Assembly: GCA_949710005.1 (NCBI GenBank)
Contig: OX453276.1
Coordinates: 3,811,201-3,875,200 of the forward strand
Source: Ricordea florida
Lineage: Eukaryota; Cnidaria; Anthozoa; Corallimorpharia; Ricordeidae
Length of the DNA: 64,000 bases
Reading direction: 5' to 3'
In this document: positions 1 to 64,000 of the stretch, piece by piece
Position numbering within the stretch: position 1 is the stretch's first letter
How the letters are laid out: the number at the start of each line of letters is the position of its first letter
Notes under the pieces: generated by a model
Seen by the model: the letters and a program-made list of their open reading frames with translations, nothing else
Told to the model about the DNA's origin: nothing
Databases searched by the model: none
Translations under genes and position numbers: made by a program

Positions 1-241
1 TTTAAATATAATGAGCTCGAGAAATCAAAAATTTCACACTTTACTCCTTGTACGAATCACCTTTATTACCTGAAGTGCTTAGAATTAAGCTGGTCAAAAC
101 AAACAGCAGATGATATATCGGCAACATCATCAAATATCGAAGAAACTGAAGGCAACTTTCAATGACCTTCAAACGCACGAGCTGGAAGCGGCTTGAAATG
201 TCTTAACAAAAATATTTGAAAAGTTATGATTTTCTTTGTTT

Positions 242-370
242 CGTTCCTTCGACCTTACACGTATTGTCACGTGTGACCCCTTTCGGTTGGCACGTTCATG
301 GATATCGAAAGGACCTACTTCAGACCGTTAGAGGAGTCTTATAAACGTGACAATACACGTGAGGTCGAAC
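242..370. repeat. Short fold-back element (129 bp)
   Basis: The outer ~25 bp at 242-270 and 346-370 are near-perfect inverted repeats (GTTC..TCGACCT..ACACGTATTGTCACG against its complement). It looks like a small MITE next to a larger fold-back. No coding content is seen. Confidence 0.7.
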
Positions 371-380
371 ATGTGGGGAA

Positions 381-1670
381 CTGGGGCGCTTTCCATTCGA
401 CGAAATTTTCGAAAATTTTGCGTAGGAATCGAATGGAACAGACCTTTTCCGGAAAAGATTTTCGAAAATTTAGGACAACCTTTTCAGTGGTTGTTTACCA
501 TTTACCACAAATTCCCGGAAAGTCCGGTTGGGATGTAAATGGTAAACGTTTTTTCGGTTCGTCCCACTGGAAAATTCCCGCGACAAACGGAAATTCTGAA
601 CACAGGCGGCCCAGGCTCACAATGCGAGGGGTTTTTTTTTTTTTAATCTTTATGCGAGCGTTGAGCGCGCGAAACGTGACACGGTTACCGCCGACATCTA
701 CTATTACATAGCGACCGAGTTTGGTTACGCGAAACGTGACCTTCGCCTTGCAGTATGTGGTGGTGTTGTGTTACAACGGTTTGAATTTATAAAGGTTTGT
801 ATGGGGAAAAACGGTAATCGACATTATAGCTGAAATTTTGGTATTTTTGCAATGAAAATGACTCACCTCAATGCCTTGTTGTCTTTTCTATTGTCATCTC
901 GCTTCTCAGCTCGATCCGAAGCCTTTTGAGCAAGTTGTCGCTTTTTGGTTTTCCTCTACTAAGAAACTCGGTCGCTATGTAATAGTAGATGTCGGCGGTA
1001 ACCGCGTCACGTTTCGCGCGCTCAACGCTCGCATGAAGATTAAAAATAAAACTCCTCGCATTGTGAGCTTGGGCCGCCTGTGTTCTGAAAAGGTAGTCTC
1101 GTTTTCCCGGTTGGGACGCCAGAGGAGTTCCGAATGGGGGCAAATGGTAAACGACAAGTACCGTTCTTTCCGAACGAAAATTCCGAACCGAAATTTCCGG
1201 GAATTTGTGGTAAATGCTAAACAACCAGTGTTCCCGAAATTGGAAATTTCGGTATTTTCGAAAATTCTTGTATTCCATTCAAAAGCTTCCAGTCGGACTG
1301 TTCTCCAGTCTCCTCGCATGCTCTTTGGAAGAACCGACTGCGACTACGAAGGAGCCGTGTCTTGCATGAAGCCATTTGTACGGTTCCGAATTCTCCGCAT
1401 GAAGCACGAAACTGCAGCCAGTAAGGGTATTTCGTTTTCATCATCAAACAAGAGGGAATTAAAAATGAAATTAGGATCATAATCGCCCATAATCGGTTGC
1501 TGCGTGAATTTTTAAAACACCCGCCATTTTGAATACATGCGAAAAGCGGCATCAAGAAGCCTGGGGCAAAAACTGACCACGTGACGACCGAGAATAAGTC
1601 CGTTCCATTCGAGAGAGAAATTTTCGAAAATTCAAACCGAAAATTTTCGGTGAATGGAAAGCCCCCCTGG
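381..1670. repeat. Long fold-back DNA element, ~1.29 kb
   Basis: Both ends read inward as CTGGGGCGCTTTCCATTC / CCAGGGGGGCTTTCCATTC. Long inner arms (about 590-722 and 960-1090) are inverted copies sharing a GC-rich block. The open frames on both strands are mirror copies of the same arm and do not look like a gene. Probably a non-autonomous DNA transposon; superfamily not identified. Confidence 0.75.
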
Positions 1671-1929
1671 TTAATACTGGACGCGTGCCAGTGTGAAGAA
1701 CAGCTAGGTGAATTCTTTTCCGTTCAGAGCTAAAAACAAAATTGGTAATTCAATCACAATGTCACTGTCACTCTCAAAGATTTTCTTGAAGTCAAATGAT
1801 TCTAATCAGTTCTAATTTGAGAAGTAGTTAGTAGTCAGTAGTCAGAGTCAAACAAATACCACCTCCCAGGGGAGCCTTGTTTCTACGAATCTCGCCCTCA
1901 GCTCTGACATCACTACTTATAAAGATATT

Positions 1930-2146
1930 AGGAAGCTTAAGCACGCGCGTTTTTGAGACACTGACGGCAACCGGAAGAGAACATTTCGCGTGCCAGGACA
2001 GTGGTGTCTCCCAGATTTTTATAGTGATCATCTCTAATGAAGAAAAGATACTAATCAATGTAAATGTGGTTGTGTGAAGACAAGTTAAAAGGGAAAACAG
2101 CTCACTTCCGGTTGCCGTCCGCGTCTCAAAAACGCGCGTACTTAAC
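1930..2146. repeat. MITE, copy A of a pair (other copy at 52504-52728)
   Basis: The ends are inverted (CTTAAGCACGCGCGTTTTTG and complement). The whole ~217 bp is closely similar to 52504-52728, including the centre around TTTTTATAGTGATCATCTC. Copy B has TAGGGA..TCCCTA ends, suggesting a TA target duplication. Confidence 0.8.
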
Positions 2147-2477
2147 GGTAGTCAAAGCGAAACAGAGCGTTCCCACGCACCCACCCGACCAACCAGACAT
2201 AATCGTCCCCCATTTAGAGAAATGCAACCCTTTGGGTATCAAAAACTCTCTGTTATATATTCAAGGGTTATGGCAGACGATATTACCGATGAGTAGTTCG
2301 AAGAGCAGTATTGCCTGTAGCTAACTAACACGCCTCGTGGTACCATGTTGCATTTGTTGCTACGTATCTCGGAACCTCGGGTATATAGATGTGCCCTGTG
2401 AGAACCGCTTCGAACCAGTCAAACCAGTTCTTTAAATCAAAAACTGTCTGCGCGCTCAATCGCCACCGAATCCGTGT

Positions 2478-2749
2478 CAGGAGCCCATCACCCGGAGCCT
2501 CCATACACACTATATCCTTGAGTCAACCTTTGCTCGTATCTTTTTATTTTTAGAACAGTCTCAAGAGAATATTTTGTGAGACGCTATCACTGGTTTGTGA
2601 CTGCATGTGACGTAAAAGAACAACTTTGTTCTGATTGGACGGTACAATGCATTCGCGGGAATTCGAACGACTAAAAATAGAAAGATACGGGCAAAGGTTG
2701 TCTCCCAGGGTTTATAAGGGAGATGGAGGCTCCGGGTGATGGGCTCCTG
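2478..2749. repeat. Fold-back repeat
   Basis: The block CAGGAGCCCATCACCCGGAG near 2478 is repeated in inverted orientation ending at 2749. A second inverted block (AACCTTTG.TCGTATCTTT) lies just inside. No gene content is seen. Confidence 0.7.
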
Positions 2750-2836
2750 TCCGTGTCAATGCCACTTCACAGTTAGAGACTTAACGCAGCGACGACGGGA
2801 GGGTTTGACGACCGCGTTCGGGACCTAAAGGAACTG

Positions 2837-3033
2837 TAGCCTGCGTAGCAAGCGTTTCCGTGCTGTTTCGGAGCAAAGACCGCGCGAGAAATGGCGCGAG
2901 TAAGTGGGGAGGTCCCCCTCCCCCCTCTTTCGTTTTTTGGCTCTCGTTTCATTTCTCGCGCGGCCAAAACCGAGAATCTCGTTCCTCGGTCTTTGTTTCC
3001 TCCGAAACAGCACGGAAACGCTTGCTACGCAGG
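2837..3033. mobile_element. Fold-back MITE inserted in Penelope-like sequence
   Basis: The inverted arms share AGCCTGCGTAGCAAGCGTTT and its complement, each ~40 bp. A 12-bp direct repeat CTAAAGGAACTG flanks the element (2825-2836 and 3034-3045), consistent with a target-site duplication. The flanking sequence reads as one continuous Penelope-like remnant when the insert is ignored. Confidence 0.7.
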
Positions 3034-3045
3034 CTAAAGGAACTG

Positions 3046-3530
3046 GGACAACAACCTCCTTCTGACGAATCACAAATCAGACGAATCACCCGGCACCTTC
3101 AACTACACAAGCAAAAGATGCAAAACTTGCCCTTTCATCCACAACACAGACAAAGTAACAGGACCTCGAGCGATCGATTAAAATCACCGACCGTTTCACA
3201 TGCACTTCCGCCAATGTTATCTATTGCATAAAATGCACCTTATGCAAAAAGATATGCATCGGATAGACCGGAAGAAGATTAGGTGACCGTTCCCGCGAAC
3301 ATCTGCGTGACGTCGAACGAAATTACAAAGATGCATCTAAACCTGTAGTGCGACACTTTAATCTGGCTAACCACTCCACTCAAAACATGGTGGTATGCGG
3401 CCTTTCCGTGCATCACGGCAACACGGAAAGCAGTAAAAGCCTAGAACAGAAGTCTTTCTTTTAAGTCGGTTCTCTTAATCCCCATGGTATCAACGAACGT
3501 TTCTCATTCATTTATCATTCATCTAATTTA
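3046..3530 (+). pseudogene. Penelope-like element, GIY-YIG endonuclease remnant
   Basis: One frame gives a Cys-rich linker (RCKTCPF, TCTSANVIYCIKC) followed by a GIY-YIG-like region (TGRRLGDRSREHLRDVE) and a tail (NPHGINERFSF). These are the hallmarks of the C-terminal endonuclease of Penelope-like retroelements. It is dead: stops interrupt the frame at 3264-3266 (TAG) and 3462-3464 (TAA), and a frameshift lies near 3178. The 5' part probably continues left of the MITE at 2837-3033. No polymerase domain is present, so this is a truncated 3' piece. Confidence 0.75.
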
Positions 3531-3691
3531 TTCACTTCCATTCACACACTGCTATGGTTCCACCAATAGCATAGCTCCACACTTCTCTATGTAGGGCGTG
3601 TTCCCGGTGTTATGGTCTATTGGTCTGCATGATTGTAATGCGCATATGATTATTAATATAGAATATGCGCAATATAAATGGAGTATATTAC

Positions 3692-3740
<49 letters not shown>

Positions 3741-4066
3741 GTTATCTATATAAATTGTATGTCACCAGGAGAAATGGGTTCCGGACGTAACCCACAATCC
3801 TCTCATTCGCTCATACGAAGGGATAACGCTCGAAACAACAGTGTATCGTGTGCTGTTGTCTACTGTCAGGAGACATGCAAGAGCTCGTAGGAAGTCAATC
3901 CAAAGCTTTAATGGTTATCGTCATCTTACACGTCTAGTGCACCACATGAGAAGAGAGAGACCACTAGAATGTCGAGCTATGATCAAATTACAATGGGCGT
4001 CACGTGAATCATAAGATACGCGGGCTATTGTTGGCAGTCAGCACCTCCCTTTTACCTTATGGAGGT
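3531..4066. other. Gene-free stretch with trinucleotide microsatellite
   Basis: No gene is seen. An (ATT)n run occupies about 3689-3740. The sequence around 3790-3890 may be a decayed 3' continuation of the Penelope-like remnant, but this rests on weak resemblance only. Confidence 0.4.
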
Positions 4067-4422
4067 ATAATGCACCTATCAATGTTAAGCCGCAGGGGGG
4101 GGGAGGCCGGGCATAGGCGGGGGATTTGAACTCAGATCATTTTTTCTGTTCAAATGCCCGACCCCAGTGACGTTATCGCTGGTCAAAAGAGTGCGAATTC
4201 CCCATTCCCCCCCCCCTCCAGAAAAAGGTCAAGGCATTGGTCAAACAAGAATTAAAATAGGGATATACAGAAAACAGGCTACTAACGGTTAAAGTCAAAA
4301 GTCCCGACCCCCGGGACTCGACGAATGATCAAAAGTCCCTACCACGGGCAGACTTATTACGTCAAATCCCCCGCCTATACCCGGCCTCCCACCCCTGCGG
4401 CTTAACATTGATAGGTGCATAA
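4067..4422. repeat. Fold-back MITE (356 bp)
   Basis: The terminal inverted repeats read T(A/T)ATGCACCTATCAATGTTAAG plus a G-rich tract, then GGCCGGG.ATAGGCGGGGGATT, mirrored at the right end. The centre is unique. No gene. Confidence 0.8.
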
Positions 4423-4497
4423 CTTACTTTATCAATTCGATTGATTATCCCAATTTCTTGTGTTTCAATTCCCCACCGACGCAGCACCAGTTTCTTA
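4423..4497 (+). repeat. Dispersed repeat shared with 56660-56735
   Basis: About 75 bp starting ACTTACTTTATCAATTCG and ending GCAGCACCAGTTTCTT is nearly identical to a block at 56660-56735. There it forms one arm of a hairpin. Confidence 0.75.
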
Positions 4498-4743
4498 AAA
4501 AAAACAAGACGCCTAGGGGCGTTTCCGTGGAATGCACTGGCCTATTAGGCATGGTTACCCACGGTCAAAATCAGTAGACAAAAATTGACCAGTTACAGTA
4601 ATCTGCCATGGTTAGTCATTTGCGACCAGGAAAAGAAATCCTGGGTGAAATAAGGGAAGTGGCGAAAGTTACCAGACAGACGAGCCTTTGGAATACTCAA
4701 TGGCTTTCGGTCTGAAAGCAATGTAAAAAGCAACCTCTTTGGT

Positions 4744-4826
4744 GCTCCGGGGATCACCGAAGTTAAGCCCTGTCGGTCGGGGTTAGTACTCGGATGAGTA
4801 ACCGCATGAGAATACCTTGTGTCAGT
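4744..4826 (+). ncRNA. 5S rRNA-like fragment (pseudogene or 5S-derived SINE head)
   Basis: The sequence follows the 3' two-thirds of eukaryotic 5S rRNA: GATCACCGAAGTTAAGCCC, then GTCGG, GGTTAGTACTCGGATGAG and ACCGCATGAGAATACC. The first ~40 nt of a normal 5S gene are not recognisable, so it is a truncated copy or a 5S-derived SINE rather than a working gene. Confidence 0.65.
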
Positions 4827-5814
4827 CAAAGGGTTATTGCTTAAAAATATACTATCAATTGCCAAAAAGCAAAAAAGCAACATAAAGCTTTCCCAGCGAA
4901 AGCCTTACAAAAAAAAAACAACAACACGTTTGCTATCAGAGGTGTAAAACTTTCTATCTTATAGCGTTCGTGCAAAAGACATTCCGTGTTTGCTCAAAGC
5001 GATCACTATCATTAGAGAAGTCAATGGATTGTGGTTCAAATGACCACTTAAACTGTTGCCAAAAGGCAAGTCAACAAACAAACGTTTACTGTACTTTAGC
5101 GATTGCAAACAACGTTTACTGTACTTTAGCGATTACCCTGATCTTGTACTTACATGTAAAATTCCGTTTGAAGCCCGAGGTTCGGTTAGGGCCGCATTTA
5201 GGTAGTGTCCGTGAAATCGAAGAAATCGCAACGGGAAACGGCTTTTCGCTGCTTTTAATGTCTCCATGTCTTCTTTTTTGGTGGGGCGTTATTCTTCAAG
5301 AATAGGTTCATTCCGGATCCATTGTGAGCTTTAAAAAGGATGCGCTTCCTTTATAAGAGATAAAAACCATGGCTTGTAAACTTAGGATCGATTCACGCGC
5401 CGGGCCACGTTATACTTTGGCACAATGCGTACATGTGTGATTGCTAGACCATGTGACACGCGCTTGACTCTCGTGGACAAATAAATGAATAAAAATAGTT
5501 TCAGCTGTCACGTGGATTTCGTTGTCAATCAAATTTGCCGTTTTGCGTCGACAAAGAAAAAGAAACCCAGGCGAAACCTTACCGTGGCCTGCCACAGGCA
5601 TCCCACGAAATTATCCCCCCATACTTCTGTCGACTGTCTAGTTACGTTACGCAACAATGGTTTTCAGGAGGGTGCGTAACGGCCGCTGCGATCTGGTTCC
5701 CACCATGTGATTATACGTTAGTGTCCCCTTTAGCGACATCCCAGCAAGTTAGCTCGTTATCTATCGGTGAGAACGCATGTTTCCTTCGAAAGTATCTAAG
5801 CCTCTTTTACAAGT
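4827..5814. other. No gene recognised
   Basis: Short open frames exist but none has recognisable motifs or convincing splice structure. A 24-bp direct repeat (AACGTTTACTGTACTTTAGC) occurs near 5080-5130. Nothing else is seen. Confidence 0.4.
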
Positions 5815-6075
5815 AACCTGCAAGCGGGAATGTTATGTAAGAAGTGATTCATCTTATTTAGTGCTACGTTTGTCGATAATCATGGTTGTATGATTTAGTT
5901 GTTATTTAAGAATTTAGCTGCATTTATCCGTGCTTTGGTCAGTCATCTGATTCTTGTAGGCGTTAGCCAGGATACATACGTTTCCTGTGGAATGATCGGA
6001 ATGCTGTAGTTTGCGCATTACGTTTCAGTTTACGATATTATTCCTGTCCTGATATTGTACAATGGATTCAAGAAT
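5815..6075 (+). repeat. Dispersed repeat related to 34540-35540
   Basis: Blocks AAGCGGGAATGTTATGTAAG, GGAATGATCGGAATG and TTTCAGTTTACGATAT occur in the same order at 34540-35540. Both copies end near an AATAAA. This could be an LTR or the 3' end of a retroelement; no coding part is seen here. Confidence 0.55.
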
Positions 6076-6121
6076 AAACAGAATTGGACATACGCCCCCA
6101 CCCCCATAAAAAATATCGTAT

Positions 6122-6164
<43 letters not shown>

Positions 6165-6460
6165 TTAATACCAGTAATAAAAATAATAATAATAATTATA
6201 ATAATAAAAGTACAAGTAATGATAATAATGATATAATATGAGAAGATAAATACGATAATTGGGGTTTTAGCCCCGATAGGAAAAAAACATGGATTCTTCA
6301 AAAACTACCTTCGCGAGGTTTTGCAGGAGTCGTATTTCTAGTATAATGATAAGATGAGTACAATAATTGGGGTTTTTATCCCTGATAGGAAAAACCATTA
6401 CAGGTTCTTCAAAAACTATCTACGCGAGGTTAATTGTGGGAGGAAGTCGTATTTTAGTAT
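6122..6460. repeat. (AAT)n microsatellite followed by a ~115-bp tandem duplication
   Basis: An AAT/AATATT tract runs about 6122-6240. After it, the block with AATTGGGGTTTT and CTTCAAAAACTA is present twice (about 6250-6345 and 6362-6460). Confidence 0.75.
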
Positions 6461-6577
6461 TTGTTATTCCTCGCGAAGCGAAGTTACTTATCGTGTCTCT
6501 TTCGTTCAGACCACGTGAATCGCAAGCTCGAGTAAATCGAGCCGAGATTTTTTATTTAAGTAATAAATCGCAGTTTC

Positions 6578-7053
6578 TATGGGTTTACCGGCGTAATAAA
6601 CCACGCGGGATGTTGGGAGACCACGAGAAGGGCTTGTAAATCACACGCCTGTGGCTCGTGATCAACAACATAGTTAGGGACAGACCATTAGAAAAGTGAT
6701 GGGGGGGGGGTGGGGAATTTTCAGCTTGCACGAATTTTTTTTTTCGCTCACTGCTTTTGCAGGAATTTTTTTTTTCAGGTGAACCTCTCTGCACGAATTT
6801 TTTTTACTACGTGTGAAAAAGTCACAATTGGACCTTCCTTTACCTTCTCCTTTGCATGAATTTTTTTTTGGCATTTTGCCTTGCATCAATTTTTTTTTTG
6901 TTTTTTTTTTCCCCACCCCCCCCCCCCATCACTTTTCTAATGGTCCGTCCCTTAGTGGAGGGATACTGGTCCCCGGCCCTCCACTAACTATGTTCACAAG
7001 CCCTTCGAGTGTTCTCCAAACAGCCCGCTTGGTTTATTCCGCCGGTAAACCCA
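6578..7053. repeat. Fold-back element (~475 bp)
   Basis: The arms 6578-6712 and 6915-7053 are inverted copies (GGGTTTACCGGCGTAATAAACC outermost, then CATTAGAAAAGTGATGGGG). The interior is a simple array of GCACGAATTTTTTTT-like units. Lysine- or phenylalanine-rich open frames here are products of the homopolymer runs. Confidence 0.8.
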
Positions 7054-7189
7054 TAGAAACTGCGGTTTATTGCTTTTATGAAATAACTTTAAGTAAAAAC
7101 AGAAAATGTTTCTTTTTTTTTATGGGTTTACCCTCACAATAACCCCGGCGTACCTAGGTTTTCGGCCACTCAAAGCGGACGTAGTATCT

Positions 7190-7500
7190 AAGTTATTTCA
7201 TCATTGGTGATCTACCGTGTCAAAGGCCTTCCGAAGGTCTATAAAGTTCCCGCATGAGTACACTTTTTTATCCATGTTCAGTAGATCTTTTTTCGCGAAA
7301 ACCTTGTGAAACATGAAGGATATCGTGTTGCTCAAGAAAAGATTTGAGACAGTAATAAAACTGGTTTTGCAAATCGTATAAATTGAGTGAAATCTGCATA
7401 GTCATGATATGATAACAAGATCTACAATCCATTTTATACCAGGAAACTGTGGCTTTATCTGGCATGACGCAATGCATAACAAACTCTATCTTAATTGACT
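7190..7500 (-). pseudogene. LINE reverse-transcriptase remnant
   Basis: On the minus strand, about 7270-7400 encodes FLEQHDILHVSQGFREKRSTEH. After a stop and frame change, about 7195-7250 encodes NFIDLRKAFDTVDH. These match RT blocks of non-LTR retrotransposons (the GFR..ST motif and the catalytic-aspartate F.DL.KAFDTVDH motif). It is a broken, 5'- and 3'-truncated piece. Confidence 0.75.
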
Positions 7501-7504
7501 TCAA

Positions 7505-7665
7505 CGTCTTCTTTACTGACAGAACCCCGTACCCTCAAATGGTCTTGCGTTTCTGGCTGGATCAACTTTACTGACAGAACTCTGCTTCCTCAGATTTTCT
7601 TGGGTCTGGAACCTGGTCTTCTTTACTGAATGTTCTCGGCTCTGATCAGTGGTCTTGTGTCTCCA
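7505..7665 (+). repeat. Three diverged ~60-bp tandem units
   Basis: The units share TTCTTTACTGACAGAAC, then CTCAGATGGTCTTG and GGTCTGGA-like segments. Divergence between units is high. Confidence 0.55.
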
Positions 7666-7816
7666 GCAATCATTTTCTTTTACAATAAAAGTTTATCCGC
7701 ACTTACTCTTAATAACTTGAGCCGGTGTACCAAATAACTGTGCCTTTACATCACAAGACAACTACCGTGAAACTGCGTCACCTAGCTCTCTTTTTATTTA
7801 AGAAATAGAAAACATG

Positions 7817-7887
7817 TACCGTGTTTCTATCGAGTTATAGAAACACGAGTGAAAGTTTGGGAGAACGAGAAATTCTGTGGGAACACG

Positions 7888-7918
<31 letters not shown>

Positions 7919-7972
7919 GAGTTCTCCCAAACTTTCACGAGTGTTTCTATAGCTCAATAGAAACACGAAGAA
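7817..7972. repeat. Long hairpin with GC-rich loop
   Basis: The palindrome arms run from GTGTTTCTATCGAGTTATAG through AAAGTTTGGGAGAAC to a loop with ACGAGCCGCAGGCGAGTG. An isolated copy of the outer palindrome lies at 8098-8126. The design resembles hairpins at 40850-41010 and 56881-57040, although the arm sequences differ. Confidence 0.75.
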
Positions 7973-8126
7973 CATGTTTTCTATTTCTTTTAGAAAACAC
8001 CGCGACGAAAAAAAGAAAAGCAACTTGTTAGCTTTGATTATCAAAATGTAAATTCTCTTTGCCGCGTCATCATTACGTCAACAGCTCGTGCTAGTTCTGT
8101 GTTTCTATCGAGTTATAGAAACACGA

Positions 8127-8474
8127 TTTCTAACCAATCAGCGCGCGTACTTTCTTAGGACTGTTTTCTAAGATAAACTACAATCCAGTATACAGGGACA
8201 AGAGGGAAACTGCCAACTAAGATCATTTAGTAAAAGTCTACTGGTCTACTAATGCCGCAATCTGATTGGCTGAGCTACTGCAGACTATCAGCCATTAGAC
8301 AACACTTGGTTGAAGATCGTCTTCGCCCTTGAGCTAAGTTTCGCAGGAAGATTTAGTGTTTTGGTATTTTTTTCACCGACACATGATTCGTTTATTATGA
8401 TTTTTACTGAAACAATTAAATTATTCTCTATCGATTTCTGTGAGATGATAGTTGATTCGGCTTCCGCCTATCTC

Positions 8475-8481
<7 letters not shown>
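8127..8481. other. No feature recognised
   Basis: No coding motif, RNA gene or clear repeat is seen in this stretch. Confidence 0.4.
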
Positions 8482-8508
<27 letters not shown>

Positions 8509-9140
8509 TATAATAACAATTTGTGAGCTTCAATTTTATAGCGCTTTTTCCATGACTAAATGATCAAATGCGCTTTACAATCTAAATTAAAAGAAAGAGT
8601 TTAAGAAAGCGGCACGTGACCGATAAAGTACGACGAATTCATAGAAAAGCTAAAAAAATGTCATGTACAATACTATTTCAAAAAATTTAGGATAATGAAT
8701 AAAAGAAAAAAACAAAATATTAGAATAAATAAACACAACTTCGTGTATTAATTAGAGAAGGCTAATTTTAAAAAATGAGTTTTAAGAAGAACCTTAAAAA
8801 AAATTGACAGTTCTCGCATTTTTAATATGAGTGGGGAGAGGGTTCCACAATGTGGGTCTGCTATAGTGAAAGAGCGGTCTCCCAGTGTCCGATATGGCCT
8901 GCATACCGGAACTATAGTGCTCGACAACAATTCCTTATTTAAGCGTAAGGCGTATCTGGTGCGTTTGGATGGCTTAATTGCCATCAAATTACGAATGTAA
9001 CTATGTTAAATTATACATAGCCTTAAAAGTAATTCAATAAAATCTTAAGTTTAATTCTAAAACTAATGGGCAGCCAGTGCAGTTGGTTCTTCGTTCGTTG
9101 AATTAGTCCTGCCACTACAGCAGGGCTAGTTTGATGAGGG
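8482..9140 (-). pseudogene. 3' end of a LINE (CR1/L2/Rex-like) with (ATT)n tail
   Basis: Read on the minus strand, 9140 to about 8750 holds a decayed C-terminus. It contains LHWLP (about 9080), then later a run ending RPLFHYSRPTLWNPLPTHIK, which resembles the end of the reverse-transcriptase ORF of CR1/L2/Rex-type LINEs. A 3' UTR follows, and then an (ATT)n tail at 8482-8510, the expected tail for this orientation. Several stops and frameshifts mark it as dead and 5'-truncated. Confidence 0.65.
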
Positions 9141-9830
9141 AATTAAACGTTATGTTTATAAATGAAACTTGACAAAACTTTGATTTGTACTTGAAACGGT
9201 TGTTTCGGTAATGAACTCTTAGGCGATATTTCATAGACATTTATTATCTTCTTTTCGGTTGAACTCGATTTATTTTCAATAAACTGAATTCTCGTTAGCC
9301 ATTATCCACCTTTATCAAAGTTACATTTCCTTTTTGAATTTAATTTCAACACAAACACCGACTTCGACATAGGGATAGCCTGGACCGCCTGTGCATGCTT
9401 ACACGACGAAAAAATCTTTTTAAAACAAAAAGACTGACGACGAAATCCTGGGTGCAGAACAAAAACGGTTGTATACGTCTTTATCCAAACATGCACGGTA
9501 TTCCTTTGTCCTTTTTACTAAAGCTACTTGTGCGTTATTCATGAATACGACAAAAAAATGAGCGTTCATTAAACGGCTTGAAATTTGAACTTAAAAGAAG
9601 GAGATATTAAACTTTGAAAAGCTGTTTCCCGCATTATACCCCTTTAAGATTTTGCTAAAGAAATTGCGTTTTACAAGTAAGTGATGCAGACAATGTTAAA
9701 ATTGAATAGATGGTTTAATAGATATTCATTCGAGCGGGAAAAATTTCTTTGACAAAAGCGCGTGGGTTTTAATACTGTTGCATTAAAAAGAGTGCACTGA
9801 ACCAACACATTTTCCTCAACACGTAGCAAA
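9141..9830 (+). other. Upstream region of the methyltransferase gene
   Basis: No gene is seen. This holds the 5' flank and presumably the promoter and 5' UTR of the gene starting at 9831. No convincing core-promoter element was identified. Confidence 0.4.
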
Positions 9831-10431
9831 ATGTCGATCGAGAAAGCTTTAAGTGTGAATTTTCGTGATCACTTACCGGCGCCAAAACAAATCACCGATC
9901 TTTTCGATGCCTTTCGCTCGTCCAAAGTCGTTTTTGCCGCGTGTGAATTGGAGATCTTTGATTTTTTACACCGAGCAGATTCACCACAATCCGCGAAAGC
10001 CATCTCAAGTCAACTTGGCTTAAATCTCGCGGCAACCGTTCGCCTTCTAGACACACTTGTTTGTTTAGAATTTTTGATCAGAGAAAAGAATACTTCATCG
10101 AGCAGTGGTGATCCCTTGTACCGCAACACAGAGTCCTCCACTACTTTTCTGAGGAAAGAAAGCCCGAACTCTATGTTTGGAATAATCATGACCATAAACA
10201 CAGTCACATATCCTGTTTTCTCAAATCTTCATCACGCGGTTCGTGACGGCTCCAATCAATGGATGCGAACATTCAACTTATCTTCCGAGGAACAGTGGAG
10301 AGCTTTTTACTCCAAAGAAGCGACGTGTCACGCCTTTACGGAAGGAATGCAAAGCTCGATGCTGCCAGACGCTGCAAGGGTTCTAACTGCATTCGATTTA
10401 AGTTCTTTCAGGCAGATATGTGATCTGGGAG
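9831..10431 (+). CDS. ASMT-like O-methyltransferase, exon 1
   Basis: First coding exon of a SAM-dependent O-methyltransferase of the acetylserotonin methyltransferase (hydroxyindole O-methyltransferase) family. The start ATG at 9831 gives a 601-nt exon ending in a clean donor (G|GTAAG) with one base of the next codon. Residues 1 to ~110 form the helical N-terminal dimerisation region (LFDAFRSSKVVFAACELEIF, AISSQLGLNLAATVRLLDTL). The exon ends inside the SAM-binding glycine motif (DLGG, residues 198-201). With exons 2 and 3 the protein is 364 residues, close to the usual ~345. In animals this family makes melatonin from N-acetylserotonin, but cnidarian members may act on other hydroxylated aromatic substrates, so the substrate is unassigned. 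The reading frame is intact across all three exons despite the 22.9-kb second intron. The enzyme is presumably cytosolic. Confidence 0.9.
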
Positions 10432-10804
10432 GTAAGATTTCATGTATTGTTCTAACTCCACAAAAAGACCAAATTATGAGTTAATAGAAAACTTTATTAA
10501 CTCAATGATAATGTGTTAACCAGGCAATAAATTCTCCTAACTCCCAAACGACATTTAGTAGGACATGTTCTCTTGGTAGGACCAATCTTTTATCACCTTG
10601 AATTGCCCGCCGTGTCTCGCGAAACAAACAAAACAGCCATGTGATAAGTTCTTTATTGACCAAGCTTGTCGGTACGATTGCTGGATATTGGCCTCGTGCG
10701 TTTTTCGTGTATAAACGCAAAAAGGAACTTCGTCGCTATGCAGCCATCTGACATGTCTGACCTCACGCCTGGTCAATAACACATATGTATATTCCTTTGT
10801 ACAG
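10432..10804 (+). other. Intron 1 of the methyltransferase gene
   Basis: GTAAG donor at 10432 and TTTGTACAG acceptor ending at 10804. Open frames inside it on the minus strand have no recognisable content. Confidence 0.85.
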
Positions 10805-11080
10805 GCGGCTCAGGGGCGTTGGCCTATACCCTTTGTCAGTGCTACCCAAACTCGAAAGTAACAGTGCTGGACCTACCGATGGTGATCGAGTTAGCACCCC
10901 GTTTCAGGCCACGCATAGAGGATTGTCCCAATCAAAGTAACGTCGAGTTTAAAGCGGGAGATTTTGTGACAGGTGACCTACCTTCCGCTGACCTTTACAT
11001 CCTGGCGCGCATCTTACACGATTGGGATGAAAAGAATGTGGATCTGATCCTTGGCAATGTTTTCAAAAGTTTGCCATCAG
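10805..11080 (+). CDS. ASMT-like O-methyltransferase, exon 2
   Basis: This exon completes the SAM motif (GGGSGALA, residues 201-207). It adds VLDLP (Asp223, expected to contact the SAM ribose) and the second acidic block GDF (residues 252-254). It also carries the catalytic-base segment ARILHDWDE, with His272 as the expected general base of the plant/animal OMT family. It ends SLPSG at a G|GTGAAC donor, leaving one base for exon 3. The continuing open frame to 11106 is read-through into the intron. Confidence 0.9.
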
Positions 11081-11160
11081 GTGAACAATACGGTCGAGTT
11101 AAGTAGCTATAACTTAAGTAAAAAAACAAGGAAGTAACTCTCGAGTTAAAATCTTACCAT

Positions 11161-12151
11161 TAAGTTCCCATAGTAGCGACACTCGTTACTTTCGGAATTA
11201 GCAGCTTTTGGCGCTCGTTACTCTCCGGGGTGTCGTTACTCTCCCGGGTGTCGTTACTCGCCGGGGGTCGTTATTTTCGGGGACCAAAGAAAACAAAGTT
11301 GGCGCTAGCTCTTTCCCGAAATGAAAAATAATCACCATAATATTAAAAAAATATATATTTGTGTTACATGGTCTGTGTAACAGAGATACCTACGTGCTAA
11401 ACACGGCAATACAATTTGATAAAAAATCGAGAGCGATGATTAACAAATGAGAAGGAATTCATTTGCCCAGTTTCATGTTTTTGTCCACCACATTGGTGGG
11501 CTCTGGATATTTAAATACTTATATTGTGTTGTCAATTGTCGAGACGAGTTGTACCAGCCTTCCTCTCAGTTCTATTCTTATTACGTCCTTTCTTGACATC
11601 AATTTGAGGGCGACCGGTTAGCTCAGTTGGTAGAGCACTGGACTATCGTGCGGGAGGTCGTGGGTTCGAACCTCGGCCGGACCATCACTCAAAGTCTTTA
11701 AAAAAACTGAGAAGAAAGTGCTGCCTTTGCAATGACATCTGTAAATGGTTAGACTTTCTAGTCTTCTCGGATAAGGACGATAAACCGTAGGTCCCGTCTC
11801 ACAACCCTTGTTTGTAATAACTTTGTGGGACGTTAAAGAACCCACACACTGTTCGCGAAGAGTAGGGGATGTAGAACCCGGTGTTGTGGTCAGGCCCTTG
11901 TACATGTAGTTGTAATTATATGTGTCGAGCGTTTCTTACATGAGCCCCTGGCTCGGGATATTGTAAATGCACGAACATATTGTAAATTGTAAATGCACGA
12001 ACATATTGTAGAACTGTACATTGAAAATTTGACTATGGATTGCAATTGGAAAACAATGAAGGATTTCGGTATGTTTATAAATATAATTAACTTAGTCTCG
12101 ATACTCTCGGGAGGTCATAACTTTCGGGGAGTCGCTACCATGGGAACTTTA
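11161..12151. mobile_element. ~1-kb element with inverted ends, containing a SINE
   Basis: The left end TAAGTTCCCATAGTAGCGAC is mirrored at about 12132-12151 (GTCGCTACCATGGGAACTTTA). Just inside the left end are four ~19-bp units of the form CTC.CCGGGGTGTCGTTA (about 11205-11275). A tRNA-derived SINE sits inside (11609-11900). The element lies in intron 2 of the methyltransferase gene, directly before the Polinton. Confidence 0.6.
11609..11900 (+). mobile_element. tRNA-derived SINE
   Basis: The head 11612-11684 folds like a tRNA: an A box (TTAGCTCAGTTGGTAGAGC) and a B box (GGTTCGAACCTCG) at normal spacing, ending in ACCA. The anticodon arm is poorly paired, so it is not a working tRNA. A ~200-bp body follows (GTGGGACGTTAAAGAACCCA, then AGTAGGGGATGTAGAACCCG). 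Pol III promoter boxes appear intact, so transcription is possible. Confidence 0.75.
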
Positions 12152-12245
12152 CGTTAGCGAATCGAACTAACGACCTCAATAATTAACAGGTATACAGTTG
12201 CTCCCCGAGTTAAGTAAGAAGGCTAGACAATAGAAACTCGTGGTA

Positions 12246-12446
12246 AGTATGATGGAGGAAAAATACCCGGATTTTCTTTTTTTCTTTTTTTCAGAAAATT
12301 ATCAGAAAATTTATCAAGGAATTTATCATGTATTTTAGATTTTTCATCATTATTTTATCAGAGATTTATCAGAAATTTTATCAGAGATTTTATCAGAGAT
12401 TTCAGAAAAAAAAAAATGAATTTGAATATTGGTTTAAAGAAATATA
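12246..12446 (+). repeat. Polinton left terminal inverted repeat (201 bp)
   Basis: Mirrors 33017-33217 with few differences. The inner half is a run of TTTATCAGA(A/G)A-type units. The innermost 30 bp contain TTTAAAGAAATATA, 15-28 nt before the first gene's ATG, so the repeat carries a promoter-like motif for both end genes. Confidence 0.9.
12433..12443 (+). promoter_or_regulatory. TTTAAAGA motif for the left-end gene
   Basis: TTTAAAGAAAT ends 17 nt before the ATG at 12461 and lies within the left TIR. Confidence 0.5.
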
Positions 12447-12460
12447 TTTTAATATTAAAA

Positions 12461-13087
12461 ATGGAACGGCTAACAGTAAAAGAATTGAAGGTTATTGCTA
12501 AAGAATTGGGTGTTAAAAGATATTCTCAAATGCTTAAAACAGAACTCAGAGAAGCTATAAAACAAGCACAAACACCAACCATTAATATTGTTGAAAAATC
12601 TACCCCTAAAAACCTCAAACAACCTATTAATAAATTATTTGAAAATCTAAATGTGGAACACATGAGAGCTATAGCTAAAGAGAAGGGTATTAAAAAATAT
12701 TATTGGATGACTAGACCTGAATTGATTGAAGAGTTAGGTGATATAGACATAGACTCAAACAAATTATCGAATATTATTGATGAAATAATAACACCAACAA
12801 AAAAGTATGAGTGTATTCATGGAAGTTTTAAATATCAATGCAAAGAGTGTCATGGATCACAAATATGCCCCCATAATCAAAGGAAATCGCGTTGTAAAGA
12901 ATGTAACGGTGGTAGTATTTGTGAGCATAAACGGGAGAGGTATATGTGTAAAGACTGTAAAGGTAAAGGAATATGTATTCATCGAAAACAAAGAAGTTTT
13001 TGTAAGTTATGTGGAGGATCTCAAATATGTGAACACAACAAACAGAAGGCGTATTGTAAAAAATGTCACACAACACAAGATACATAA
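12461..13087 (+). CDS. SAP-like domain / five-fold CxH-C-C repeat protein (208 aa)
   Basis: I chose the ATG at 12461 because the N-terminus then aligns with the N-terminus of PolB at the opposite end and lies just inside the TIR; an in-frame ATG at 12416 falls within the TIR. Residues 1-35 (LTVKELKVIAKELG..SQMLKTELREAI) and about 62-92 (NVEHMRAIAKEKG..TRPELIEEL) are two copies of a SAP/Rho-N-like helix-turn-helix often used to bind nucleic acid. Residues 118-202 are five repeats of C-x-H-x6-C-x2-C, each offset by exactly 18 residues (first Cys at 118, 136, 154, 172, 190), probably five small zinc sites. From memory, similar Cys/His repeats occur in proteins of large DNA viruses. The function is unknown; a nucleic-acid-binding early protein is an inference. 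Confidence 0.8.
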   Translation: MERLTVKELKVIAKELGVKRYSQMLKTELREAIKQAQTPTINIVEKSTPKNLKQPINKLFENLNVEHMRAIAKEKGIKKYYWMTRPELIEELGDIDIDSNKLSNIIDEIITPTKKYECIHGSFKYQCKECHGSQICPHNQRKSRCKECNGGSICEHKRERYMCKDCKGKGICIHRKQRSFCKLCGGSQICEHNKQKAYCKKCHTTQDT

Positions 13088-13136
13088 CAAAAAATTAAGT
13101 TATATAACGCAAGTCAGTGTTACATAACAAAAAAAT

Positions 13137-13772
13137 TTATCTAAATCTTAAACTTAAAGTTATGGGAGAACCCTTCAGATCAAGTTTTTTCCATTCAATG
13201 TCTAAGATGCTTAAATCGAAGTGGTTTATGAGACTCTCATATTTTTGAACTGGAATTATTGGATAATCCTGTGAGGGTATGTTAGCAAGTAGGTGTGATG
13301 GTGAGAGTTTAACAAGTTCTCCATATTTGGTGTTATTCATATATGACGACTTATTATCTACTATACTACACATAAGTCTCAGTGGTTCCTTAATCTGTAT
13401 ATTTATGGGGTATAATTTACCAGGATTTATGATTTCAGGCACCCCTAAACCAACTTGTAGCCCTCTCGTAAGTTTAATGTTGGAGATCTTATTGGAATAT
13501 AGATAGTCAACAGTATCAGTCTCAATGATTGTTATCTTTGTTCTATCAATATCATTAAGAAAGATCGATTGGATATTACGCAGTGAATATGTACCAGGAT
13601 GTATTAACATGAGGGGTTGATTCTTATCATTGAATAATATCTGTTCATCCTTGAAATTAATAAATTTTTTGGTTTTTATATTACAATCCAGGAGTTGTAT
13701 CTCCCGAAGATTTTCCAGTGGAGGATCCAAATACACCCTAGTTTCAGACTCATACATGGTGATGCTCAACAT
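13137..13772 (-). CDS. Beta-rich Polinton protein, candidate minor capsid protein (211 aa)
   Basis: Mostly alternating hydrophobic strands, with the N-terminal motif TRVYLDPPLENLREIQLL, a PGTYSLRNI turn, and the C-terminal pattern LSILDIEWKKLDLKGSPITL. A shorter paralogue lies at 16305-16691. In Polintons a single-jelly-roll minor capsid (penton) protein is expected alongside the major capsid protein, and this is my best candidate on strand content and position. No catalytic motif is seen. The assignment is an inference; a structure prediction would settle it. Confidence 0.6.
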   Translation of the reverse strand: MLSITMYESETRVYLDPPLENLREIQLLDCNIKTKKFINFKDEQILFNDKNQPLMLIHPGTYSLRNIQSIFLNDIDRTKITIIETDTVDYLYSNKISNIKLTRGLQVGLGVPEIINPGKLYPINIQIKEPLRLMCSIVDNKSSYMNNTKYGELVKLSPSHLLANIPSQDYPIIPVQKYESLINHFDLSILDIEWKKLDLKGSPITLSLRFR

Positions 13773-13790
13773 TTTGTTTGATTACTCCAT

Positions 13791-13803
13791 ATTCATCTTT
13801 AAA
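13791..13803 (-). promoter_or_regulatory. TTTAAAGA motif upstream of 13137-13772
   Basis: TTTAAAGATGAAT on the minus strand, ending 18 nt before the ATG. Confidence 0.5.
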
Positions 13804-14043
13804 TTTCTATAATCAGCATCTGAGAGGAATCGAGCCTTAACAAAAACAAAATTTGCATTGACGTAATCACATTCCTGAGCGACGTTAGAAACCAGCCTTT
13901 TTAAAGTAAACATAAAATCTACTTTTCAACTTCAAATCCACTTTCCAACTTGCTTGTTGCTATGTCGTAAAAGTATGTAATCTATTGTTCTACACGTGAA
14001 CACTAATTTACAAACAATGATAATCACGTGAAATGGTCATGAA
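13804..14043. other. Intergenic stretch in the Polinton
   Basis: About 240 bp between two minus-strand genes, longer than elsewhere in the element. No gene is seen. Confidence 0.4.
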
Positions 14044-15594
14044 CTACCGAAATAGATACCACGCTAATCCGCCAGATACAACCATAAATGCTAATATATT
14101 CTTTTCATGCTGCGTTGAGTCAATATTATTTTCGTGTTTCGTTGAGTATGTTTGCGTTGAGTCTGTTTTCATTGGTGGTTTTGGTTTCGTTTCAGTTCTA
14201 TGAGGCAACTTTAACTTTGAAGATCCCATGTTATGACTTATTCCAACCTGTTTTGCTTCAGTGTTTAGGGAATTATTCACTCCAAAATTCATATCATTAC
14301 TCGCTTTCATAAGTTTGTTATTAAAACCAGTCACGCTTTCAGTGTTGATTATCATATTACTAGGCATTAACCATACACCAGGAGCAATAGCTAAATCAAG
14401 CCGTAATTTCGCTTCCTGTACAGCTAATTGATATCTTTGGATAGAACTAGAAATGTCATTCTCGATCACACTACTTTCAAATAAAGCCAAGAATTCTTGT
14501 TGAGTCTCTATCGCTCCACCACCATTGCCGTAAATCGAATTTCTAGTGTTAACTTGCGCTCCCAATATACAGTAAACAAAAGCTTCAGCAGATCGATTCA
14601 ATCTACCAAGGCCAGCTTTGGTGAGTCCATGACCACTTGTTGGGATAAACCAAGCATATTTGAAATCAGCAAAGTCATCATTACGGATAAATGAGATGAG
14701 ATTACCCTTTTCTTTCTTACCACCTTCATCAGCAAATTTACCACCTTCACCAGGCCATTGATCAGCTTCAACATCGTAATTCCTTACCATATGTACATTT
14801 TGATATCCACCACCCGATCCATGATATCCTGCACCATAATCAAGGAATATATCACCCAATCCTCCGTTTCTACCACCTTTCCATCTAAAATCAGAATTAT
14901 TAGCAATTCCAAATTCAGCACACAATCGTTGATATGCGATTTTACTATATGGATTATTATTTATTACAAAAGGTTGCTCATCAGGTAAGGGAAGACTCAA
15001 TTCATATAATATTCTCCTTATTGTGAAATACACATGAAACTTAATGAAGCTACTCACTACTTTAGGATAATTTAGACTCTCAAAAGGACTTATACCACAA
15101 CCAGATGTCGCACACCAAACTGCAAAGTTAAGTTGTTGAGGCCAATAATTCATATCGGGTGCGTTCAACCATTTTCTACTCTGTTTACCAAATTTGAAAG
15201 TCACAACTTGGGATGTAAATATGTTTCTCATCTTTGCTGTGAATTTTTTTGTATTTGAGACGTATATATCCAGCGAGGTTAGCATTTTTGTTATGTCACT
15301 TGTAAAGTCATCAAAATCAATTGCAGGTATTGGATAAGATCGATTGGTTATAGTTAAACTCTTTGGGAATGAACTCAATGCATCATCATCCAATCCTAAA
15401 TCTTTCCATAAAAGTCTTTTCAAACGGGGTGATAGATCATCAGTCCATGTTTTCCCAGTAGGGTCATCATAAGACATGATTGTTCTATCATTCACTTTCC
15501 ACTTAATGTATCCTCCATACGGATCAGCTACAACTTCGAATTGACTGTGATCAGCCTTTGGATACCTATTTCTGAAATCATTTAGTAAGCCCAT
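14044..15594 (-). CDS. Polinton protein of unknown function with C-terminal membrane anchor (516 aa)
   Basis: The largest uncharacterised gene of the element. The N-terminus (RYPKADHSQFEVVADPYGGYIKW, residues ~9-31) resembles residues ~79-102 of the 320-aa protein at 16703-17665. The middle is globular, with a Gly-rich loop (YHGSGGGYQN, near residue 260) and conserved-looking aromatic blocks. A low-complexity Lys/Thr/His linker (about 455-495) precedes a single C-terminal hydrophobic segment (ILAFMVVSGGLAWYLF). The layout suggests a virion or membrane-associated structural protein. No known family is recognised. Confidence 0.75.
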   Translation of the reverse strand: MGLLNDFRNRYPKADHSQFEVVADPYGGYIKWKVNDRTIMSYDDPTGKTWTDDLSPRLKRLLWKDLGLDDDALSSFPKSLTITNRSYPIPAIDFDDFTSDITKMLTSLDIYVSNTKKFTAKMRNIFTSQVVTFKFGKQSRKWLNAPDMNYWPQQLNFAVWCATSGCGISPFESLNYPKVVSSFIKFHVYFTIRRILYELSLPLPDEQPFVINNNPYSKIAYQRLCAEFGIANNSDFRWKGGRNGGLGDIFLDYGAGYHGSGGGYQNVHMVRNYDVEADQWPGEGGKFADEGGKKEKGNLISFIRNDDFADFKYAWFIPTSGHGLTKAGLGRLNRSAEAFVYCILGAQVNTRNSIYGNGGGAIETQQEFLALFESSVIENDISSSIQRYQLAVQEAKLRLDLAIAPGVWLMPSNMIINTESVTGFNNKLMKASNDMNFGVNNSLNTEAKQVGISHNMGSSKLKLPHRTETKPKPPMKTDSTQTYSTKHENNIDSTQHEKNILAFMVVSGGLAWYLFR

Positions 15595-15620
15595 CTTATT
15601 ATTTACGTTGATAATAGGAT

Positions 15621-15629
15621 GCTTTTAAA
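15621..15629 (-). promoter_or_regulatory. TTTAAAAGC motif upstream of 14044-15594
   Basis: A variant of the element-wide motif, ending 26 nt before the ATG at 15594. Confidence 0.4.
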
Positions 15630-15697
15630 TCAACACCGTTCTTTTCTAATACCAGCATAACAATTCCATCCTACAGGAGTTCTCTCAAATGACATTT

Positions 15698-16294
15698 TCA
15701 ACGTACGGGAGCTGTTAACTCCTTTAATATTTCCGCTCGAACCTCTGTTCTTATCTGATTCATATTTAAGTTTTTTTCTGTATCTTTCCTGTTTTTTTGA
15801 CGGATTTCGAGTTTTAGTTTTTCAAACTTGTCCACCTCTGATAAAATTAACGAAAATTCTTGGTCAGAGATAGCGTTATCTTTTAGTGCCTTTGAAACCA
15901 AGTCGTGAATGGTATTTACTTTTGCTTTTGCTAGAGAAACTGTCTGTTCATGTTTACTAACTTTATGTGAAAGTCGTTTAGAAGCCGCACCGAATCCAAC
16001 CGATATTCCCCCACAAATACCTCCCACCGCTCCTAATGGGATACCAACAGCAGCACCAAAACCAGTAAGGGAGGTTCCAAGTCCACTTGCAGATAAAATA
16101 ACTGAAAACACCCCACTACCAACACTGATTTTTGTAAATATCCCCCTCGCTCTATTGTATTTTTTCCTAACATCCTCATAATGTTTAATTTCCTTCTCAA
16201 GATTTTGTAGTACTTCGCATGACTTTTGTAGTCTGAAATTATTTGGATCACCATTCATGGGTAATTGTGGATAAATTCTATTGTAGTCTTCCAT
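15698..16294 (-). CDS. Gly-rich hydrophobic protein flanked by coiled coils (198 aa)
   Basis: An N-terminal charged helix (LEKEIKHYEDVRKKYNRAR, ~30-50) is followed by a ~50-residue hydrophobic Gly/Ala/Ser-rich region (about 53-104). That region has many GxxxG-type spacings and could insert as a helical hairpin. The C-terminus is a long charged helix. This is a membrane-active organisation of the kind proposed for small Polinton/adenovirus-like virion proteins, but no homologous family is recognised. Confidence 0.65.
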   Translation of the reverse strand: MEDYNRIYPQLPMNGDPNNFRLQKSCEVLQNLEKEIKHYEDVRKKYNRARGIFTKISVGSGVFSVILSASGLGTSLTGFGAAVGIPLGAVGGICGGISVGFGAASKRLSHKVSKHEQTVSLAKAKVNTIHDLVSKALKDNAISDQEFSLILSEVDKFEKLKLEIRQKNRKDTEKNLNMNQIRTEVRAEILKELTAPVR

Positions 16295-16304
16295 ATTTTA
16301 CTGA

Positions 16305-16691
16305 TCAACACGATATCTTTAAATAAATTCGAACAGGTTTGTTATTCAAGTCAACCTTTTTTCCATTTTCATCTAAAAGCAATAAAGTAAAGTAGTTGAC
16401 TGGATTTTTGTTTTTTGGAACTCTTAAACAAGTATTATTTGGAGATGGAATAACAGATAGTAGTTGTGAGGGTTTAAGTTCTATATTTTCACCGCTTGGG
16501 ATTATATTGGAATATGAAGACTTTGGCTCTATAATATCACACATTAAGTAGAAAGGCTTGTCATACCGTGCTATATTCGTGTAGATAAATATCAATTGTA
16601 TCTCTTTTACATTGGTTAAGGGTGGATCTAGATAAATTCTTGTTTCAGGAGTTAGCATAGTGATATATAGAAAAATTTTATCATTCTTCAT
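16305..16691 (-). CDS. Short paralogue of the beta-rich protein (128 aa)
   Basis: The N-terminus (TRIYLDPPLTNVKEIQLI) and C-terminal half (LMCDIIEPKSSYSN..IELKPSQLLSVIPS..VDLNNKPVRIYLKI) match the 211-aa protein at 13137-13772. About 85 central residues of that protein are missing. It could be a functional small relative or an internally deleted duplicate. The start at 16691 is favoured because a TTTAAA motif lies 20-32 nt upstream; Met12 (16658) is an alternative. Confidence 0.65.
   Translation of the reverse strand: MKNDKIFLYITMLTPETRIYLDPPLTNVKEIQLIFIYTNIARYDKPFYLMCDIIEPKSSYSNIIPSGENIELKPSQLLSVIPSPNNTCLRVPKNKNPVNYFTLLLLDENGKKVDLNNKPVRIYLKISC
16311..16323 (-). promoter_or_regulatory. TTTAAAGA motif upstream of 15698-16294
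   Basis: TTTAAAGATATCG on the minus strand, ending about 16 nt before the ATG. Confidence 0.5.
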
Positions 16692-16702
16692 GTTTTTTTT
16701 AC

Positions 16703-17665
16703 TTATCTACTCTTCTTTTTAAATTGTTCCACAAAATATAGAACCACAGCCACTATCAACAACCAAGCATTCTTACCTAAAAATCCAATAACCTCACCCG
16801 CTGTTTTGAAAAGAAAGCTTACGATAGCTCCAACCATTCCAGGTAATATTTCACCAAGTTTCTTACCAATAGTTTTCAACCCATTACCAACACCTTTACC
16901 CAATTTGGTTAGACCTTTAGAAAGATTAGAAACGATAACACCAATAACCACACCTACAGCACTTACAACAGCAAAGACTGTAAAACCGTACTTTTTGAAG
17001 ATAGCCTTCACACGATCACGTAATGACATATTTTGAAGTACCCCTTCAGTCTCACTCTCCAGATTGTCTTTATAATTCTTCAGCTCAGCATTTTCTCTCT
17101 TTAGAGTCTCTGTTCGGCTACGTGTTTCTGGAGTCTTCAGCGGATTATCCTCGTGGAATTTTATTTCCTTATTATTTTTGGTGATTGATTCTTCTATCTT
17201 AGCCATTTTAACATAATTATCTTCAACAACTTTTTCTGCTCTAGGACCTAAAATTTTTTTGATTGTAGGTGGTAATTCTTTACTTTTACCTTTTAATGGT
17301 TTTAATTCACCATCTATAAGAACATAATCAGCTGCATTTCCTCTTATTAAATTAAAAACTAATCTTTTTATTCCACCTCCAATATCTTTGTAGCGTATTA
17401 TTAATTTTGAAGTGTCTGCACGTGGATAGTTCTTTTTGAGTTCTTTTTCAGCCTCATTTTTATCTCTCATTCTATTATATATCAAGGGATCAGTTTCACG
17501 ACCATCAAACGAGGTTTCCTCCTCATAATCAGGGTCAGTTGGAATAGTGGTGGATGTCTTTGCGGGTGGAGTCATATAAAATGTTTCATTCTTATCATCA
17601 CCACCTAGATCAGCTGGTCCAAATTCTGGTATTTCTTTGTCTGGTATTTCTCCGCCTTCTGCCAT
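16703..17665 (-). CDS. Coiled-coil protein with C-terminal amphipathic and membrane helices (320 aa)
   Basis: An acidic disordered N-terminus (1-60) is followed by a module resembling the start of the 516-aa protein (NYPRADTSKLIIRYKDIGGGIK). A coiled coil follows (about 150-210), then a hydrophobic segment (TVFAVVSAVGVVIGVIVS) and a cationic amphipathic stretch (LTKLGKGVGNGLKTIGKKLG). The protein ends in two more hydrophobic segments and a basic tail (FKKKSR). The cationic-amphipathic part looks membrane-lytic, a feature reported for small virion proteins of adintovirus-type Polintons and adenoviruses. The specific role is inferred. Confidence 0.65.
   Translation of the reverse strand: MAEGGEIPDKEIPEFGPADLGGDDKNETFYMTPPAKTSTTIPTDPDYEEETSFDGRETDPLIYNRMRDKNEAEKELKKNYPRADTSKLIIRYKDIGGGIKRLVFNLIRGNAADYVLIDGELKPLKGKSKELPPTIKKILGPRAEKVVEDNYVKMAKIEESITKNNKEIKFHEDNPLKTPETRSRTETLKRENAELKNYKDNLESETEGVLQNMSLRDRVKAIFKKYGFTVFAVVSAVGVVIGVIVSNLSKGLTKLGKGVGNGLKTIGKKLGEILPGMVGAIVSFLFKTAGEVIGFLGKNAWLLIVAVVLYFVEQFKKKSR
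16711..16723 (-). promoter_or_regulatory. TTTAAAAAGA motif upstream of 16305-16691
   Basis: A variant with two extra A residues, ending 19 nt before the ATG at 16691. It overlaps the end of the next upstream gene. Confidence 0.35.
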
Positions 17666-17685
17666 AATTTTTTACTTTTCAGTAA

Positions 17686-17697
17686 GAAATCTTTAAA
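17686..17697 (-). promoter_or_regulatory. TTTAAAGATTTC motif upstream of 16703-17665
   Basis: One of the best matches to the consensus, ending about 20 nt before the ATG. Confidence 0.5.
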
Positions 17698-17713
17698 CTG
17701 GTCACACACTTTA

Positions 17714-18106
17714 CTAAAATAATTTACTAACCATATATCCCAATGCCAGCATACCACCACCTACATATACCATCTCACCCATCTTTTGATTGTCACTAGG
17801 TCTATAATAATCAGAGAATTTTGGTTCATGTGTCTGACTATACAATTTCAAAGCTTCATCTGTATTCGAAATATTTTTTGAAGCCTGATATTTAGCATCC
17901 TTCTGTTTAGAGTACCAATCAATGAGATTCTGTCTGTTTTCCTGATATTTTGCATAATCTTTTTGATATTTTTCTATTGCCTTGTCGTGTCGTATTCGTT
18001 CTGCATCTGTTTTATCACCTGAGAGATATTTTGCAAGATATGATCCACCAACAAAGGTAGTAGCATTCAAAATAGCTCCACCAACCATCATTGCTATTGC
18101 TGCCAT
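17714..18106 (-). CDS. Small protein with hydrophobic ends and a helical middle (130 aa)
   Basis: An N-terminal hydrophobic segment (MAAIAMMVGGAILNATTFVGG) is followed by a charged helical middle (KAIEKYQKDYAKYQENRQNL). The C-terminal hydrophobic segment is YVGGGMLALGYMV. This layout suggests a membrane or internal virion protein. The family is not formally identified. It overlaps no neighbour and follows the same strand as the rest of the cluster. Confidence 0.65.
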   Translation of the reverse strand: MAAIAMMVGGAILNATTFVGGSYLAKYLSGDKTDAERIRHDKAIEKYQKDYAKYQENRQNLIDWYSKQKDAKYQASKNISNTDEALKLYSQTHEPKFSDYYRPSDNQKMGEMVYVGGGMLALGYMVSKLF

Positions 18107-18112
18107 AAATCT

Positions 18113-18331
18113 TTAATTTGGTAAAATCTTTTGATCCTCTAAATATGTTTTTAGGTACATACTACCGGATAGGACAGCGACCCATTTAGCATAGTTTGTA
18201 ATACTTGAGGAGGGATCGTTCATAAATGATTCTTTCAGAGCCTTTTTAGCTACATATCCAACTCCAGCTGCTAATCCGATAAGGACTGCTGAATCATTAA
18301 CAGTTTTCACAAGTTTGTTTTCAGTTGACAT
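18113..18331 (-). CDS. Small two-helix membrane protein (72 aa)
   Basis: Two hydrophobic segments (AVLIGLAAGVGYVA and YAKWVAVLSGSMYL) are joined by a short polar loop. It is packed 6 bp from the next gene, and the upstream motif at 18351-18363 supports it as real. Function unknown. Confidence 0.55.
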   Translation of the reverse strand: MSTENKLVKTVNDSAVLIGLAAGVGYVAKKALKESFMNDPSSSITNYAKWVAVLSGSMYLKTYLEDQKILPN

Positions 18332-18350
18332 AATTTTTATTGATGATATA

Positions 18351-18363
18351 GAAAACCTTTAAA
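18351..18363 (-). promoter_or_regulatory. TTTAAAGG motif upstream of 18113-18331
   Basis: TTTAAAGGTTTTC on the minus strand, ending 19 nt before the ATG. Confidence 0.45.
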
Positions 18364-18372
18364 CTACTTTCC

Positions 18373-18792
18373 TCATATCATTGCTATTTTCGGAGTTGGT
18401 TGAGGTGGTGGTTGGGAGGGTTGTGTGGGAATATTTTGGGGTGGAACTTTAGTTGGAACGTGAGATAAATCTACTATTCTGTTTTTGTAGTACCTCATAA
18501 ACATGTCAACTGCAGTAAACCCTATTCCAACAATAGATAACACAGTAGTAAAAGATAGCTCTGGAATCCATGCTTTAGGTTCACTATCTTCATTGTAATT
18601 TTCTTCCTGTTTAGTCTCCGCTTGTTCCTTTTCACGTTTCATTTCCCTGGCCAACGCTTCTTTAGCTTTTCTGTTATGTTCTGCTAGTTTCTTACCAGCT
18701 GCAACCTTTTTAGGATCTTTCTCTTTCTTTTTAGGATCTTTCTTTTCAGGTATAGGATCCATTGTAATTTGTTCAACAACTTCTTCAGACAT
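18373..18792 (-). CDS. Lys/Glu-rich protein with one membrane helix and Pro-rich tail (139 aa)
   Basis: Residues 1-75 are highly charged (KKDPKKKEKDPKKVAAG and following coiled coil). One hydrophobic helix follows (FTTVLSIVGIGFTAVDMFM), then a tail of PPQNIP/PQP units. Probably anchored in a membrane with one charged and one Pro-rich side. Function unknown. Confidence 0.6.
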   Translation of the reverse strand: MSEEVVEQITMDPIPEKKDPKKKEKDPKKVAAGKKLAEHNRKAKEALAREMKREKEQAETKQEENYNEDSEPKAWIPELSFTTVLSIVGIGFTAVDMFMRYYKNRIVDLSHVPTKVPPQNIPTQPSQPPPQPTPKIAMI

Positions 18793-18816
18793 TATTATTT
18801 TATTTCACAAAGTAAA

Positions 18817-18827
18817 GAATCTTTAAA
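18817..18827 (-). promoter_or_regulatory. TTTAAAGATTC motif upstream of 18373-18792
   Basis: A perfect consensus match, ending 24 nt before the ATG. It sits directly against the stop codon of the upstream gene. Confidence 0.55.
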
Positions 18828-19343
18828 TCAGTTGTGCTCAGTGACCTGCTCAGTTTTGTTAGAATCATCTGTAATTGTGTTTGAAACTTCTTGTATTTTG
18901 TTGATTTTAATGTGCTTAGCAACCTGGAATAGTCCGCTGGCAAGTGCTACCAATCTTCCACCTTTTAATGCTAAGAGACCTACAAAGTTTGTAAGTTCAC
19001 GATTAACCAACTCATCATTCTTCAAGTCTTTACAAAGTGCTTCTATATCATCCACAGGAACCATGTAAGAAATGATTTGAGAAACTAATTGAAGAGATGA
19101 ATCTACTAATCCACCACTAATTTTCTTACCTAATACTGTCTGATATCGATTATAATATTTTTCAACATCTTTTACCGCTAGTTTCTTTATATCACCGAGA
19201 CTCATATCAACACCTAAATATTCCTTTGTAGACCCAAGAGATGCGAGAATAGCTAGTGATTCTTGTTTGATTTCAACATCATTATCTTTGGTCTCATCTT
19301 TGACCTCTGGCTGTTCTTCCATATAATCTTCAACGCTTGTCAT
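18828..19343 (-). CDS. Small helical Polinton protein of unknown function (171 aa)
   Basis: Acidic N- and C-terminal tails surround a helical core (about 25-150). There is a mildly hydrophobic stretch (FVGLLALKGGRLVALASGLFQVA) that may touch membrane. No known domain. It lies between the ATPase gene and the charged membrane protein, in the structural-gene cluster. Confidence 0.6.
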   Translation of the reverse strand: MTSVEDYMEEQPEVKDETKDNDVEIKQESLAILASLGSTKEYLGVDMSLGDIKKLAVKDVEKYYNRYQTVLGKKISGGLVDSSLQLVSQIISYMVPVDDIEALCKDLKNDELVNRELTNFVGLLALKGGRLVALASGLFQVAKHIKINKIQEVSNTITDDSNKTEQVTEHN

Positions 19344-19367
19344 CTTTTAATTTTGTAATAATACATA

Positions 19368-19379
19368 GATTCTTTTAAA
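19368..19379 (-). promoter_or_regulatory. TTTAAAAGAATC motif overlapping the ATPase stop codon
   Basis: The TAA stop of the ATPase gene (19375-19377) lies inside the motif, so promoter and upstream coding end share bases. The motif ends 24 nt before the next ATG at 19343. Confidence 0.5.
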
Positions 19380-20001
19380 TCACCGCGGGAATCTCTAAAT
19401 AACATTGGAATGGATAACGTAAACATAAACAGAGTCTCGAATATTTTTCAGTTTTCAGTAGTTCTACAAATTTTTTACATGTTTCAGAGTCTAAATCACC
19501 TCCATAATCTTCGAAAAGCATCTTCATACCTTTCTGTGATGGATTATGGAATGTAACAACACAAGCTACATTTTCACGGAATGGTTTTGCTATGGATGTT
19601 AATTGCTGAGTGAGAACCCATACTGATAATCCATGATGTCTTCCAGAGAATGCTAGATCTATAAACTTGTTCGATCGTTTCTTTAGATCATTCGAAACAG
19701 CACAATCGTCTAAAATTATTAGTGTATTTGTACCGGAGAACGAAGTTTGACAATCAGTTAACAATTCATTAATCTCATCAATGTTACTAGCATCTGGTGA
19801 TAATACAAAGAAACGTTTATCTCCGTGAGCAAATTTATGATAGGTTTTATTTTTAGAAAAAGTCGGACATATTAGAACAATGTATTCAAACACTTTTCGG
19901 AATGGTCCTCTTAGCTGATCTATTATGTACTTTGTCTTTCCACAATTTGTTGGACCTGTTATAATGCAATGAAAAGGAACTTTATCTCGTAATTCTTCCA
20001 T
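19375..20001 (-). CDS. ATP: Polinton packaging ATPase, FtsK/HerA-type (208 aa)
   Basis: A P-loop ATPase of the A32-like group that pumps DNA into capsids in Polintons and large DNA viruses. Walker A is GPTNCGKT (residues 16-23) and Walker B is TLIILDDC (93-100, Asp98/Asp99). Downstream, VLTQQLTSIAKPFREN supplies the Gln/Arg region typical of these motors. The length is normal for Polinton ATPases. It lies directly after the C-terminal part of the capsid gene, on the same strand. No damage is seen. Confidence 0.9.
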   Translation of the reverse strand: MEELRDKVPFHCIITGPTNCGKTKYIIDQLRGPFRKVFEYIVLICPTFSKNKTYHKFAHGDKRFFVLSPDASNIDEINELLTDCQTSFSGTNTLIILDDCAVSNDLKKRSNKFIDLAFSGRHHGLSVWVLTQQLTSIAKPFRENVACVVTFHNPSQKGMKMLFEDYGGDLDSETCKKFVELLKTEKYSRLCLCLRYPFQCYLEIPAVI

Positions 20002-20008
20002 CTTTTAA

Positions 20009-20381
20009 CTAATACATGATTGATCTTAAGTTTGAATTCATGATCTCCATCAACGCATCAGCCACCACAAACATGTAACAGGTCATAATACCAGATCCAC
20101 TAAGATTTCTTTCAATTTCTATTTTTACACCATCTCGTGTATCGGCTAGGGCCAGACCTCCTCCATGAATACCATTATCTGGGTGAGTTCTCAAATCTAT
20201 CCACAGAGCAAACTTATTAGCATAAAAATCCTTTTCCTTTACACCATCTCTTCCGAAACGTTTCTTTACCGACTCCCAGAGGTCTGACGGTACCATTCCC
20301 TTAGAGTAGATACGATTTGGTATACCATCAACATCGATATTTATTGAGGTTATGCCTGGATTGAAAAAATTCTCAGAGTCT
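20009..20381 (-). pseudogene. MCP: Major capsid protein, C-terminal part (gene split by CACTA insert)
   Basis: The last ~124 codons of the double-jelly-roll major capsid gene. Hallmarks are FNPGITSINIDVDG, ANKFALWIDLRTHPDNGIHG and a hydrophobic C-terminal strand (GIMTCYMFVVADALMEI). Upstream it runs without a start into the end of the CACTA transposon at 20385. The ATG at 20296 is internal and not the natural start. The N-terminal part is at 26647-27509. Confidence 0.85.
20021..20030 (-). promoter_or_regulatory. Degenerate motif upstream of the ATPase gene
   Basis: CTTAAGATCA on the minus strand, ending 19 nt before the ATPase ATG. It is a weaker match to TTTAAAGATT and lies within the capsid coding end. 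Confidence 0.3.
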
Positions 20382-20404
20382 CGTCACTAGACCAAAAGCC
20401 ACAT

Positions 20405-20630
20405 TTTAATCACATTTAAGTTGCATTAAACAACCCTAGAACTTGGGTCTACATTTAAGTTTAGTTTAATTGTTTAAAACATCACTTAAATCAATGCTAT
20501 TGTCATAGTGGGGTTTAAGTGCCCCTGAAACATACATTATACACCTGAAGCCATTTAAGTTCCTTAAATGGAGATTAAACATTCTCTAAATTAATGGTTG
20601 TGTTTTGGTTCACATAAATGACTATTTATT
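20405..20630. repeat. Left subterminal repeats of the CACTA element
   Basis: At least seven TTTAAG/CTTAAA-type hexamers in both orientations, a density not seen elsewhere in the window. Such repeats bind the element's own accessory protein in plant CACTA elements. Confidence 0.7.
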
Positions 20631-21449
20631 GATATATAACAGGAATAGTAAGAATTATAATTGTCCAGTGTGTAACATCACTGTGCACTTCATTGCTCAA
20701 GTATCTTCAAATTGTCTCTTTTCTCCATAACAGAATCAGAACACCAAAACATGAAAGCAACGTAAAAATGTCTTGACATTTTGAACTCAGTTCAATAAAA
20801 AAGTAATATAATTTTAAAAAAATATCATCAAGAAGAAAAATGACCATATTTCACTAATCACACTAAGACAAGTGTATTAAGAAACTTTAATTTTATCCGT
20901 ATATGTAGTTTCCATGTCCACAGTCATGTACCCTTATTAGCTTATGCATCAAAATTTTGATACAGTGTATATATGTTGTCAAGTAACCACAATGTACAAA
21001 TGTGTCAATCTCCAAATCGAAAGACAATGTAAGATGGAACAGAACGATATTTTTACACTTACACAACATTTGCATCAACATTAACACCTGATCTAACAAG
21101 TAGCATATGACAATTTGCAAAAGTGGTGTGAACTGTCAATCAAAAGTAGTCATTTGTATATGCACTTTCCTATGTACCAATTTATTTCAGCTGGTTAAAC
21201 CTAAGTTTGTATGCAATCCGTAGTGCCACAGTACTGTTAAGAAAATACTGGTGCCTTCAGAACTCAAATACTGTCCAGTCATATCATAATAAAAATTATT
21301 TTTTCAGAGAAAAAAAGAGAAATAAGGAGAACGTTTGCTTCAATGATACAGTCTCTTCTTAGCTAAGAACCCTATCAATGATTTAATCTAAATCTGTAAA
21401 ATGCCAGCACGACGAGGTATAGGGCAAACTGCCATAAGTTTGGCATTAC

Positions 21450-21644
21450 CTAGAGAAAGATAAGCTGCAGTAAAGAGGCTGTGGATTCTGTGCACTTTAG
21501 CGATTGAGATGAACATTTCGTTTTTGTGTGACGGCGATACGAAGATGAATGTGCGAAGGACTTTCCGCAAGTTTCACACTTATCACAGAAGAAAGGGCTT
21601 GGAGTGTTTTCGACGAAACTTGTTTCAGGATAATCTTCGGCCAT
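21450..21644 (-). CDS. Possible first exon with one C2H2 zinc finger
   Basis: From an ATG at 21644 the minus strand encodes MAEDYPETSF followed by CETCGKSFAHSSSYRRHTKTKC, a single C2H2-type finger (C-x2-C-x12-H-x3-H/C). The reading ends in low-quality sequence and may be spliced. Further left (about 21070-21120) the minus strand has an ankyrin-like string (HMLLVRSGVNVDA) next to a GTAAG donor, possibly another exon or a decayed one. It diverges from the gene at 21927 across a ~280-bp shared upstream region. Confidence 0.35.
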   Translation of the reverse strand: MAEDYPETSFVENTPSPFFCDKCETCGKSFAHSSSYRRHTKTKCSSQSLKCTESTASLLQLIFL

Positions 21645-21926
21645 TTTGTTGATTATCAAAGACGGAAACCGCAATCGGTAATGATTGATTTGCGTCACGA
21701 GCCATGAATGGCCCTATTGTTATCCCAAGCAATTTGCATTTGGTTTTTCTGCTTCATTGCAATTGGTTGGTTTTCGATAGTAAGCCAATCAGAAAGTGAG
21801 AGTGTCGGTCGCGGGATGTATGTTTCATGTAGTTAGCGTCATTTAGAAGTTCGCATTCCAGCTTCGTTCCTTGCCGTGTGCTCGCTCGTGTTTTACAGTT
21901 AGTTACACTTCACTTTTCCGGTAACG

Positions 21927-22160
21927 ATGACTGCACTAGGTGCTCAACAGGAACGACAGCTTCTTCTGATTGAAAGGATGAGCGGTAAAATGGATGCGAT
22001 TTGCGACAGTCAAAAGAGACTCCAGGATGCCAATGCAAGCCTGCGACAGGAGAACGAAAGACTAAGAGACGAATTACAAAAGAAGGAGAAGCAGGGCAAC
22101 CGACGTGGTTTGAGAAATTCACGGCGGAGTTCTACAGTTGAAATTCCAAATGAACTAAGG
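21927..22160 (+). CDS. CACTA cargo gene, exon 1 (coiled coil)
   Basis: First exon of a 295-aa protein encoded by five exons with clean GT-AG introns: 21927-22160, 23091-23161, 23896-23999, 24174-24283, 25568-25936. Summed coding length is 888 nt with matching phases (0, 2, 1, 0). This exon gives a leucine/glutamate-rich coiled coil (RLQDANASLRQENERLRDEL, about residues 32-51) and a basic Ser/Arg patch before the GTGAGT donor. I do not recognise the family. By position it could be the accessory DNA-binding protein of the transposon; this is inference. Confidence 0.7.
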
Positions 22161-22195
22161 GTGAGTAGATCTTTTTGTTTTCGTGGAGCAACTTC

Positions 22196-22310
22196 AGAAT
22201 ACCCGTCCACTCATTTACATGTGTCGGGGGCTTTTGAAGAACGAGGTATATCACAATGGACTCTTTTGTTATTCATCAGTATGTAAATAAGTGGACGGGT
22301 ATTCTGGAGT
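22196..22310. repeat. Small fold-back in intron 1 of the cargo gene
   Basis: AGAATACCCGTCCACT at the left is mirrored by AGTGGACGGGTATTCT at the right. Confidence 0.7.
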
Positions 22311-22704
22311 CTGACGCCATTTCATTTACTTCTTTTTGTTGAAGCAAAACATTGTATGCTAGATGAATTCGAAGTAAAAAGACGAGTACCTATTATTATT
22401 AGTTAGTATACCTATTACTTCGTGTGTGGGCGCATGAAGCTCGAACGTGGTGGTGAGTTAACTTTAGTGTGGGGACGAAGTGACTGGTTTTCAATTTGCA
22501 TCGTGTACTCAAGCCACAGCTGTGCGTGTATGAGGGCCATGAGACGGCGATCTTTTCAGTTTTGTTGAAAATCTTTTCAATCTTAGCTTCAGTAAAGATC
22601 TTTTAATCAAAGATTTTAATCTCCTCAAAAACCACAAAAACTCAAGTTCATTTCTTAATATAATTATGCCCCGTACTCATTGCACTTGTTTAGAGAGGGC
22701 TTTG

Positions 22705-22860
22705 CGGTAAGATTTCCGCACAGGTCCCTACTTCATTATGCATTCTGTAACTATACTATTTCGTTCTTCGAACACAAGAAATATTTGCACGTGAATTACA
22801 CCAGACAAGACAGCTTCCGCATGCATAATGAGTAGGGACCTGTGCGGAAATCATTCCGCG
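22705..22860. repeat. Fold-back in intron 1 of the cargo gene
   Basis: GATTTCCGCACAGGTCCCTA with ATTATGCAT is mirrored at about 22822-22853. The outer, weaker arms extend further. Confidence 0.7.
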
Positions 22861-23090
22861 CGACTACACCAGGAATAATGAAGTATGGGGTTTAATAGGG
22901 AATTCTTGCCCTTTTTACAGTGTTTGATTCGATATCTGAGAAGCAGTCTAGTAATACAGGAAAGTGGTTGCATTATCTTCCTTATGCGCGACAATATGTA
23001 ATTAGCATCGTGAGGAGCAGTTGTTCCGACCTGTAACCTCAAAAACTTCATTAATTCTTGCACTGATTTTGTATTATCACGCTCTTGCAG

Positions 23091-23161
23091 AAACGGTTTC
23101 GATTTATTTACAAGAAGTTGGTGGAAAAGAAGATGTTAAAGGGCTTCATTGTTGATGAGGA
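23091..23161 (+). CDS. CACTA cargo gene, exon 2
   Basis: Basic helix KRFRFIYKKLVEKKMLKGF. Acceptor CTCTTGCAG and donor GTATGT. It enters in phase 0 and leaves two bases. Confidence 0.6.
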
Positions 23162-23895
23162 GTATGTATTCAATTTCCTTTTACATTATCAGAGCCATGA
23201 TCAGTAATTTAGAGATGAACCAAGGCACTTTCCTTTGTCATTTTTTCCTTATTTCCTGTACAACATTTAACATGCTATTGTTTTAAATTTAGTGGAAATT
23301 GGGATCTTGATGACTTCTGGGGCTATATAAAACACAGAATGTTTGTAAAATAATACTGATCCCATTGCTGTCATCATAAACACCCCAATTATTTAGAAAT
23401 AGAATTTAACCAATTTACATTGCCTCATTTTTTTCTGGTTACATTCTTGGTTGTAGATATAAACACTGAGGACATTTCCTTATTTCCAAATAATTTGACT
23501 CAAGAGTGCGGTGGTGGGCATGTATTTTAAGGTGCTCGGTATTCAGCGATAAATTGTCTAAACAACACTAGTACTTATAACTGGTCTGGGAGCTCTACTA
23601 CTACAGCAAATGAGAAACATGCTGATGCTGGAGCTGGCTACTTAAATTAGTGGTCCTAGCTGGTGGTGTCCACTATAGGTTTATTAGAATTTGTCCATGC
23701 ACAAGCGTATAGGTTGTTTTGAGTTTTTGTTGGGTAGGCATTTGTAGAACCGGCTGCTTATGGAAATTTCCATGGGAACCTATATTCCAGAGAGTTAATG
23801 TTATGTGCTCCACTTAAAGCACAGTCTGTGATGATTGTATTGCATGACCTTAAGTTTTGTTAAATAATTTTAAATATGCTGTTTTTTCTTTTAAG

Positions 23896-23999
23896 TCCAT
23901 CGTCTGAGGGAAACCAGATTGTTTTTACCCAAATTAAAGAAATTTTGAGGAAAGAACATGGTGGCGAAAACTGTCCTTGGACTGAATTACAAATGGAAG
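23896..23999 (+). CDS. CACTA cargo gene, exon 3
   Basis: Encodes EGNQIVFTQIKEILRKEHGG and CPWTELQME. Acceptor TTTTAAG and donor GTTTGT. Phases match exons 2 and 4. Confidence 0.6.
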
Positions 24000-24173
24000 G
24001 TTTGTACATTATTTTATTCTGTTCAAAGCTTATTGAGAGATAATATTGTGTGGTGCAAATGTCTTTGTTGAATCAAAACCCAAAGTGTTTTAAAACTGTA
24101 GGATTCCATTTTATATAAATCCTAGGGAGCACGATTTATTTGATATAATTGTTAATTGATAATTTTTCAACAG

Positions 24174-24283
24174 CCCAGTTTTGTCGCTATTTCACTACAA
24201 TACGGGAAAGGGACTTGAGGATCAGGACAGGCAAAAATAAAGAACACAAAGAAAAATGCAAAAAGAACAGACGGCTGTTAACT
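24174..24283 (+). CDS. CACTA cargo gene, exon 4
   Basis: Encodes FCRYFTTIRERDLRIRTGKN then a Lys-rich stretch, a likely nucleic-acid-binding or nuclear-targeting region. Acceptor TTTCAACAG and donor GTGAGT. Confidence 0.6.
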
Positions 24284-25049
24284 GTGAGTCTAGAAATATA
24301 TTCATTTAATTGATTATTGCATTTTGTAGTAATTATAATTTGTGTGTCAAATTGTTTTAACCATAAAAATGTATCTATTGAGCTGAGGGCTGATAGTTCC
24401 TTTGTCTGAACAATTTGCATTTTGATCCTACTGGGATGTTCAAATGTCCTGCCTGTTTCCATGCTTATAACAGTGTGCACGTAATGTATGGTTCTGAGGG
24501 AAAGTTTCATGAGAGTCCTGATGTTTCCTGAGATGAAGTCGAGGGAAACTTTAGGACCCAGAGGAAAACAAAACTAATCGTTATATACCTAGACTTTCAC
24601 TCAACAAAATGAGCACTGTGATTGGTCGATTGTTGATCACATGCCCCCGATCAAATTTAAATGTGTATTACAGGAAAAATTAACAAAGATGATACAACTG
24701 GCACACAGACAAAATTCTAATATTTGGATTTATGTTTTGATATTTAGACGCTTATGGTACCGTAGATATGAATTTTTTTGACTAGCTTTTATATTATAAA
24801 GATTAAGAAAAGTTGGAGAATTCGGACTTCTTAAAGTTCTTATTATTTAAATTTTCAACCCTGCTTTCAGAAATTATCACAAAAAAATATGCAATATAGC
24901 AAACAGGTTATTCTTACCCTTGGACTCTCAATGTTTGACAAGTAAATAATTATCCTTGGTATATTTACACATTTGTTGGTTTGGAGAATTTTGTAGGTTA
25001 ATTCAGTATTAAAGTGTTGATAATTGTAATGATGTTTATGATATGATGC

Positions 25050-25076
25050 TTAACCCTTTCACTCCCAAGAGTGACT

Positions 25077-25121
<45 letters not shown>

Positions 25122-25190
25122 ATGGAGACCCCTTGGGAGTGAAAGGGTTAAAAACTATCTCCCTTAACCCTTTCACTCCCAAGAGTGACT

Positions 25191-25235
<45 letters not shown>

Positions 25236-25265
25236 ATGGAGACCCCTTGGGAGTGAAAGGGTTAA
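25050..25265. repeat. Two tandem 102-bp MITEs
   Basis: Copies at 25050-25151 and 25164-25265 are identical as far as I can see, each bounded by TTAACCCTTTCACTCCCAAG and its complement. They sit in intron 4 of the cargo gene. A TTAA target site is possible. The open frame through both is an artefact. Confidence 0.85.
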
Positions 25266-25567
25266 TGATGATATGATATTAATGTCAGCTGCATTGCCAT
25301 AAATTTTCTATCTTATCAAAAAGCTCCTTATAACTTTTAGAGTCAGGGGGTTGGGTAAAAATGAATCACAAACTCATACAATTGAAGGAGTATTAATTGA
25401 ACCTTGGATTAAGCACCTAGAGTGAATCAGGCTTTTTTTTCTTTGCTTTGAGCAATTATTGTTTTTTTCAATGTAGCAATCATCATTTCCTCTTGTACTT
25501 CTTCTTATGACTTAACTTGCAGCTTCCTTTATTTATTCTCAATTGATTTAATATCATTCTCTGTTAG

Positions 25568-25936
25568 AAACTGGAAAGACGGAATCGTGCATTTGAGTTG
25601 GTTCAATCAAGCATGACAGCAACACAACGGCAGTGTGCTAGTGAGGTCCTGTTTATTGACTACATGAGCAGTGAGGAGTCAGATTATGATGAGATAGAGG
25701 ACCCCATTACAGGAGAAAAGCAGAGAAAACTTGCAAGATACCATAAAAAAAGGTTGCCATGGGAAAGGTCAAGCCTAAAAAACTTGAAACAAAAGTTGGA
25801 TCGCGCATACCATGACAGCCTGTCATTGCATGCTAGAGCCATGTCCAAGGCCAGAGAGGTGCATGGTGTGTCAACAAGACCAGCACCTGAAGGTCCAGCT
25901 TGGGCTGTTAGACAGATTGATACTGTTTATTCTTAG
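25568..25936 (+). CDS. CACTA cargo gene, exon 5 (last)
   Basis: The final 122 codons plus a TAG stop at 25934-25936. It has RRNRAFELVQ, an acidic patch (SSEESDYDEIED) and a Lys/Arg-rich segment (RYHKKRLPWERSSLKNLKQ). It is in phase with exon 4, and a possible AATAAA signal follows at 26111. The intact multi-exon frame in an insertion that breaks a viral-type gene suggests the CACTA copy arrived relatively recently. Confidence 0.7.
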   Translation, partial: KLERRNRAFELVQSSMTATQRQCASEVLFIDYMSSEESDYDEIEDPITGEKQRKLARYHKKRLPWERSSLKNLKQKLDRAYHDSLSLHARAMSKAREVHGVSTRPAPEGPAWAVRQIDTVYS

Positions 25937-26339
25937 GCCAATGGATCTCATGCTACTTTAAATGAGACCTTTTTTTCACACAGCAGACAATTGGCTCTAC
26001 TGTAAAAAATGCTACCAAAAAAGCAGTGTACTTTTAGATATTTTTAGTCACAACATTGTGAAACATTTTTCATATGTAAAGATTTATGACATGTAGGTCT
26101 TACTTAATTGAATAAAAAAAATGTTTTTCTTAATAAAAGGTATTTTTAATATAATCAAACAAGTGTACTGCAAGTGTTGGGTGGGTTTGCTGCAAAGCAA
26201 CAACAACTAAGACAACAGCAAATGAAATATACACTGTACATGTAACGACCAAGTAAAAAACACCACTGTTTATGAAGGAATACATTTGGTGGGTGACTTA
26301 AAACATGCTTATGAAATGAATATGGCCAAAAAGATATAG

Positions 26340-26640
26340 TTGAACCCTCTAAAATTAAATATAATTATGATCATTTAATTACCCTAAAACATGACTTTTA
26401 CACACATTTAGAATGTGTTTAAGTTTCTAATTAAACATAACGTAAACGTCAGAAGATATTTTGGTTGTATTTAATGCTCACTTAAACATACATTAAGCTT
26501 TAGCCTTAAGGGTGTTTAAGGCGGGTTTAAGGTGAAATTAAACATATTTTTAAGTTCTTAAACCTCTAATTAAATGTAGTAAACATAAGTTTAAGCCAAG
26601 ATTAATTTCAGTTTAAGTCTGCTTAAATGTTCTTTTTCTC
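26340..26640. repeat. Right subterminal repeats of the CACTA element
   Basis: More than ten TTTAAG/CTTAAA/TTTAATT units in both orientations, mirroring the left end. Confidence 0.7.
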
Positions 26641-26646
26641 CTTGTG

Positions 26647-27509
26647 CGTGCTCCTCCACCGTATGGTATTGTAAACAAACATAATATCCCTGTCATTGAC
26701 CTCCTAGGTAGATTAATATGCTGGTTTATAACACTGTCAGAAGGTCTGGATATTGTGAAAGTTTTGTGTAGAGTGACATTCTCGTAAAAGAATCCTTTAC
26801 CAACCTGATAAGCTGACTGTGCCTCACGAGCTAAGTATTCGCTTGATATGCAAGAATATTCCAACTCAAGGTTTGTGATTTTGTAAGTTGGAGGCTTGGT
26901 CGTGTCAGAATAAACAACAATATCATAAACTGGAGCCAGTGTAATCTCAAAGATTAGTTGATGATCTAACGCCTTTGGATAGAAAACCCCATGATCGTTG
27001 AGAATAGGATGATTTAGTGGGATATGGTACTTGGTGTTGTGTACTACTGCAAGAGCTACTTCCTTAGCATCTGTGTCTACCTTATCACCCGCATTTGTCC
27101 TAAGCTTCCTAATGTTTTCTGAAGAAATACCTTGTTTTAATCTATCCTCACGTTCTTCATCTGTTAAGAATAAGTCATGGTATGTTTGAAATAGATCGTA
27201 TCTTTGAGTATCCTGTAGTGTTTCACCACCAAAAAGAACCCTGAGTCTGGATACAAGGTTACTACCTACATTATTAACGAGGGTGTTATCAGCATGACCA
27301 TCAACAGTCAAGTTGAATAGTAGAGATAAACTTCCAGGTACAAGAACTAAATTCTCGGTAAGTTTTGGAATATTTATATATAGTGTTTCTCCAGGATTAG
27401 CTGATGATGGATTTAGTGTAATTCTATTCAATGTTGATTCCGCTTTCAAACCGAGTGGCTCTCTTGGAATCCTGTTTGGATTAATTTCTTCGGATATAGC
27501 TTGTGACAT
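26647..27509 (-). pseudogene. MCP: Major capsid protein, N-terminal part (gene split by CACTA insert)
   Basis: The first ~287 codons of the Polinton double-jelly-roll capsid protein. Recognisable strands are LVPGSLSLLFNLTVDG, NLVSRLRVLFGG and YDLFQTYHDLFLTDEERE near residues 75-140. The second jelly roll begins before the break. The frame runs about 11 codons into the CACTA terminus and stops at 26613, so those residues are transposon-derived. Lengths 863 and 373 nt of the two parts sum to a multiple of three, showing the break is a simple insertion with a 3-bp duplication. Without both jelly rolls a capsid is not expected to form. Confidence 0.9.
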
Positions 27510-27533
27510 ATTTTATTTTAAGGATGGGTGAAG

Positions 27534-27544
27534 TATTCTTTAAA
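27534..27544 (-). promoter_or_regulatory. TTTAAAGAATA motif upstream of the capsid gene
   Basis: Ends 24 nt before the capsid ATG and overlaps the first base of the integrase ATG on the other strand. A plus-strand variant (TTTTAAGGATG, about 27517-27527) faces the integrase, so the 34-bp gap may be a compact divergent promoter. Confidence 0.5.
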
Positions 27545-28533
27545 TGAGTAAGGAAAACATGTTATCAAAAATATATTATTCAACTTATGGATATTGGAAA
27601 GGATATTCTGCAATTCCTAAATTAGCTGAGAAAGCAAAAGTTAGTGAAGATGAGGCTAAAAGATGGCTTGAGAAACAGGCTCTATGGCAAATCTATCTAC
27701 CAGCTCCAAAATATATCCCTAGACCACACTGGACTGTGGATAAACCGAATCAGATTCATCAAGCAGATTTATTATTTTTACCACATGATAGAGTTGGAAG
27801 AAAGACTTATCGATATGCTCTGGTTGTGATTGATATAGCTAGTCGATACAAAGATGCTGAACCATTAACATCAAAAGAAAGTCATGAGATATCCAAAGCC
27901 TTCAGTAATATTTACTCTAGAAAGTTAAAATATCCTAAAACATTAATTGTTGATCCTGGAAGAGAATTTATGGGTGATGTGACAAAACTTATGAACATAC
28001 ATAATGTAAACATCCAGAGAAGTGAAGCTGGAAACCATAGAGCTCAAGCATTTGTTGAAAGAGCAAATAGAACATTAAGTGAACGATTATTTAGTCATCA
28101 ATATGCACAAGAAATGATTAGTAATGATCGATCTAGAGTATGGGTGAAACGATTACCAGCTATTTTGAAAACTCTGAATAGTGCACCAACGAGAATAACT
28201 GGTAAAGAGCCTGATAAAGCTATAAAAATGAAAGAGGTTGATATTGATCCTCCAAAATATAAGCGAGTTGTTGGAGTTGATGAGGTGAGGCTGCCGCTTG
28301 GGGTCAGGGTTAGATACTTACTCGCTCCGGGTGAACTTGAGGGTGGTGAACGAAGACGAGCTACGGATCCCATTTGGAGTATTCAGGTTTATGATATATC
28401 ACGTAGTGTGGTTTCATCTAATCAGCCAGTGTTGTATTATTTACTAGATGGACCTAGGCGTGGTTTTGTGAGGGAAGAACTTCAGGTTGTACCAGACGAT
28501 ACTGAGCTGCCGCCTAATTCTGTGATGAAATAA
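27544..28533 (+). CDS. INT: Polinton retrovirus-like integrase (329 aa)
   Basis: DDE-type integrase that inserts the linear element into the host genome. The N-terminal helical region (1-60) lacks a full HHCC zinc motif. The catalytic core runs from WTVDKPNQIHQADLLFL; catalytic residues are Asp75, Asp137 (VDPGREF) and Glu172 (AFVERANR). The C-terminus has an SH3/chromodomain-like tail (LYYLLDGPRRGFVREELQVV, about 295-314). The frame is complete. It starts 34 bp from the divergently transcribed capsid gene. Confidence 0.92.
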   Translation: MSKENMLSKIYYSTYGYWKGYSAIPKLAEKAKVSEDEAKRWLEKQALWQIYLPAPKYIPRPHWTVDKPNQIHQADLLFLPHDRVGRKTYRYALVVIDIASRYKDAEPLTSKESHEISKAFSNIYSRKLKYPKTLIVDPGREFMGDVTKLMNIHNVNIQRSEAGNHRAQAFVERANRTLSERLFSHQYAQEMISNDRSRVWVKRLPAILKTLNSAPTRITGKEPDKAIKMKEVDIDPPKYKRVVGVDEVRLPLGVRVRYLLAPGELEGGERRRATDPIWSIQVYDISRSVVSSNQPVLYYLLDGPRRGFVREELQVVPDDTELPPNSVMK

Positions 28534-28534
28534 G

Positions 28535-31282
28535 CTAATACAAAGGCCGTGTGTGAATTCCGTCGTCTGCCACAATACGTTTATCGTAGTAGGCGTTCAA
28601 TCCTAATTTATTTTGAATGTATGTTACAATTTGATTATTGTTAACTCTAAAGCCGGTATTTTTTACTTTATCTATCGCCCCTTTCAAAGCTTCGAAGTAT
28701 CGATCCCATGTCATATTATTTTGCTTTCTGGTGGTTCCTTTACAACTAAACTTTGTTTTTCCATTCTCGTCTTCAGCGTAATACCATTTTGGTGTAAGAG
28801 CAATCATTCGAGTTCCTTCAAACTCCAGCTTGAACAGACCGGGTGTCTTGTCGTGGTATTTTGAGGTTGATAGGAATTTTTCTTTTCCTCCACTAAAGTA
28901 TTCTTTTTGTAGTTCAGGTTTTATAATCTTATCAAAATTTTTATCCGAAAGACCTATGTAAAAACTATCAGTGTCCATCTGAATAAGTTCGAAATCCCTT
29001 CTATCGAGATATTTATCAAGAAAATCGTAGTAAAATTCCAACATGCGAAGTTTAGCTAATTGATATACCGCGATGCCACATTGATAAGGTCGATTTATGT
29101 TTACCTGACGTTTTCGTTCTTTTATTTCATATGTTTCATTGATGACATCTAAATCTTCAAAGAAAGGACTTCTAAAAGCCTTATCAACCTCCTTCTCGTC
29201 TTTAGTATATCTTGTTTTTGTATGTCTTTCGAGATCTTCGATCATTTTTCCATAGAATGAATTTCCTTTTAGTTTGTAAGTATCGCCCAGTTCTTTGCAA
29301 CCTTCATACTTGGAATTCAGTTTTTCAATCAACACTTGAATGTCTTTGTTCTCTTCAATCAATGGGATTACATCAGGGAATTGCTTCAATTCATTAATAA
29401 TGGTGTTGACATCATCTCTCTTGTTTTCATTAACAGCTTTACGTAAATTTGTGGTCATAACCTCAATATCACCATCTCTTCTAGCGCTACTAACTTCATC
29501 TGGGAACCATTTAAAAGGTCTTCCTGCTTCATATTTTAAAATCTTGTGTATAGCTGTTACCTCTAAGCCATGATTAAGATACCATTTCAGTAGGGGTGTA
29601 TATATCAGGATCTTCTTTGCCTTAGTCACCCCAAGCAATTTTTTAGTACCTTTTAGAGTTTTTCTGCCCGTAGCTTTTTGGTATTCTTTCATATGTTCAG
29701 GGACTAGCTCTTCTGGAACACTGCCTACAACAAACAACGGTGAAAACTCTTCAAATTTTTCTTTGAGATTTTCAGGGACATGGATATCCACTTGACAAAA
29801 ACCAAACACCTTGTCGGTAAGAATATCGTTACACATCTTCTTGATGTATTCGGGATCCGTTGGATTTTCAGCCTCAATGTATTCCTCTTTACCACATGGC
29901 ATTTCTTGACCAGAGCAGTATAGATATAAACCGTTTGCATCATAACCAACTATATACCAACAAGTTTTTGGGTCTTTATATTTATGGGGTCGAATCTTTG
30001 TCTTACCTATATCTGCATAGCGAATAAACACAATACTAGGCCCTCCAACCATACCTGTTTTCAAGAGTTCATAAACCTTGTTTTTTGCGCATTTGGTACA
30101 TTCTTTCCTTATCTTGGAGCACTCTTTACAACCCTTTTTTCTACAATTCTTAGCACATTTATGAAAGCATGGTTTACCAGGAGCATATAAGGCAGGCTCG
30201 TCTCTCTTCTTCATTTTTATGGCTTTATTAAGCACATACATCATTGAGATACCTGGGATAGATACAGCATCTTTTAATATATCAATTTGATCTGGGTAAT
30301 ATTGCTCCCGTGTCTTTTCCAGAGCTTCTACGAAAGGTACAACGTCAGCTAGGTTATACTCCCTCAACCAATCCATCATGGTAACACAACCCCGCTTTTG
30401 GAATTCAATCTTAAATTGTTCATATTCTTCAGGAGACACTGTGATTTTCTGATGTAGGCTTGAGTAAAAGTCTTCAATTTTCACAGGGCCTATGTGAGAA
30501 AGCTTCTCATAACTATCCAACCATTCGTAAGGAAAGACAAGTTTTTGTGCTGCACAATTATTTGCTTTACACCACTTATCAAAAGAGAGCCCGGGGGCTA
30601 AGTAGGACATTGCATCTAAAAATTTAAAATGGTCAGTTGTCAGGAACATATACCTATTCTCTTTCTTTGCCACAAAAATCTGTCCAGCTTGCTCGGCCAT
30701 GGGTTTTATAAAATGTTTTTTAATCATATTGATATCATACTTACCACTATTGAACCCTAAAACAGGAACTTGATTACACCACTTTCTATACTGATCTAGC
30801 ACGTTATTAGGGATAGAATCTTCATCGGGAAGACAGTATTCTTTTACAACTTTTTCTACAATGGATTTCCGACGCTGTTCTAAATCTGTAATAAAGTCTT
30901 TGATAAGCTCTTCAGGGTTTGAATTTACAAGAAAGTTGGGTTCGTTTGTAAAATTATCGTTGATAGTAACACTAACTGGAATATGTTTGTTACTGAAAGT
31001 TAGGTCAGCAGTCATCTGTTGAGAAAGTTTGTATAGCAACGCTTCAAAATCGAAAACAATAAAATATGGGTATGGGGTAAATTTCTTTTCAAGTCTCATA
31101 TCACTTAATTTAGGTTTTTCATGCTCCCAAACCGATACAACATTATAACCCAAGTCTTTGATCGTCTTTTCCATTCCAGGTTTCATTGTATCTCTTTTCA
31201 TTGTAACTTGAACAGGGGCAGCCGTGCCATTTACACCCATAGAATTGAAAAACGGTCTTAGTCTCCGGCTCGTATCCATCAA
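28535..31282 (-). pseudogene. PolB: Polinton DNA polymerase B, C-terminal part (after frameshift)
   Basis: Family B DNA polymerase of the protein-primed type, used to replicate the linear element. Exonuclease motifs: Exo I FDFE (residue ~78), Exo II FNSGKYDIN (~177), Exo III YNLADVVPF (~310). Polymerase motifs: A YDANGLYLY (~445), B KLKGNSFYG (~673), C MDTDSFYIG (~769). A Cys-rich insert (CAKNCRKKGCKECSK, ~380-400) may bind zinc. The catalytic residues seem intact, but the N-terminal third is in a different frame (31143-32993). The first ~35 residues of this open frame are out-of-frame sequence, and its ATG is not the natural start. Confidence 0.9.
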
Positions 31283-32993
31283 CCAAAATCTCCTTTTTAC
31301 CGCTCTTCACACACCGCTCACCCCCATGCCCACAGAGAGCGTGATGAATATGTTTACCTATATGTCTAGACTGTTCTTCAATCCATCGACACCCCATGTA
31401 ACTAAATTGGGTATTACCTCCATAAAACACCTTTTCAGAGCTGGTCATGATGTGTTTGAACTTTTCCCCTTTACATATCAATTGTGTCTTTCCTCCTGAA
31501 CATCTTTTTTCTGTAACGTGTCTATTGTAATTATCATGTCTGTTAAATCTTTGCTGGCATACAGAACATTCCCAGAGTTCAGTTAACAGCTCTATATTCT
31601 TGATGTAAAAACAATGACCTTTATAAAGTCCTATATCTACACATGGTAATTTCGTTTTGAACTGGTCTTTTCCAAAAACTAGTTTCCAAACATTTTGATC
31701 TTTTGGTTCGTAAAGACGGATGTTAACAGAAAACCTCTTGGCAATACCCTCAAAATCAACAAGTTTAGTTGCCCTAACGTCTGAAGGTTTCAATTCTTGG
31801 TTATCATAAAAATCTCGGGCTAGTTTTAGCGCCTTTCTGGTAGTGTCCTCGGCAGGTCTAGATTTCTTATCGCGATACCCCATGTAAATTGCGAGACACC
31901 TCCAGACACATAGATTGTCTTTCTTATCATCTACGGCGTGAATACATTTCTTGTTACGTAACCAATCTGGTAAAGGCCCACACCCCATTAAAGGCTCATT
32001 GCTGTGAATAACTTTTACCTGTATCTCAGTAAACTCAACTCTGCCTTGATATACACCGGGGGTTTCAACTACCTCTGTTGCTGGTAGGTACGCTGTGCTC
32101 CACGCTTCAACATCCTCCAAATCTAACCTTTTGGTCTCACACCTTTCGATATAACCCTCTATTTCAGATAAACTTGTAAAAGTTCCCTCCCCACGAAGTG
32201 TTTTTGGTGGGTAATCAGATATTTCTCCACTCCCACGATGAATTCTAGCCTTAAAACTGTAAACAATCCTTGAACGCATTTCTATGTACGGTTTTAGTTT
32301 GTTAAAAATCATGTTTGATAAGTCATTATTTAGATCAGCATTAACCACGTGGGTATTTGGTTTTGGTGGGATTTGTGCCTCCCTTCCATTCAATTCAGCT
32401 CTCACACTCTCAGATATACTTACCTGTCTTCTAGGTTGGGGTGGCCTGTTATTAGTAAGTTCGGAGATATTTTTATTTATGAGATCCGTAAGTGCTTCAT
32501 CAACAGACTTAACTCGGTCCACCACTTTCAATGTCTGATTCTTTATCCAATTAAACTTGTTGTTCGTTGTTTTGGGGATGGCGTTCGCTAACCGCTTGCC
32601 ACTATCCCAAAAACTAGATACAATATTTTTTCTAGGGGCTGGGATAGGTCTTTGCGGGTGGTTGGGGATATTTTTTCTAGTGGCTGGGATAGGTCTTTGC
32701 GGTTGGTTGGGGATATTTTTTCTAGGAATAGTAACTGGCGGTTTTAGCGGTCTGACTATAAGGGTTGTCGGTGGTCTGCGTTTGGTTGGTGGTGTTGGAA
32801 TCGAATCATCATAGAATATCAGCCTGGGTTCTTGTGCCTGGTTGGGAATCTCTTCAGGTAAGGTGTTTGGTGGTGTGGTGATGCCTATTTCACGCAACGC
32901 TTCTCTGAGTTCTGCTTTACGCATTTTAGATCTTCCTTTAATATTATGCTCTCGAGCAATAGCTTGCAATTCTACAAATTTTAGATTTTCCAT
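31143..32993 (-). pseudogene. PolB: Polinton DNA polymerase B, N-terminal part (before frameshift)
   Basis: Starts at the ATG 24 nt inside the right TIR. Residues 1-37 form a SAP-like domain (FVELQAIAREHNIKGRSKMR). A Pro/Arg-rich linker with near-repeats (RKNIPNQPQRPIPA-type, about 85-130) follows. Further on are an OTU/viral-protease-like or primase-like block (DNLCVWRCLAIYMGYRD), a C2H2 finger (CSVCQQRFNRHDNYNRHV) and an endonuclease-like YGCKWHGCPC motif. The frame is lost near 31167-31170, in a run of four A residues (minus strand), and stops at 31143 after ~8 out-of-frame residues. The downstream polymerase continues in the other frame with no sequence missing, so one-base slippage, an assembly error or programmed frameshifting are all possible. 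Confidence 0.85.
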
Positions 32994-33016
32994 AATTCAA
33001 TTATTAGTACATATTT

Positions 33017-33030
33017 TATATTTCTTTAAA
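33017..33030 (-). promoter_or_regulatory. TTTAAAGA motif upstream of PolB (within right TIR)
   Basis: TTTAAAGAAATATA on the minus strand, ending 23 nt before the PolB ATG at 32993. It mirrors the motif in the left TIR. Confidence 0.5.
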
Positions 33031-33217
33031 CCAATATTCAAATTCATTTTTTTTTTCTAAAATCTCTGATAAAATCTCTGATAAAATTTCTGATAAATCT
33101 CTGATAAAATAATGATGAAAAATCTAAAATACATGATAAATTCCTTGATAAATTTTCTGATAATTTTCTGAAAAAAAGAAAAAAAGAAAATCCGGGTATT
33201 TTTTCCTCCATCATACT
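33017..33217 (-). repeat. Polinton right terminal inverted repeat (201 bp)
   Basis: Inverted copy of 12246-12446. Three further bases (ACT, 33218-33220) duplicate the terminal AGT unit before the satellite begins. Confidence 0.9.
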
Positions 33218-33221
33218 ACTT

Positions 33222-33850
33222 GGTAGGCCACTGAACAGCACTGTACTGTGGTATTGTTCGTTTTACTATACAGTGTGGTTCTAACCGGTTTTCATCCGTG
33301 GATCAAACCATGCAGTGCGACCATTCTTTGGAAAGCTAGTGAACAGTACTGTACTGTGGTACTGTTTGTTTTACTATACAGTGTGGTTCTAACTTTTTCA
33401 TTTGTGGATCAACCCATGTAGTGTGACCATTCTTTGTAAAGCTACTGAACAGTACTGTGCTGTGGTACTGTTTGTTTTACTATACAGTGTGGTTCTAACC
33501 GGTTTTCATCCGTGGATCAAACCATGCAGTGCGACCATTCTTTGGAAAGCTAGTGAACAGTACTGCACTGTAGTACTGTTTGTTTTACTATACAGTGTGG
33601 TTCTAACTTTTTCATCTTTGGATCAAACCATGCAGTGTGACCATTCTTTGTAAAGCTACTGAACAGTACTGTACTGTGGTACTGTTTGTTTTACTATAGA
33701 GTGTGGTTCTAACTTTTTCATCTGTAGATCAAACCATGCAGTGTGACCATTCTTTGGAAAGCTAGTGAACAGTACTGTACTGTGGTACTGTTTGTTTTAC
33801 TATACAACTTGCGGTTCTAACTTTTTCATCTGTGGATCAAGCCACGCAGT
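33222..33850 (-). repeat. Satellite, six monomers of 106 bp (inverted relative to main array)
   Basis: Six units of the same 106-bp monomer found at 38485-50733 but in the opposite orientation. The first is joined directly to the Polinton right end. The array lies in intron 2 of the methyltransferase gene, ~90 bp before exon 3. The monomers are more diverged (for example CCGGTTTTCATCCG variants) than those in the main array. Confidence 0.9.
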
Positions 33851-33942
33851 CTAATCATATTCCTAAGGAGGTTTATGACTGATTTTGTAGAGCTCGTGCG
33901 GAGAATGTAGTTATAACAACAGTTTTTACTCTGTTTTTGTAG

Positions 33943-34160
33943 GTGGCGGACTGTTGATTTGCGAGCTTCTTCTCGACGATGACAGAACTGGTCCGTTAAA
34001 CGCGCTGCTAATGTCCCTCACTATGCTGGTGCTAACAGAAGGAAGGGAGAGGACGGCGGCCGAGTACAAAACACTCCTGGAGAAACATGGATTCGGGGAG
34101 ATCGAGGCGAAACGAGTTAACAGTGTATCCTGCGACGCCGTATTTTGTAGAAAGCCGTGA
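33943..34160 (+). CDS. ASMT-like O-methyltransferase, exon 3 (last)
   Basis: Acceptor CTGTTTTTGTAG at 33931-33942. The one base left by exon 2 completes a Gly codon, and the frame continues GGLLICELLLDDDRTGP (equivalent to the GG.L.I.E.LLDE block of this family). It then runs to LEKHGFGEIEAKR and the stop at 34158-34160. The exon is intact, so the gene could still be expressed if the 22.9-kb intron is spliced. Confidence 0.9.
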
Positions 34161-34544
34161 CAGAGGTATAAAATGTTGAACCCAAACTTGAAACCACAGA
34201 GTGTGGTGTTTAAAATTCTGGACTACGATGCTACTTACTGCCTATATATCACAATCTCTTTGATTTAACAGTTCTTACTTAAGCACTATTAACCCTCGAA
34301 GTCCCTGTAGCGGATGACACGCCTCATCCTGAACATTGTTTTTAAGACTTATTTTGATTCGTCTATGTTAGCCGCAAATATGAAGTTACAATAGGTTATT
34401 GATCTTGCCATTAGCAATCATGTAGTCCCGTTGAACCGCATTTTTAGTTAGTTGGTTTTCGGTTAGGCAAGTGACAAGTCAAGTGTTAGTAGTATAACTT
34501 GCCTCTACCTTTGGAGTCGTCTTTGGTCAAGTACTGACAAGCGG
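34161..34544 (+). other. 3' flank of the methyltransferase gene
   Basis: No second gene is seen. No clear AATAAA signal was identified in the first 380 bp. Confidence 0.4.
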
Positions 34545-35540
34545 GACTGTTATGTAAGTTGTTAACTTTCTTCTTTAAACGTTTAGATCTATCTCGTCAG
34601 TTTCTCTAGTTTTTGCGAAGAAAATGATTTTGTATGTCGCCCTTTGTTTGTAAGCTCGCCATGTGACTCAAGTTATTGTTTCGCCTTTGTCTACCGTAGT
34701 TCTTAGAAGTATTTTCGTTATATCGTTTTGGAGCTTAGCGTGCTTTAGTCTTAATTGGCTCTTCTAGGTTTAGAATCAGGGACGGCGGAGCGAATTTTGA
34801 AGTGGGGGGGGGGGGGGGGGGGCTGAAAAGTAGCGCCGTAGGCGAGAGTTGGTAGGGGGGTCTCGGAAAAAGAGAGTCTCGGAAATCGTATTTACGACAT
34901 TCTCCGCGACATACTTCTTGAAATAATTAGCCTGGATATAGCGTAAAATGAAAGGTACTTTTAATGCTTACAGCAATATTTTGGAGGTTATTTCTCAGCC
35001 TTCAGGTCTCCAACGCTAACCTGCGGTTTTTGGACACAAGCTTCCCGTCTGTGGAAGGAAGCACACGCTGAGAAAATGTTAAAAATACGTAAACGCGAAA
35101 CGTTTCCGACGAGGCTTGTATAACGTTGTAGCTTAAACAAAATAAAATGTCATCCTCCTCAAAAGTGGGGGGGCTAAAGCCCCCCCGGCTCCGCCGTCCC
35201 TGAGAATATTGTCCTTTTGTGTGATTTACGCTAGTTAGGCCCTATCAAGCTTTGGGACAGTATATTGAATTGTCTTGTCTTGTCCAAATTACAAGCTTTG
35301 TGATTCGCGTTAGATTTCCCTTTCATTATTGTATTAGTTTAGAGTGGGAGCTTTGTTTTGCTTCATTTTGTTTGATTTAGTTCTGTACAAATTTAGAACC
35401 TTATTGTAGTGGAATGATTGGAATGTAACATATTACCATTGTATACGTGAAATTAGCTTAGTTTTTCTTCGCTTGTATTTGTTTCAGTTTACGATATGAC
35501 CTTGAATCTTTGGTCGAATAAATTGATGTGATTCGAGTGT
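34545..35540 (+). repeat. Dispersed repeat related to 5815-6075, split by a MITE
   Basis: Starts with AAGCGGGACTGTTATGTAAG and ends near TTTCAGTTTACGATATGACC and AATAAA, in the same order as the shorter copy at 5815-6075. The middle is interrupted by the element at 34779-35204. A solo LTR is possible but unproven. Confidence 0.5.
34779..35204. mobile_element. Fold-back MITE with CAGGGACGGCGGAGC ends
   Basis: The left end CAGGGACGGCGGAGCGAATT with a poly-G tract is mirrored by CCCCCCCGGCTCCGCCGTCCCTG at the right. It is nested in the dispersed repeat. Confidence 0.8.
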
Positions 35541-35612
35541 TCTTTCCGTAAAATATACCCTCTCTTGGTGTCGTATCCTCAGCAAGTTAGTCGTCGTAAA
35601 GCTTTGGGTCCG

Positions 35613-36085
35613 ATCGCTACAGTCCAGTAGTGACCAGTATTCAATTTCCAAGAGAAAATGAGAAGAACGTATCTTCCATACTGGGTTCTCTTACCATGAT
35701 AAGGGACAGAATCTATTTTTAGATCCGGAAACTATTTTAACTGACCAATGGCTGATGTCCTTCTCATCACGTGGTTGTAATCATGTTCAATGCGCCATGT
35801 GAAAACCGCGCAGCCATTGAACGAGATATAAATTGATTCCGCGCTAAAAATGGATTCTGTCCCCTTATCATATCAGACGTGGTTTTGTTCTCTTTCCTCA
35901 TTTTCTCTTGCAATTTCTCATTACAATATTCACTGTTCATCAACCATTCATATTATGAGAAAAACGAAAATGATCACCAAAAGAGTTGTATTGATATTAA
36001 AACAAATTCTGTAGCACCATAACAAATATGTGACAACATTTAGGAGAAAATGAAGATTGATATTGCGGCTTAAAGGGTAAACGGC
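35613..36085. repeat. MITE related to 57523-57705, with a nested fold-back
   Basis: The outer parts (AGTAGTGACCAG, ATTTCTCATTACAATA, GAGTTGTATTGATATT) match the element at 57523-57705. A second fold-back (GATAAGGGACAGAATC mirrored as GATTCTGTCCCCTTATC, about 35696-35872) interrupts it. Confidence 0.65.
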
Positions 36086-36727
36086 CACGTTTCTGCAACT
36101 CACCAACAAAACCGAACAGGAACTTGAAGAGGAGGAAAAGAAAAAAAAAATCAAAACAAAACGGTGCAGACTCGGCTAAAGAAAGCTAACAGGCTGTCTT
36201 TATTGAGCGTTAAGTATTTAGCATCCCGTTAGAAATAAACAAATTAAACAGCAAATTTAGGATACAACCTGTGATTTACATTTTAAAATAATAACTATAA
36301 GCATTTCAACTGGCAAATCTACATCAATAGCCTAAGTAGTCTATACAAACGAGCGTACGATGATGACTACTACAGCAGTTTATGTTTCATTAGAGTGTCA
36401 CTGATTCGCGACAACCAAACAGCACAGTACAGTACTGTTTAGTAGCTTCAGTTTGTGCTTATTAGAAATGTTATTAAGAGTGGTATTTTTTCCATTAATT
36501 GTGTGCAGTACCACTCCTATTATCGTTTCTGGCGTTTGCGACTTCCCGCTTCTCCTAAACTTAATACTACAAACTTTACTGAAAATTTCCAAGAGCAAAA
36601 TGAAAAGAAATCAAACTTTACGAGCAAATACAGCAAAAACACAGTTCTGAAAACAATACTGATCAATAGCCCCTCGAATAAAAAGTATCACAGAGAAACA
36701 AGCTGCAGCCACACAGGCTAAAGAAAC
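36086..36727. other. No gene recognised; isolated satellite fragment
   Basis: A ~23-bp piece of the satellite monomer (ACAGTACAGTACTGTTTAGT) lies at about 36424-36446, 2 kb left of the main array. Nothing else is recognised. Confidence 0.45.
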
Positions 36728-37103
36728 AGGGCTCGAAATTGTAACTCACTGGTCGCCAATGCGACCAAAAATTACGCGTTGGCGACTAGATTTTTAGAGC
36801 TAGCCGCCAGTGGGCGGCTTACCTTTACCTTTTTTTCTTCAACCTTTTAATCTCAAAGATAAATTAATAAAATTAAAATGCACGATTTATGCGAACAGAT
36901 ACAACAAAACAAACCCACGACTCTTTGACCGCCATGTTTCAAAATCGAGTGCCATGTTGATTCAGCAGCTTCTTTAATAAAAGTAGCGCGAGCGCACTAA
37001 CAAAACAATGAAAAATTGCGACTAAAAGTTAAGATCTGGCGAGCAAAATTTTTGGATTAGTCACCAGCTGGCGCCTGACTAAAAAAGTTAATTCCGAGCC
37101 CTG
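36728..37103 (+). mobile_element. MITE with CAGGGCTCGAAATT ends (partner at 62965-63298)
   Basis: Inverted ends CAGGGCTCGAAATT / AATTCCGAGCCCTG. Inner blocks (AATGCACGATTTATGCGAAC, CCACGACTCTTTGA, GCCATGTTTCA) recur in inverted orientation at 62965-63298. Confidence 0.8.
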
Positions 37104-37370
37104 AGAAACGCTTGAATCGTGCAGGAAAGGGTAATTTGATGCATACAACGCAAGCGCGGTTTAACTAGTATTCGAAGCGGCGAAGAACGATCAATGAAAG
37201 CTAATTTCGGCTTGAGGTACAAAAAAAAAAGAAGAAAAAAAAGAAGAAACAAAAGAAAAACAGCAAATAAAAAAGCAAACAGCGTGGTAATGCGTTGTCC
37301 CAGAATTCCCATTTATAAGTGATTCCTTTGTTTAAGCATTCCGATTTTCCCGCTTCAACCATTTCACTAC

Positions 37371-37763
37371 AAGAAGTTACAGAGATTCCAACCCTCCCGG
37401 CTTGATGTGTTGCCTCCCGCTCCCCCGATTATCATCAGATTCTCCCGATTTATCAAAAACGTCTAAAACCTAAGGGAAAAATTGCTAATCTTTAGTATTT
37501 TCGCGATCTGAGTGTAAAACATTTCCTCCCGTATAATGTATCAACGGCCCAGTCTCTCCATTGAACGCCGGAATACCTCAGAAATTATGTCAAAATACAG
37601 GAAAAGACACTTGACAGAACCTAAATTTGCAAATTTCCTGGGGTGGGGGGAGGGGGCATGCCCCCAGCCCACTCTAAAAACTCGAGCCTTCAGCGCTCGC
37701 AAGACCGCCTCTGGCGATCAAAAACCTCCCTTTTTTCCTTCACAAGGGGTTGGAATCTCTGAA
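37371..37763. mobile_element. Fold-back MITE with AGAGATTCCAACCC ends
   Basis: CAGAGATTCCAACCC near 37380 is mirrored by GGGGTTGGAATCTCTG near 37745-37760. Interior G-rich and C-rich tracts pair. Confidence 0.65.
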
Positions 37764-38484
37764 GTTATAAAAAATAGTGTGCAATTATTCTTTACAAAAT
37801 CACCCAATGTAGAGTAAATAGCAAGAAGTCAATTAAGTCCAGAAATAAGTCCAGTACCATTAGTATTTAGAACGAAGTGTCTCACATTCCTAAGTACGGG
37901 AGGGTAAATCATCTCATTTGGAGGGGGAGGGTAAGTCATTTCATCAACAGACTGGAGGCTATAAAATAATAAATGGCGTAAAGCATTACATCTGATCGGA
38001 ATAATTCGGAAAACCTTCGTATATTTCGACGAAAAATTTGTGCCCAGAACAAATCTTCTCCCCTCTCACCCCACCCTTTTTTTCCTGGATATGAAAGAGC
38101 CCAGTACATGCAGTGGTTATGGTTGTGATTTTTTAACATACAAAACTAGAAATTGATTTCTACGTCCAGCAGTAAGCCGAATTTATTACAATCTAATTTA
38201 AGATGTTGGAAATTTGGCAATCTAAAATAATTACAGTACTTAGACAAGAGTATAATCTGAAACAATTTCTTATAAAGGAAAACTGGTTGAAAAATCTCTG
38301 TAAGGCTAACGTTTTGCGTACATTTTCCAAACGTTGGAAATTCACAAGGAGCACGACAGAAATCGATTGAGAAAATATTCCAGTTAATCTCACTCCTCTA
38401 GTTCCCTCACCTGAAATAAACACAAAGAGTTGGTGAGAAAATCAAAACAGAAAAAAGTTTGTATATGAAGGGAACACAGTACAT
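37764..38484. other. No gene recognised
   Basis: A splice-acceptor-like TTTATTTCAG (minus strand, ending 38411) could receive the FERM gene's transcript, but reading on gives a stop within two codons. No other support. Confidence 0.3.
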
Positions 38485-40842
38485 GTATATCAGTGCAGTA
38501 CTGTTTAGTAGCTTTCCATAGAATGGTTACACTGCATGGTTTAATCCACAAATGAAAAAGTTAGAACCACACTGTATAGTAAAACAAACAGTATCACAGT
38601 ACAGTTCTGTTCAGTAGCTTTACAAAGAATGGTCACACTGCATGGTTTGATCCACAGATGAAAAAGTTAGAACAAAACTGTATAGTAAAACAAACAGTAC
38701 CAAAGTACAGTACTGTTCAGTAGCTTTACAGAGAATGGTCACACTGCATGGTTTGATCCACAGATGAAAAAGTTAGAACCACACTGTATAGTAAAACAAA
38801 CAGTACCACAGTACAGTACTGTTCAGTAGCTTTACAAAGAATGGTCACACTGCATGGTTTGATCCACAGATGAAAAAGTTAGAACCACACTGTATAGTAA
38901 AACAAACAGTACCACAGTACAGTACTGTTAAGTAGCTTTCCATAGAATGGTCGCACTGCATGGTTTGATCCACAGATGAAAAAGTTAGAACCATACTGTA
39001 TAGTAAAACAAACAGTACCACAGTACAGTACTGTTCAGTAGCTTTCCATAGAATGGTCACACTGCATGGTTTGATCCACAAATGAAAAAGTTAGAACCAT
39101 ACTGTATAGTAACACAAACAGTACCACAGTACAGTACTGTTCAGTAGCGTTCCATAGAATGGTCACACTGCATGGTTTGATCCACAAATGAAAAAGTTAG
39201 AACCATACTGTATAGTAACACAAACAGTACCACAGTACAGTACTGTTCAGTAGCGTTCCATAGAATGGTCACACTGCATGGTTTGATCCACAAATGAAAA
39301 AGTTAGAACCATACTGTATAGTAACACAAACAGTACCACAGTACAGTACTGTTCAGTAGCGTTCCATAGAATGGTCACACTGCATGGTTTGATCCACAAA
39401 TGAAAAAGTTAGAACCACACTGTATAGTAAAACAAACAGTACCACAGTACAGTACTGTTAAGTAGCTTTCCATAGAATGGTCACACTGCATGGTTTGATC
39501 CACAGATGAAAAAGTTAGAACCATACTGTATAGTAAAACAAACAGTACCACAGTACAGTACTGTTCAGTAGCTTTCCATAGAATGGTCACACTGCATGGT
39601 TTGATCCACAAAAGAAAAAGTTAGAACCATACTGTATAGTAAAACAAACAGTACCACAGTACAGTACTGTTCAGTAGCTTTACAAAGAATGGTCACACTG
39701 CACGGTTTGATCCACAGATGAAAAAGTTAGAACCATACTGTATAGTAAAACAAACAGTACCACAGTACAGTACTGTTAAGTAGCGTTCCATAGAATGGTC
39801 ACACTGCATGGTTTGATCCACAAATGAAAAAGTTAGAACCACACTGTATAGTAAAACAAACAGTACCACAGTACAGTACTGTTAAGTAGCTTTCCATAGA
39901 ATGGTCACACTGCATGGTTTGATCCACAGATGAAAAAGTTAGAACCATACTGTATAGTAAAACAAACAGTACCACAGTACAGTACTGTTAAGTAGCTTTC
40001 CATAGAATGGTCACACTGCATGGTTTGATCCACAAATGAAAAAGTTAGAACCATACTGTATAGTAAAACAAACAGTACCACAGTACAGTACTGTTAAGTA
40101 GCTTTCCATAGAATGGTCACACTGCATGGTTTGATCCACAAATGAAAAAGTTAGAACCACACTGTATAGTAAAACAAACAGTACCACAGTAAAGTACTGT
40201 TAAGTAGCTTTCCATAGAATGGTCACACTGCATGGTTTGATCCACAAATGAAAAAGTTAGAACCAAACTGTATAGTAAAACAAACAGTACCACAGTACAG
40301 TACTGTTCAGTAGCGTTCCATAGAATGGTCACACTGCATGGTTTGATCCACAAATGAAAAAGTTAGAACCATACTGTATAGTAAATCAAACAGTACCACA
40401 GTACAGTACTGTTCAGTAGCTTTACAAAGAATGGTCACACTGCACGGTTTGATCCACAGATGAAAAAGTTAGAACCACACTGTACAGTAAAACAAACAGT
40501 ACCACAGTACAATACTGTTCAGTAGCGTTCCATAGAATGGTCACACTGCATAGTTGGATCCACAGATGAAAAAGTTAAATCCAAACTGTATAGTAAAACA
40601 AACAGTACCACAGTACAGTACTGTTCAGTAGCTTTACAAAGAATGGTCACACTGCATGGTTTGATCCACAGATGAAAAAGTTAGAACCACGCTGTATAGT
40701 AAAACAAACAGCACCACAGTACAGTACTGTTCAGTAGCGTTCCATAGAATGGTCACACTGCATGGTTTGATCCACAGATGAAAAAGTTAAATCCAAACTG
40801 TATAGTAAAACAAACAGTACCACAGTACAGTACTGTTTAGTA
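38485..40842 (+). repeat. 106-bp satellite, left block (~22 monomers)
   Basis: Head-to-tail units of exactly 106 bp containing the palindrome ACAGTACTGT, CACTGCATGGTTTGATCC and AAAAAGTTAGAACCA. Differences between units are mostly single substitutions at a few recurrent sites, giving classes (TTTCCATAG, TTTACAAAG, GTTCCATAG). The open frames on the minus strand are repeats of three monomers read in three frames and are not genes. Confidence 0.95.
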
Positions 40843-41267
40843 AAGGTAATCATACGGTTTCGAGTTCAATTTGAAATTAATTTGCACGAGTGAGTTTTTC
40901 AAAAAGCTGAAAATGCACGAGCCGCTTCGGCGAGTGCAATTTCAGCTTTTTGAAAAACTCACAAGTACAAATTAATTCCAAATTGAACGAGAAAAGCCGT
41001 ATGATTACTTATTAATAATATAAACATGAAAAAATTCGCCTAGAAGAAGTACCGGAAAATCTCATTGCGGACGGACAGGAAGTAAGCATTTGACGCGGAT
41101 TTGACACTTTATTTACTGATTGGCTGATGAAGATCAGCTGATAATGCTACGAACTCAAAGCGGTTCCTTTAAAAATAAAAAATATCATAATCCAGAAAAT
41201 CGATGTGTAATTTGCACTGGTGTTACACTTTTTGCACTGGTATTACACTTTTTGCACTGGTGTTACA

Positions 41268-41300
<33 letters not shown>

Positions 41301-41323
41301 GAGTAATTTTTTCATGTATATTA
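40843..41323. mobile_element. 481-bp fold-back element inserted in the satellite
   Basis: Flanked by a 6-bp duplication TTAGTA (40837-40842 and 41324-41329). It contains a long hairpin (about 40850-41010) with the loop CACGAGCCGCTTCGGCGAGTG. It also has three tandem copies of TTTGCACTGGTGTTACACTT (about 41213-41270). Removing the 487 bp restores exact 106-bp phase between flanking blocks. Confidence 0.85.
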
Positions 41324-44300
41324 TTAGTAGCTTAACAAAGAATGGTCACACTGCATGGTTTGATCCACAGATGAAAAAGTTAGAACCACACTGTGTAGTA
41401 AAATAAATAGTACCACAGTACAGTACTGTTCAGTAGCTTTACAAAGAATGGTTACACTGCATGGTTTGATACACAGATGAAAAAGTTAGAACCACACTGT
41501 ATAGTAAAATAAATAGTACCACAGTACAGTACTGTTCAGTAGCTTTCCATAGAATGGTTACACTGCATGGTTTAATCCACAAATGAAAAAGTTAGAACCA
41601 CACTGTGTAGTAAAATAAATAGTACCACAGTACAGTACTGTTCAGTAGCTTTCCATAGAATGGTTACACTGCATGGTTTAATCCACAAATGAAAAAGTTA
41701 GAACCACACTGTATAGTAAAACAAACAGTATCACAGTACAGTTCTGTTCAGTAGCTTTACAAAGAATGGTCACACTGCATGGTTTGATCCACAGGTGAAA
41801 AAGTTAGAACAAAACTGTATAGTAAAACAAACAGTACCACAGTACAGTACTGTTAAGTAGCTTTACAGAGAATGGTCACACTGCATGGTTTGATCCACAG
41901 ATGAAAAAGTTAGAACCACACTGTATAGTAAAACAAACAGTACCACAGTACAGTACTGTTCAGTAGCTTTACAAAGAATGGTCACACTGCATGGTTTGAT
42001 CCACAGATGAAAAAGTTAGAACCACGCTGTATAGTAAAACAAACAGCACCACAGTACAGTACTGTTCAGTAGCGTTCCATAGAATGGTCACACTGCATGG
42101 TTTGATCCACAAATGAAAAAGTTAGAACCATACTGTATAGTAAATCAAACAGTACCACAGTACAGTACTGTTCAGTAGCTTTACAAAGAATGGTCACACT
42201 GCACGGTTTGATCCACAGATGAAAAAGTTAGAACCACACTGTACAGTAAAACAAACAGTACCACAGTACAATACTGTTCAGTAGCGTTCCATAGAATGGT
42301 CACACTGCATAGTTGGATCCACAGATGAAAAAGTTAAATCCAAACTGTATAGTAAAACAAACAGTACCACAGTACAGTACTGTTCAGTAGCTTTACAAAG
42401 AATGGTCACACTGCATGGTTTGATCCACAGATGAAAAAGTTAGAACCACGCTGTATAGTAAAACAAACAGCACCACAGTACAGTACTGTTCAGTAGCGTT
42501 CCATAGAATGGTCACACTGCATGGTTTGATCCACAGATGAAAAAGTTAAATCCAAACTGTATAGTAAAACAAACAGTACCACAGTACAGTACTGTTTAGT
42601 AGCTTTACAAAGAATGGTCACACTGCATGGTTTGATCCACAGATGAAAAAGTTAGAACCACACTGTGTAGTAAAATAAATAGTACCACAGTACAGTACTG
42701 TTCAGTAGCTTTCCAAAGAATGGTTACACTGCATGGTTTGATACACAGATGAAAAAGTTAGAACCACACTGTATAGTAAAATAAATAGTACCACAGTACA
42801 GTACTGTTCAGTAGCTTTCCATAGAATGGTTACACTGCATGGTTTAATCCACAAATGAAAAAGTTAGAACCACACTGTGTAGTAAAATAAATAGTACCAC
42901 AGTACAGTACTGTTCAGTAGCTTTCCATAGAATGGTTACACTGCATGGTTTAATCCACAAATGAAAAAGTTAGAACCACACTGTATAGTAAAACAAACAG
43001 TATCACAGTACAGTTCTGTTCAGTAGCTTTACAAAGAATGGTCACACTGCATGGTTTGATCCAAAGATGAAAAAGTTAGAACCACACTGTATAGTAAAAC
43101 AAACAGTACTACAGTGCAGTACTGTTCACTAGCTTTCCAAAGAATGGTCACACTGCATGGTTTGATCCACAGATGAAAAAGTTAGAACCACACTGTATAG
43201 TAAAACAAACAGTACCACAGTACAGTACTGTTAAGTAGCTTTCCATAGAATGGTCACACTGCATGGTTTGATCCACAAATGAAAAAGTTAGAACCACACT
43301 GTATAGTAAAACAAACAGTACCACAGTACAGTACTGTTAAGTAGCTTTCCATAGAATGGTCACACTGCATGGTTTGATCCACAAATGAAAAAGTTAGAAC
43401 CACACTGTATAGAAAAACAAACAGTACCACAGTACAGTACTGTTAAGTAGCTTTCCATAGAATGGTCACACTGCATGGTTTGATCCACAAATGAAAAAGT
43501 TAGAACCACACTGTATAGTAAAACAAACAGTACCACAGTACAGTACTGTTAAGTAGCTTTCCATAGAATGGTCACACTGCATGGTTTGATCCACAAATGA
43601 AAAAGTTAGAACCACACTGTATAGTAAAACAAACAGTACCACAGTACAGTACTGTTCAGTAGCTTTCCATAGAATGGTCACACTGCATGGTTTGATCCAC
43701 AAATGAAAAAGTTAGAACCATACTGTATAGTAAAACAAACAGTACCACAGTACAGTACTGTTAAGTAGCTTTCCATAGAATGGTCACACTTCATGGTTTG
43801 ATCCACAAATGAAAAAGTTAGAACCATACTGTATAGTAAAACAAACAGTACCACAGTACAGTACTGTTAAGTAGCTTTCCATAGAATGGTCACACTGCAT
43901 GGTTTGATCCACAAATGAAAAAGTTAGAACCACACTGTATAGTAAAACAAACAGTACCACAGTACAGTACTGTTAAGTAGCTTTCCATAGAATGGTCACA
44001 CTGCATGGTTTGATCCACAAATGAAAAAGTTAGAACCATACTGTATAGTAAAACAAACAGTACCACAGTACAGTACTGTTAAGTAGATTTCCATAGAATG
44101 GTCACACTGCATGGTTTGATCCACAAATGAAAAAGTTAGAACCACACTGTATAGTAAAACAAACAGTACCACAGTACAGTACTGTTAAGTAGCTTTCCAT
44201 AGAATGGTCACACTGCATGGTTTGATCCACAAATGAAAAAGTTAGAACCACACTGTATAGTAAAACAAACAGTACCACAGTACAGTACTGTTAAGTAGCT

Positions 44301-47300
44301 TTCCATAGAATGGTCACACTGCATGGTTTGATCCACAAATGAAAAAGTTAGAACCACACTGTATAGTAAAACAAACAGTACCACAGTACAGTACTGTTAA
44401 GTAGCTTTCCATAGAATGGTCACACTGCATGGTTTGATCCACAAATGAAAAAGTTAGAACCATACCTTATAGTAAAACAAACAGTACCACAGTACAGTAC
44501 TGTTAAGTAGCGTTCCATAGAATGGTCACACTGCATGGTTTGATCCAAAAATGAAAAAGTTAGAAGCACACTGTATAGTAAAACAAACAGTACCACAGTA
44601 CAGTACTGTTAAGTAGCTTTCCATAGAATGGTCACACTGCATGGTTTGATCCACAAATGAAAAAGTTAGAACCACACTGTATAGTAAAACAAACAGTACC
44701 ACAGTACAGTACTGTTCAGTAGCGTTCCATAGAATGGTCAAACTGCATGGTTTGATCCACAAATGAAAAAGTTAGAACCATACTGTATAGTAAAACAAAC
44801 AGTACCACAGTACAGTACTGTTCAGTAGCTTTACAAAGAATGGTCACACTGCACGGTTTGATCCACAGATGAAAAAGTTAGAACCACACTGTACAGTAAA
44901 ACAAACAGTACCACAGTACAGTTCTGTTCAGTAGCTTTACAAAGAATGGTCACACTGCATGGTTTGATCCACAGGTGAAAAAGTTAGAACAAAACTGTAT
45001 AGTAAAACAAACAGTACCACAGTACAGTACTGTTCAGTAGCTTTACAGAGAATGGTCACACTGCATGGTTTGATCCACAGATGAAAAAGTTAGAACCACA
45101 CTGTATAGTAAAACAAACAGTACCACAGTACAGTACTGTTCAGTAGCTTTACAAAGAATGGTCACACTGCATGGTTTGATCCACAGATGAGAAAGTTAGA
45201 ACCACACTGTATAGTAAAACAAACAGTACCACAGTACAGTACTGTTAAGTAGCTTTCCATAGAATGGTCGCACTGCATGGTTTGATCCACAGATGAAAAA
45301 GTTAGAACCATACTGTATAGTAAAACAAACAGTACCACAGTACAGTACTGTTCAGTAGCTTTCCATAGAATGGTCAAACTGCATGGTTTGATCCACAAAT
45401 GAAAAAGTTAGAACCACACTGTATAGTAAAACAAACAGTACCACAGTACAGTACTGTTAAGTAGCTTTCCATAGAATGGTCACACTGCATGGTTTGATCC
45501 ACAAATGAAAAAGTTAGAACCACACTGTATAGTAAAACAAACAGTACCACAGTACAGTACTGTTAAGTAGCTTTCCATAGAATGGTCACACTGCATGGTT
45601 TGATCCACAAATGAAAAAGTTAGAACCATACTGTATAGTAAAACAAACAGTACCACAGTACAGTACTGTTAAGTAGCTTTCCATAGAATGGTCACACTGC
45701 ATGGTTTGATCCACAAATGAAAAAGTTAGAAGCACACTGTATAGTAAAACAAACAGTACCACAGTACAGTACTGTTAAGTAGCTTTCCATAGAATGGTCA
45801 CACTGCATGGTTTGATCCACAAATGAAAAAGTTAGAACCACACTGTATAGTAAAACAAACAGTACCACAGTACAGTACTGTTCAGTAGCGTTCCATAGAA
45901 TGGTCACACTGCATGGTTTGATCCACAAATGAAAAAGTTAGAACCATACTGTATAGTAAAACAAACAGTACCACAGTACAGTACTGTTCAGTAGCTTTAC
46001 AAAGAATGGTCACACTGCACGGTTTGATCCACAGATGAAAAAGTTAGAACCACACTGTACAGTAAAACAAACAGTACCACAGTACAGTTCTGTTCAGTAG
46101 CTTTACAAAGAATGGTCACACTGCATGGTTTGATCCACAGGTGAAAAAGTTAGAACAAAACTGTATAGTAAAACAAACAGTACCACAGTACAGTACTGTT
46201 CAGTAGCTTTACAGAGAATGGTCACACTGCATGGTTTGATCCACAGATGAAAAAGTTAGAACCACACTGTATAGTAAAACAAACAGTACCACAGTACAGT
46301 ACTGTTCAGTAGCTTTACAAAGAATGGTCACACTGCATGGTTTGATCCACAGATGAAAAAGTTAGAACCACACTGTATAGTAAAACAAACAGTACCACAG
46401 TACAGTACTGTTAAGTAGCTTTCCATAGAATGGTCGCACTGCATGGTTTGATCCACAGATGAAAAAGTTAGAACCATACTGTATAGTAAAACAAACAGTA
46501 CCACAGTACAGTACTGTTCAGTAGCTTTCCATAGAATGGTCACACTGCATGGTTTGATCCACAGATGAAAAAGTTAGAACCACGCTGTATAGTAAAACAA
46601 ACAGAACCACAGTACAGTACTGTTAAGTAGCGTTCCATAGAATGGTCACACTGCATGGTTTGATCCACAGATGAAAAAGTTAAATCCAAACTGTATAGTA
46701 AAACAAACAGTACCACAGTACAGTACTGTTAAGTAGCTTTCCATAGAATGGTCACACTGCATGGTTTGATCCACAAATGAAAAAGTTAGAACCATACTGT
46801 ATAGTAAAACAAACAGTACCACAGTACAGTACTGTTAAGTAGCTTTCCATAGAATGGTCACACTGCATGGTTTGATCCACAAATGAAAAAGTTAGAACCA
46901 CACTGTATAGTAAAACAAACAGTACCACAGTACAGTACTGTTAAGTAGCTTTCCATAGAATGGTCACACTGCATGGTTTGATCCACAAATGAAAAAGTTA
47001 GAACCACACTGTATAGTAAAACAAACAGTACCACAGTACAGTACTGTTCAGTAGCGTTCCATAGAATGGTCACACTGCATGGTTTGATCCACAGATGAAA
47101 AAGTTAGAACCATACTGTATAGTAAAACAAACAGTACCACAGTACAGTACTGTTCAGTAGCGTTCCATAGAATGGTCACACTGCATGGTTTGATCCACAA
47201 ATGAAAAAGTTAGAACCATACTGTATAGTAAAACAAACAGTACCACAGTACAGTACTGTTCAGTAGCTTTACAAAGAATGGTCACACTGCACGGTTTGAT

Positions 47301-50300
47301 CCACAGATGAAAAAGTTAGAACCACACTGTACAGTAAAACAAACAGTACCACAGTACAGTACTGTTAAGTAGCGTTCCATAGAATGGTCACACTGCATGG
47401 TTTGATCCACAGATGAAAAAGTTAAATCCAAACTGTATAGTAAAACAAACAGTACCACAGTACAGTACTGTTCAGTAGCTTTACAAAGAATGGTCACACT
47501 GCATGGTTTGATCCACAGATGAAAAAGTTAGAACCACGCTGTATAGTAAAACAAACAGCACCACAGTACAGTACTGTTCAGTAGCGTTCCATAGAATGGT
47601 CACACTGCATGGTTTGATCCACAGATGAAAAAGTTAAATCCAAACTGTATAGTAAAACAAACAGTACCACAGTACAGTACTGTTAAGTAGCTTTCCATAG
47701 AATGGTCGCACTGCATGGTTTGATCCACAGATGAAAAAGTTAGAACCATACTGTATAGTAAAACAAACAGTACCACAGTACAGTACTGTTCAGTAGCTTT
47801 CCATAGAATGGTCAAACTGCATGGTTTGATCCACAAATGAAAAAGTTAGAACCACACTGTATAGTAAAACAAACAGTACCACAGTACAGTACTGTTAAGT
47901 AGCTTTCCATAGAATGGTCACACTGCATGGTTTGATCCACAAATGAAAAAGTTAGAACCACACTGTATAGTAAAACAAACAGTACCACAGTACAGTACTG
48001 TTAAGTAGCTTTCCATAGAATGGTCACACTGCATGGTTTGATCCACAAATGAAAAAGTTAGAACCATACTGTATAGTAAAACAAACAGTACCACAGTACA
48101 GTACTGTTAAGTAGCTTTCCATAGAATGGTCACACTGCATGGTTTGATCCACAAATGAAAAAGTTAGAACCACACTGTATAGTAAAACAAACAGTACCAC
48201 AGTACAGTACTGTTAAGTAGCTTTCCATAGAATGGTCACACTGCATGGTTTGATCCACAAATGAAAAAGTTAGAACCACACTGTATAGTAAAACAAACAG
48301 TACCACAGTACAGTACTGTTCAGTAGCGTTCCATAGAATGGTCACACTGCATGGTTTGATCCACAAATGAAAAAGTTAGAACCATACTGTATAGTAAAAC
48401 AAACAGTACCACAGTACAGTACTGTTCAGTAGCTTTACAAAGAATGGTCACACTGCACGGTTTGATCCACAGATGAAAAAGTTAGAACCACACTGTACAG
48501 TAAAACAAACAGTACCACAGTACAGTTCTGTTCAGTAGCTTTACAAAGAATGGTCACACTGCATGGTTTGATCCACAGGTGAAAAAGTTAGAACAAAACT
48601 GTATAGTAAAACAAACAGTACCACAGTACAGTACTGTTCAGTAGCTTTACAGAGAATGGTCACACTGCATGGTTTGATCCACAGATGAAAAAGTTAGAAC
48701 CACACTGTATAGTAAAACAAACAGTACCACAGTACAGTACTGTTCAGTAGCTTTACAAAGAATGGTCACACTGCATGGTTTGATCCACAGATGAAAAAGT
48801 TAGAACCACACTGTATAGTAAAACAAACAGTACCACAGTACAGTACTGTTAAGTAGCTTTCCATAGAATGGTCGCACTGCATGGTTTGATCCACAGATGA
48901 AAAAGTTAGAACCATACTGTATAGTAAAACAAACAGTACCACAGTACAGTACTGTTCAGTAGCTTTCCATAGAATGGTCACACTGCATGGTTTGATCCAC
49001 AGATGAAAAAGTTAGAACCACGCTGTATAGTAAAACAAACAGCACCACAGTACAGTACTGTTAAGTAGCGTTCCATAGAATGGTCACACTGCATGGTTTG
49101 ATCCACAGATGAAAAAGTTAAATCCAAACTGTATAGTAAAACAAACAGTACCACAGTACAGTACTGTTAAGTAGCTTTCCATAGAATGGTCACACTGCAT
49201 GGTTTGATCCACAAATGAAAAAGTTAGAACCATACTGTATAGTAAAACAAACAGTACCACAGTACAGTACTGTTAAGTAGCTTTCCATAGAATGGTCACA
49301 CTGCATGGTTTGATCCACAAATGAAAAAGTTAGAACCACACTGTATAGTAAAACAAACAGTACCACAGTACAGTACTGTTAAGTAGCTTTCCATAGAATG
49401 GTCACACTGCATGGTTTGATCCACAAATGAAAAAGTTAGAACCACACTGTATAGTAAAACAAACAGTACCACAGTACAGTACTGTTCAGTAGCGTTCCAT
49501 AGAATGGTCACACTGCATGGTTTGATCCACAGATGAAAAAGTTAGAACCATACTGTATAGTAAAACAAACAGTACCACAGTACAGTACTGTTCAGTAGCG
49601 TTCCATAGAATGGTCACACTGCATGGTTTGATCCACAGATGAAAAAGTTAGAACCATACTGTATAGTAAAACAAACAGTACCACAGTACAGTACTGTTCA
49701 GTAGCGTTCCATAGAATGGTCACACTGCATGGTTTGATCCACAAATGAAAAAGTTAGAACCACACTGTATAGTAAAACAAACAGTACCACAGTACAGTAC
49801 TGTTAAGTAGCTTTCCATAGAATGGTCACACTGCATGGTTTGATCCACAAATGAAAAAGTTAGAACCACACTGTATAGTAAAACAAACAGTACCACAGTA
49901 CAGTACTGTTCAGTAGCGTTCCATAGAATGGTCACACTGCATGGTTTGATCCACAGATGAAAAAGTTAGAACCATACTGTATAGTAAAACAAACAGTACC
50001 ACAGTACAGTACTGTTCAGTAGCGTTCCATAGAATGGTCACACTGCATGGTTTGATCCACAAATGAAAAAGTTAGAACCATACTGTATAGTAAAACAAAC
50101 AGTACCACAGTACAGTACTGTTCAGTAGCTTTACAAAGAATGGTCACACTGCACGGTTTGATCCACAGATGAAAAAGTTAGAACCACACTGTACAGTAAA
50201 ACAAACAGTACCACAGTACAGTACTGTTAAGTAGCGTTCCATAGAATGGTCACACTGCATGGTTTGATCCACAGATGAAAAAGTTAAATCCAAACTGTAT

Positions 50301-50733
50301 AGTAAAACAAACAGTACCACAGTACAGTACTGTTCAGTAGCTTTACAAAGAATGGTCACACTGCATGGTTTGATCCACAGATGAAAAAGTTAGAACCACG
50401 CTGTATAGTAAAACAAACAGCACCACAGTACAGTACTGTTCAGTAGCGTTCCATAGAATGGTCACACTGCATGGTTTGATCCACAGATGAAAAAGTTAAA
50501 TCCAAACTGTATAGTAAAACAAACAGTACCACAGTACAGTACTGTTTAGTAGCTTTACAAAGAATGGTCACACTGCATGGTTTGATCCACAGATGAAAAA
50601 GTTAGAACCACACTGTGTAGTAAAATAAATAGTACCACAGTACAGTACTGTTCAGTAGCTTTCCAAAGAATGGTTACACTGCATGGTTTGATCCACAGAT
50701 GAAAAACTTAGAACCACACTGTATAGTAAAACA
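41324..50733 (+). repeat. 106-bp satellite, main block (~89 monomers, higher-order repeats)
   Basis: The same monomer as the left block. Variant classes recur at 1166 bp (11 monomers) with some 1272-bp (12-monomer) spacings, showing higher-order units from about 44.5 kb rightwards. The block near 42600 recurs 7950 bp (75 monomers) away near 50550. The right end stops ~20 bp from a splice donor of the FERM gene. Confidence 0.95.
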
Positions 50734-50755
50734 ATAACTCAACATAGTGACCTAC

Positions 50756-50792
50756 CCTTCAGCAACTGCGACAGGTGCTCTAGCAGCTTCTT
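50756..50792 (-). CDS. Protein 4.1-family FERM gene, last exon recognised
   Basis: A 37-nt exon encoding EEAARAPVAVAEG, with acceptor TTTTTTTCCCAG and donor GTAGGT, in phase with the previous exon. Its donor at 50754-50755 lies ~20 bp from the start of the satellite. Any further exons must lie left of the 12-kb satellite; I did not find convincing ones. This left part of the gene is therefore uncertain. Confidence 0.6.
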
Positions 50793-50924
50793 CTGGGAAA
50801 AAAAATTAAAATCAAAAATTATTTTCATTACTATCATGATTATTACTATTGTTATCATCATAATCATTATTATAATTATCACTATTAACATGTAAAAAGA
50901 TGAGCTATGCGTTTCTCTATTCAC

Positions 50925-51071
50925 CTTTTTGCTCTACAGGTTTTTCTTCATCTGTCTTTTCTTCGTCTTTCTTTTCTTCATCTGTCTTTTCTTCGCCTTT
51001 CTTTTCTTCATCTGTCTTTTCTTCAGCATCTTCCTTGGGTTCATCCTCGATAAGCTGTGACTTACGGTTAC
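50925..51071 (-). CDS. Protein 4.1-family FERM gene, acidic-repeat exon
   Basis: Encodes SQLIEDEPKEDAEEK followed by three ~10-residue units of the form EEKTDEEK(K/P). Acceptor TTTAACCACAG and donor GTGAAT. Protein 4.1 paralogues have variable, charged regions between the FERM-adjacent segment and the C-terminal domain, which fits this position. The 30-bp internal repeat suggests length variation between individuals. Confidence 0.75.
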
Positions 51072-51232
51072 CTGTGGTTAAACAAGAGCAGAGAAAAAAG
51101 AGTCTTAAAGTTACAGCTAAAACTCCCCAGTTAACAATAAATTTGAAATGGTTCTTGGTATGAGTTCTATCTCGGGCGAACACTTCTTGTAAGATGGTTT
51201 GTACTGAACAGTACTGTAAAAGTACAGTAACA

Positions 51233-51400
51233 GCAGGGTTGTCAAGAGTACCTGGCTACTGGTGAAAATCGCTGCCGACATTATCATATCAGCCAGTTAC
51301 TCTGCTTGGCACGCCCCCAGACCCTCCTTTGGCACTCGATTGTCTAGACGGTTACTTTTCAAATTTAGCCGCCTACTTTAAAACGTTTTTGACAACCCGG
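51233..51400. mobile_element. MITE with CAGGGTTGTCAA ends
   Basis: CAGGGTTGTCAAGAGTA at the left and TTTTGACAACCCGGTTAC at the right. It lies in an intron of the FERM gene. Confidence 0.65.
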
Positions 51401-51499
51401 TTACAGGACAGTACACGCAGCTTGTTTCTTTAATCTGTTCAACAAAAGATGGAAATAATGACCATATTTACTTAACAGCAACAGGCACAATGTACTTAC

Positions 51500-51600
51500 T
51501 GTCAAGGACTTTGGAGGAGAAACGCTTGCTTGCAACTCGTTCAAACGCAGGCTGCGCTCTGATTTCTTGGCTGTGTCGGGCCTGGTGCTGGGTTCGACCA
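51500..51600 (-). CDS. Protein 4.1-family FERM gene, FERM-adjacent exon
   Basis: Encodes SGRTQHQARHSQEIRAQPAF and FERVASKRFSSK, the FERM-adjacent (FA) segment that follows FERM in protein 4.1 relatives and is often a phosphorylation target. Acceptor TGTATTTAG, donor GTAAGT, phases correct. Confidence 0.85.
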
Positions 51601-52109
51601 CTAAATACAAGAACAAGGCTTTTAAGATAGATAGTTGTATTAACCGTAAATACTAATTGCATTTTTTTTTTCCACGAGTTTCAATGTTTCAACTTTATAT
51701 ATTTTTAGTTATATTTTTTAGCTTTCAGAGGTTTTAATCAATGGTGTAATAATTTTGGTTTAATTTAATTTTTTGATTGCCATCATTTTATTTCAGAACC
51801 TTAGTGAGTGGAACCTCCTGTATAAAGATTATTATTATTATGGGCAGTATATAAACATCTGAATGCCAGATATAAAGTAAAAAAAACGCCAAGAGCTAGG
51901 CGGGAACCAGTGACTAGCCCTGCGTATACATTTACAATAAAATCATGTGACAAAAAAAAAGACAATCAATTAAAATTTAAATTATTAAAATCTTAAAATT
52001 TTAAAAATGAGAAATGGTCTATGCTTGATCTAACCATTAGGTTGGTTCGACTGGTCTATAAGCGTCTTAATCTAGCACAAGACCTTGAAAGTTCTGGCAA
52101 TGTTCAGGC

Positions 52110-52146
<37 letters not shown>

Positions 52147-52503
52147 GTAGCGGCCAGTCTTTAACTGTCCGTGTTGTGATTGTGAATTCACCAGAACTGC
52201 TAAGCGTACTACCAAACAAGCTTTTAAGAAATGATCCAGTAGATGTCACGGATTGGATTTATTCTTGATTTAGCGGGGTGTCATTATATGCTCAACTGAA
52301 ATAGCAACAAGCGATAAGTAATGGTATCATGACTGAGTGGAGTTCAATTTGGTTTGTAATCATACAAGTGATTAACAAAATTTGTGCTATATAAAGCTCT
52401 TTTAAAATCAAAACACAAGAAATTCCATGATTTTTTTCTTTTTGCTAGCAGTGGTAAAAAAGCCATTTAAGCGCGAGTGCGATGGTGCATACTCTCCAAT
52501 TAC
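51601..52503. other. Intron with (ATT)n microsatellite
   Basis: An (ATT)n run at about 52110-52146. No coding motif. Confidence 0.5.
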
Positions 52504-52728
52504 TAGGGAACTTAAGCACGCGCGTTTTTGAGACGCGGACGGCAACCGGAAGAGAACATTTCACGTGCCAGGACAATGGTATCTCCCAGATTTTTATAGT
52601 GATCATCTCTAATGGAGAAAAGATACTAGTCAATGTAAATGTAGTTGTGTGAAGACACGTTAAAAGGGGAAACAGCTCACTTCCGGTTGCCATCCGCGTC
52701 TCAAAAACGCACGTGCCTAAGCTCCCTA
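52504..52728. mobile_element. MITE, copy B (partner of 1930-2146)
   Basis: TAGGGAACTTAAGCACGCGC at the left and its complement ending CTCCCTAA at the right. Closely similar to copy A throughout. Confidence 0.8.
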
Positions 52729-53417
52729 ATAAGGCATGATACGTACTGTCCAATTAAACTGTCCTATTAAGGCTGAAATCAGGACAGTTGATAGCGAATC
52801 AGATTTAAGAATTTTGTTATAGTTGTGACTTAGCCTATAACTATGTGCAAAGTTATGATATTTATGGTATATAGAGGATATTACATGTCTGAGGGTGAAT
52901 ACAAATTTTATCTTGGAGTGGTAAACTTGATTACCCCACGCATGTGTATATTGTGGTTCAATTTTTTCCTTAGTTTTAATATTCTTTTCCTTTATTTTTT
53001 GATAATGGTTAATGTAAGTTAATGAGTTTGAAAAAAAAGAAAATAAAATTTAAACCAAGGATAAAATTGAACCAAAACATATGCAACACTTACATGAACT
53101 GATATAAATTACAAACATATCTAACAATGATAAAGTATAGCAGAAGCAAAAAAAAAAGACTAAAAGCATCCTATTTACAGTATGTTACAATAACTATAAG
53201 CTGCATTGAAACATTGGAGGAGAATGGGTAGGTCACGAAGAGAAGCTCATGCAGTAGAAGACATATTCAATTTGATTTACTTTGATTGATTTAGACAGCT
53301 TTTCTTTCATCACTGTCTCTTCAAGGGAGACATATTTGCTATCTAATAACACCATCTTCTCAAACAAAGATCCTGTTGTGAGCAACCTGTTATTTAACAG
53401 GAACTCAAGAGACAAAC
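52729..53417. other. Intron, nothing recognised
   Basis: No repeat with clear ends. The open frame at 53233-53496 on the minus strand merely reads through the exon at 53418-53486 in another frame. Confidence 0.5.
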
Positions 53418-53486
53418 CTGTATTTGAACTTGGATCCAAGTTTGATAAACCCAACATCTTTGGGAGGTAAGTCGGCTTGTGAAAGT
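53418..53486 (-). CDS. Protein 4.1-family FERM gene, end of FERM / start of FA
   Basis: Encodes LSQADLPPKDVGFIKLGSKF and KY; the GSKF.Y string is characteristic of protein 4.1 (FRLGSKFRYSGRT-type). Acceptor GCTCTTAG, donor GTTTGT. Confidence 0.85.
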
Positions 53487-53892
53487 CTAAGAGCAAAACA
53501 TAAAAATGAACAGACAGAAAGATTTCTTACTGAACTTAAATATAAAGCACTACTGGAGCACGGTGTATAAAGTAATTAAATACAATATTGAAAAACTGCC
53601 CGAAAAATAAGTAATTCCCTACGAAAAAAAGGATATCTTACAATTTTAGTAGAATCACAGGTACATCTATTGAGTCAAAAGAAATATCAGTTTGACAGAT
53701 TATAGATTGGTTCAGAGAACTGAGCATTTAACCAACTTCACATTCATACATGTACATTGATAATACTTTGACTCTCAATAACAGTTTGCACTTAAGTGCA
53801 AGTTGCAAATCTAAGGAGAATGTGCAAATGGATTGCTCCTTGGAGGGAAAGGCTTAAATAGCATGTACAGTATGTGCAAATAATTTTCTCAC

Positions 53893-53993
53893 CTGAAGAA
53901 GGAATGGTGTTCAACGCCAACTTTCCAAAGTCGCTTGGTGGCTCTCAGGCTGGCAAGTTTGAAGCTCAAAACTGTAGCACCATAATAGTCACT
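53893..53993 (-). CDS. Protein 4.1-family FERM gene, FERM C-lobe exon
   Basis: Encodes SDYYGATVLSFKLASLRATK and RLWKVGVEHHSFFR. The AxKRLWKVxVEHHxFFR string is the terminal helix of the FERM F3 lobe. Acceptor GTTTAAG, donor GTGAGA. Confidence 0.9.
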
Positions 53994-54263
53994 CTTAAAC
54001 CAGTGACAAGGGAGAAAAAGAAATTTAGGAGCAGAATAGCAGAAAAGCAAATGCCACAAGAAAACTGGATTAACCTTCAGTCTGGGTGTTTTTGAAGGTT
54101 TGACATGTATTTTACACACAATTCCCCCCTTCCAAAACCACTTCCTTCTGTATGATGGCAACTCTGTATTGTAGATTGTCCTTAAAATGACTAAACAAAA
54201 GTAAAAACGAGGTTGTGGTGTTGCAGCTTGAAGCTACACGTACGACATTCCTTAATCTATACT

Positions 54264-54942
54264 CAACCCTCCAACTTGCAACCATTTTAGTTGCCATGGC
54301 GACTAAAATTAACGTGACCTATGCGTCAGGAGCTTGAGCGGACTATCATCCGGAGCGAAAAAAAAAAACGTTCTGAGCATTAAGAATTCACTTTGCAAAG
54401 CTAGTTGTTGTGGGATTTTAACCAACAGAAATGGAGACTGAATAAAACACTGGAAAAGTCTCCGCCATTCAGCTGTGAATGAGGCTATCTTATTTTAACT
54501 TGGTATAATCTGTGTTGTTTGCAATGCTCTCCTGTTGTGTGAATTATAAATGATATACACAAATATTTCTGTGTTTTGTAAAGCGACTTTTTTTCGTAAT
54601 TTTCATCAAATCTTTTCGCGGGAAAAATGGCGGTAAACAAACGTTTCATTCATACATGCTCACGCTTTTTGCAATAATATAGTACTTTTTCATTGTGATC
54701 GGAAACTATTTCATTTGATCATCAATCATTCCAATAAAAGCATATTTGAATCAACATTTGGTAGTTCTTTCACTGAACGGGACTTCAGTTTACTTGGTGG
54801 CTCAAGGAAAATGTTATTAATAATAAGATTATTATTCATTATTAATTAATTATTCATTTATGCATATATTTTCGCTGGCAACCAAACCTTAACAGTCAGT
54901 GGCCAAATGGCCACTAAGAAAAAAGTTAACTTGGAGGGTTGT
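54264..54942. mobile_element. Element with CAACCCTCCAACTT ends
   Basis: CAACCCTCCAACTTGCAACC at the left and AACTTGGAGGGTTG at the right. The inner 'GGCAACCAAA / TTTAGTTGCC' blocks also pair. Intronic. Confidence 0.6.
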
Positions 54943-55021
54943 ATAATGTCCTGTGTTGGAAGTCATTCCAATCCTAGCGGTATGCTGGATGTTTGTCCCA
55001 TAAAACTAGTTTAATGCCCTT

Positions 55022-55110
55022 GCCTCCATGAGTCACCTATAGCTCACGGGTAGAGCGTCCCAACTACATGTACATGTATTTAATGGGAAGTAGCAGGTTC
55101 GACTTCTGTT
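55022..55110 (+). repeat. tRNA-like SINE head
   Basis: An A-box-like ATAGCTCACGGGTAGAGC and a B-box-like AGGTTCGACTTC, ~50 bp apart because of an inserted ACATGTACATGT. Too degenerate for a working tRNA. Confidence 0.5.
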
Positions 55111-55342
55111 GGGATAAAATAGAGTTGTTTTCCCGAGTTTGCCTGTGACAGTGCTAAAAAATACATTTAAAATACACAAATTTTCCATGATCAAGATTTG
55201 CGCTCTTCATTAATTTACAAGTCATATGTACATGTAGTTACATTAAACTAACAACAGCCTTTCATTGCAAGGTGCCAGTTTTTTCTTAACCCTTCTATTA
55301 ACCTTAACTGGCAAGCTGTAAATCAGAGTATGTCAAACTTAC

Positions 55343-55409
55343 TTCACTTGCAGGTCTGATGGTCAGTGTAAATTTCTTCTTTTTGAATGCAATTTTCACA
55401 ATTTTAGGC
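55343..55409 (-). CDS. Protein 4.1-family FERM gene, F3 exon
   Basis: Encodes PKIVKIAFKKKKFTLTIRPA and SE, matching the WPKILKI.YK...F.IKIRP strand pair of the F3 lobe. Acceptor TTGCTGACAG, donor GTAAGT. Confidence 0.9.
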
Positions 55410-56053
55410 CTGTCAGCAAAGAATGAAGAAATGATACAATAATTGTACAGTAACAGCAAAACATCAACGTGACATAATTAAAGGGAACACGATACAGCAC
55501 ACCTTACATCAAGGAAAAGGAGTTTCCTGCCCAATGCTTAATGATGTTGTTGTTGATGATGGTGATAACGATGATGACCATTACAAGCTCAATGTGTTGA
55601 AAATTACGTCGGTTGTGTCTGTGTGGCTCTCGCACACTAGCTGGGGCAGGCGAACAGTTAAAAAATTTACAATGTATGCAGGCCACTTCTTTCTCATGGC
55701 TGACAGGTGACGACATGTAATACCTTTGCTATGGAATGTTTCTCCCAAAAACCTTACAACAATCTGACATAAGATTATGACAACAACTATTACTGAATTA
55801 AAAACAAGCTTAACCCCTTCACGTCTATCATCTGAATATACACGTACACATAAATTCTCCCTGGACAATGCCATGCATTTTCATTACAAGTTAATTGGGA
55901 CACTTACAGTAGTGTTCGATCGACCCTTTAGGTAAATCATATTTTTCAGTTCTTAACATCCATTTCATTCCACATTAAACAGTATATTAATATTGTAAGG
56001 AAATGTTGAAGGTTGATTAACTCTGGTGAAGTTAAACTTGATAAAGCACTTAC
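55410..56053. other. Intron, nothing recognised
   Basis: No repeat with clear ends or coding motif. Confidence 0.5.
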
Positions 56054-56142
56054 CAGACAAACTTGTTGATCAGCCGATTGTTGTGGAAGATATGAATTCC
56101 CCATGCAGACACTCCAATGATCACTGGCTGTCCTTCTGCATC
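56054..56142 (-). CDS. Protein 4.1-family FERM gene, F3 exon
   Basis: Encodes DAEGQPVIIGVSAWGIHIFH and NNRLINKFV(W), the first strands of the F3 (PTB/PH-like) lobe, which binds membrane-protein tails. Acceptor CACATTCCAG, donor GTAAGT. Confidence 0.9.
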
Positions 56143-56575
56143 CTGGAATGTGAAGTTAATAAGATTAGTGTAAGTTTCTGCAACAGTTGGTTAATGTATC
56201 AATATTCATTTTCTCCTAACTGTTTTCATATTTGCTGTGGTACTAGTGAGGAGAATTTGTTTAAATATCAATGCAACTCTTTTTTGGTGATCATTTTTGT
56301 TATATAATGGTTTTTATTTTTCTGATTGTGCCAAATTAAATGAAAGGGAAACCGCTGACCATATTGTATCAGAATGGCCACTGATGAGCAAATAGCTTGG
56401 TGAAAAACAATAATAGTTATATATTTAAAGTTTTTAAAAGAGCTGGAAATGACAAAAGAAGAACCGAATAGTTTTTTTTGTCGAATATTTTTATTGTCTG
56501 GATATCAAATCAAATCAAACGGCCAGGAATTTTGGCAACCTCCCCGATAGTTTTGGTCGGCAATTATTTTTCTAC

Positions 56576-56735
56576 AAGAAATTGGGATAATCAAACGAAT
56601 TGATAAGGTCCTGAGTTATGCCACCGTAAGGTAAAAGGAAAGCCTTACGGTAGTATAACTTACTTTATCAATTCGTTTGATTATCCCAATTTCTTGTGCT
56701 TCAATTCCCCACTGACACAGCACCAGTTTCTTTAG
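56576..56735. repeat. Hairpin sharing a block with 4423-4497
   Basis: AAGAAATTGGGATAATCAAA pairs with its complement at about 56680-56699, and ACCGTAAGG / CCTTACGGT pair in the loop. The right arm and beyond match 4423-4497. Confidence 0.75.
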
Positions 56736-56880
56736 AAAGTATCCCCACAATAATTATTTTTATTATATCTCTCAGTTAGTACGCGCGCTGTGATTGGTCA
56801 ATTTAGCGGGCCGTACTTCACTGTACGGCCCGCTAAAGTTTGTTTTGGTTGCCAAAATGACTCCAGAGATATAATAAATA

Positions 56881-57040
56881 TCTTATTAACCTCGTTTTCT
56901 CGGTCCGTACTGTAAAATACGGATCCTCGTTTTTTCCCGTCGATTTATGGCCCGCGCGCTTCGCGCTTGGGCCATAAATCGACGGGAAAAAACTCGGTCC
57001 GTATTTTACAGTACGGACCTCGAACTCAATTAATAAGAGG
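56881..57040. repeat. Long near-perfect hairpin with GC-rich loop
   Basis: The arms run CTTATTAA, then GGTCCGTACTGTAAAATACG, then GGGAAAAAAC-type and ATCGACGGGAAA blocks. The loop is GCCCGCGCGCTTCGCGCTTG. The arms are nearly perfect, which suggests recent origin or ongoing correction. It lies ~80 bp left of a FERM exon. Confidence 0.8.
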
Positions 57041-57121
57041 TATTTCTACATGTAATCGCCATGGGGACCAAAAAGGTCGCAGCTTGGGGCGTTGCTATTG
57101 TAAATGACAAACTTTGTTTAC

Positions 57122-57209
57122 CACAGCTTGATGAAGGTCGACTCCATACAATGGAAGCTTCCTGGCATTGTCTAAGTACTGCAGTTCAGCATCCTCTGGA
57201 GTCATTCCC
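57122..57209 (-). CDS. Protein 4.1-family FERM gene, F2 exon
   Basis: Encodes [20 protein letters not shown] and YGVDLHQAV, the diagnostic GMTP.EAE..FL..A..L..YGVDLH block of 4.1/FERM proteins. Acceptor TTTCTTTCACAG, donor GTAAAC. Confidence 0.92.
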
Positions 57210-57522
57210 CTGTGAAAGAAAAACCAAAGGTAAAAAATATCGATTTATATTCAGTGTAAAACTCACCAGTGATGAAACAAATTATTACAAAGAAAATCCA
57301 AACAATGCTGACCACGACAACAATGGCCTAAAACAAAGAAAATCTTCACACCATTTTACACTGAACATAAACCAAAATAATAGAATAGGAAGGATAATAT
57401 TTTAAGCCACACACAATTAACAACCACAGTAGTAACAAACAGCCAGCTGGGGCCATGAAAATCCTTGTTGCAGTGAAAGGTTTCCTACTACACGGCCGAA
57501 TGTGAAACATTTTAACCCTTTA

Positions 57523-57705
57523 AGTCCAAGTAGTGACCAGCATCCAATTTCTCATTACAATAGTCCCTGTTCATTAACCATTCAGATTATGAAAATAACA
57601 AAAATTAAGAGTTGTATTGATATTTAAACAAATTCTCTGCACTAGTAACATATAAAATACAGAGAACAGTTAGTAGAAAATAAATATTGATATTGGGGTT
57701 TAAGG
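57523..57705. mobile_element. MITE related to 35613-36085
   Basis: ACCCTTTAAGTCCAAGTAGT at the left and GGGGTTTAAGG at the right. The interior matches the other copy over most of its length. Confidence 0.7.
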
Positions 57706-57714
57706 TTTAAATTT

Positions 57715-58075
57715 ATTCAACCTTATTACACCCATTTTGAAATCACAGGTGATCCCTGCAATTTGATTGGCTCATAGCAGTGTGATTTATTCATAAATTG
57801 CACCATTTTTTGCTCTAAATCGCATCACTTTTAAAAAGTTACTTTTCTTCAAAAACCAAGCTTCCTGAAGTGGATAAATAAATAAGTAGTACTGACAAAA
57901 AACTGTGATTTCAAAATGAGTGTAATAAAGTGGTAATTGAACTTCGTGTCATGCAATTTTGGTCTGAAATCATACTTGTGATTTCAAATCGAACTCGCGC
58001 ATATTTGAAATCATGCGTATGATTTCAGACCAAATTGCACTTCACTTAGTTCAATTACCATTATTAATCATCATG
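57715..58075. repeat. Two adjacent hairpin-forming repeats
   Basis: ATTACACCCATTTTGAAATC (57725) pairs with the complement near 57910-57930. AGTGGTAATTGAACTTCGTG with TTGGTCTGAAATCATAC (57931-57977) pairs with the mirror ending 58070. The loop of the second is ATCGAACTCGCGCATAT. Confidence 0.7.
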
Positions 58076-58207
58076 TAATCGTTTTGCTTTGGAGTCGACA
58101 ACTGGTTGGTCATGGCTGCTTTTAGTATGCATGGCTAAAATGGGTTGATCTAAAGCTAAGGTGCCCTCAAGACTGTACTTTGGTCAATCCTCAGTAATTG
58201 CACTCAC

Positions 58208-58254
58208 TTGTGTTTATTGTGGAAATCATGAATTTTGTTGATCATCTCATCAGG
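58208..58254 (-). CDS. Protein 4.1-family FERM gene, F2 exon
   Basis: Encodes PDEMINKIHDFHNKH(K), the helix before the GMTP block. Acceptor TTTTTCTGCAG, donor GTGAGT. Confidence 0.85.
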
Positions 58255-58720
58255 CTGCAGAAAAAGACAAAAAAGTACGACATTTAAAGTATGACTTAAT
58301 CTCAGTTTTTAATGTGAATAATAGATTTGCAGCGTGTTTCTACTGACTGTTATGTTTTGCGCAATTATAAAGAAATTATAAGTGAAATAGAAAACATTTG
58401 TAGAGATTCTATTGTTTAAATACTCGATCATGATTGGATAATATGGTACGAACATTTGTTTGGGTGGTAATGTTCCAAGTGGCTGCAGTGTAAATAAATA
58501 CAACACAAAAGGAACTATTGAAAACTCTAGAAAATTCAAGCCTGTTCATACAACAATAAAAGACACCTGACTAAATTTGGTTTAATATGATAAAAAGATG
58601 ACAATAATTGCTGCAAAATGAAATTGTCAAGCAGACATTTACAAAATGTAGTAACAATGTCTCCATGTATGAGTTAAAACTTACAAAACTATCAATGCAA
58701 TTAAGCAACAACTATCAGAC

Positions 58721-58800
58721 CTGTTTTGGACAAAACTTAAAATCTTGCAGGTATCCTGTGCCAATTCCATGTTCATCTGGCTCATAGTCTCCCATTTCAG
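58721..58800 (-). CDS. Protein 4.1-family FERM gene, F2 exon
   Basis: Encodes AEMGDYEPDEHGIGTGYLQD and FKFCPKQ, matching the AELGDYDPEEH..YVSDF.F.PNQ block. Acceptor TTGTTTCAG, donor GTCTGA. Confidence 0.9.
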
Positions 58801-59223
58801 CTGAAACAACATTTAAATCAAGCACAAATGGAGATACAATCAGCACACAATCAAGAGTGTTAAATAAAAGGTTGGGTTCCCTTGGTATAACTAGGATCTG
58901 GATTTGTGATCCGAGATCACACAGATCATGAATCCTTTTCCAAAGTGGATTCATCAGTTCCTTTGATGCACCATGATGAGTGAACATGGAGCACAAATCC
59001 AGATCCAGATCATAAGGAAGGACCACACCCATGGTTTAAGATTTGAATCCCATAGTAAACAATATTAAGCAACTAAGATTTAGTCTAAAAAACAAACAGG
59101 CTTAAACTGGACTCAAACCTGCAACCTTGCAAATACTGGCGCAATTCTTTAGATGAGAGTTTTGTAAGGAAAACTTGCTGACTGATTACATCTGAGAGTG
59201 AAACTAGAAACTAAAAACTTTAC

Positions 59224-59276
59224 CTTGTACTACAAATGAGCCAAGAAGAGCATGGATAGGAACTGAACATTGTAAC
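59224..59276 (-). CDS. Protein 4.1-family FERM gene, F2 exon
   Basis: Encodes (R)LQCSVPIHALLGSFVVQ, matching LPCSFVTHALLGSYTVQ of 4.1 proteins. Acceptor ATTTCACAG, donor GTAAAG. Confidence 0.9.
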
Positions 59277-60739
59277 CTGTGAAATAAGAAAATGTACAAG
59301 AAGAAATTAATACTTCTACACTCCAAACAAATAAAAAACATTTTACTTAGTTAAAACACAAGTTTGCCAAGGAAAGAAAACAATCCTAGACAGACAGGCA
59401 AGGAAGGAAAACCCATGTGTTTCTCATAAAAAGTTTAATTAATTGAATTTAGTTATTTAGGATGAGGTTAGTTGTGCATTTTTATACATGTATGTACAGA
59501 ATTCTCCAGAAGCTCTGGTGACCTGCAAAAACCTCTGACTAGTCATCACGAACATGCCTCCTACTGAAACAAGACGATCTAAGATCGTAAGTCGGGCAAC
59601 AGGTAGACGTGCTGTTTTGAGTGTTGACCAGTTATGGTGCAGAGTGGTCCAAAAAAGAAATGCTAAGGGTACCAAGGTCCTGGTTTCCAACGTGGCATCT
59701 TTGTTGCCGTTTCGTTGAGTATCATCGCGAGGCAACTTGTCTTTATCAGCAAATGCTCTTCTGTCACTCTGTCCACATTTTCTGTTCACTGGTAACTCGT
59801 TTGATTTCTGGTTTGATTCTTGTGAGACATTCGTTAAATCCTTTGATTCTTTTGCTATTTTCAGTTCGCGGAACGACCCATTTCGAAATATACGCTAATT
59901 ACACACGCCATCTTTTAGAGTGGGTCTACCGTGAACGGTGTGTGGGTCTGTATGTTTGAGCGAAGAAAAGATGACACCATTTGTTTTTCGACACATTCGC
60001 CATCGACTTCAACATCGTAGAAAGGTTGCGCCCGTTTTACGTGTCTGCGGTATTCCCCATTGCATGTGACTGCGATTCGCGATGAAACTCGAGTGTAAAC
60101 CTATAGTCGGTTGCCCGACTAAAAAATGAGTTCCTAAGGGGGATATATAATTAATCCGCCATACTTTGTTAGATAAAACCAAATCCTTGACAGTGGCAAG
60201 ATGAAAAATCTAATAAATTAAAAACATACTTATATCTTTGAGCCATGAGATTCACTTCATTCAGTACTCCCCACCCCTTCAATTTTTGAGGCCCAAATCT
60301 AGATTTTCTTAATTTCTCGGTAGGAATTTCTTGGAAAACATATCTTGACTTGTAGCACGATACACATGTACACCAGTGTAACATAGGGCACTTTTATGAA
60401 AATGTGTAAAATATTCCTGAACCATCATTACTTGTTAGATATTAAGTAATTAACATCAAACAAACATATTTGGAAAATTTCCATGGTATAATTCTTGCCT
60501 AAAGGCTTTTCTTCTCAGTATTCATCTCGGAATTCAACGCTTGACCAACCTCATGCACTATTGTGTAACGCAAGTTCACTCTATTTTTACTTCATGTTTT
60601 TCCGCTTTTTACCCCTGATTTGTTATAAAAACACCCCCCAGATACTAAGGAGAGGTTACACAGGACTCCTTTGTTGTTTCTTATGGATTTCGGCTGGAAA
60701 ATGGCTTCAGTTTTATTTTAGAAGTTTTCTGCTGCGAGC
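59277..60739. other. Part of a 4.05-kb intron of the FERM gene
   Basis: No coding motif is recognised on either strand. The open frames (for example 59457-59789 minus) have no family resemblance that I can name. Confidence 0.45.
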
Positions 60740-61250
60740 GTGATGGTAATTCGATCGCTACGCTTAGGCAAACATGGCGTTCAACTGGAAATGTTTCCTA
60801 TTCACCATTTGTAGAATTTCTTCGCTTTAAGCCTACTGAAGACAAAAAAAACTTAGCAGGATTTGAAGACCAGTAACTGAACTGTGTGGCAGCTGTGTAT
60901 CAGCGACCTTTGGTAACTGGAGGCTGAGATACAGGTTTTCTTTTAGGTAAGTTATATTTAATTTCACACGTCAAAAGTACGCAACAGTTTTGTTTCCGAT
61001 CACGAAAATTCTTTATTTCTTCATCGCCGTGAGTAATTTTTGAAAACCTTTCTTACTTGATAGTAAACAATGTTATGAACTTTACTCAGACGAATTATCT
61101 TCTTTTTTAGGTGCATTTGGAAGTCGCTAGCCTTATATTTTTAAGGCATGGAGCGCTGTTGGACCTTGAGCGTTACACAGGCACTAATGGCTACCGTCCC
61201 TAGAATTATAATTCTCGTTACTTGAAAAATAAATGCAGAGAACTGTAATT
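60740..61250 (+). ncRNA. Possible small two-exon antisense transcript
   Basis: On the plus strand, opposite the FERM gene, TTCTTTTAG|GTAAGT (donor at 60955) is followed by TTCTTTTTTAG|GTGCATTT (acceptor ending 61111) and an AATAAA at about 61228. There is no long reading frame, so a non-coding transcript is the reading. This is a weak call. Confidence 0.2.
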
Positions 61251-62035
61251 TTGCGTATGGTGTCGTTATTTCCTATTTAATATTTCTGCTGGGTTGAATT
61301 TTCGTAATGAGATTGTGTTAAGGGTGAAATTTAACGTTTTTAACTATTTGATGCAAATTAGCTGTTACGCGTTACACCCTGATTTTGTAACTATTTTCTT
61401 GCATCTTCAAGATTTTTGTGTTCCTAGGTTCTTCCAAATGATATTTTTTTAACATACCACTTAACTACAATCCTTGTTGAAGTAAGGTAGAAAGTTTAAA
61501 GGAAATCCGTCACTAGCTTCCAAAGATATAGGAAAATATATTTGAGCAACCGCTAATGTACATGTGTATCGTGCTACAAGTCCTTGTATTTCTTAGAATT
61601 TTCTTTCAGTTACTATGGATCTTTGAACAAATCACAGCTAGTTTCAATGTGAAGTCTAATATTATCGCGCATATACGAGTGTTTTACCTGGTTTTGCAAC
61701 ACGTGTGTATGCGGTCATTTTAACCATGCTTACAAAATCTAACATGATGGATTTCAAGCAAACCTTTTTCAGTGTGAAGAAATTAAAAGTGACTTTACAA
61801 CACAGGCAAAACACGAAAGAAGGTCAGGACTTATTAAAACGACTCAATTAACAAGATGCAAAACGTAAGTGAAACATGCCAGGTTACTAAGCAGGTAACT
61901 GAAGCGCAAAATAATGTTTTCTCTGAGTGGATTTACAGCTTTGTTTTCAGGAAAAAATCTTTTTTTTTTGGTGACAAAATTGAGAAGGTGAGTACAGCTG
62001 TATCTACAACATTCAGGCTTACATTATTTTAGCAG
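61251..62035. other. Intron sequence, nothing recognised
   Basis: No clear repeat ends, RNA gene or coding motif. Confidence 0.4.
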
Positions 62036-62536
62036 ATAAGGCCTTTTTTTTAATCACTTGGTTTACGGGACCGCCGACGTTGAATTTCCCGATTTCAGAA
62101 AAAAAATAAAATTGAAAATTTTGTATTATTTTTTTCCCGCCGATTGTATACTTCAAATGTGCTTTTTTATTTTCAAAAGCGGAGAAAATAAAACCTCATA
62201 TTGTCATATTTTCGGAAATAAAACTATTCAAATGGCCAAGGTGTGTTATTTTCATTTATTTTCGTGAGATGTAATAGTCTACCAACACAACCTCGCTCCC
62301 AGTGCCGAGTTACACTCAGGACTGTAATGTATTAGAGCACCAAACTGAGCCCTAGGTACGAGGTTTGTGTTACATTGGCTACGGAACATCTTATTTTTCC
62401 CTCCGATATAAAATTGTACACGTTGCCTGAAAAAAAAGGTTGAATATTTTATTTTATTTTTATTTTTATTCCCCCCTCCGACATTAGTTTTTTCCAGAAA
62501 TGTCCCGTAAACCACGTCATTAAAAAAAAGGCCTAA
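62036..62536. mobile_element. Fold-back element (~500 bp)
   Basis: AAGGCCTTTTTTTTAATCAC and TGGTTTACGGGA at the left are mirrored by TCCCGTAAACCACG and AAAAAAAAGGCCT at the right. Intronic. Confidence 0.8.
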
Positions 62537-62964
62537 ATGTTGATGCATTATTTTCAACATGAAGCTCTGATATGGAGAAACAGATCACTACGTGCACGCA
62601 CGTCTTAAACTGTGCTGCTGCTTATTACAATCATGTTTATTACGTTAAAAGGCAATTATTAGGTTAATTATTATGTTAATAATTTAAATGGTACTTCAAT
62701 CTCAGGTTTTGACCCAAGTACAAGTTAAGGGCAATTTTTCGGGTTGATTTTTAGGTCTTGAAAGGTTGACTTACACACGGGTAAATATGATAATTATACC
62801 TGCGCCAAGTGAAAGGTGCTCCACATCGTCTACTTTCATTTCCTCTCGTTCTACTTAAAATTTTCTGGAGGATGTAGGGTGTCTTTTGAAAACAGCTTCT
62901 CTGTTGCATGTTGGCTAAGTTAGCCCACTGGTTTTAAGGTACAGTGTATCTTTCTGTCTAAGTA

Positions 62965-63298
62965 CAGGGCTTGAAATTAATTTTTTCAGAAAGGTGCTGG
63001 CTGTTGACTAATCCAAAAATTATGGTGGCCAGATCTTAACTTTAAGTCGCCATTTTTTTTCACGGAAGCTGCTGAATCAAACATGGCGCTTGATTATGAA
63101 ACATGGCGATCTAAGAGTTGTGGGTTTGTTTTGTTATATCTGTTCGCATAAATCGTGCATTTTATCCAAAAGGACGATTAACTTACCTTTGTGATTAAAA
63201 GGTTGGAGAAAAAGCTGTGAAGGTGAGGCGACCAGCTCTAAAAATGCGTAATTTCTGGTCATATTGGTGAGCAGTGAGTTGCAATTTCAAGCCCTGAA
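62965..63298 (-). mobile_element. MITE, inverted partner of 36728-37103
   Basis: CAGGGCTTGAAATTAATT at the left and ATTTCAAGCCCTG at the right. Interior blocks such as GTTCGCATAAATCGTGCATT match the other copy in reverse. Confidence 0.8.
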
Positions 63299-63326
63299 GT
63301 ACAATGCTGCTAAACATAAATCTTAC

Positions 63327-63371
63327 CTCCCTTTAAGCAAGTCTTCTCTAAGTTGCAAGACCATCTGATAC
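63327..63371 (-). CDS. Protein 4.1-family FERM gene, first exon in window
   Basis: Encodes YQMVLQLREDLLKG(R), matching the YLFFLQLRQDIL.GR helix that opens the F2 lobe. Acceptor TTTTTTTTAG, donor GTAAGA. Together the twelve exons give 924 nt in one consistent frame. Protein 4.1 relatives tie the spectrin-actin skeleton to membrane proteins at the inner face of the plasma membrane. The start codon and F1 lobe lie beyond the right edge of the window. Confidence 0.85.
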
Positions 63372-64000
63372 CTAAAAAAAAGTAAAATAAATCTATGTGA
63401 CATTGATCTTTCAAAAAGAGTTCGATAAATACAATAGAACAGCTACAGCTGTAGCTTCCTTTTTCAAAAAATTGAATGAAATCCTTTCTATTATTTCCAA
63501 AGACATTAAACATTGTTATATGATGGGTGATTTCTATTAAGATCTCTTAAGTTTAATCATCATGCACCAACACAAGAATTTATCGATAGCTTGTTTTTGC
63601 ATGCATTTCTTCCACTCATTTCCAATCCAACGCACCTTAATTACCTCTTACTCTGCAACACTAATTGATAATATGTTCACCAACCATGAAAAAGGTTTCA
63701 ATGGCATAATTCTTAACAATTTATCTTATTACTTTCAGGGTCATGTATTTTCATGATGAAGTACTGAAACCAGGTGCCACTACGCATGCAAAATTCAACA
63801 AGTATCAATGCCTTTAACGCTGGTCTTGATCTCTTTAAGTTATCTAAACCTGATTCACCTAATGGATGTGCAAATTACTGGAAGAAATCTTTAATAGAAT
63901 AAGCGATAAAAGTGAACACGCAGAAAAATATTGTTTTAATAATTGATTTTGTTTTTCCCTGTTTTTAGCATCTTTTTCTGATTTTAGCATTCTTCTAATC
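63372..64000. other. Intron upstream of the first visible FERM exon
   Basis: No F1-lobe exon or repeat with clear ends is recognised. Confidence 0.4.

Follow-up and report, generated by a model that had tools for sequence, protein, structure and literature searches.

Two described transcription systems have a layout like the one found ahead of many genes of the Polinton considered here. The vaccinia intermediate promoter consists of a core at -26 to -13, a 12-bp spacer (about one helical turn) and TAAA at -1 to +3 (PMC12917281), and so far as the available part of that account goes, the two are alike in having two parts, with an upstream core, a spacer and a TAAA initiator. By the same partial account they differ in that the vaccinia core has no fixed sequence, whereas that of the Polinton is a sharp YTTAAAGATT followed by a slightly longer spacer, mostly 13-15 bp; unlike the vaccinia case, the capsid and terminal genes of the Polinton share the promoter, and the element has no evident polymerase gene. 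The pGKL cytoplasmic linear plasmids of yeast, in the portion of their description available to us, carry a conserved element upstream of their genes, as a rule 20-40 nt from the start codon, with the start site a median of 11 nt past the extended element and a TAAAN initiator in 12 genes (PMC6211774). This layout of upstream element and TAAAN initiator is like the core and TAAA of the Polinton, but the plasmid element is ATNTGA, the plasmids encode their own RNA polymerase and capping enzyme, and their 5' ends have been mapped, while those of the Polinton are predicted only (PMC6211774).

Among the relatives of Polintons, mavirus and the EMALEs likewise have a shared motif upstream of their genes, TCTA, which is the late promoter of CroV; unlike the motif described here it lies in AT-rich surroundings, the available part of the source states no spacing rule for it, and the host is a protist with a known helper (PMC8547959). 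Vertebrate Mavericks belong to the same element class as our Polinton (PMC8097293); a term search of the main text of that paper finds neither TATA, upstream nor any word beginning with transcri, and promoter only in two places, where it refers to a host gene and where it belongs to the title of a reference. Searches of the open-licence PMC literature on Polintons, adintoviruses and virophages brought up no description of a promoter motif for animal Polintons. Promoters shared between NCLDVs and virophages are, in the accessible part of one discussion, an argument in the debate between nuclear-escape and virophage-first scenarios (PMC10328495), on which a two-part promoter bears.

The element and its genes

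The window (the whole 64-kb stretch of DNA analysed here) contains one Polinton, at 12259-33203, bounded by inverted repeats and with TGGTA at both flanks. The terminal inverted repeats (TIRs) and the set of rve integrase, A32-type packaging ATPase and capsid protein place it with the Polinton/Maverick elements. About ten further genes accompany these three, and the majority lie on the minus strand.

12259..12415, plus strand: left TIR, 157 nt, 99% complementary to the right TIR
33047..33203, minus strand: right TIR, pairing with the left TIR
19375..20001, minus strand: packaging ATPase (Pfam Pox_A32, 1.5e-12), a gene without a good core
26613..27509, minus strand: major capsid gene, N-terminal part, interrupted by an insert (Capsid_N, 3.8e-4, below the Pfam bit cut-off)
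27544..28533, plus strand: rve integrase (3.4e-7; 30.9 bits, under Pfam's 32.6-bit cut-off)

A Rho_N/SAP gene starts at ATG 12461, a 72-aa gene at ATG 18331 and the N-terminal ORF of the polymerase region at ATG 32993. No Pfam, PHROG or PDB match in the Polinton names a protein-primed family B DNA polymerase; its translation contains DANGLYLY, KLKGNSFYGK and QMDTDS, which we take to be motifs of the family B DNA polymerase type. The PDB match of a 516-aa protein to designed repeat proteins was rejected. No relatives were found in IMG/VR with the capsid, the ATPase (alone and as an alignment), the polymerase or an integrase alignment, nor among the INPHARED phages, and a single 24-residue match in a Clostridia bin among the GTDB contigs is taken as chance.

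A core motif ahead of gene starts

The motif that the initial annotation had reported before Polinton genes is present, with sites at or near the reported places. The individual sites, with the TAAA that follows most of them, are these:

12433..12442, plus strand: core TTTAAAGAAA of the Rho_N/SAP gene, 28 nt ahead of its ATG at 12461
12456..12459, plus strand: TAAA initiator-like site of the 12461 gene, offset 23 from the core
13794..13803, minus strand: core TTTAAAGATG, before ATG 13772, without TAAA at the usual spacing
15620..15629, minus strand: variant core TTTAAAAGCA, before ATG 15594; TAAA at 15605-15602
16314..16323, minus strand: core TTTAAAGATA, before ATG 16294; TAAA at 16300-16297
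16714..16723, minus strand: variant core TTTAAAAAGA, before ATG 16691, within the last codons of the upstream gene; TAAA at 16701-16698
17688..17697, minus strand: core TTTAAAGATT, before ATG 17665; TAAA at 17674-17671
18354..18363, minus strand: core TTTAAAGGTT, before ATG 18331 (72-aa gene); TAAA at 18339-18336
18818..18827, minus strand: core TTTAAAGATT, before ATG 18792; TAAA at 18802-18799
19370..19379, minus strand: variant core TTTAAAAGAA, before ATG 19343, which includes the stop codon of the ATPase gene; its TAAA, at offset 30, is off the usual spacing
27535..27544, minus strand: core TTTAAAGAAT, before ATG 27509 (major capsid gene); TAAA at 27520-27517
27517..27526, plus strand: variant core TTTAAGGATG, before ATG 27544 (integrase); TAAATG at 27541
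33021..33030, minus strand: core TTTAAAGAAA, before ATG 32993 (polymerase-region N-terminal ORF); TAA rather than TAAA, at offset 24

The promoters of the capsid gene and the integrase gene are interleaved and face each other, each core overlapping the initiator of the other: the capsid TAAA (27520-27517) lies over the integrase core (27517-27526), and the integrase TAAATG (27541) over the capsid core (27535-27544).

The signal sits in position and strand rather than in raw count. Fourteen ATGs within the Polinton were taken as gene starts. All seven exact copies of TTTAAAGA in the element are on the coding strand and 28-37 nt 5' of a gene ATG, and 7/14 gene starts have one. TTTAAA begins in that zone at 11/14 starts, which accounts for 11 of the 24 TTTAAA sites in the Polinton. 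Beyond the seven starts with an exact copy, close variants precede four (TTTAAAGG at 18331, TTTAAAAA at 16691, TTTAAAAG at both 15594 and 19343), and the integrase start has TTTAAGGA at -27. Weak versions had been claimed for two further genes; the one at 18106 is indeed a poor site, while the ATPase start (20001) has no good site at all. Over the 64-kb window raw enrichment is absent, with 10 exact sites against 7.8 expected (not significant) and 36 against 34 for the 10-mer with one mismatch.

Unsupervised motif discovery (ZOOPS EM) on the 14 upstream 60-mers yields RTTTAAAGA-like motifs with a log-likelihood of 62.7. The mean for 60 dinucleotide-shuffled sets is 36.9 and their maximum 42.7, and 60 random element sets reach at most 36.8, a comparison that somewhat favours the observed value, the null sets having had 60 seeds and 25 iterations and the real set 200 and 40. 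The excess over shuffled sequence on which the initial annotation had staked its motif is thereby found. A matrix threshold for the core is passed by 8/14 gene starts, the same eight sites that trained the matrix, and by none of 72 in-frame internal ATGs, 213 out-of-frame ATGs in genes or 1557 ATGs outside the Polinton. When each site is left out in turn, seven of those eight beat all 3000 random zones and 18331 stands at 0.003; the starts at 15594, 16691, 18106, 19343 and 27544 fall at 0.015-0.022, and 20001 at 0.45. The TIR-side genes at both ends carry the core, as had been reported, in an extension of the 157-bp TIR, and these two sites count as one independent case because they are copies of each other.

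The initial annotation had also noticed a stop codon inside the motif, and that of the ATPase (19377-19375) does lie there. The motif is often just past, or over, the stop codon of the gene upstream, as it would be if it served to end or process the preceding transcript as a terminator or poly(A) signal, but it is equally found before the first genes inside both TIRs and between the divergent capsid and integrase genes, where no gene ends upstream, and GC-rich hairpins ahead of the core are rare (4/96, against 0/71 control pieces). We regard such a role as highly improbable. Poly(A) signals are scattered and uninformative.

How far the motif extends among the genes was counted from upstream regions located by protein N-termini and not by the motif, with the bait promoters and loci L002-L009 dropped. 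Over the 14 gene starts, [TC]TAAAGA is at the right place in 97 of 215 distinct upstreams and core plus TAAA in 87, and 61 more have a weak core; among control ATGs inside genes the core is found at 24/898. It is present at 18792 in 27/27 copies, at 16294 in 7/7, ahead of the capsid gene in 23/25 and at 18331 in 20/29 (the other 9 with a weaker core), as well as at 15594 (4/5), 17665 (2/2), 32993 (2/2) and 12461 (1/2). It is rare ahead of the ATPase (1/36), the integrase (2/17) and the starts at 18106 (4/24), 19343 (3/30, with 27 weak variants), 13772 (1/5) and 16691 (0/4), and in 30/30 listed copies of the ATPase start TTTAAA is missing at the expected place. The promoter signal is gene-specific, on many but not all Polinton genes, and the earlier "nearly every gene" was too wide a statement, the ATPase being without TTTAAA and 16691, 19343, 18106 and the integrase having variants or poor sites. 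Between copies of the 18792, 16294, capsid and 18331 upstreams the spacer is 68-72% identical and the core 90-98%, a contrast that is inflated because it was computed only on sequences having the core; the four core-bearing copies of 18106 show no difference between core and spacer.

TAAA at nearly fixed spacing, in the window and across the genome

The core is only half of the pattern. The consensus is a YTTAAAGATT core, with TAAAGA as its conserved heart, then TAAA, followed by an A-rich stretch whose length varies and finally by the ATG. TAAA is, as such, frequent in AT-rich DNA. In the window 9/12 promoters have TAAA at offset 22-25 from the core, with the ATG at offset 27-37; the exceptions are 13772 (no TAAA), 19343 (TAAA at 30) and 32993 (TAA at 24). 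In the 60 loci L010-L069 (30 from the ATPase search and 30 from the pattern search), with bait promoters removed from the count, TAAA lies at 21-26 in 49/51 distinct TTTAAAGATT cores; no core has TAAA at offsets 8-20 or 26-28. Both in the window and in these loci the distance from core to ATG varies while that to TAAA holds. For the wider class of TTTAAAG[AG] cores in the 68 loci L010-L077, the first TAAA comes 11-15 nt past the 10-mer in 82 of 101 distinct cores, is lacking in 13 and lies elsewhere in 6. The spacer from core to TAAA is 11-15 bp, mostly 13-15, its length depending on where the end of the core is set. A TAAA initiator at a fixed distance from an upstream core, as in promoters of the poxvirus intermediate type, is what these genes have.

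Genome-wide scans covered the Polinton's own assembly (538 Mb in 48 contigs), so that all DNA comparison is within one genome. The pattern TTTAAAGATT-N10-14-TAAAA-N0-8-ATG has 3775 matches against 8 for the reversed control, part of the 3775 being counted twice where two ATGs or gaps fit the same site. Spacing of N15-24 gives 1171 matches (control 20); among the first 100 or so of these, most have N15 or belong to capsid genes whose promoters contain a second TAAAA. With N0-9 there are 185 (control 13), and many of the first 100 or so are AT-rich promoters in which another TAAAA follows further on. With a pattern that left TAAA out the counts were 72 against 57, a hint that much of the specificity comes from the second half. 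The initial annotation had read the motif as a uniform promoter with very short leaders, of the kind that compact large DNA viruses have; this fits the findings and gains strength from the strict genomic matches and the divergent copies, but it had missed the second half, and it is TAAA at nearly fixed spacing that indicates the likely start site and changes which described system is the fitting comparison.

Of the first 30 pattern loci, 28 lie ahead of ORFs matching Polinton proteins of the window element, the match beginning no later than residue 13 of either protein in 23 of these and spanning 10 residues in one (L059); the remaining two, L055 and L057, have no protein match, yet lie in a copy with Polinton genes. 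A search of the genome with the ATPase gave 5055 first-look candidates; 150 of them were scored, each with an identity of 93% or more. More divergent are eight stretches of other Polinton copies, L070-L077, whose terminal genes are 31-64% identical (BLASTP) to those of the window. They keep the core before the terminal, capsid, 18331, 17665-slot and 16294 genes, and also before accessory genes unmatched in the window element; 24 of their 56 listed ORFs have the promoter by the search pattern used, and some ORFs missed by that pattern have TCTAAAGATT (in L073, L074 and L076). The pattern, with its strand, its spacing and its coupling to Polinton gene starts, is present in related elements, these being divergent copies in the same genome. 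Given the common descent of the copies, and the nearly identical spacers of certain genes, the promoters are not independent.

On another reading the motif has no function: gene duplication and conversion carried a single ancestral spacer from gene to gene, and decay has yet to erase it. The spacers of 18331, 17665, 18792 and 16294 are indeed alike. Against this, about a dozen unlike spacers share the core and the TAAA distance (clustering gives 15 groups, at least 3 of them artefacts of the search pattern), and the core is retained where the spacer differs, so that we consider the reading very unlikely.

Candidate readers of the proposed promoter

We put the probability that this is a two-part promoter common to many genes of the Polinton at about 0.78. 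In the likeliest mechanism the core would be recognised by a factor or polymerase, and the spacer, slightly over one helical turn long, would fix the start at TAAA; transcription most likely begins at the first A of TAAA. From a start there it would follow that the mRNA opens with an A-rich leader of about 3-14 nt before the AUG, and that each such gene has its own start site and a separate transcript. The two-part promoter thereby predicts the 5' end of many Polinton mRNAs, and its 35-bp signature allows such Polinton genes to be found. Its reader could be host Pol II working at an unusual spacing or an NCLDV-type polymerase supplied in trans; both are possible.

Polintons are held to be nuclear, and TTTAAAG is close to a TATA box, so an ordinary host Pol II promoter, with TTTAAAG as a TATA-box variant and a start, close to the ATG or on it, about 28-33 nt past the first base of that variant, deserves consideration. 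Pfam scans show no RNA polymerase gene in the Polinton, and at the commonest core-to-ATG distances, 32-35 nt, the leader would be a few nt long; most of the promoters are compatible with this. The constant distance, however, belongs to TAAA and not to the ATG, and 11 out of 96 distinct promoter strings have their ATG fewer than 30 nt past the start of the core (at 28-29 nt in 7, one of them doubtful, and below 28, at 26-27, in 4, one again doubtful); among these 11, the L044 string, which lies in a gene, looks like a chance occurrence, and that of L055 has a further ATG at 30. The terminal genes of L072-L075 have their ATG 26 nt from the core. Canonical TATA-driven transcription starts 28-33 nt downstream of the start of the TATA box, and with the ATG at 26-29 nt such a start would cost or crowd the start codon. 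At those genes the short distances speak against the usual geometry of Pol II, but they leave Pol II itself untouched as a candidate. The geometry resembles that of the vaccinia intermediate and yeast linear plasmid promoters, and where the ATG is 26-29 nt from the core it appears to fit a canonical TATA box poorly. An ordinary Pol II promoter is a real possibility, at rather less than even odds.

The layout shared with the vaccinia intermediate promoter and the yeast linear plasmids would suit an RNA polymerase of NCLDV or poxvirus type, brought by a co-infecting virus, with these Polintons behaving as virophages of animals; mavirus, by analogy, is thought to be read by CroV. This we rate as doubtful. 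TAAA is common in AT-rich DNA, and no helper carrying the promoter was found. There is no Capsid_NCLDV match, which says little, since the controls were silent too. A scan of IMG/VR with the pattern (at least 120 stretches) gives one exact match each among the 80 loci listed; further relaxed matches occur in 6 of the 80, and of the 13 matches in these six, 12 lie away from an ORF start. One IMG/VR locus, L128, was rejected: its ORFs look phage-like, and all of its three relaxed matches lie away from ORF starts.

Going further, many Polinton genes may carry a promoter for an RNA polymerase of NCLDV or poxvirus type and be expressed only upon infection by a giant-virus-like helper, the very many endogenous copies in this genome forming a virophage-like antiviral store, as has been proposed for mavirus in protists. 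This boldest reading we think unlikely. The Polinton's own genome contains four Pox_VLTF3-like fragments over the Pfam cut-off, against 0 in 14 control genomes, which speaks for a viral polymerase. On the three of them that were inspected, these fragments were rejected as a source of the promoter: the regions upstream in L078 and L079 lack one with the proper spacing, and in L200 none of the upstream ORFs has it. The fragments themselves suggest past contact with an NCLDV-like agent.

Gene structure of the window Polinton

An insert of some 6.3 kb (window 20384-26645) splits the capsid gene in two: the stretches on both sides of it (27497-26646 and 20383-20012) match a relative at L040, a locus elsewhere in the source genome, whose open frame is 420 residues long. 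In the polymerase region (28535-32993), ORF 32993-31143 overlaps a second ORF, 31279-28535, that lies in another frame; the change of frame is apparently the result of a frameshift.

The first genes inside each TIR (12461-13087 and 31143-32993) have in common an N-terminal Rho_N/SAP match, followed in the left-hand gene by Cys/His repeats that resemble zinc fingers. The proteins of 13137-13772 and 16305-16691 appear to be paralogues, with the motif YLDPPL in the N-terminal part of each.

Related sequences in the source genome

The Polinton load of this genome is very large: the search for the packaging ATPase gave 5055 first-look candidates. All 150 that were scored are at least 93% identical, and a stop was noted in only two of the candidates listed.

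Four Pox_VLTF3-like fragments, two of them with stops, lie in the same genome, and none was found in 14 control genomes; they are possible relics of an NCLDV-like virus.

Pox_VLTF3-like fragments in the source genome (G000)
C15:18661274
C8:15643102
C12:7234181
C6:16806129

ORF at L003

At L003, another locus of this genome, a 191-aa ORF (L003:1527-2102), preceded by the predicted two-part promoter, adjoins relatives of the window genes 12461 and 13772. Upstream sequences akin to its own are repeated in the genome, with an AT spacer of variable length.
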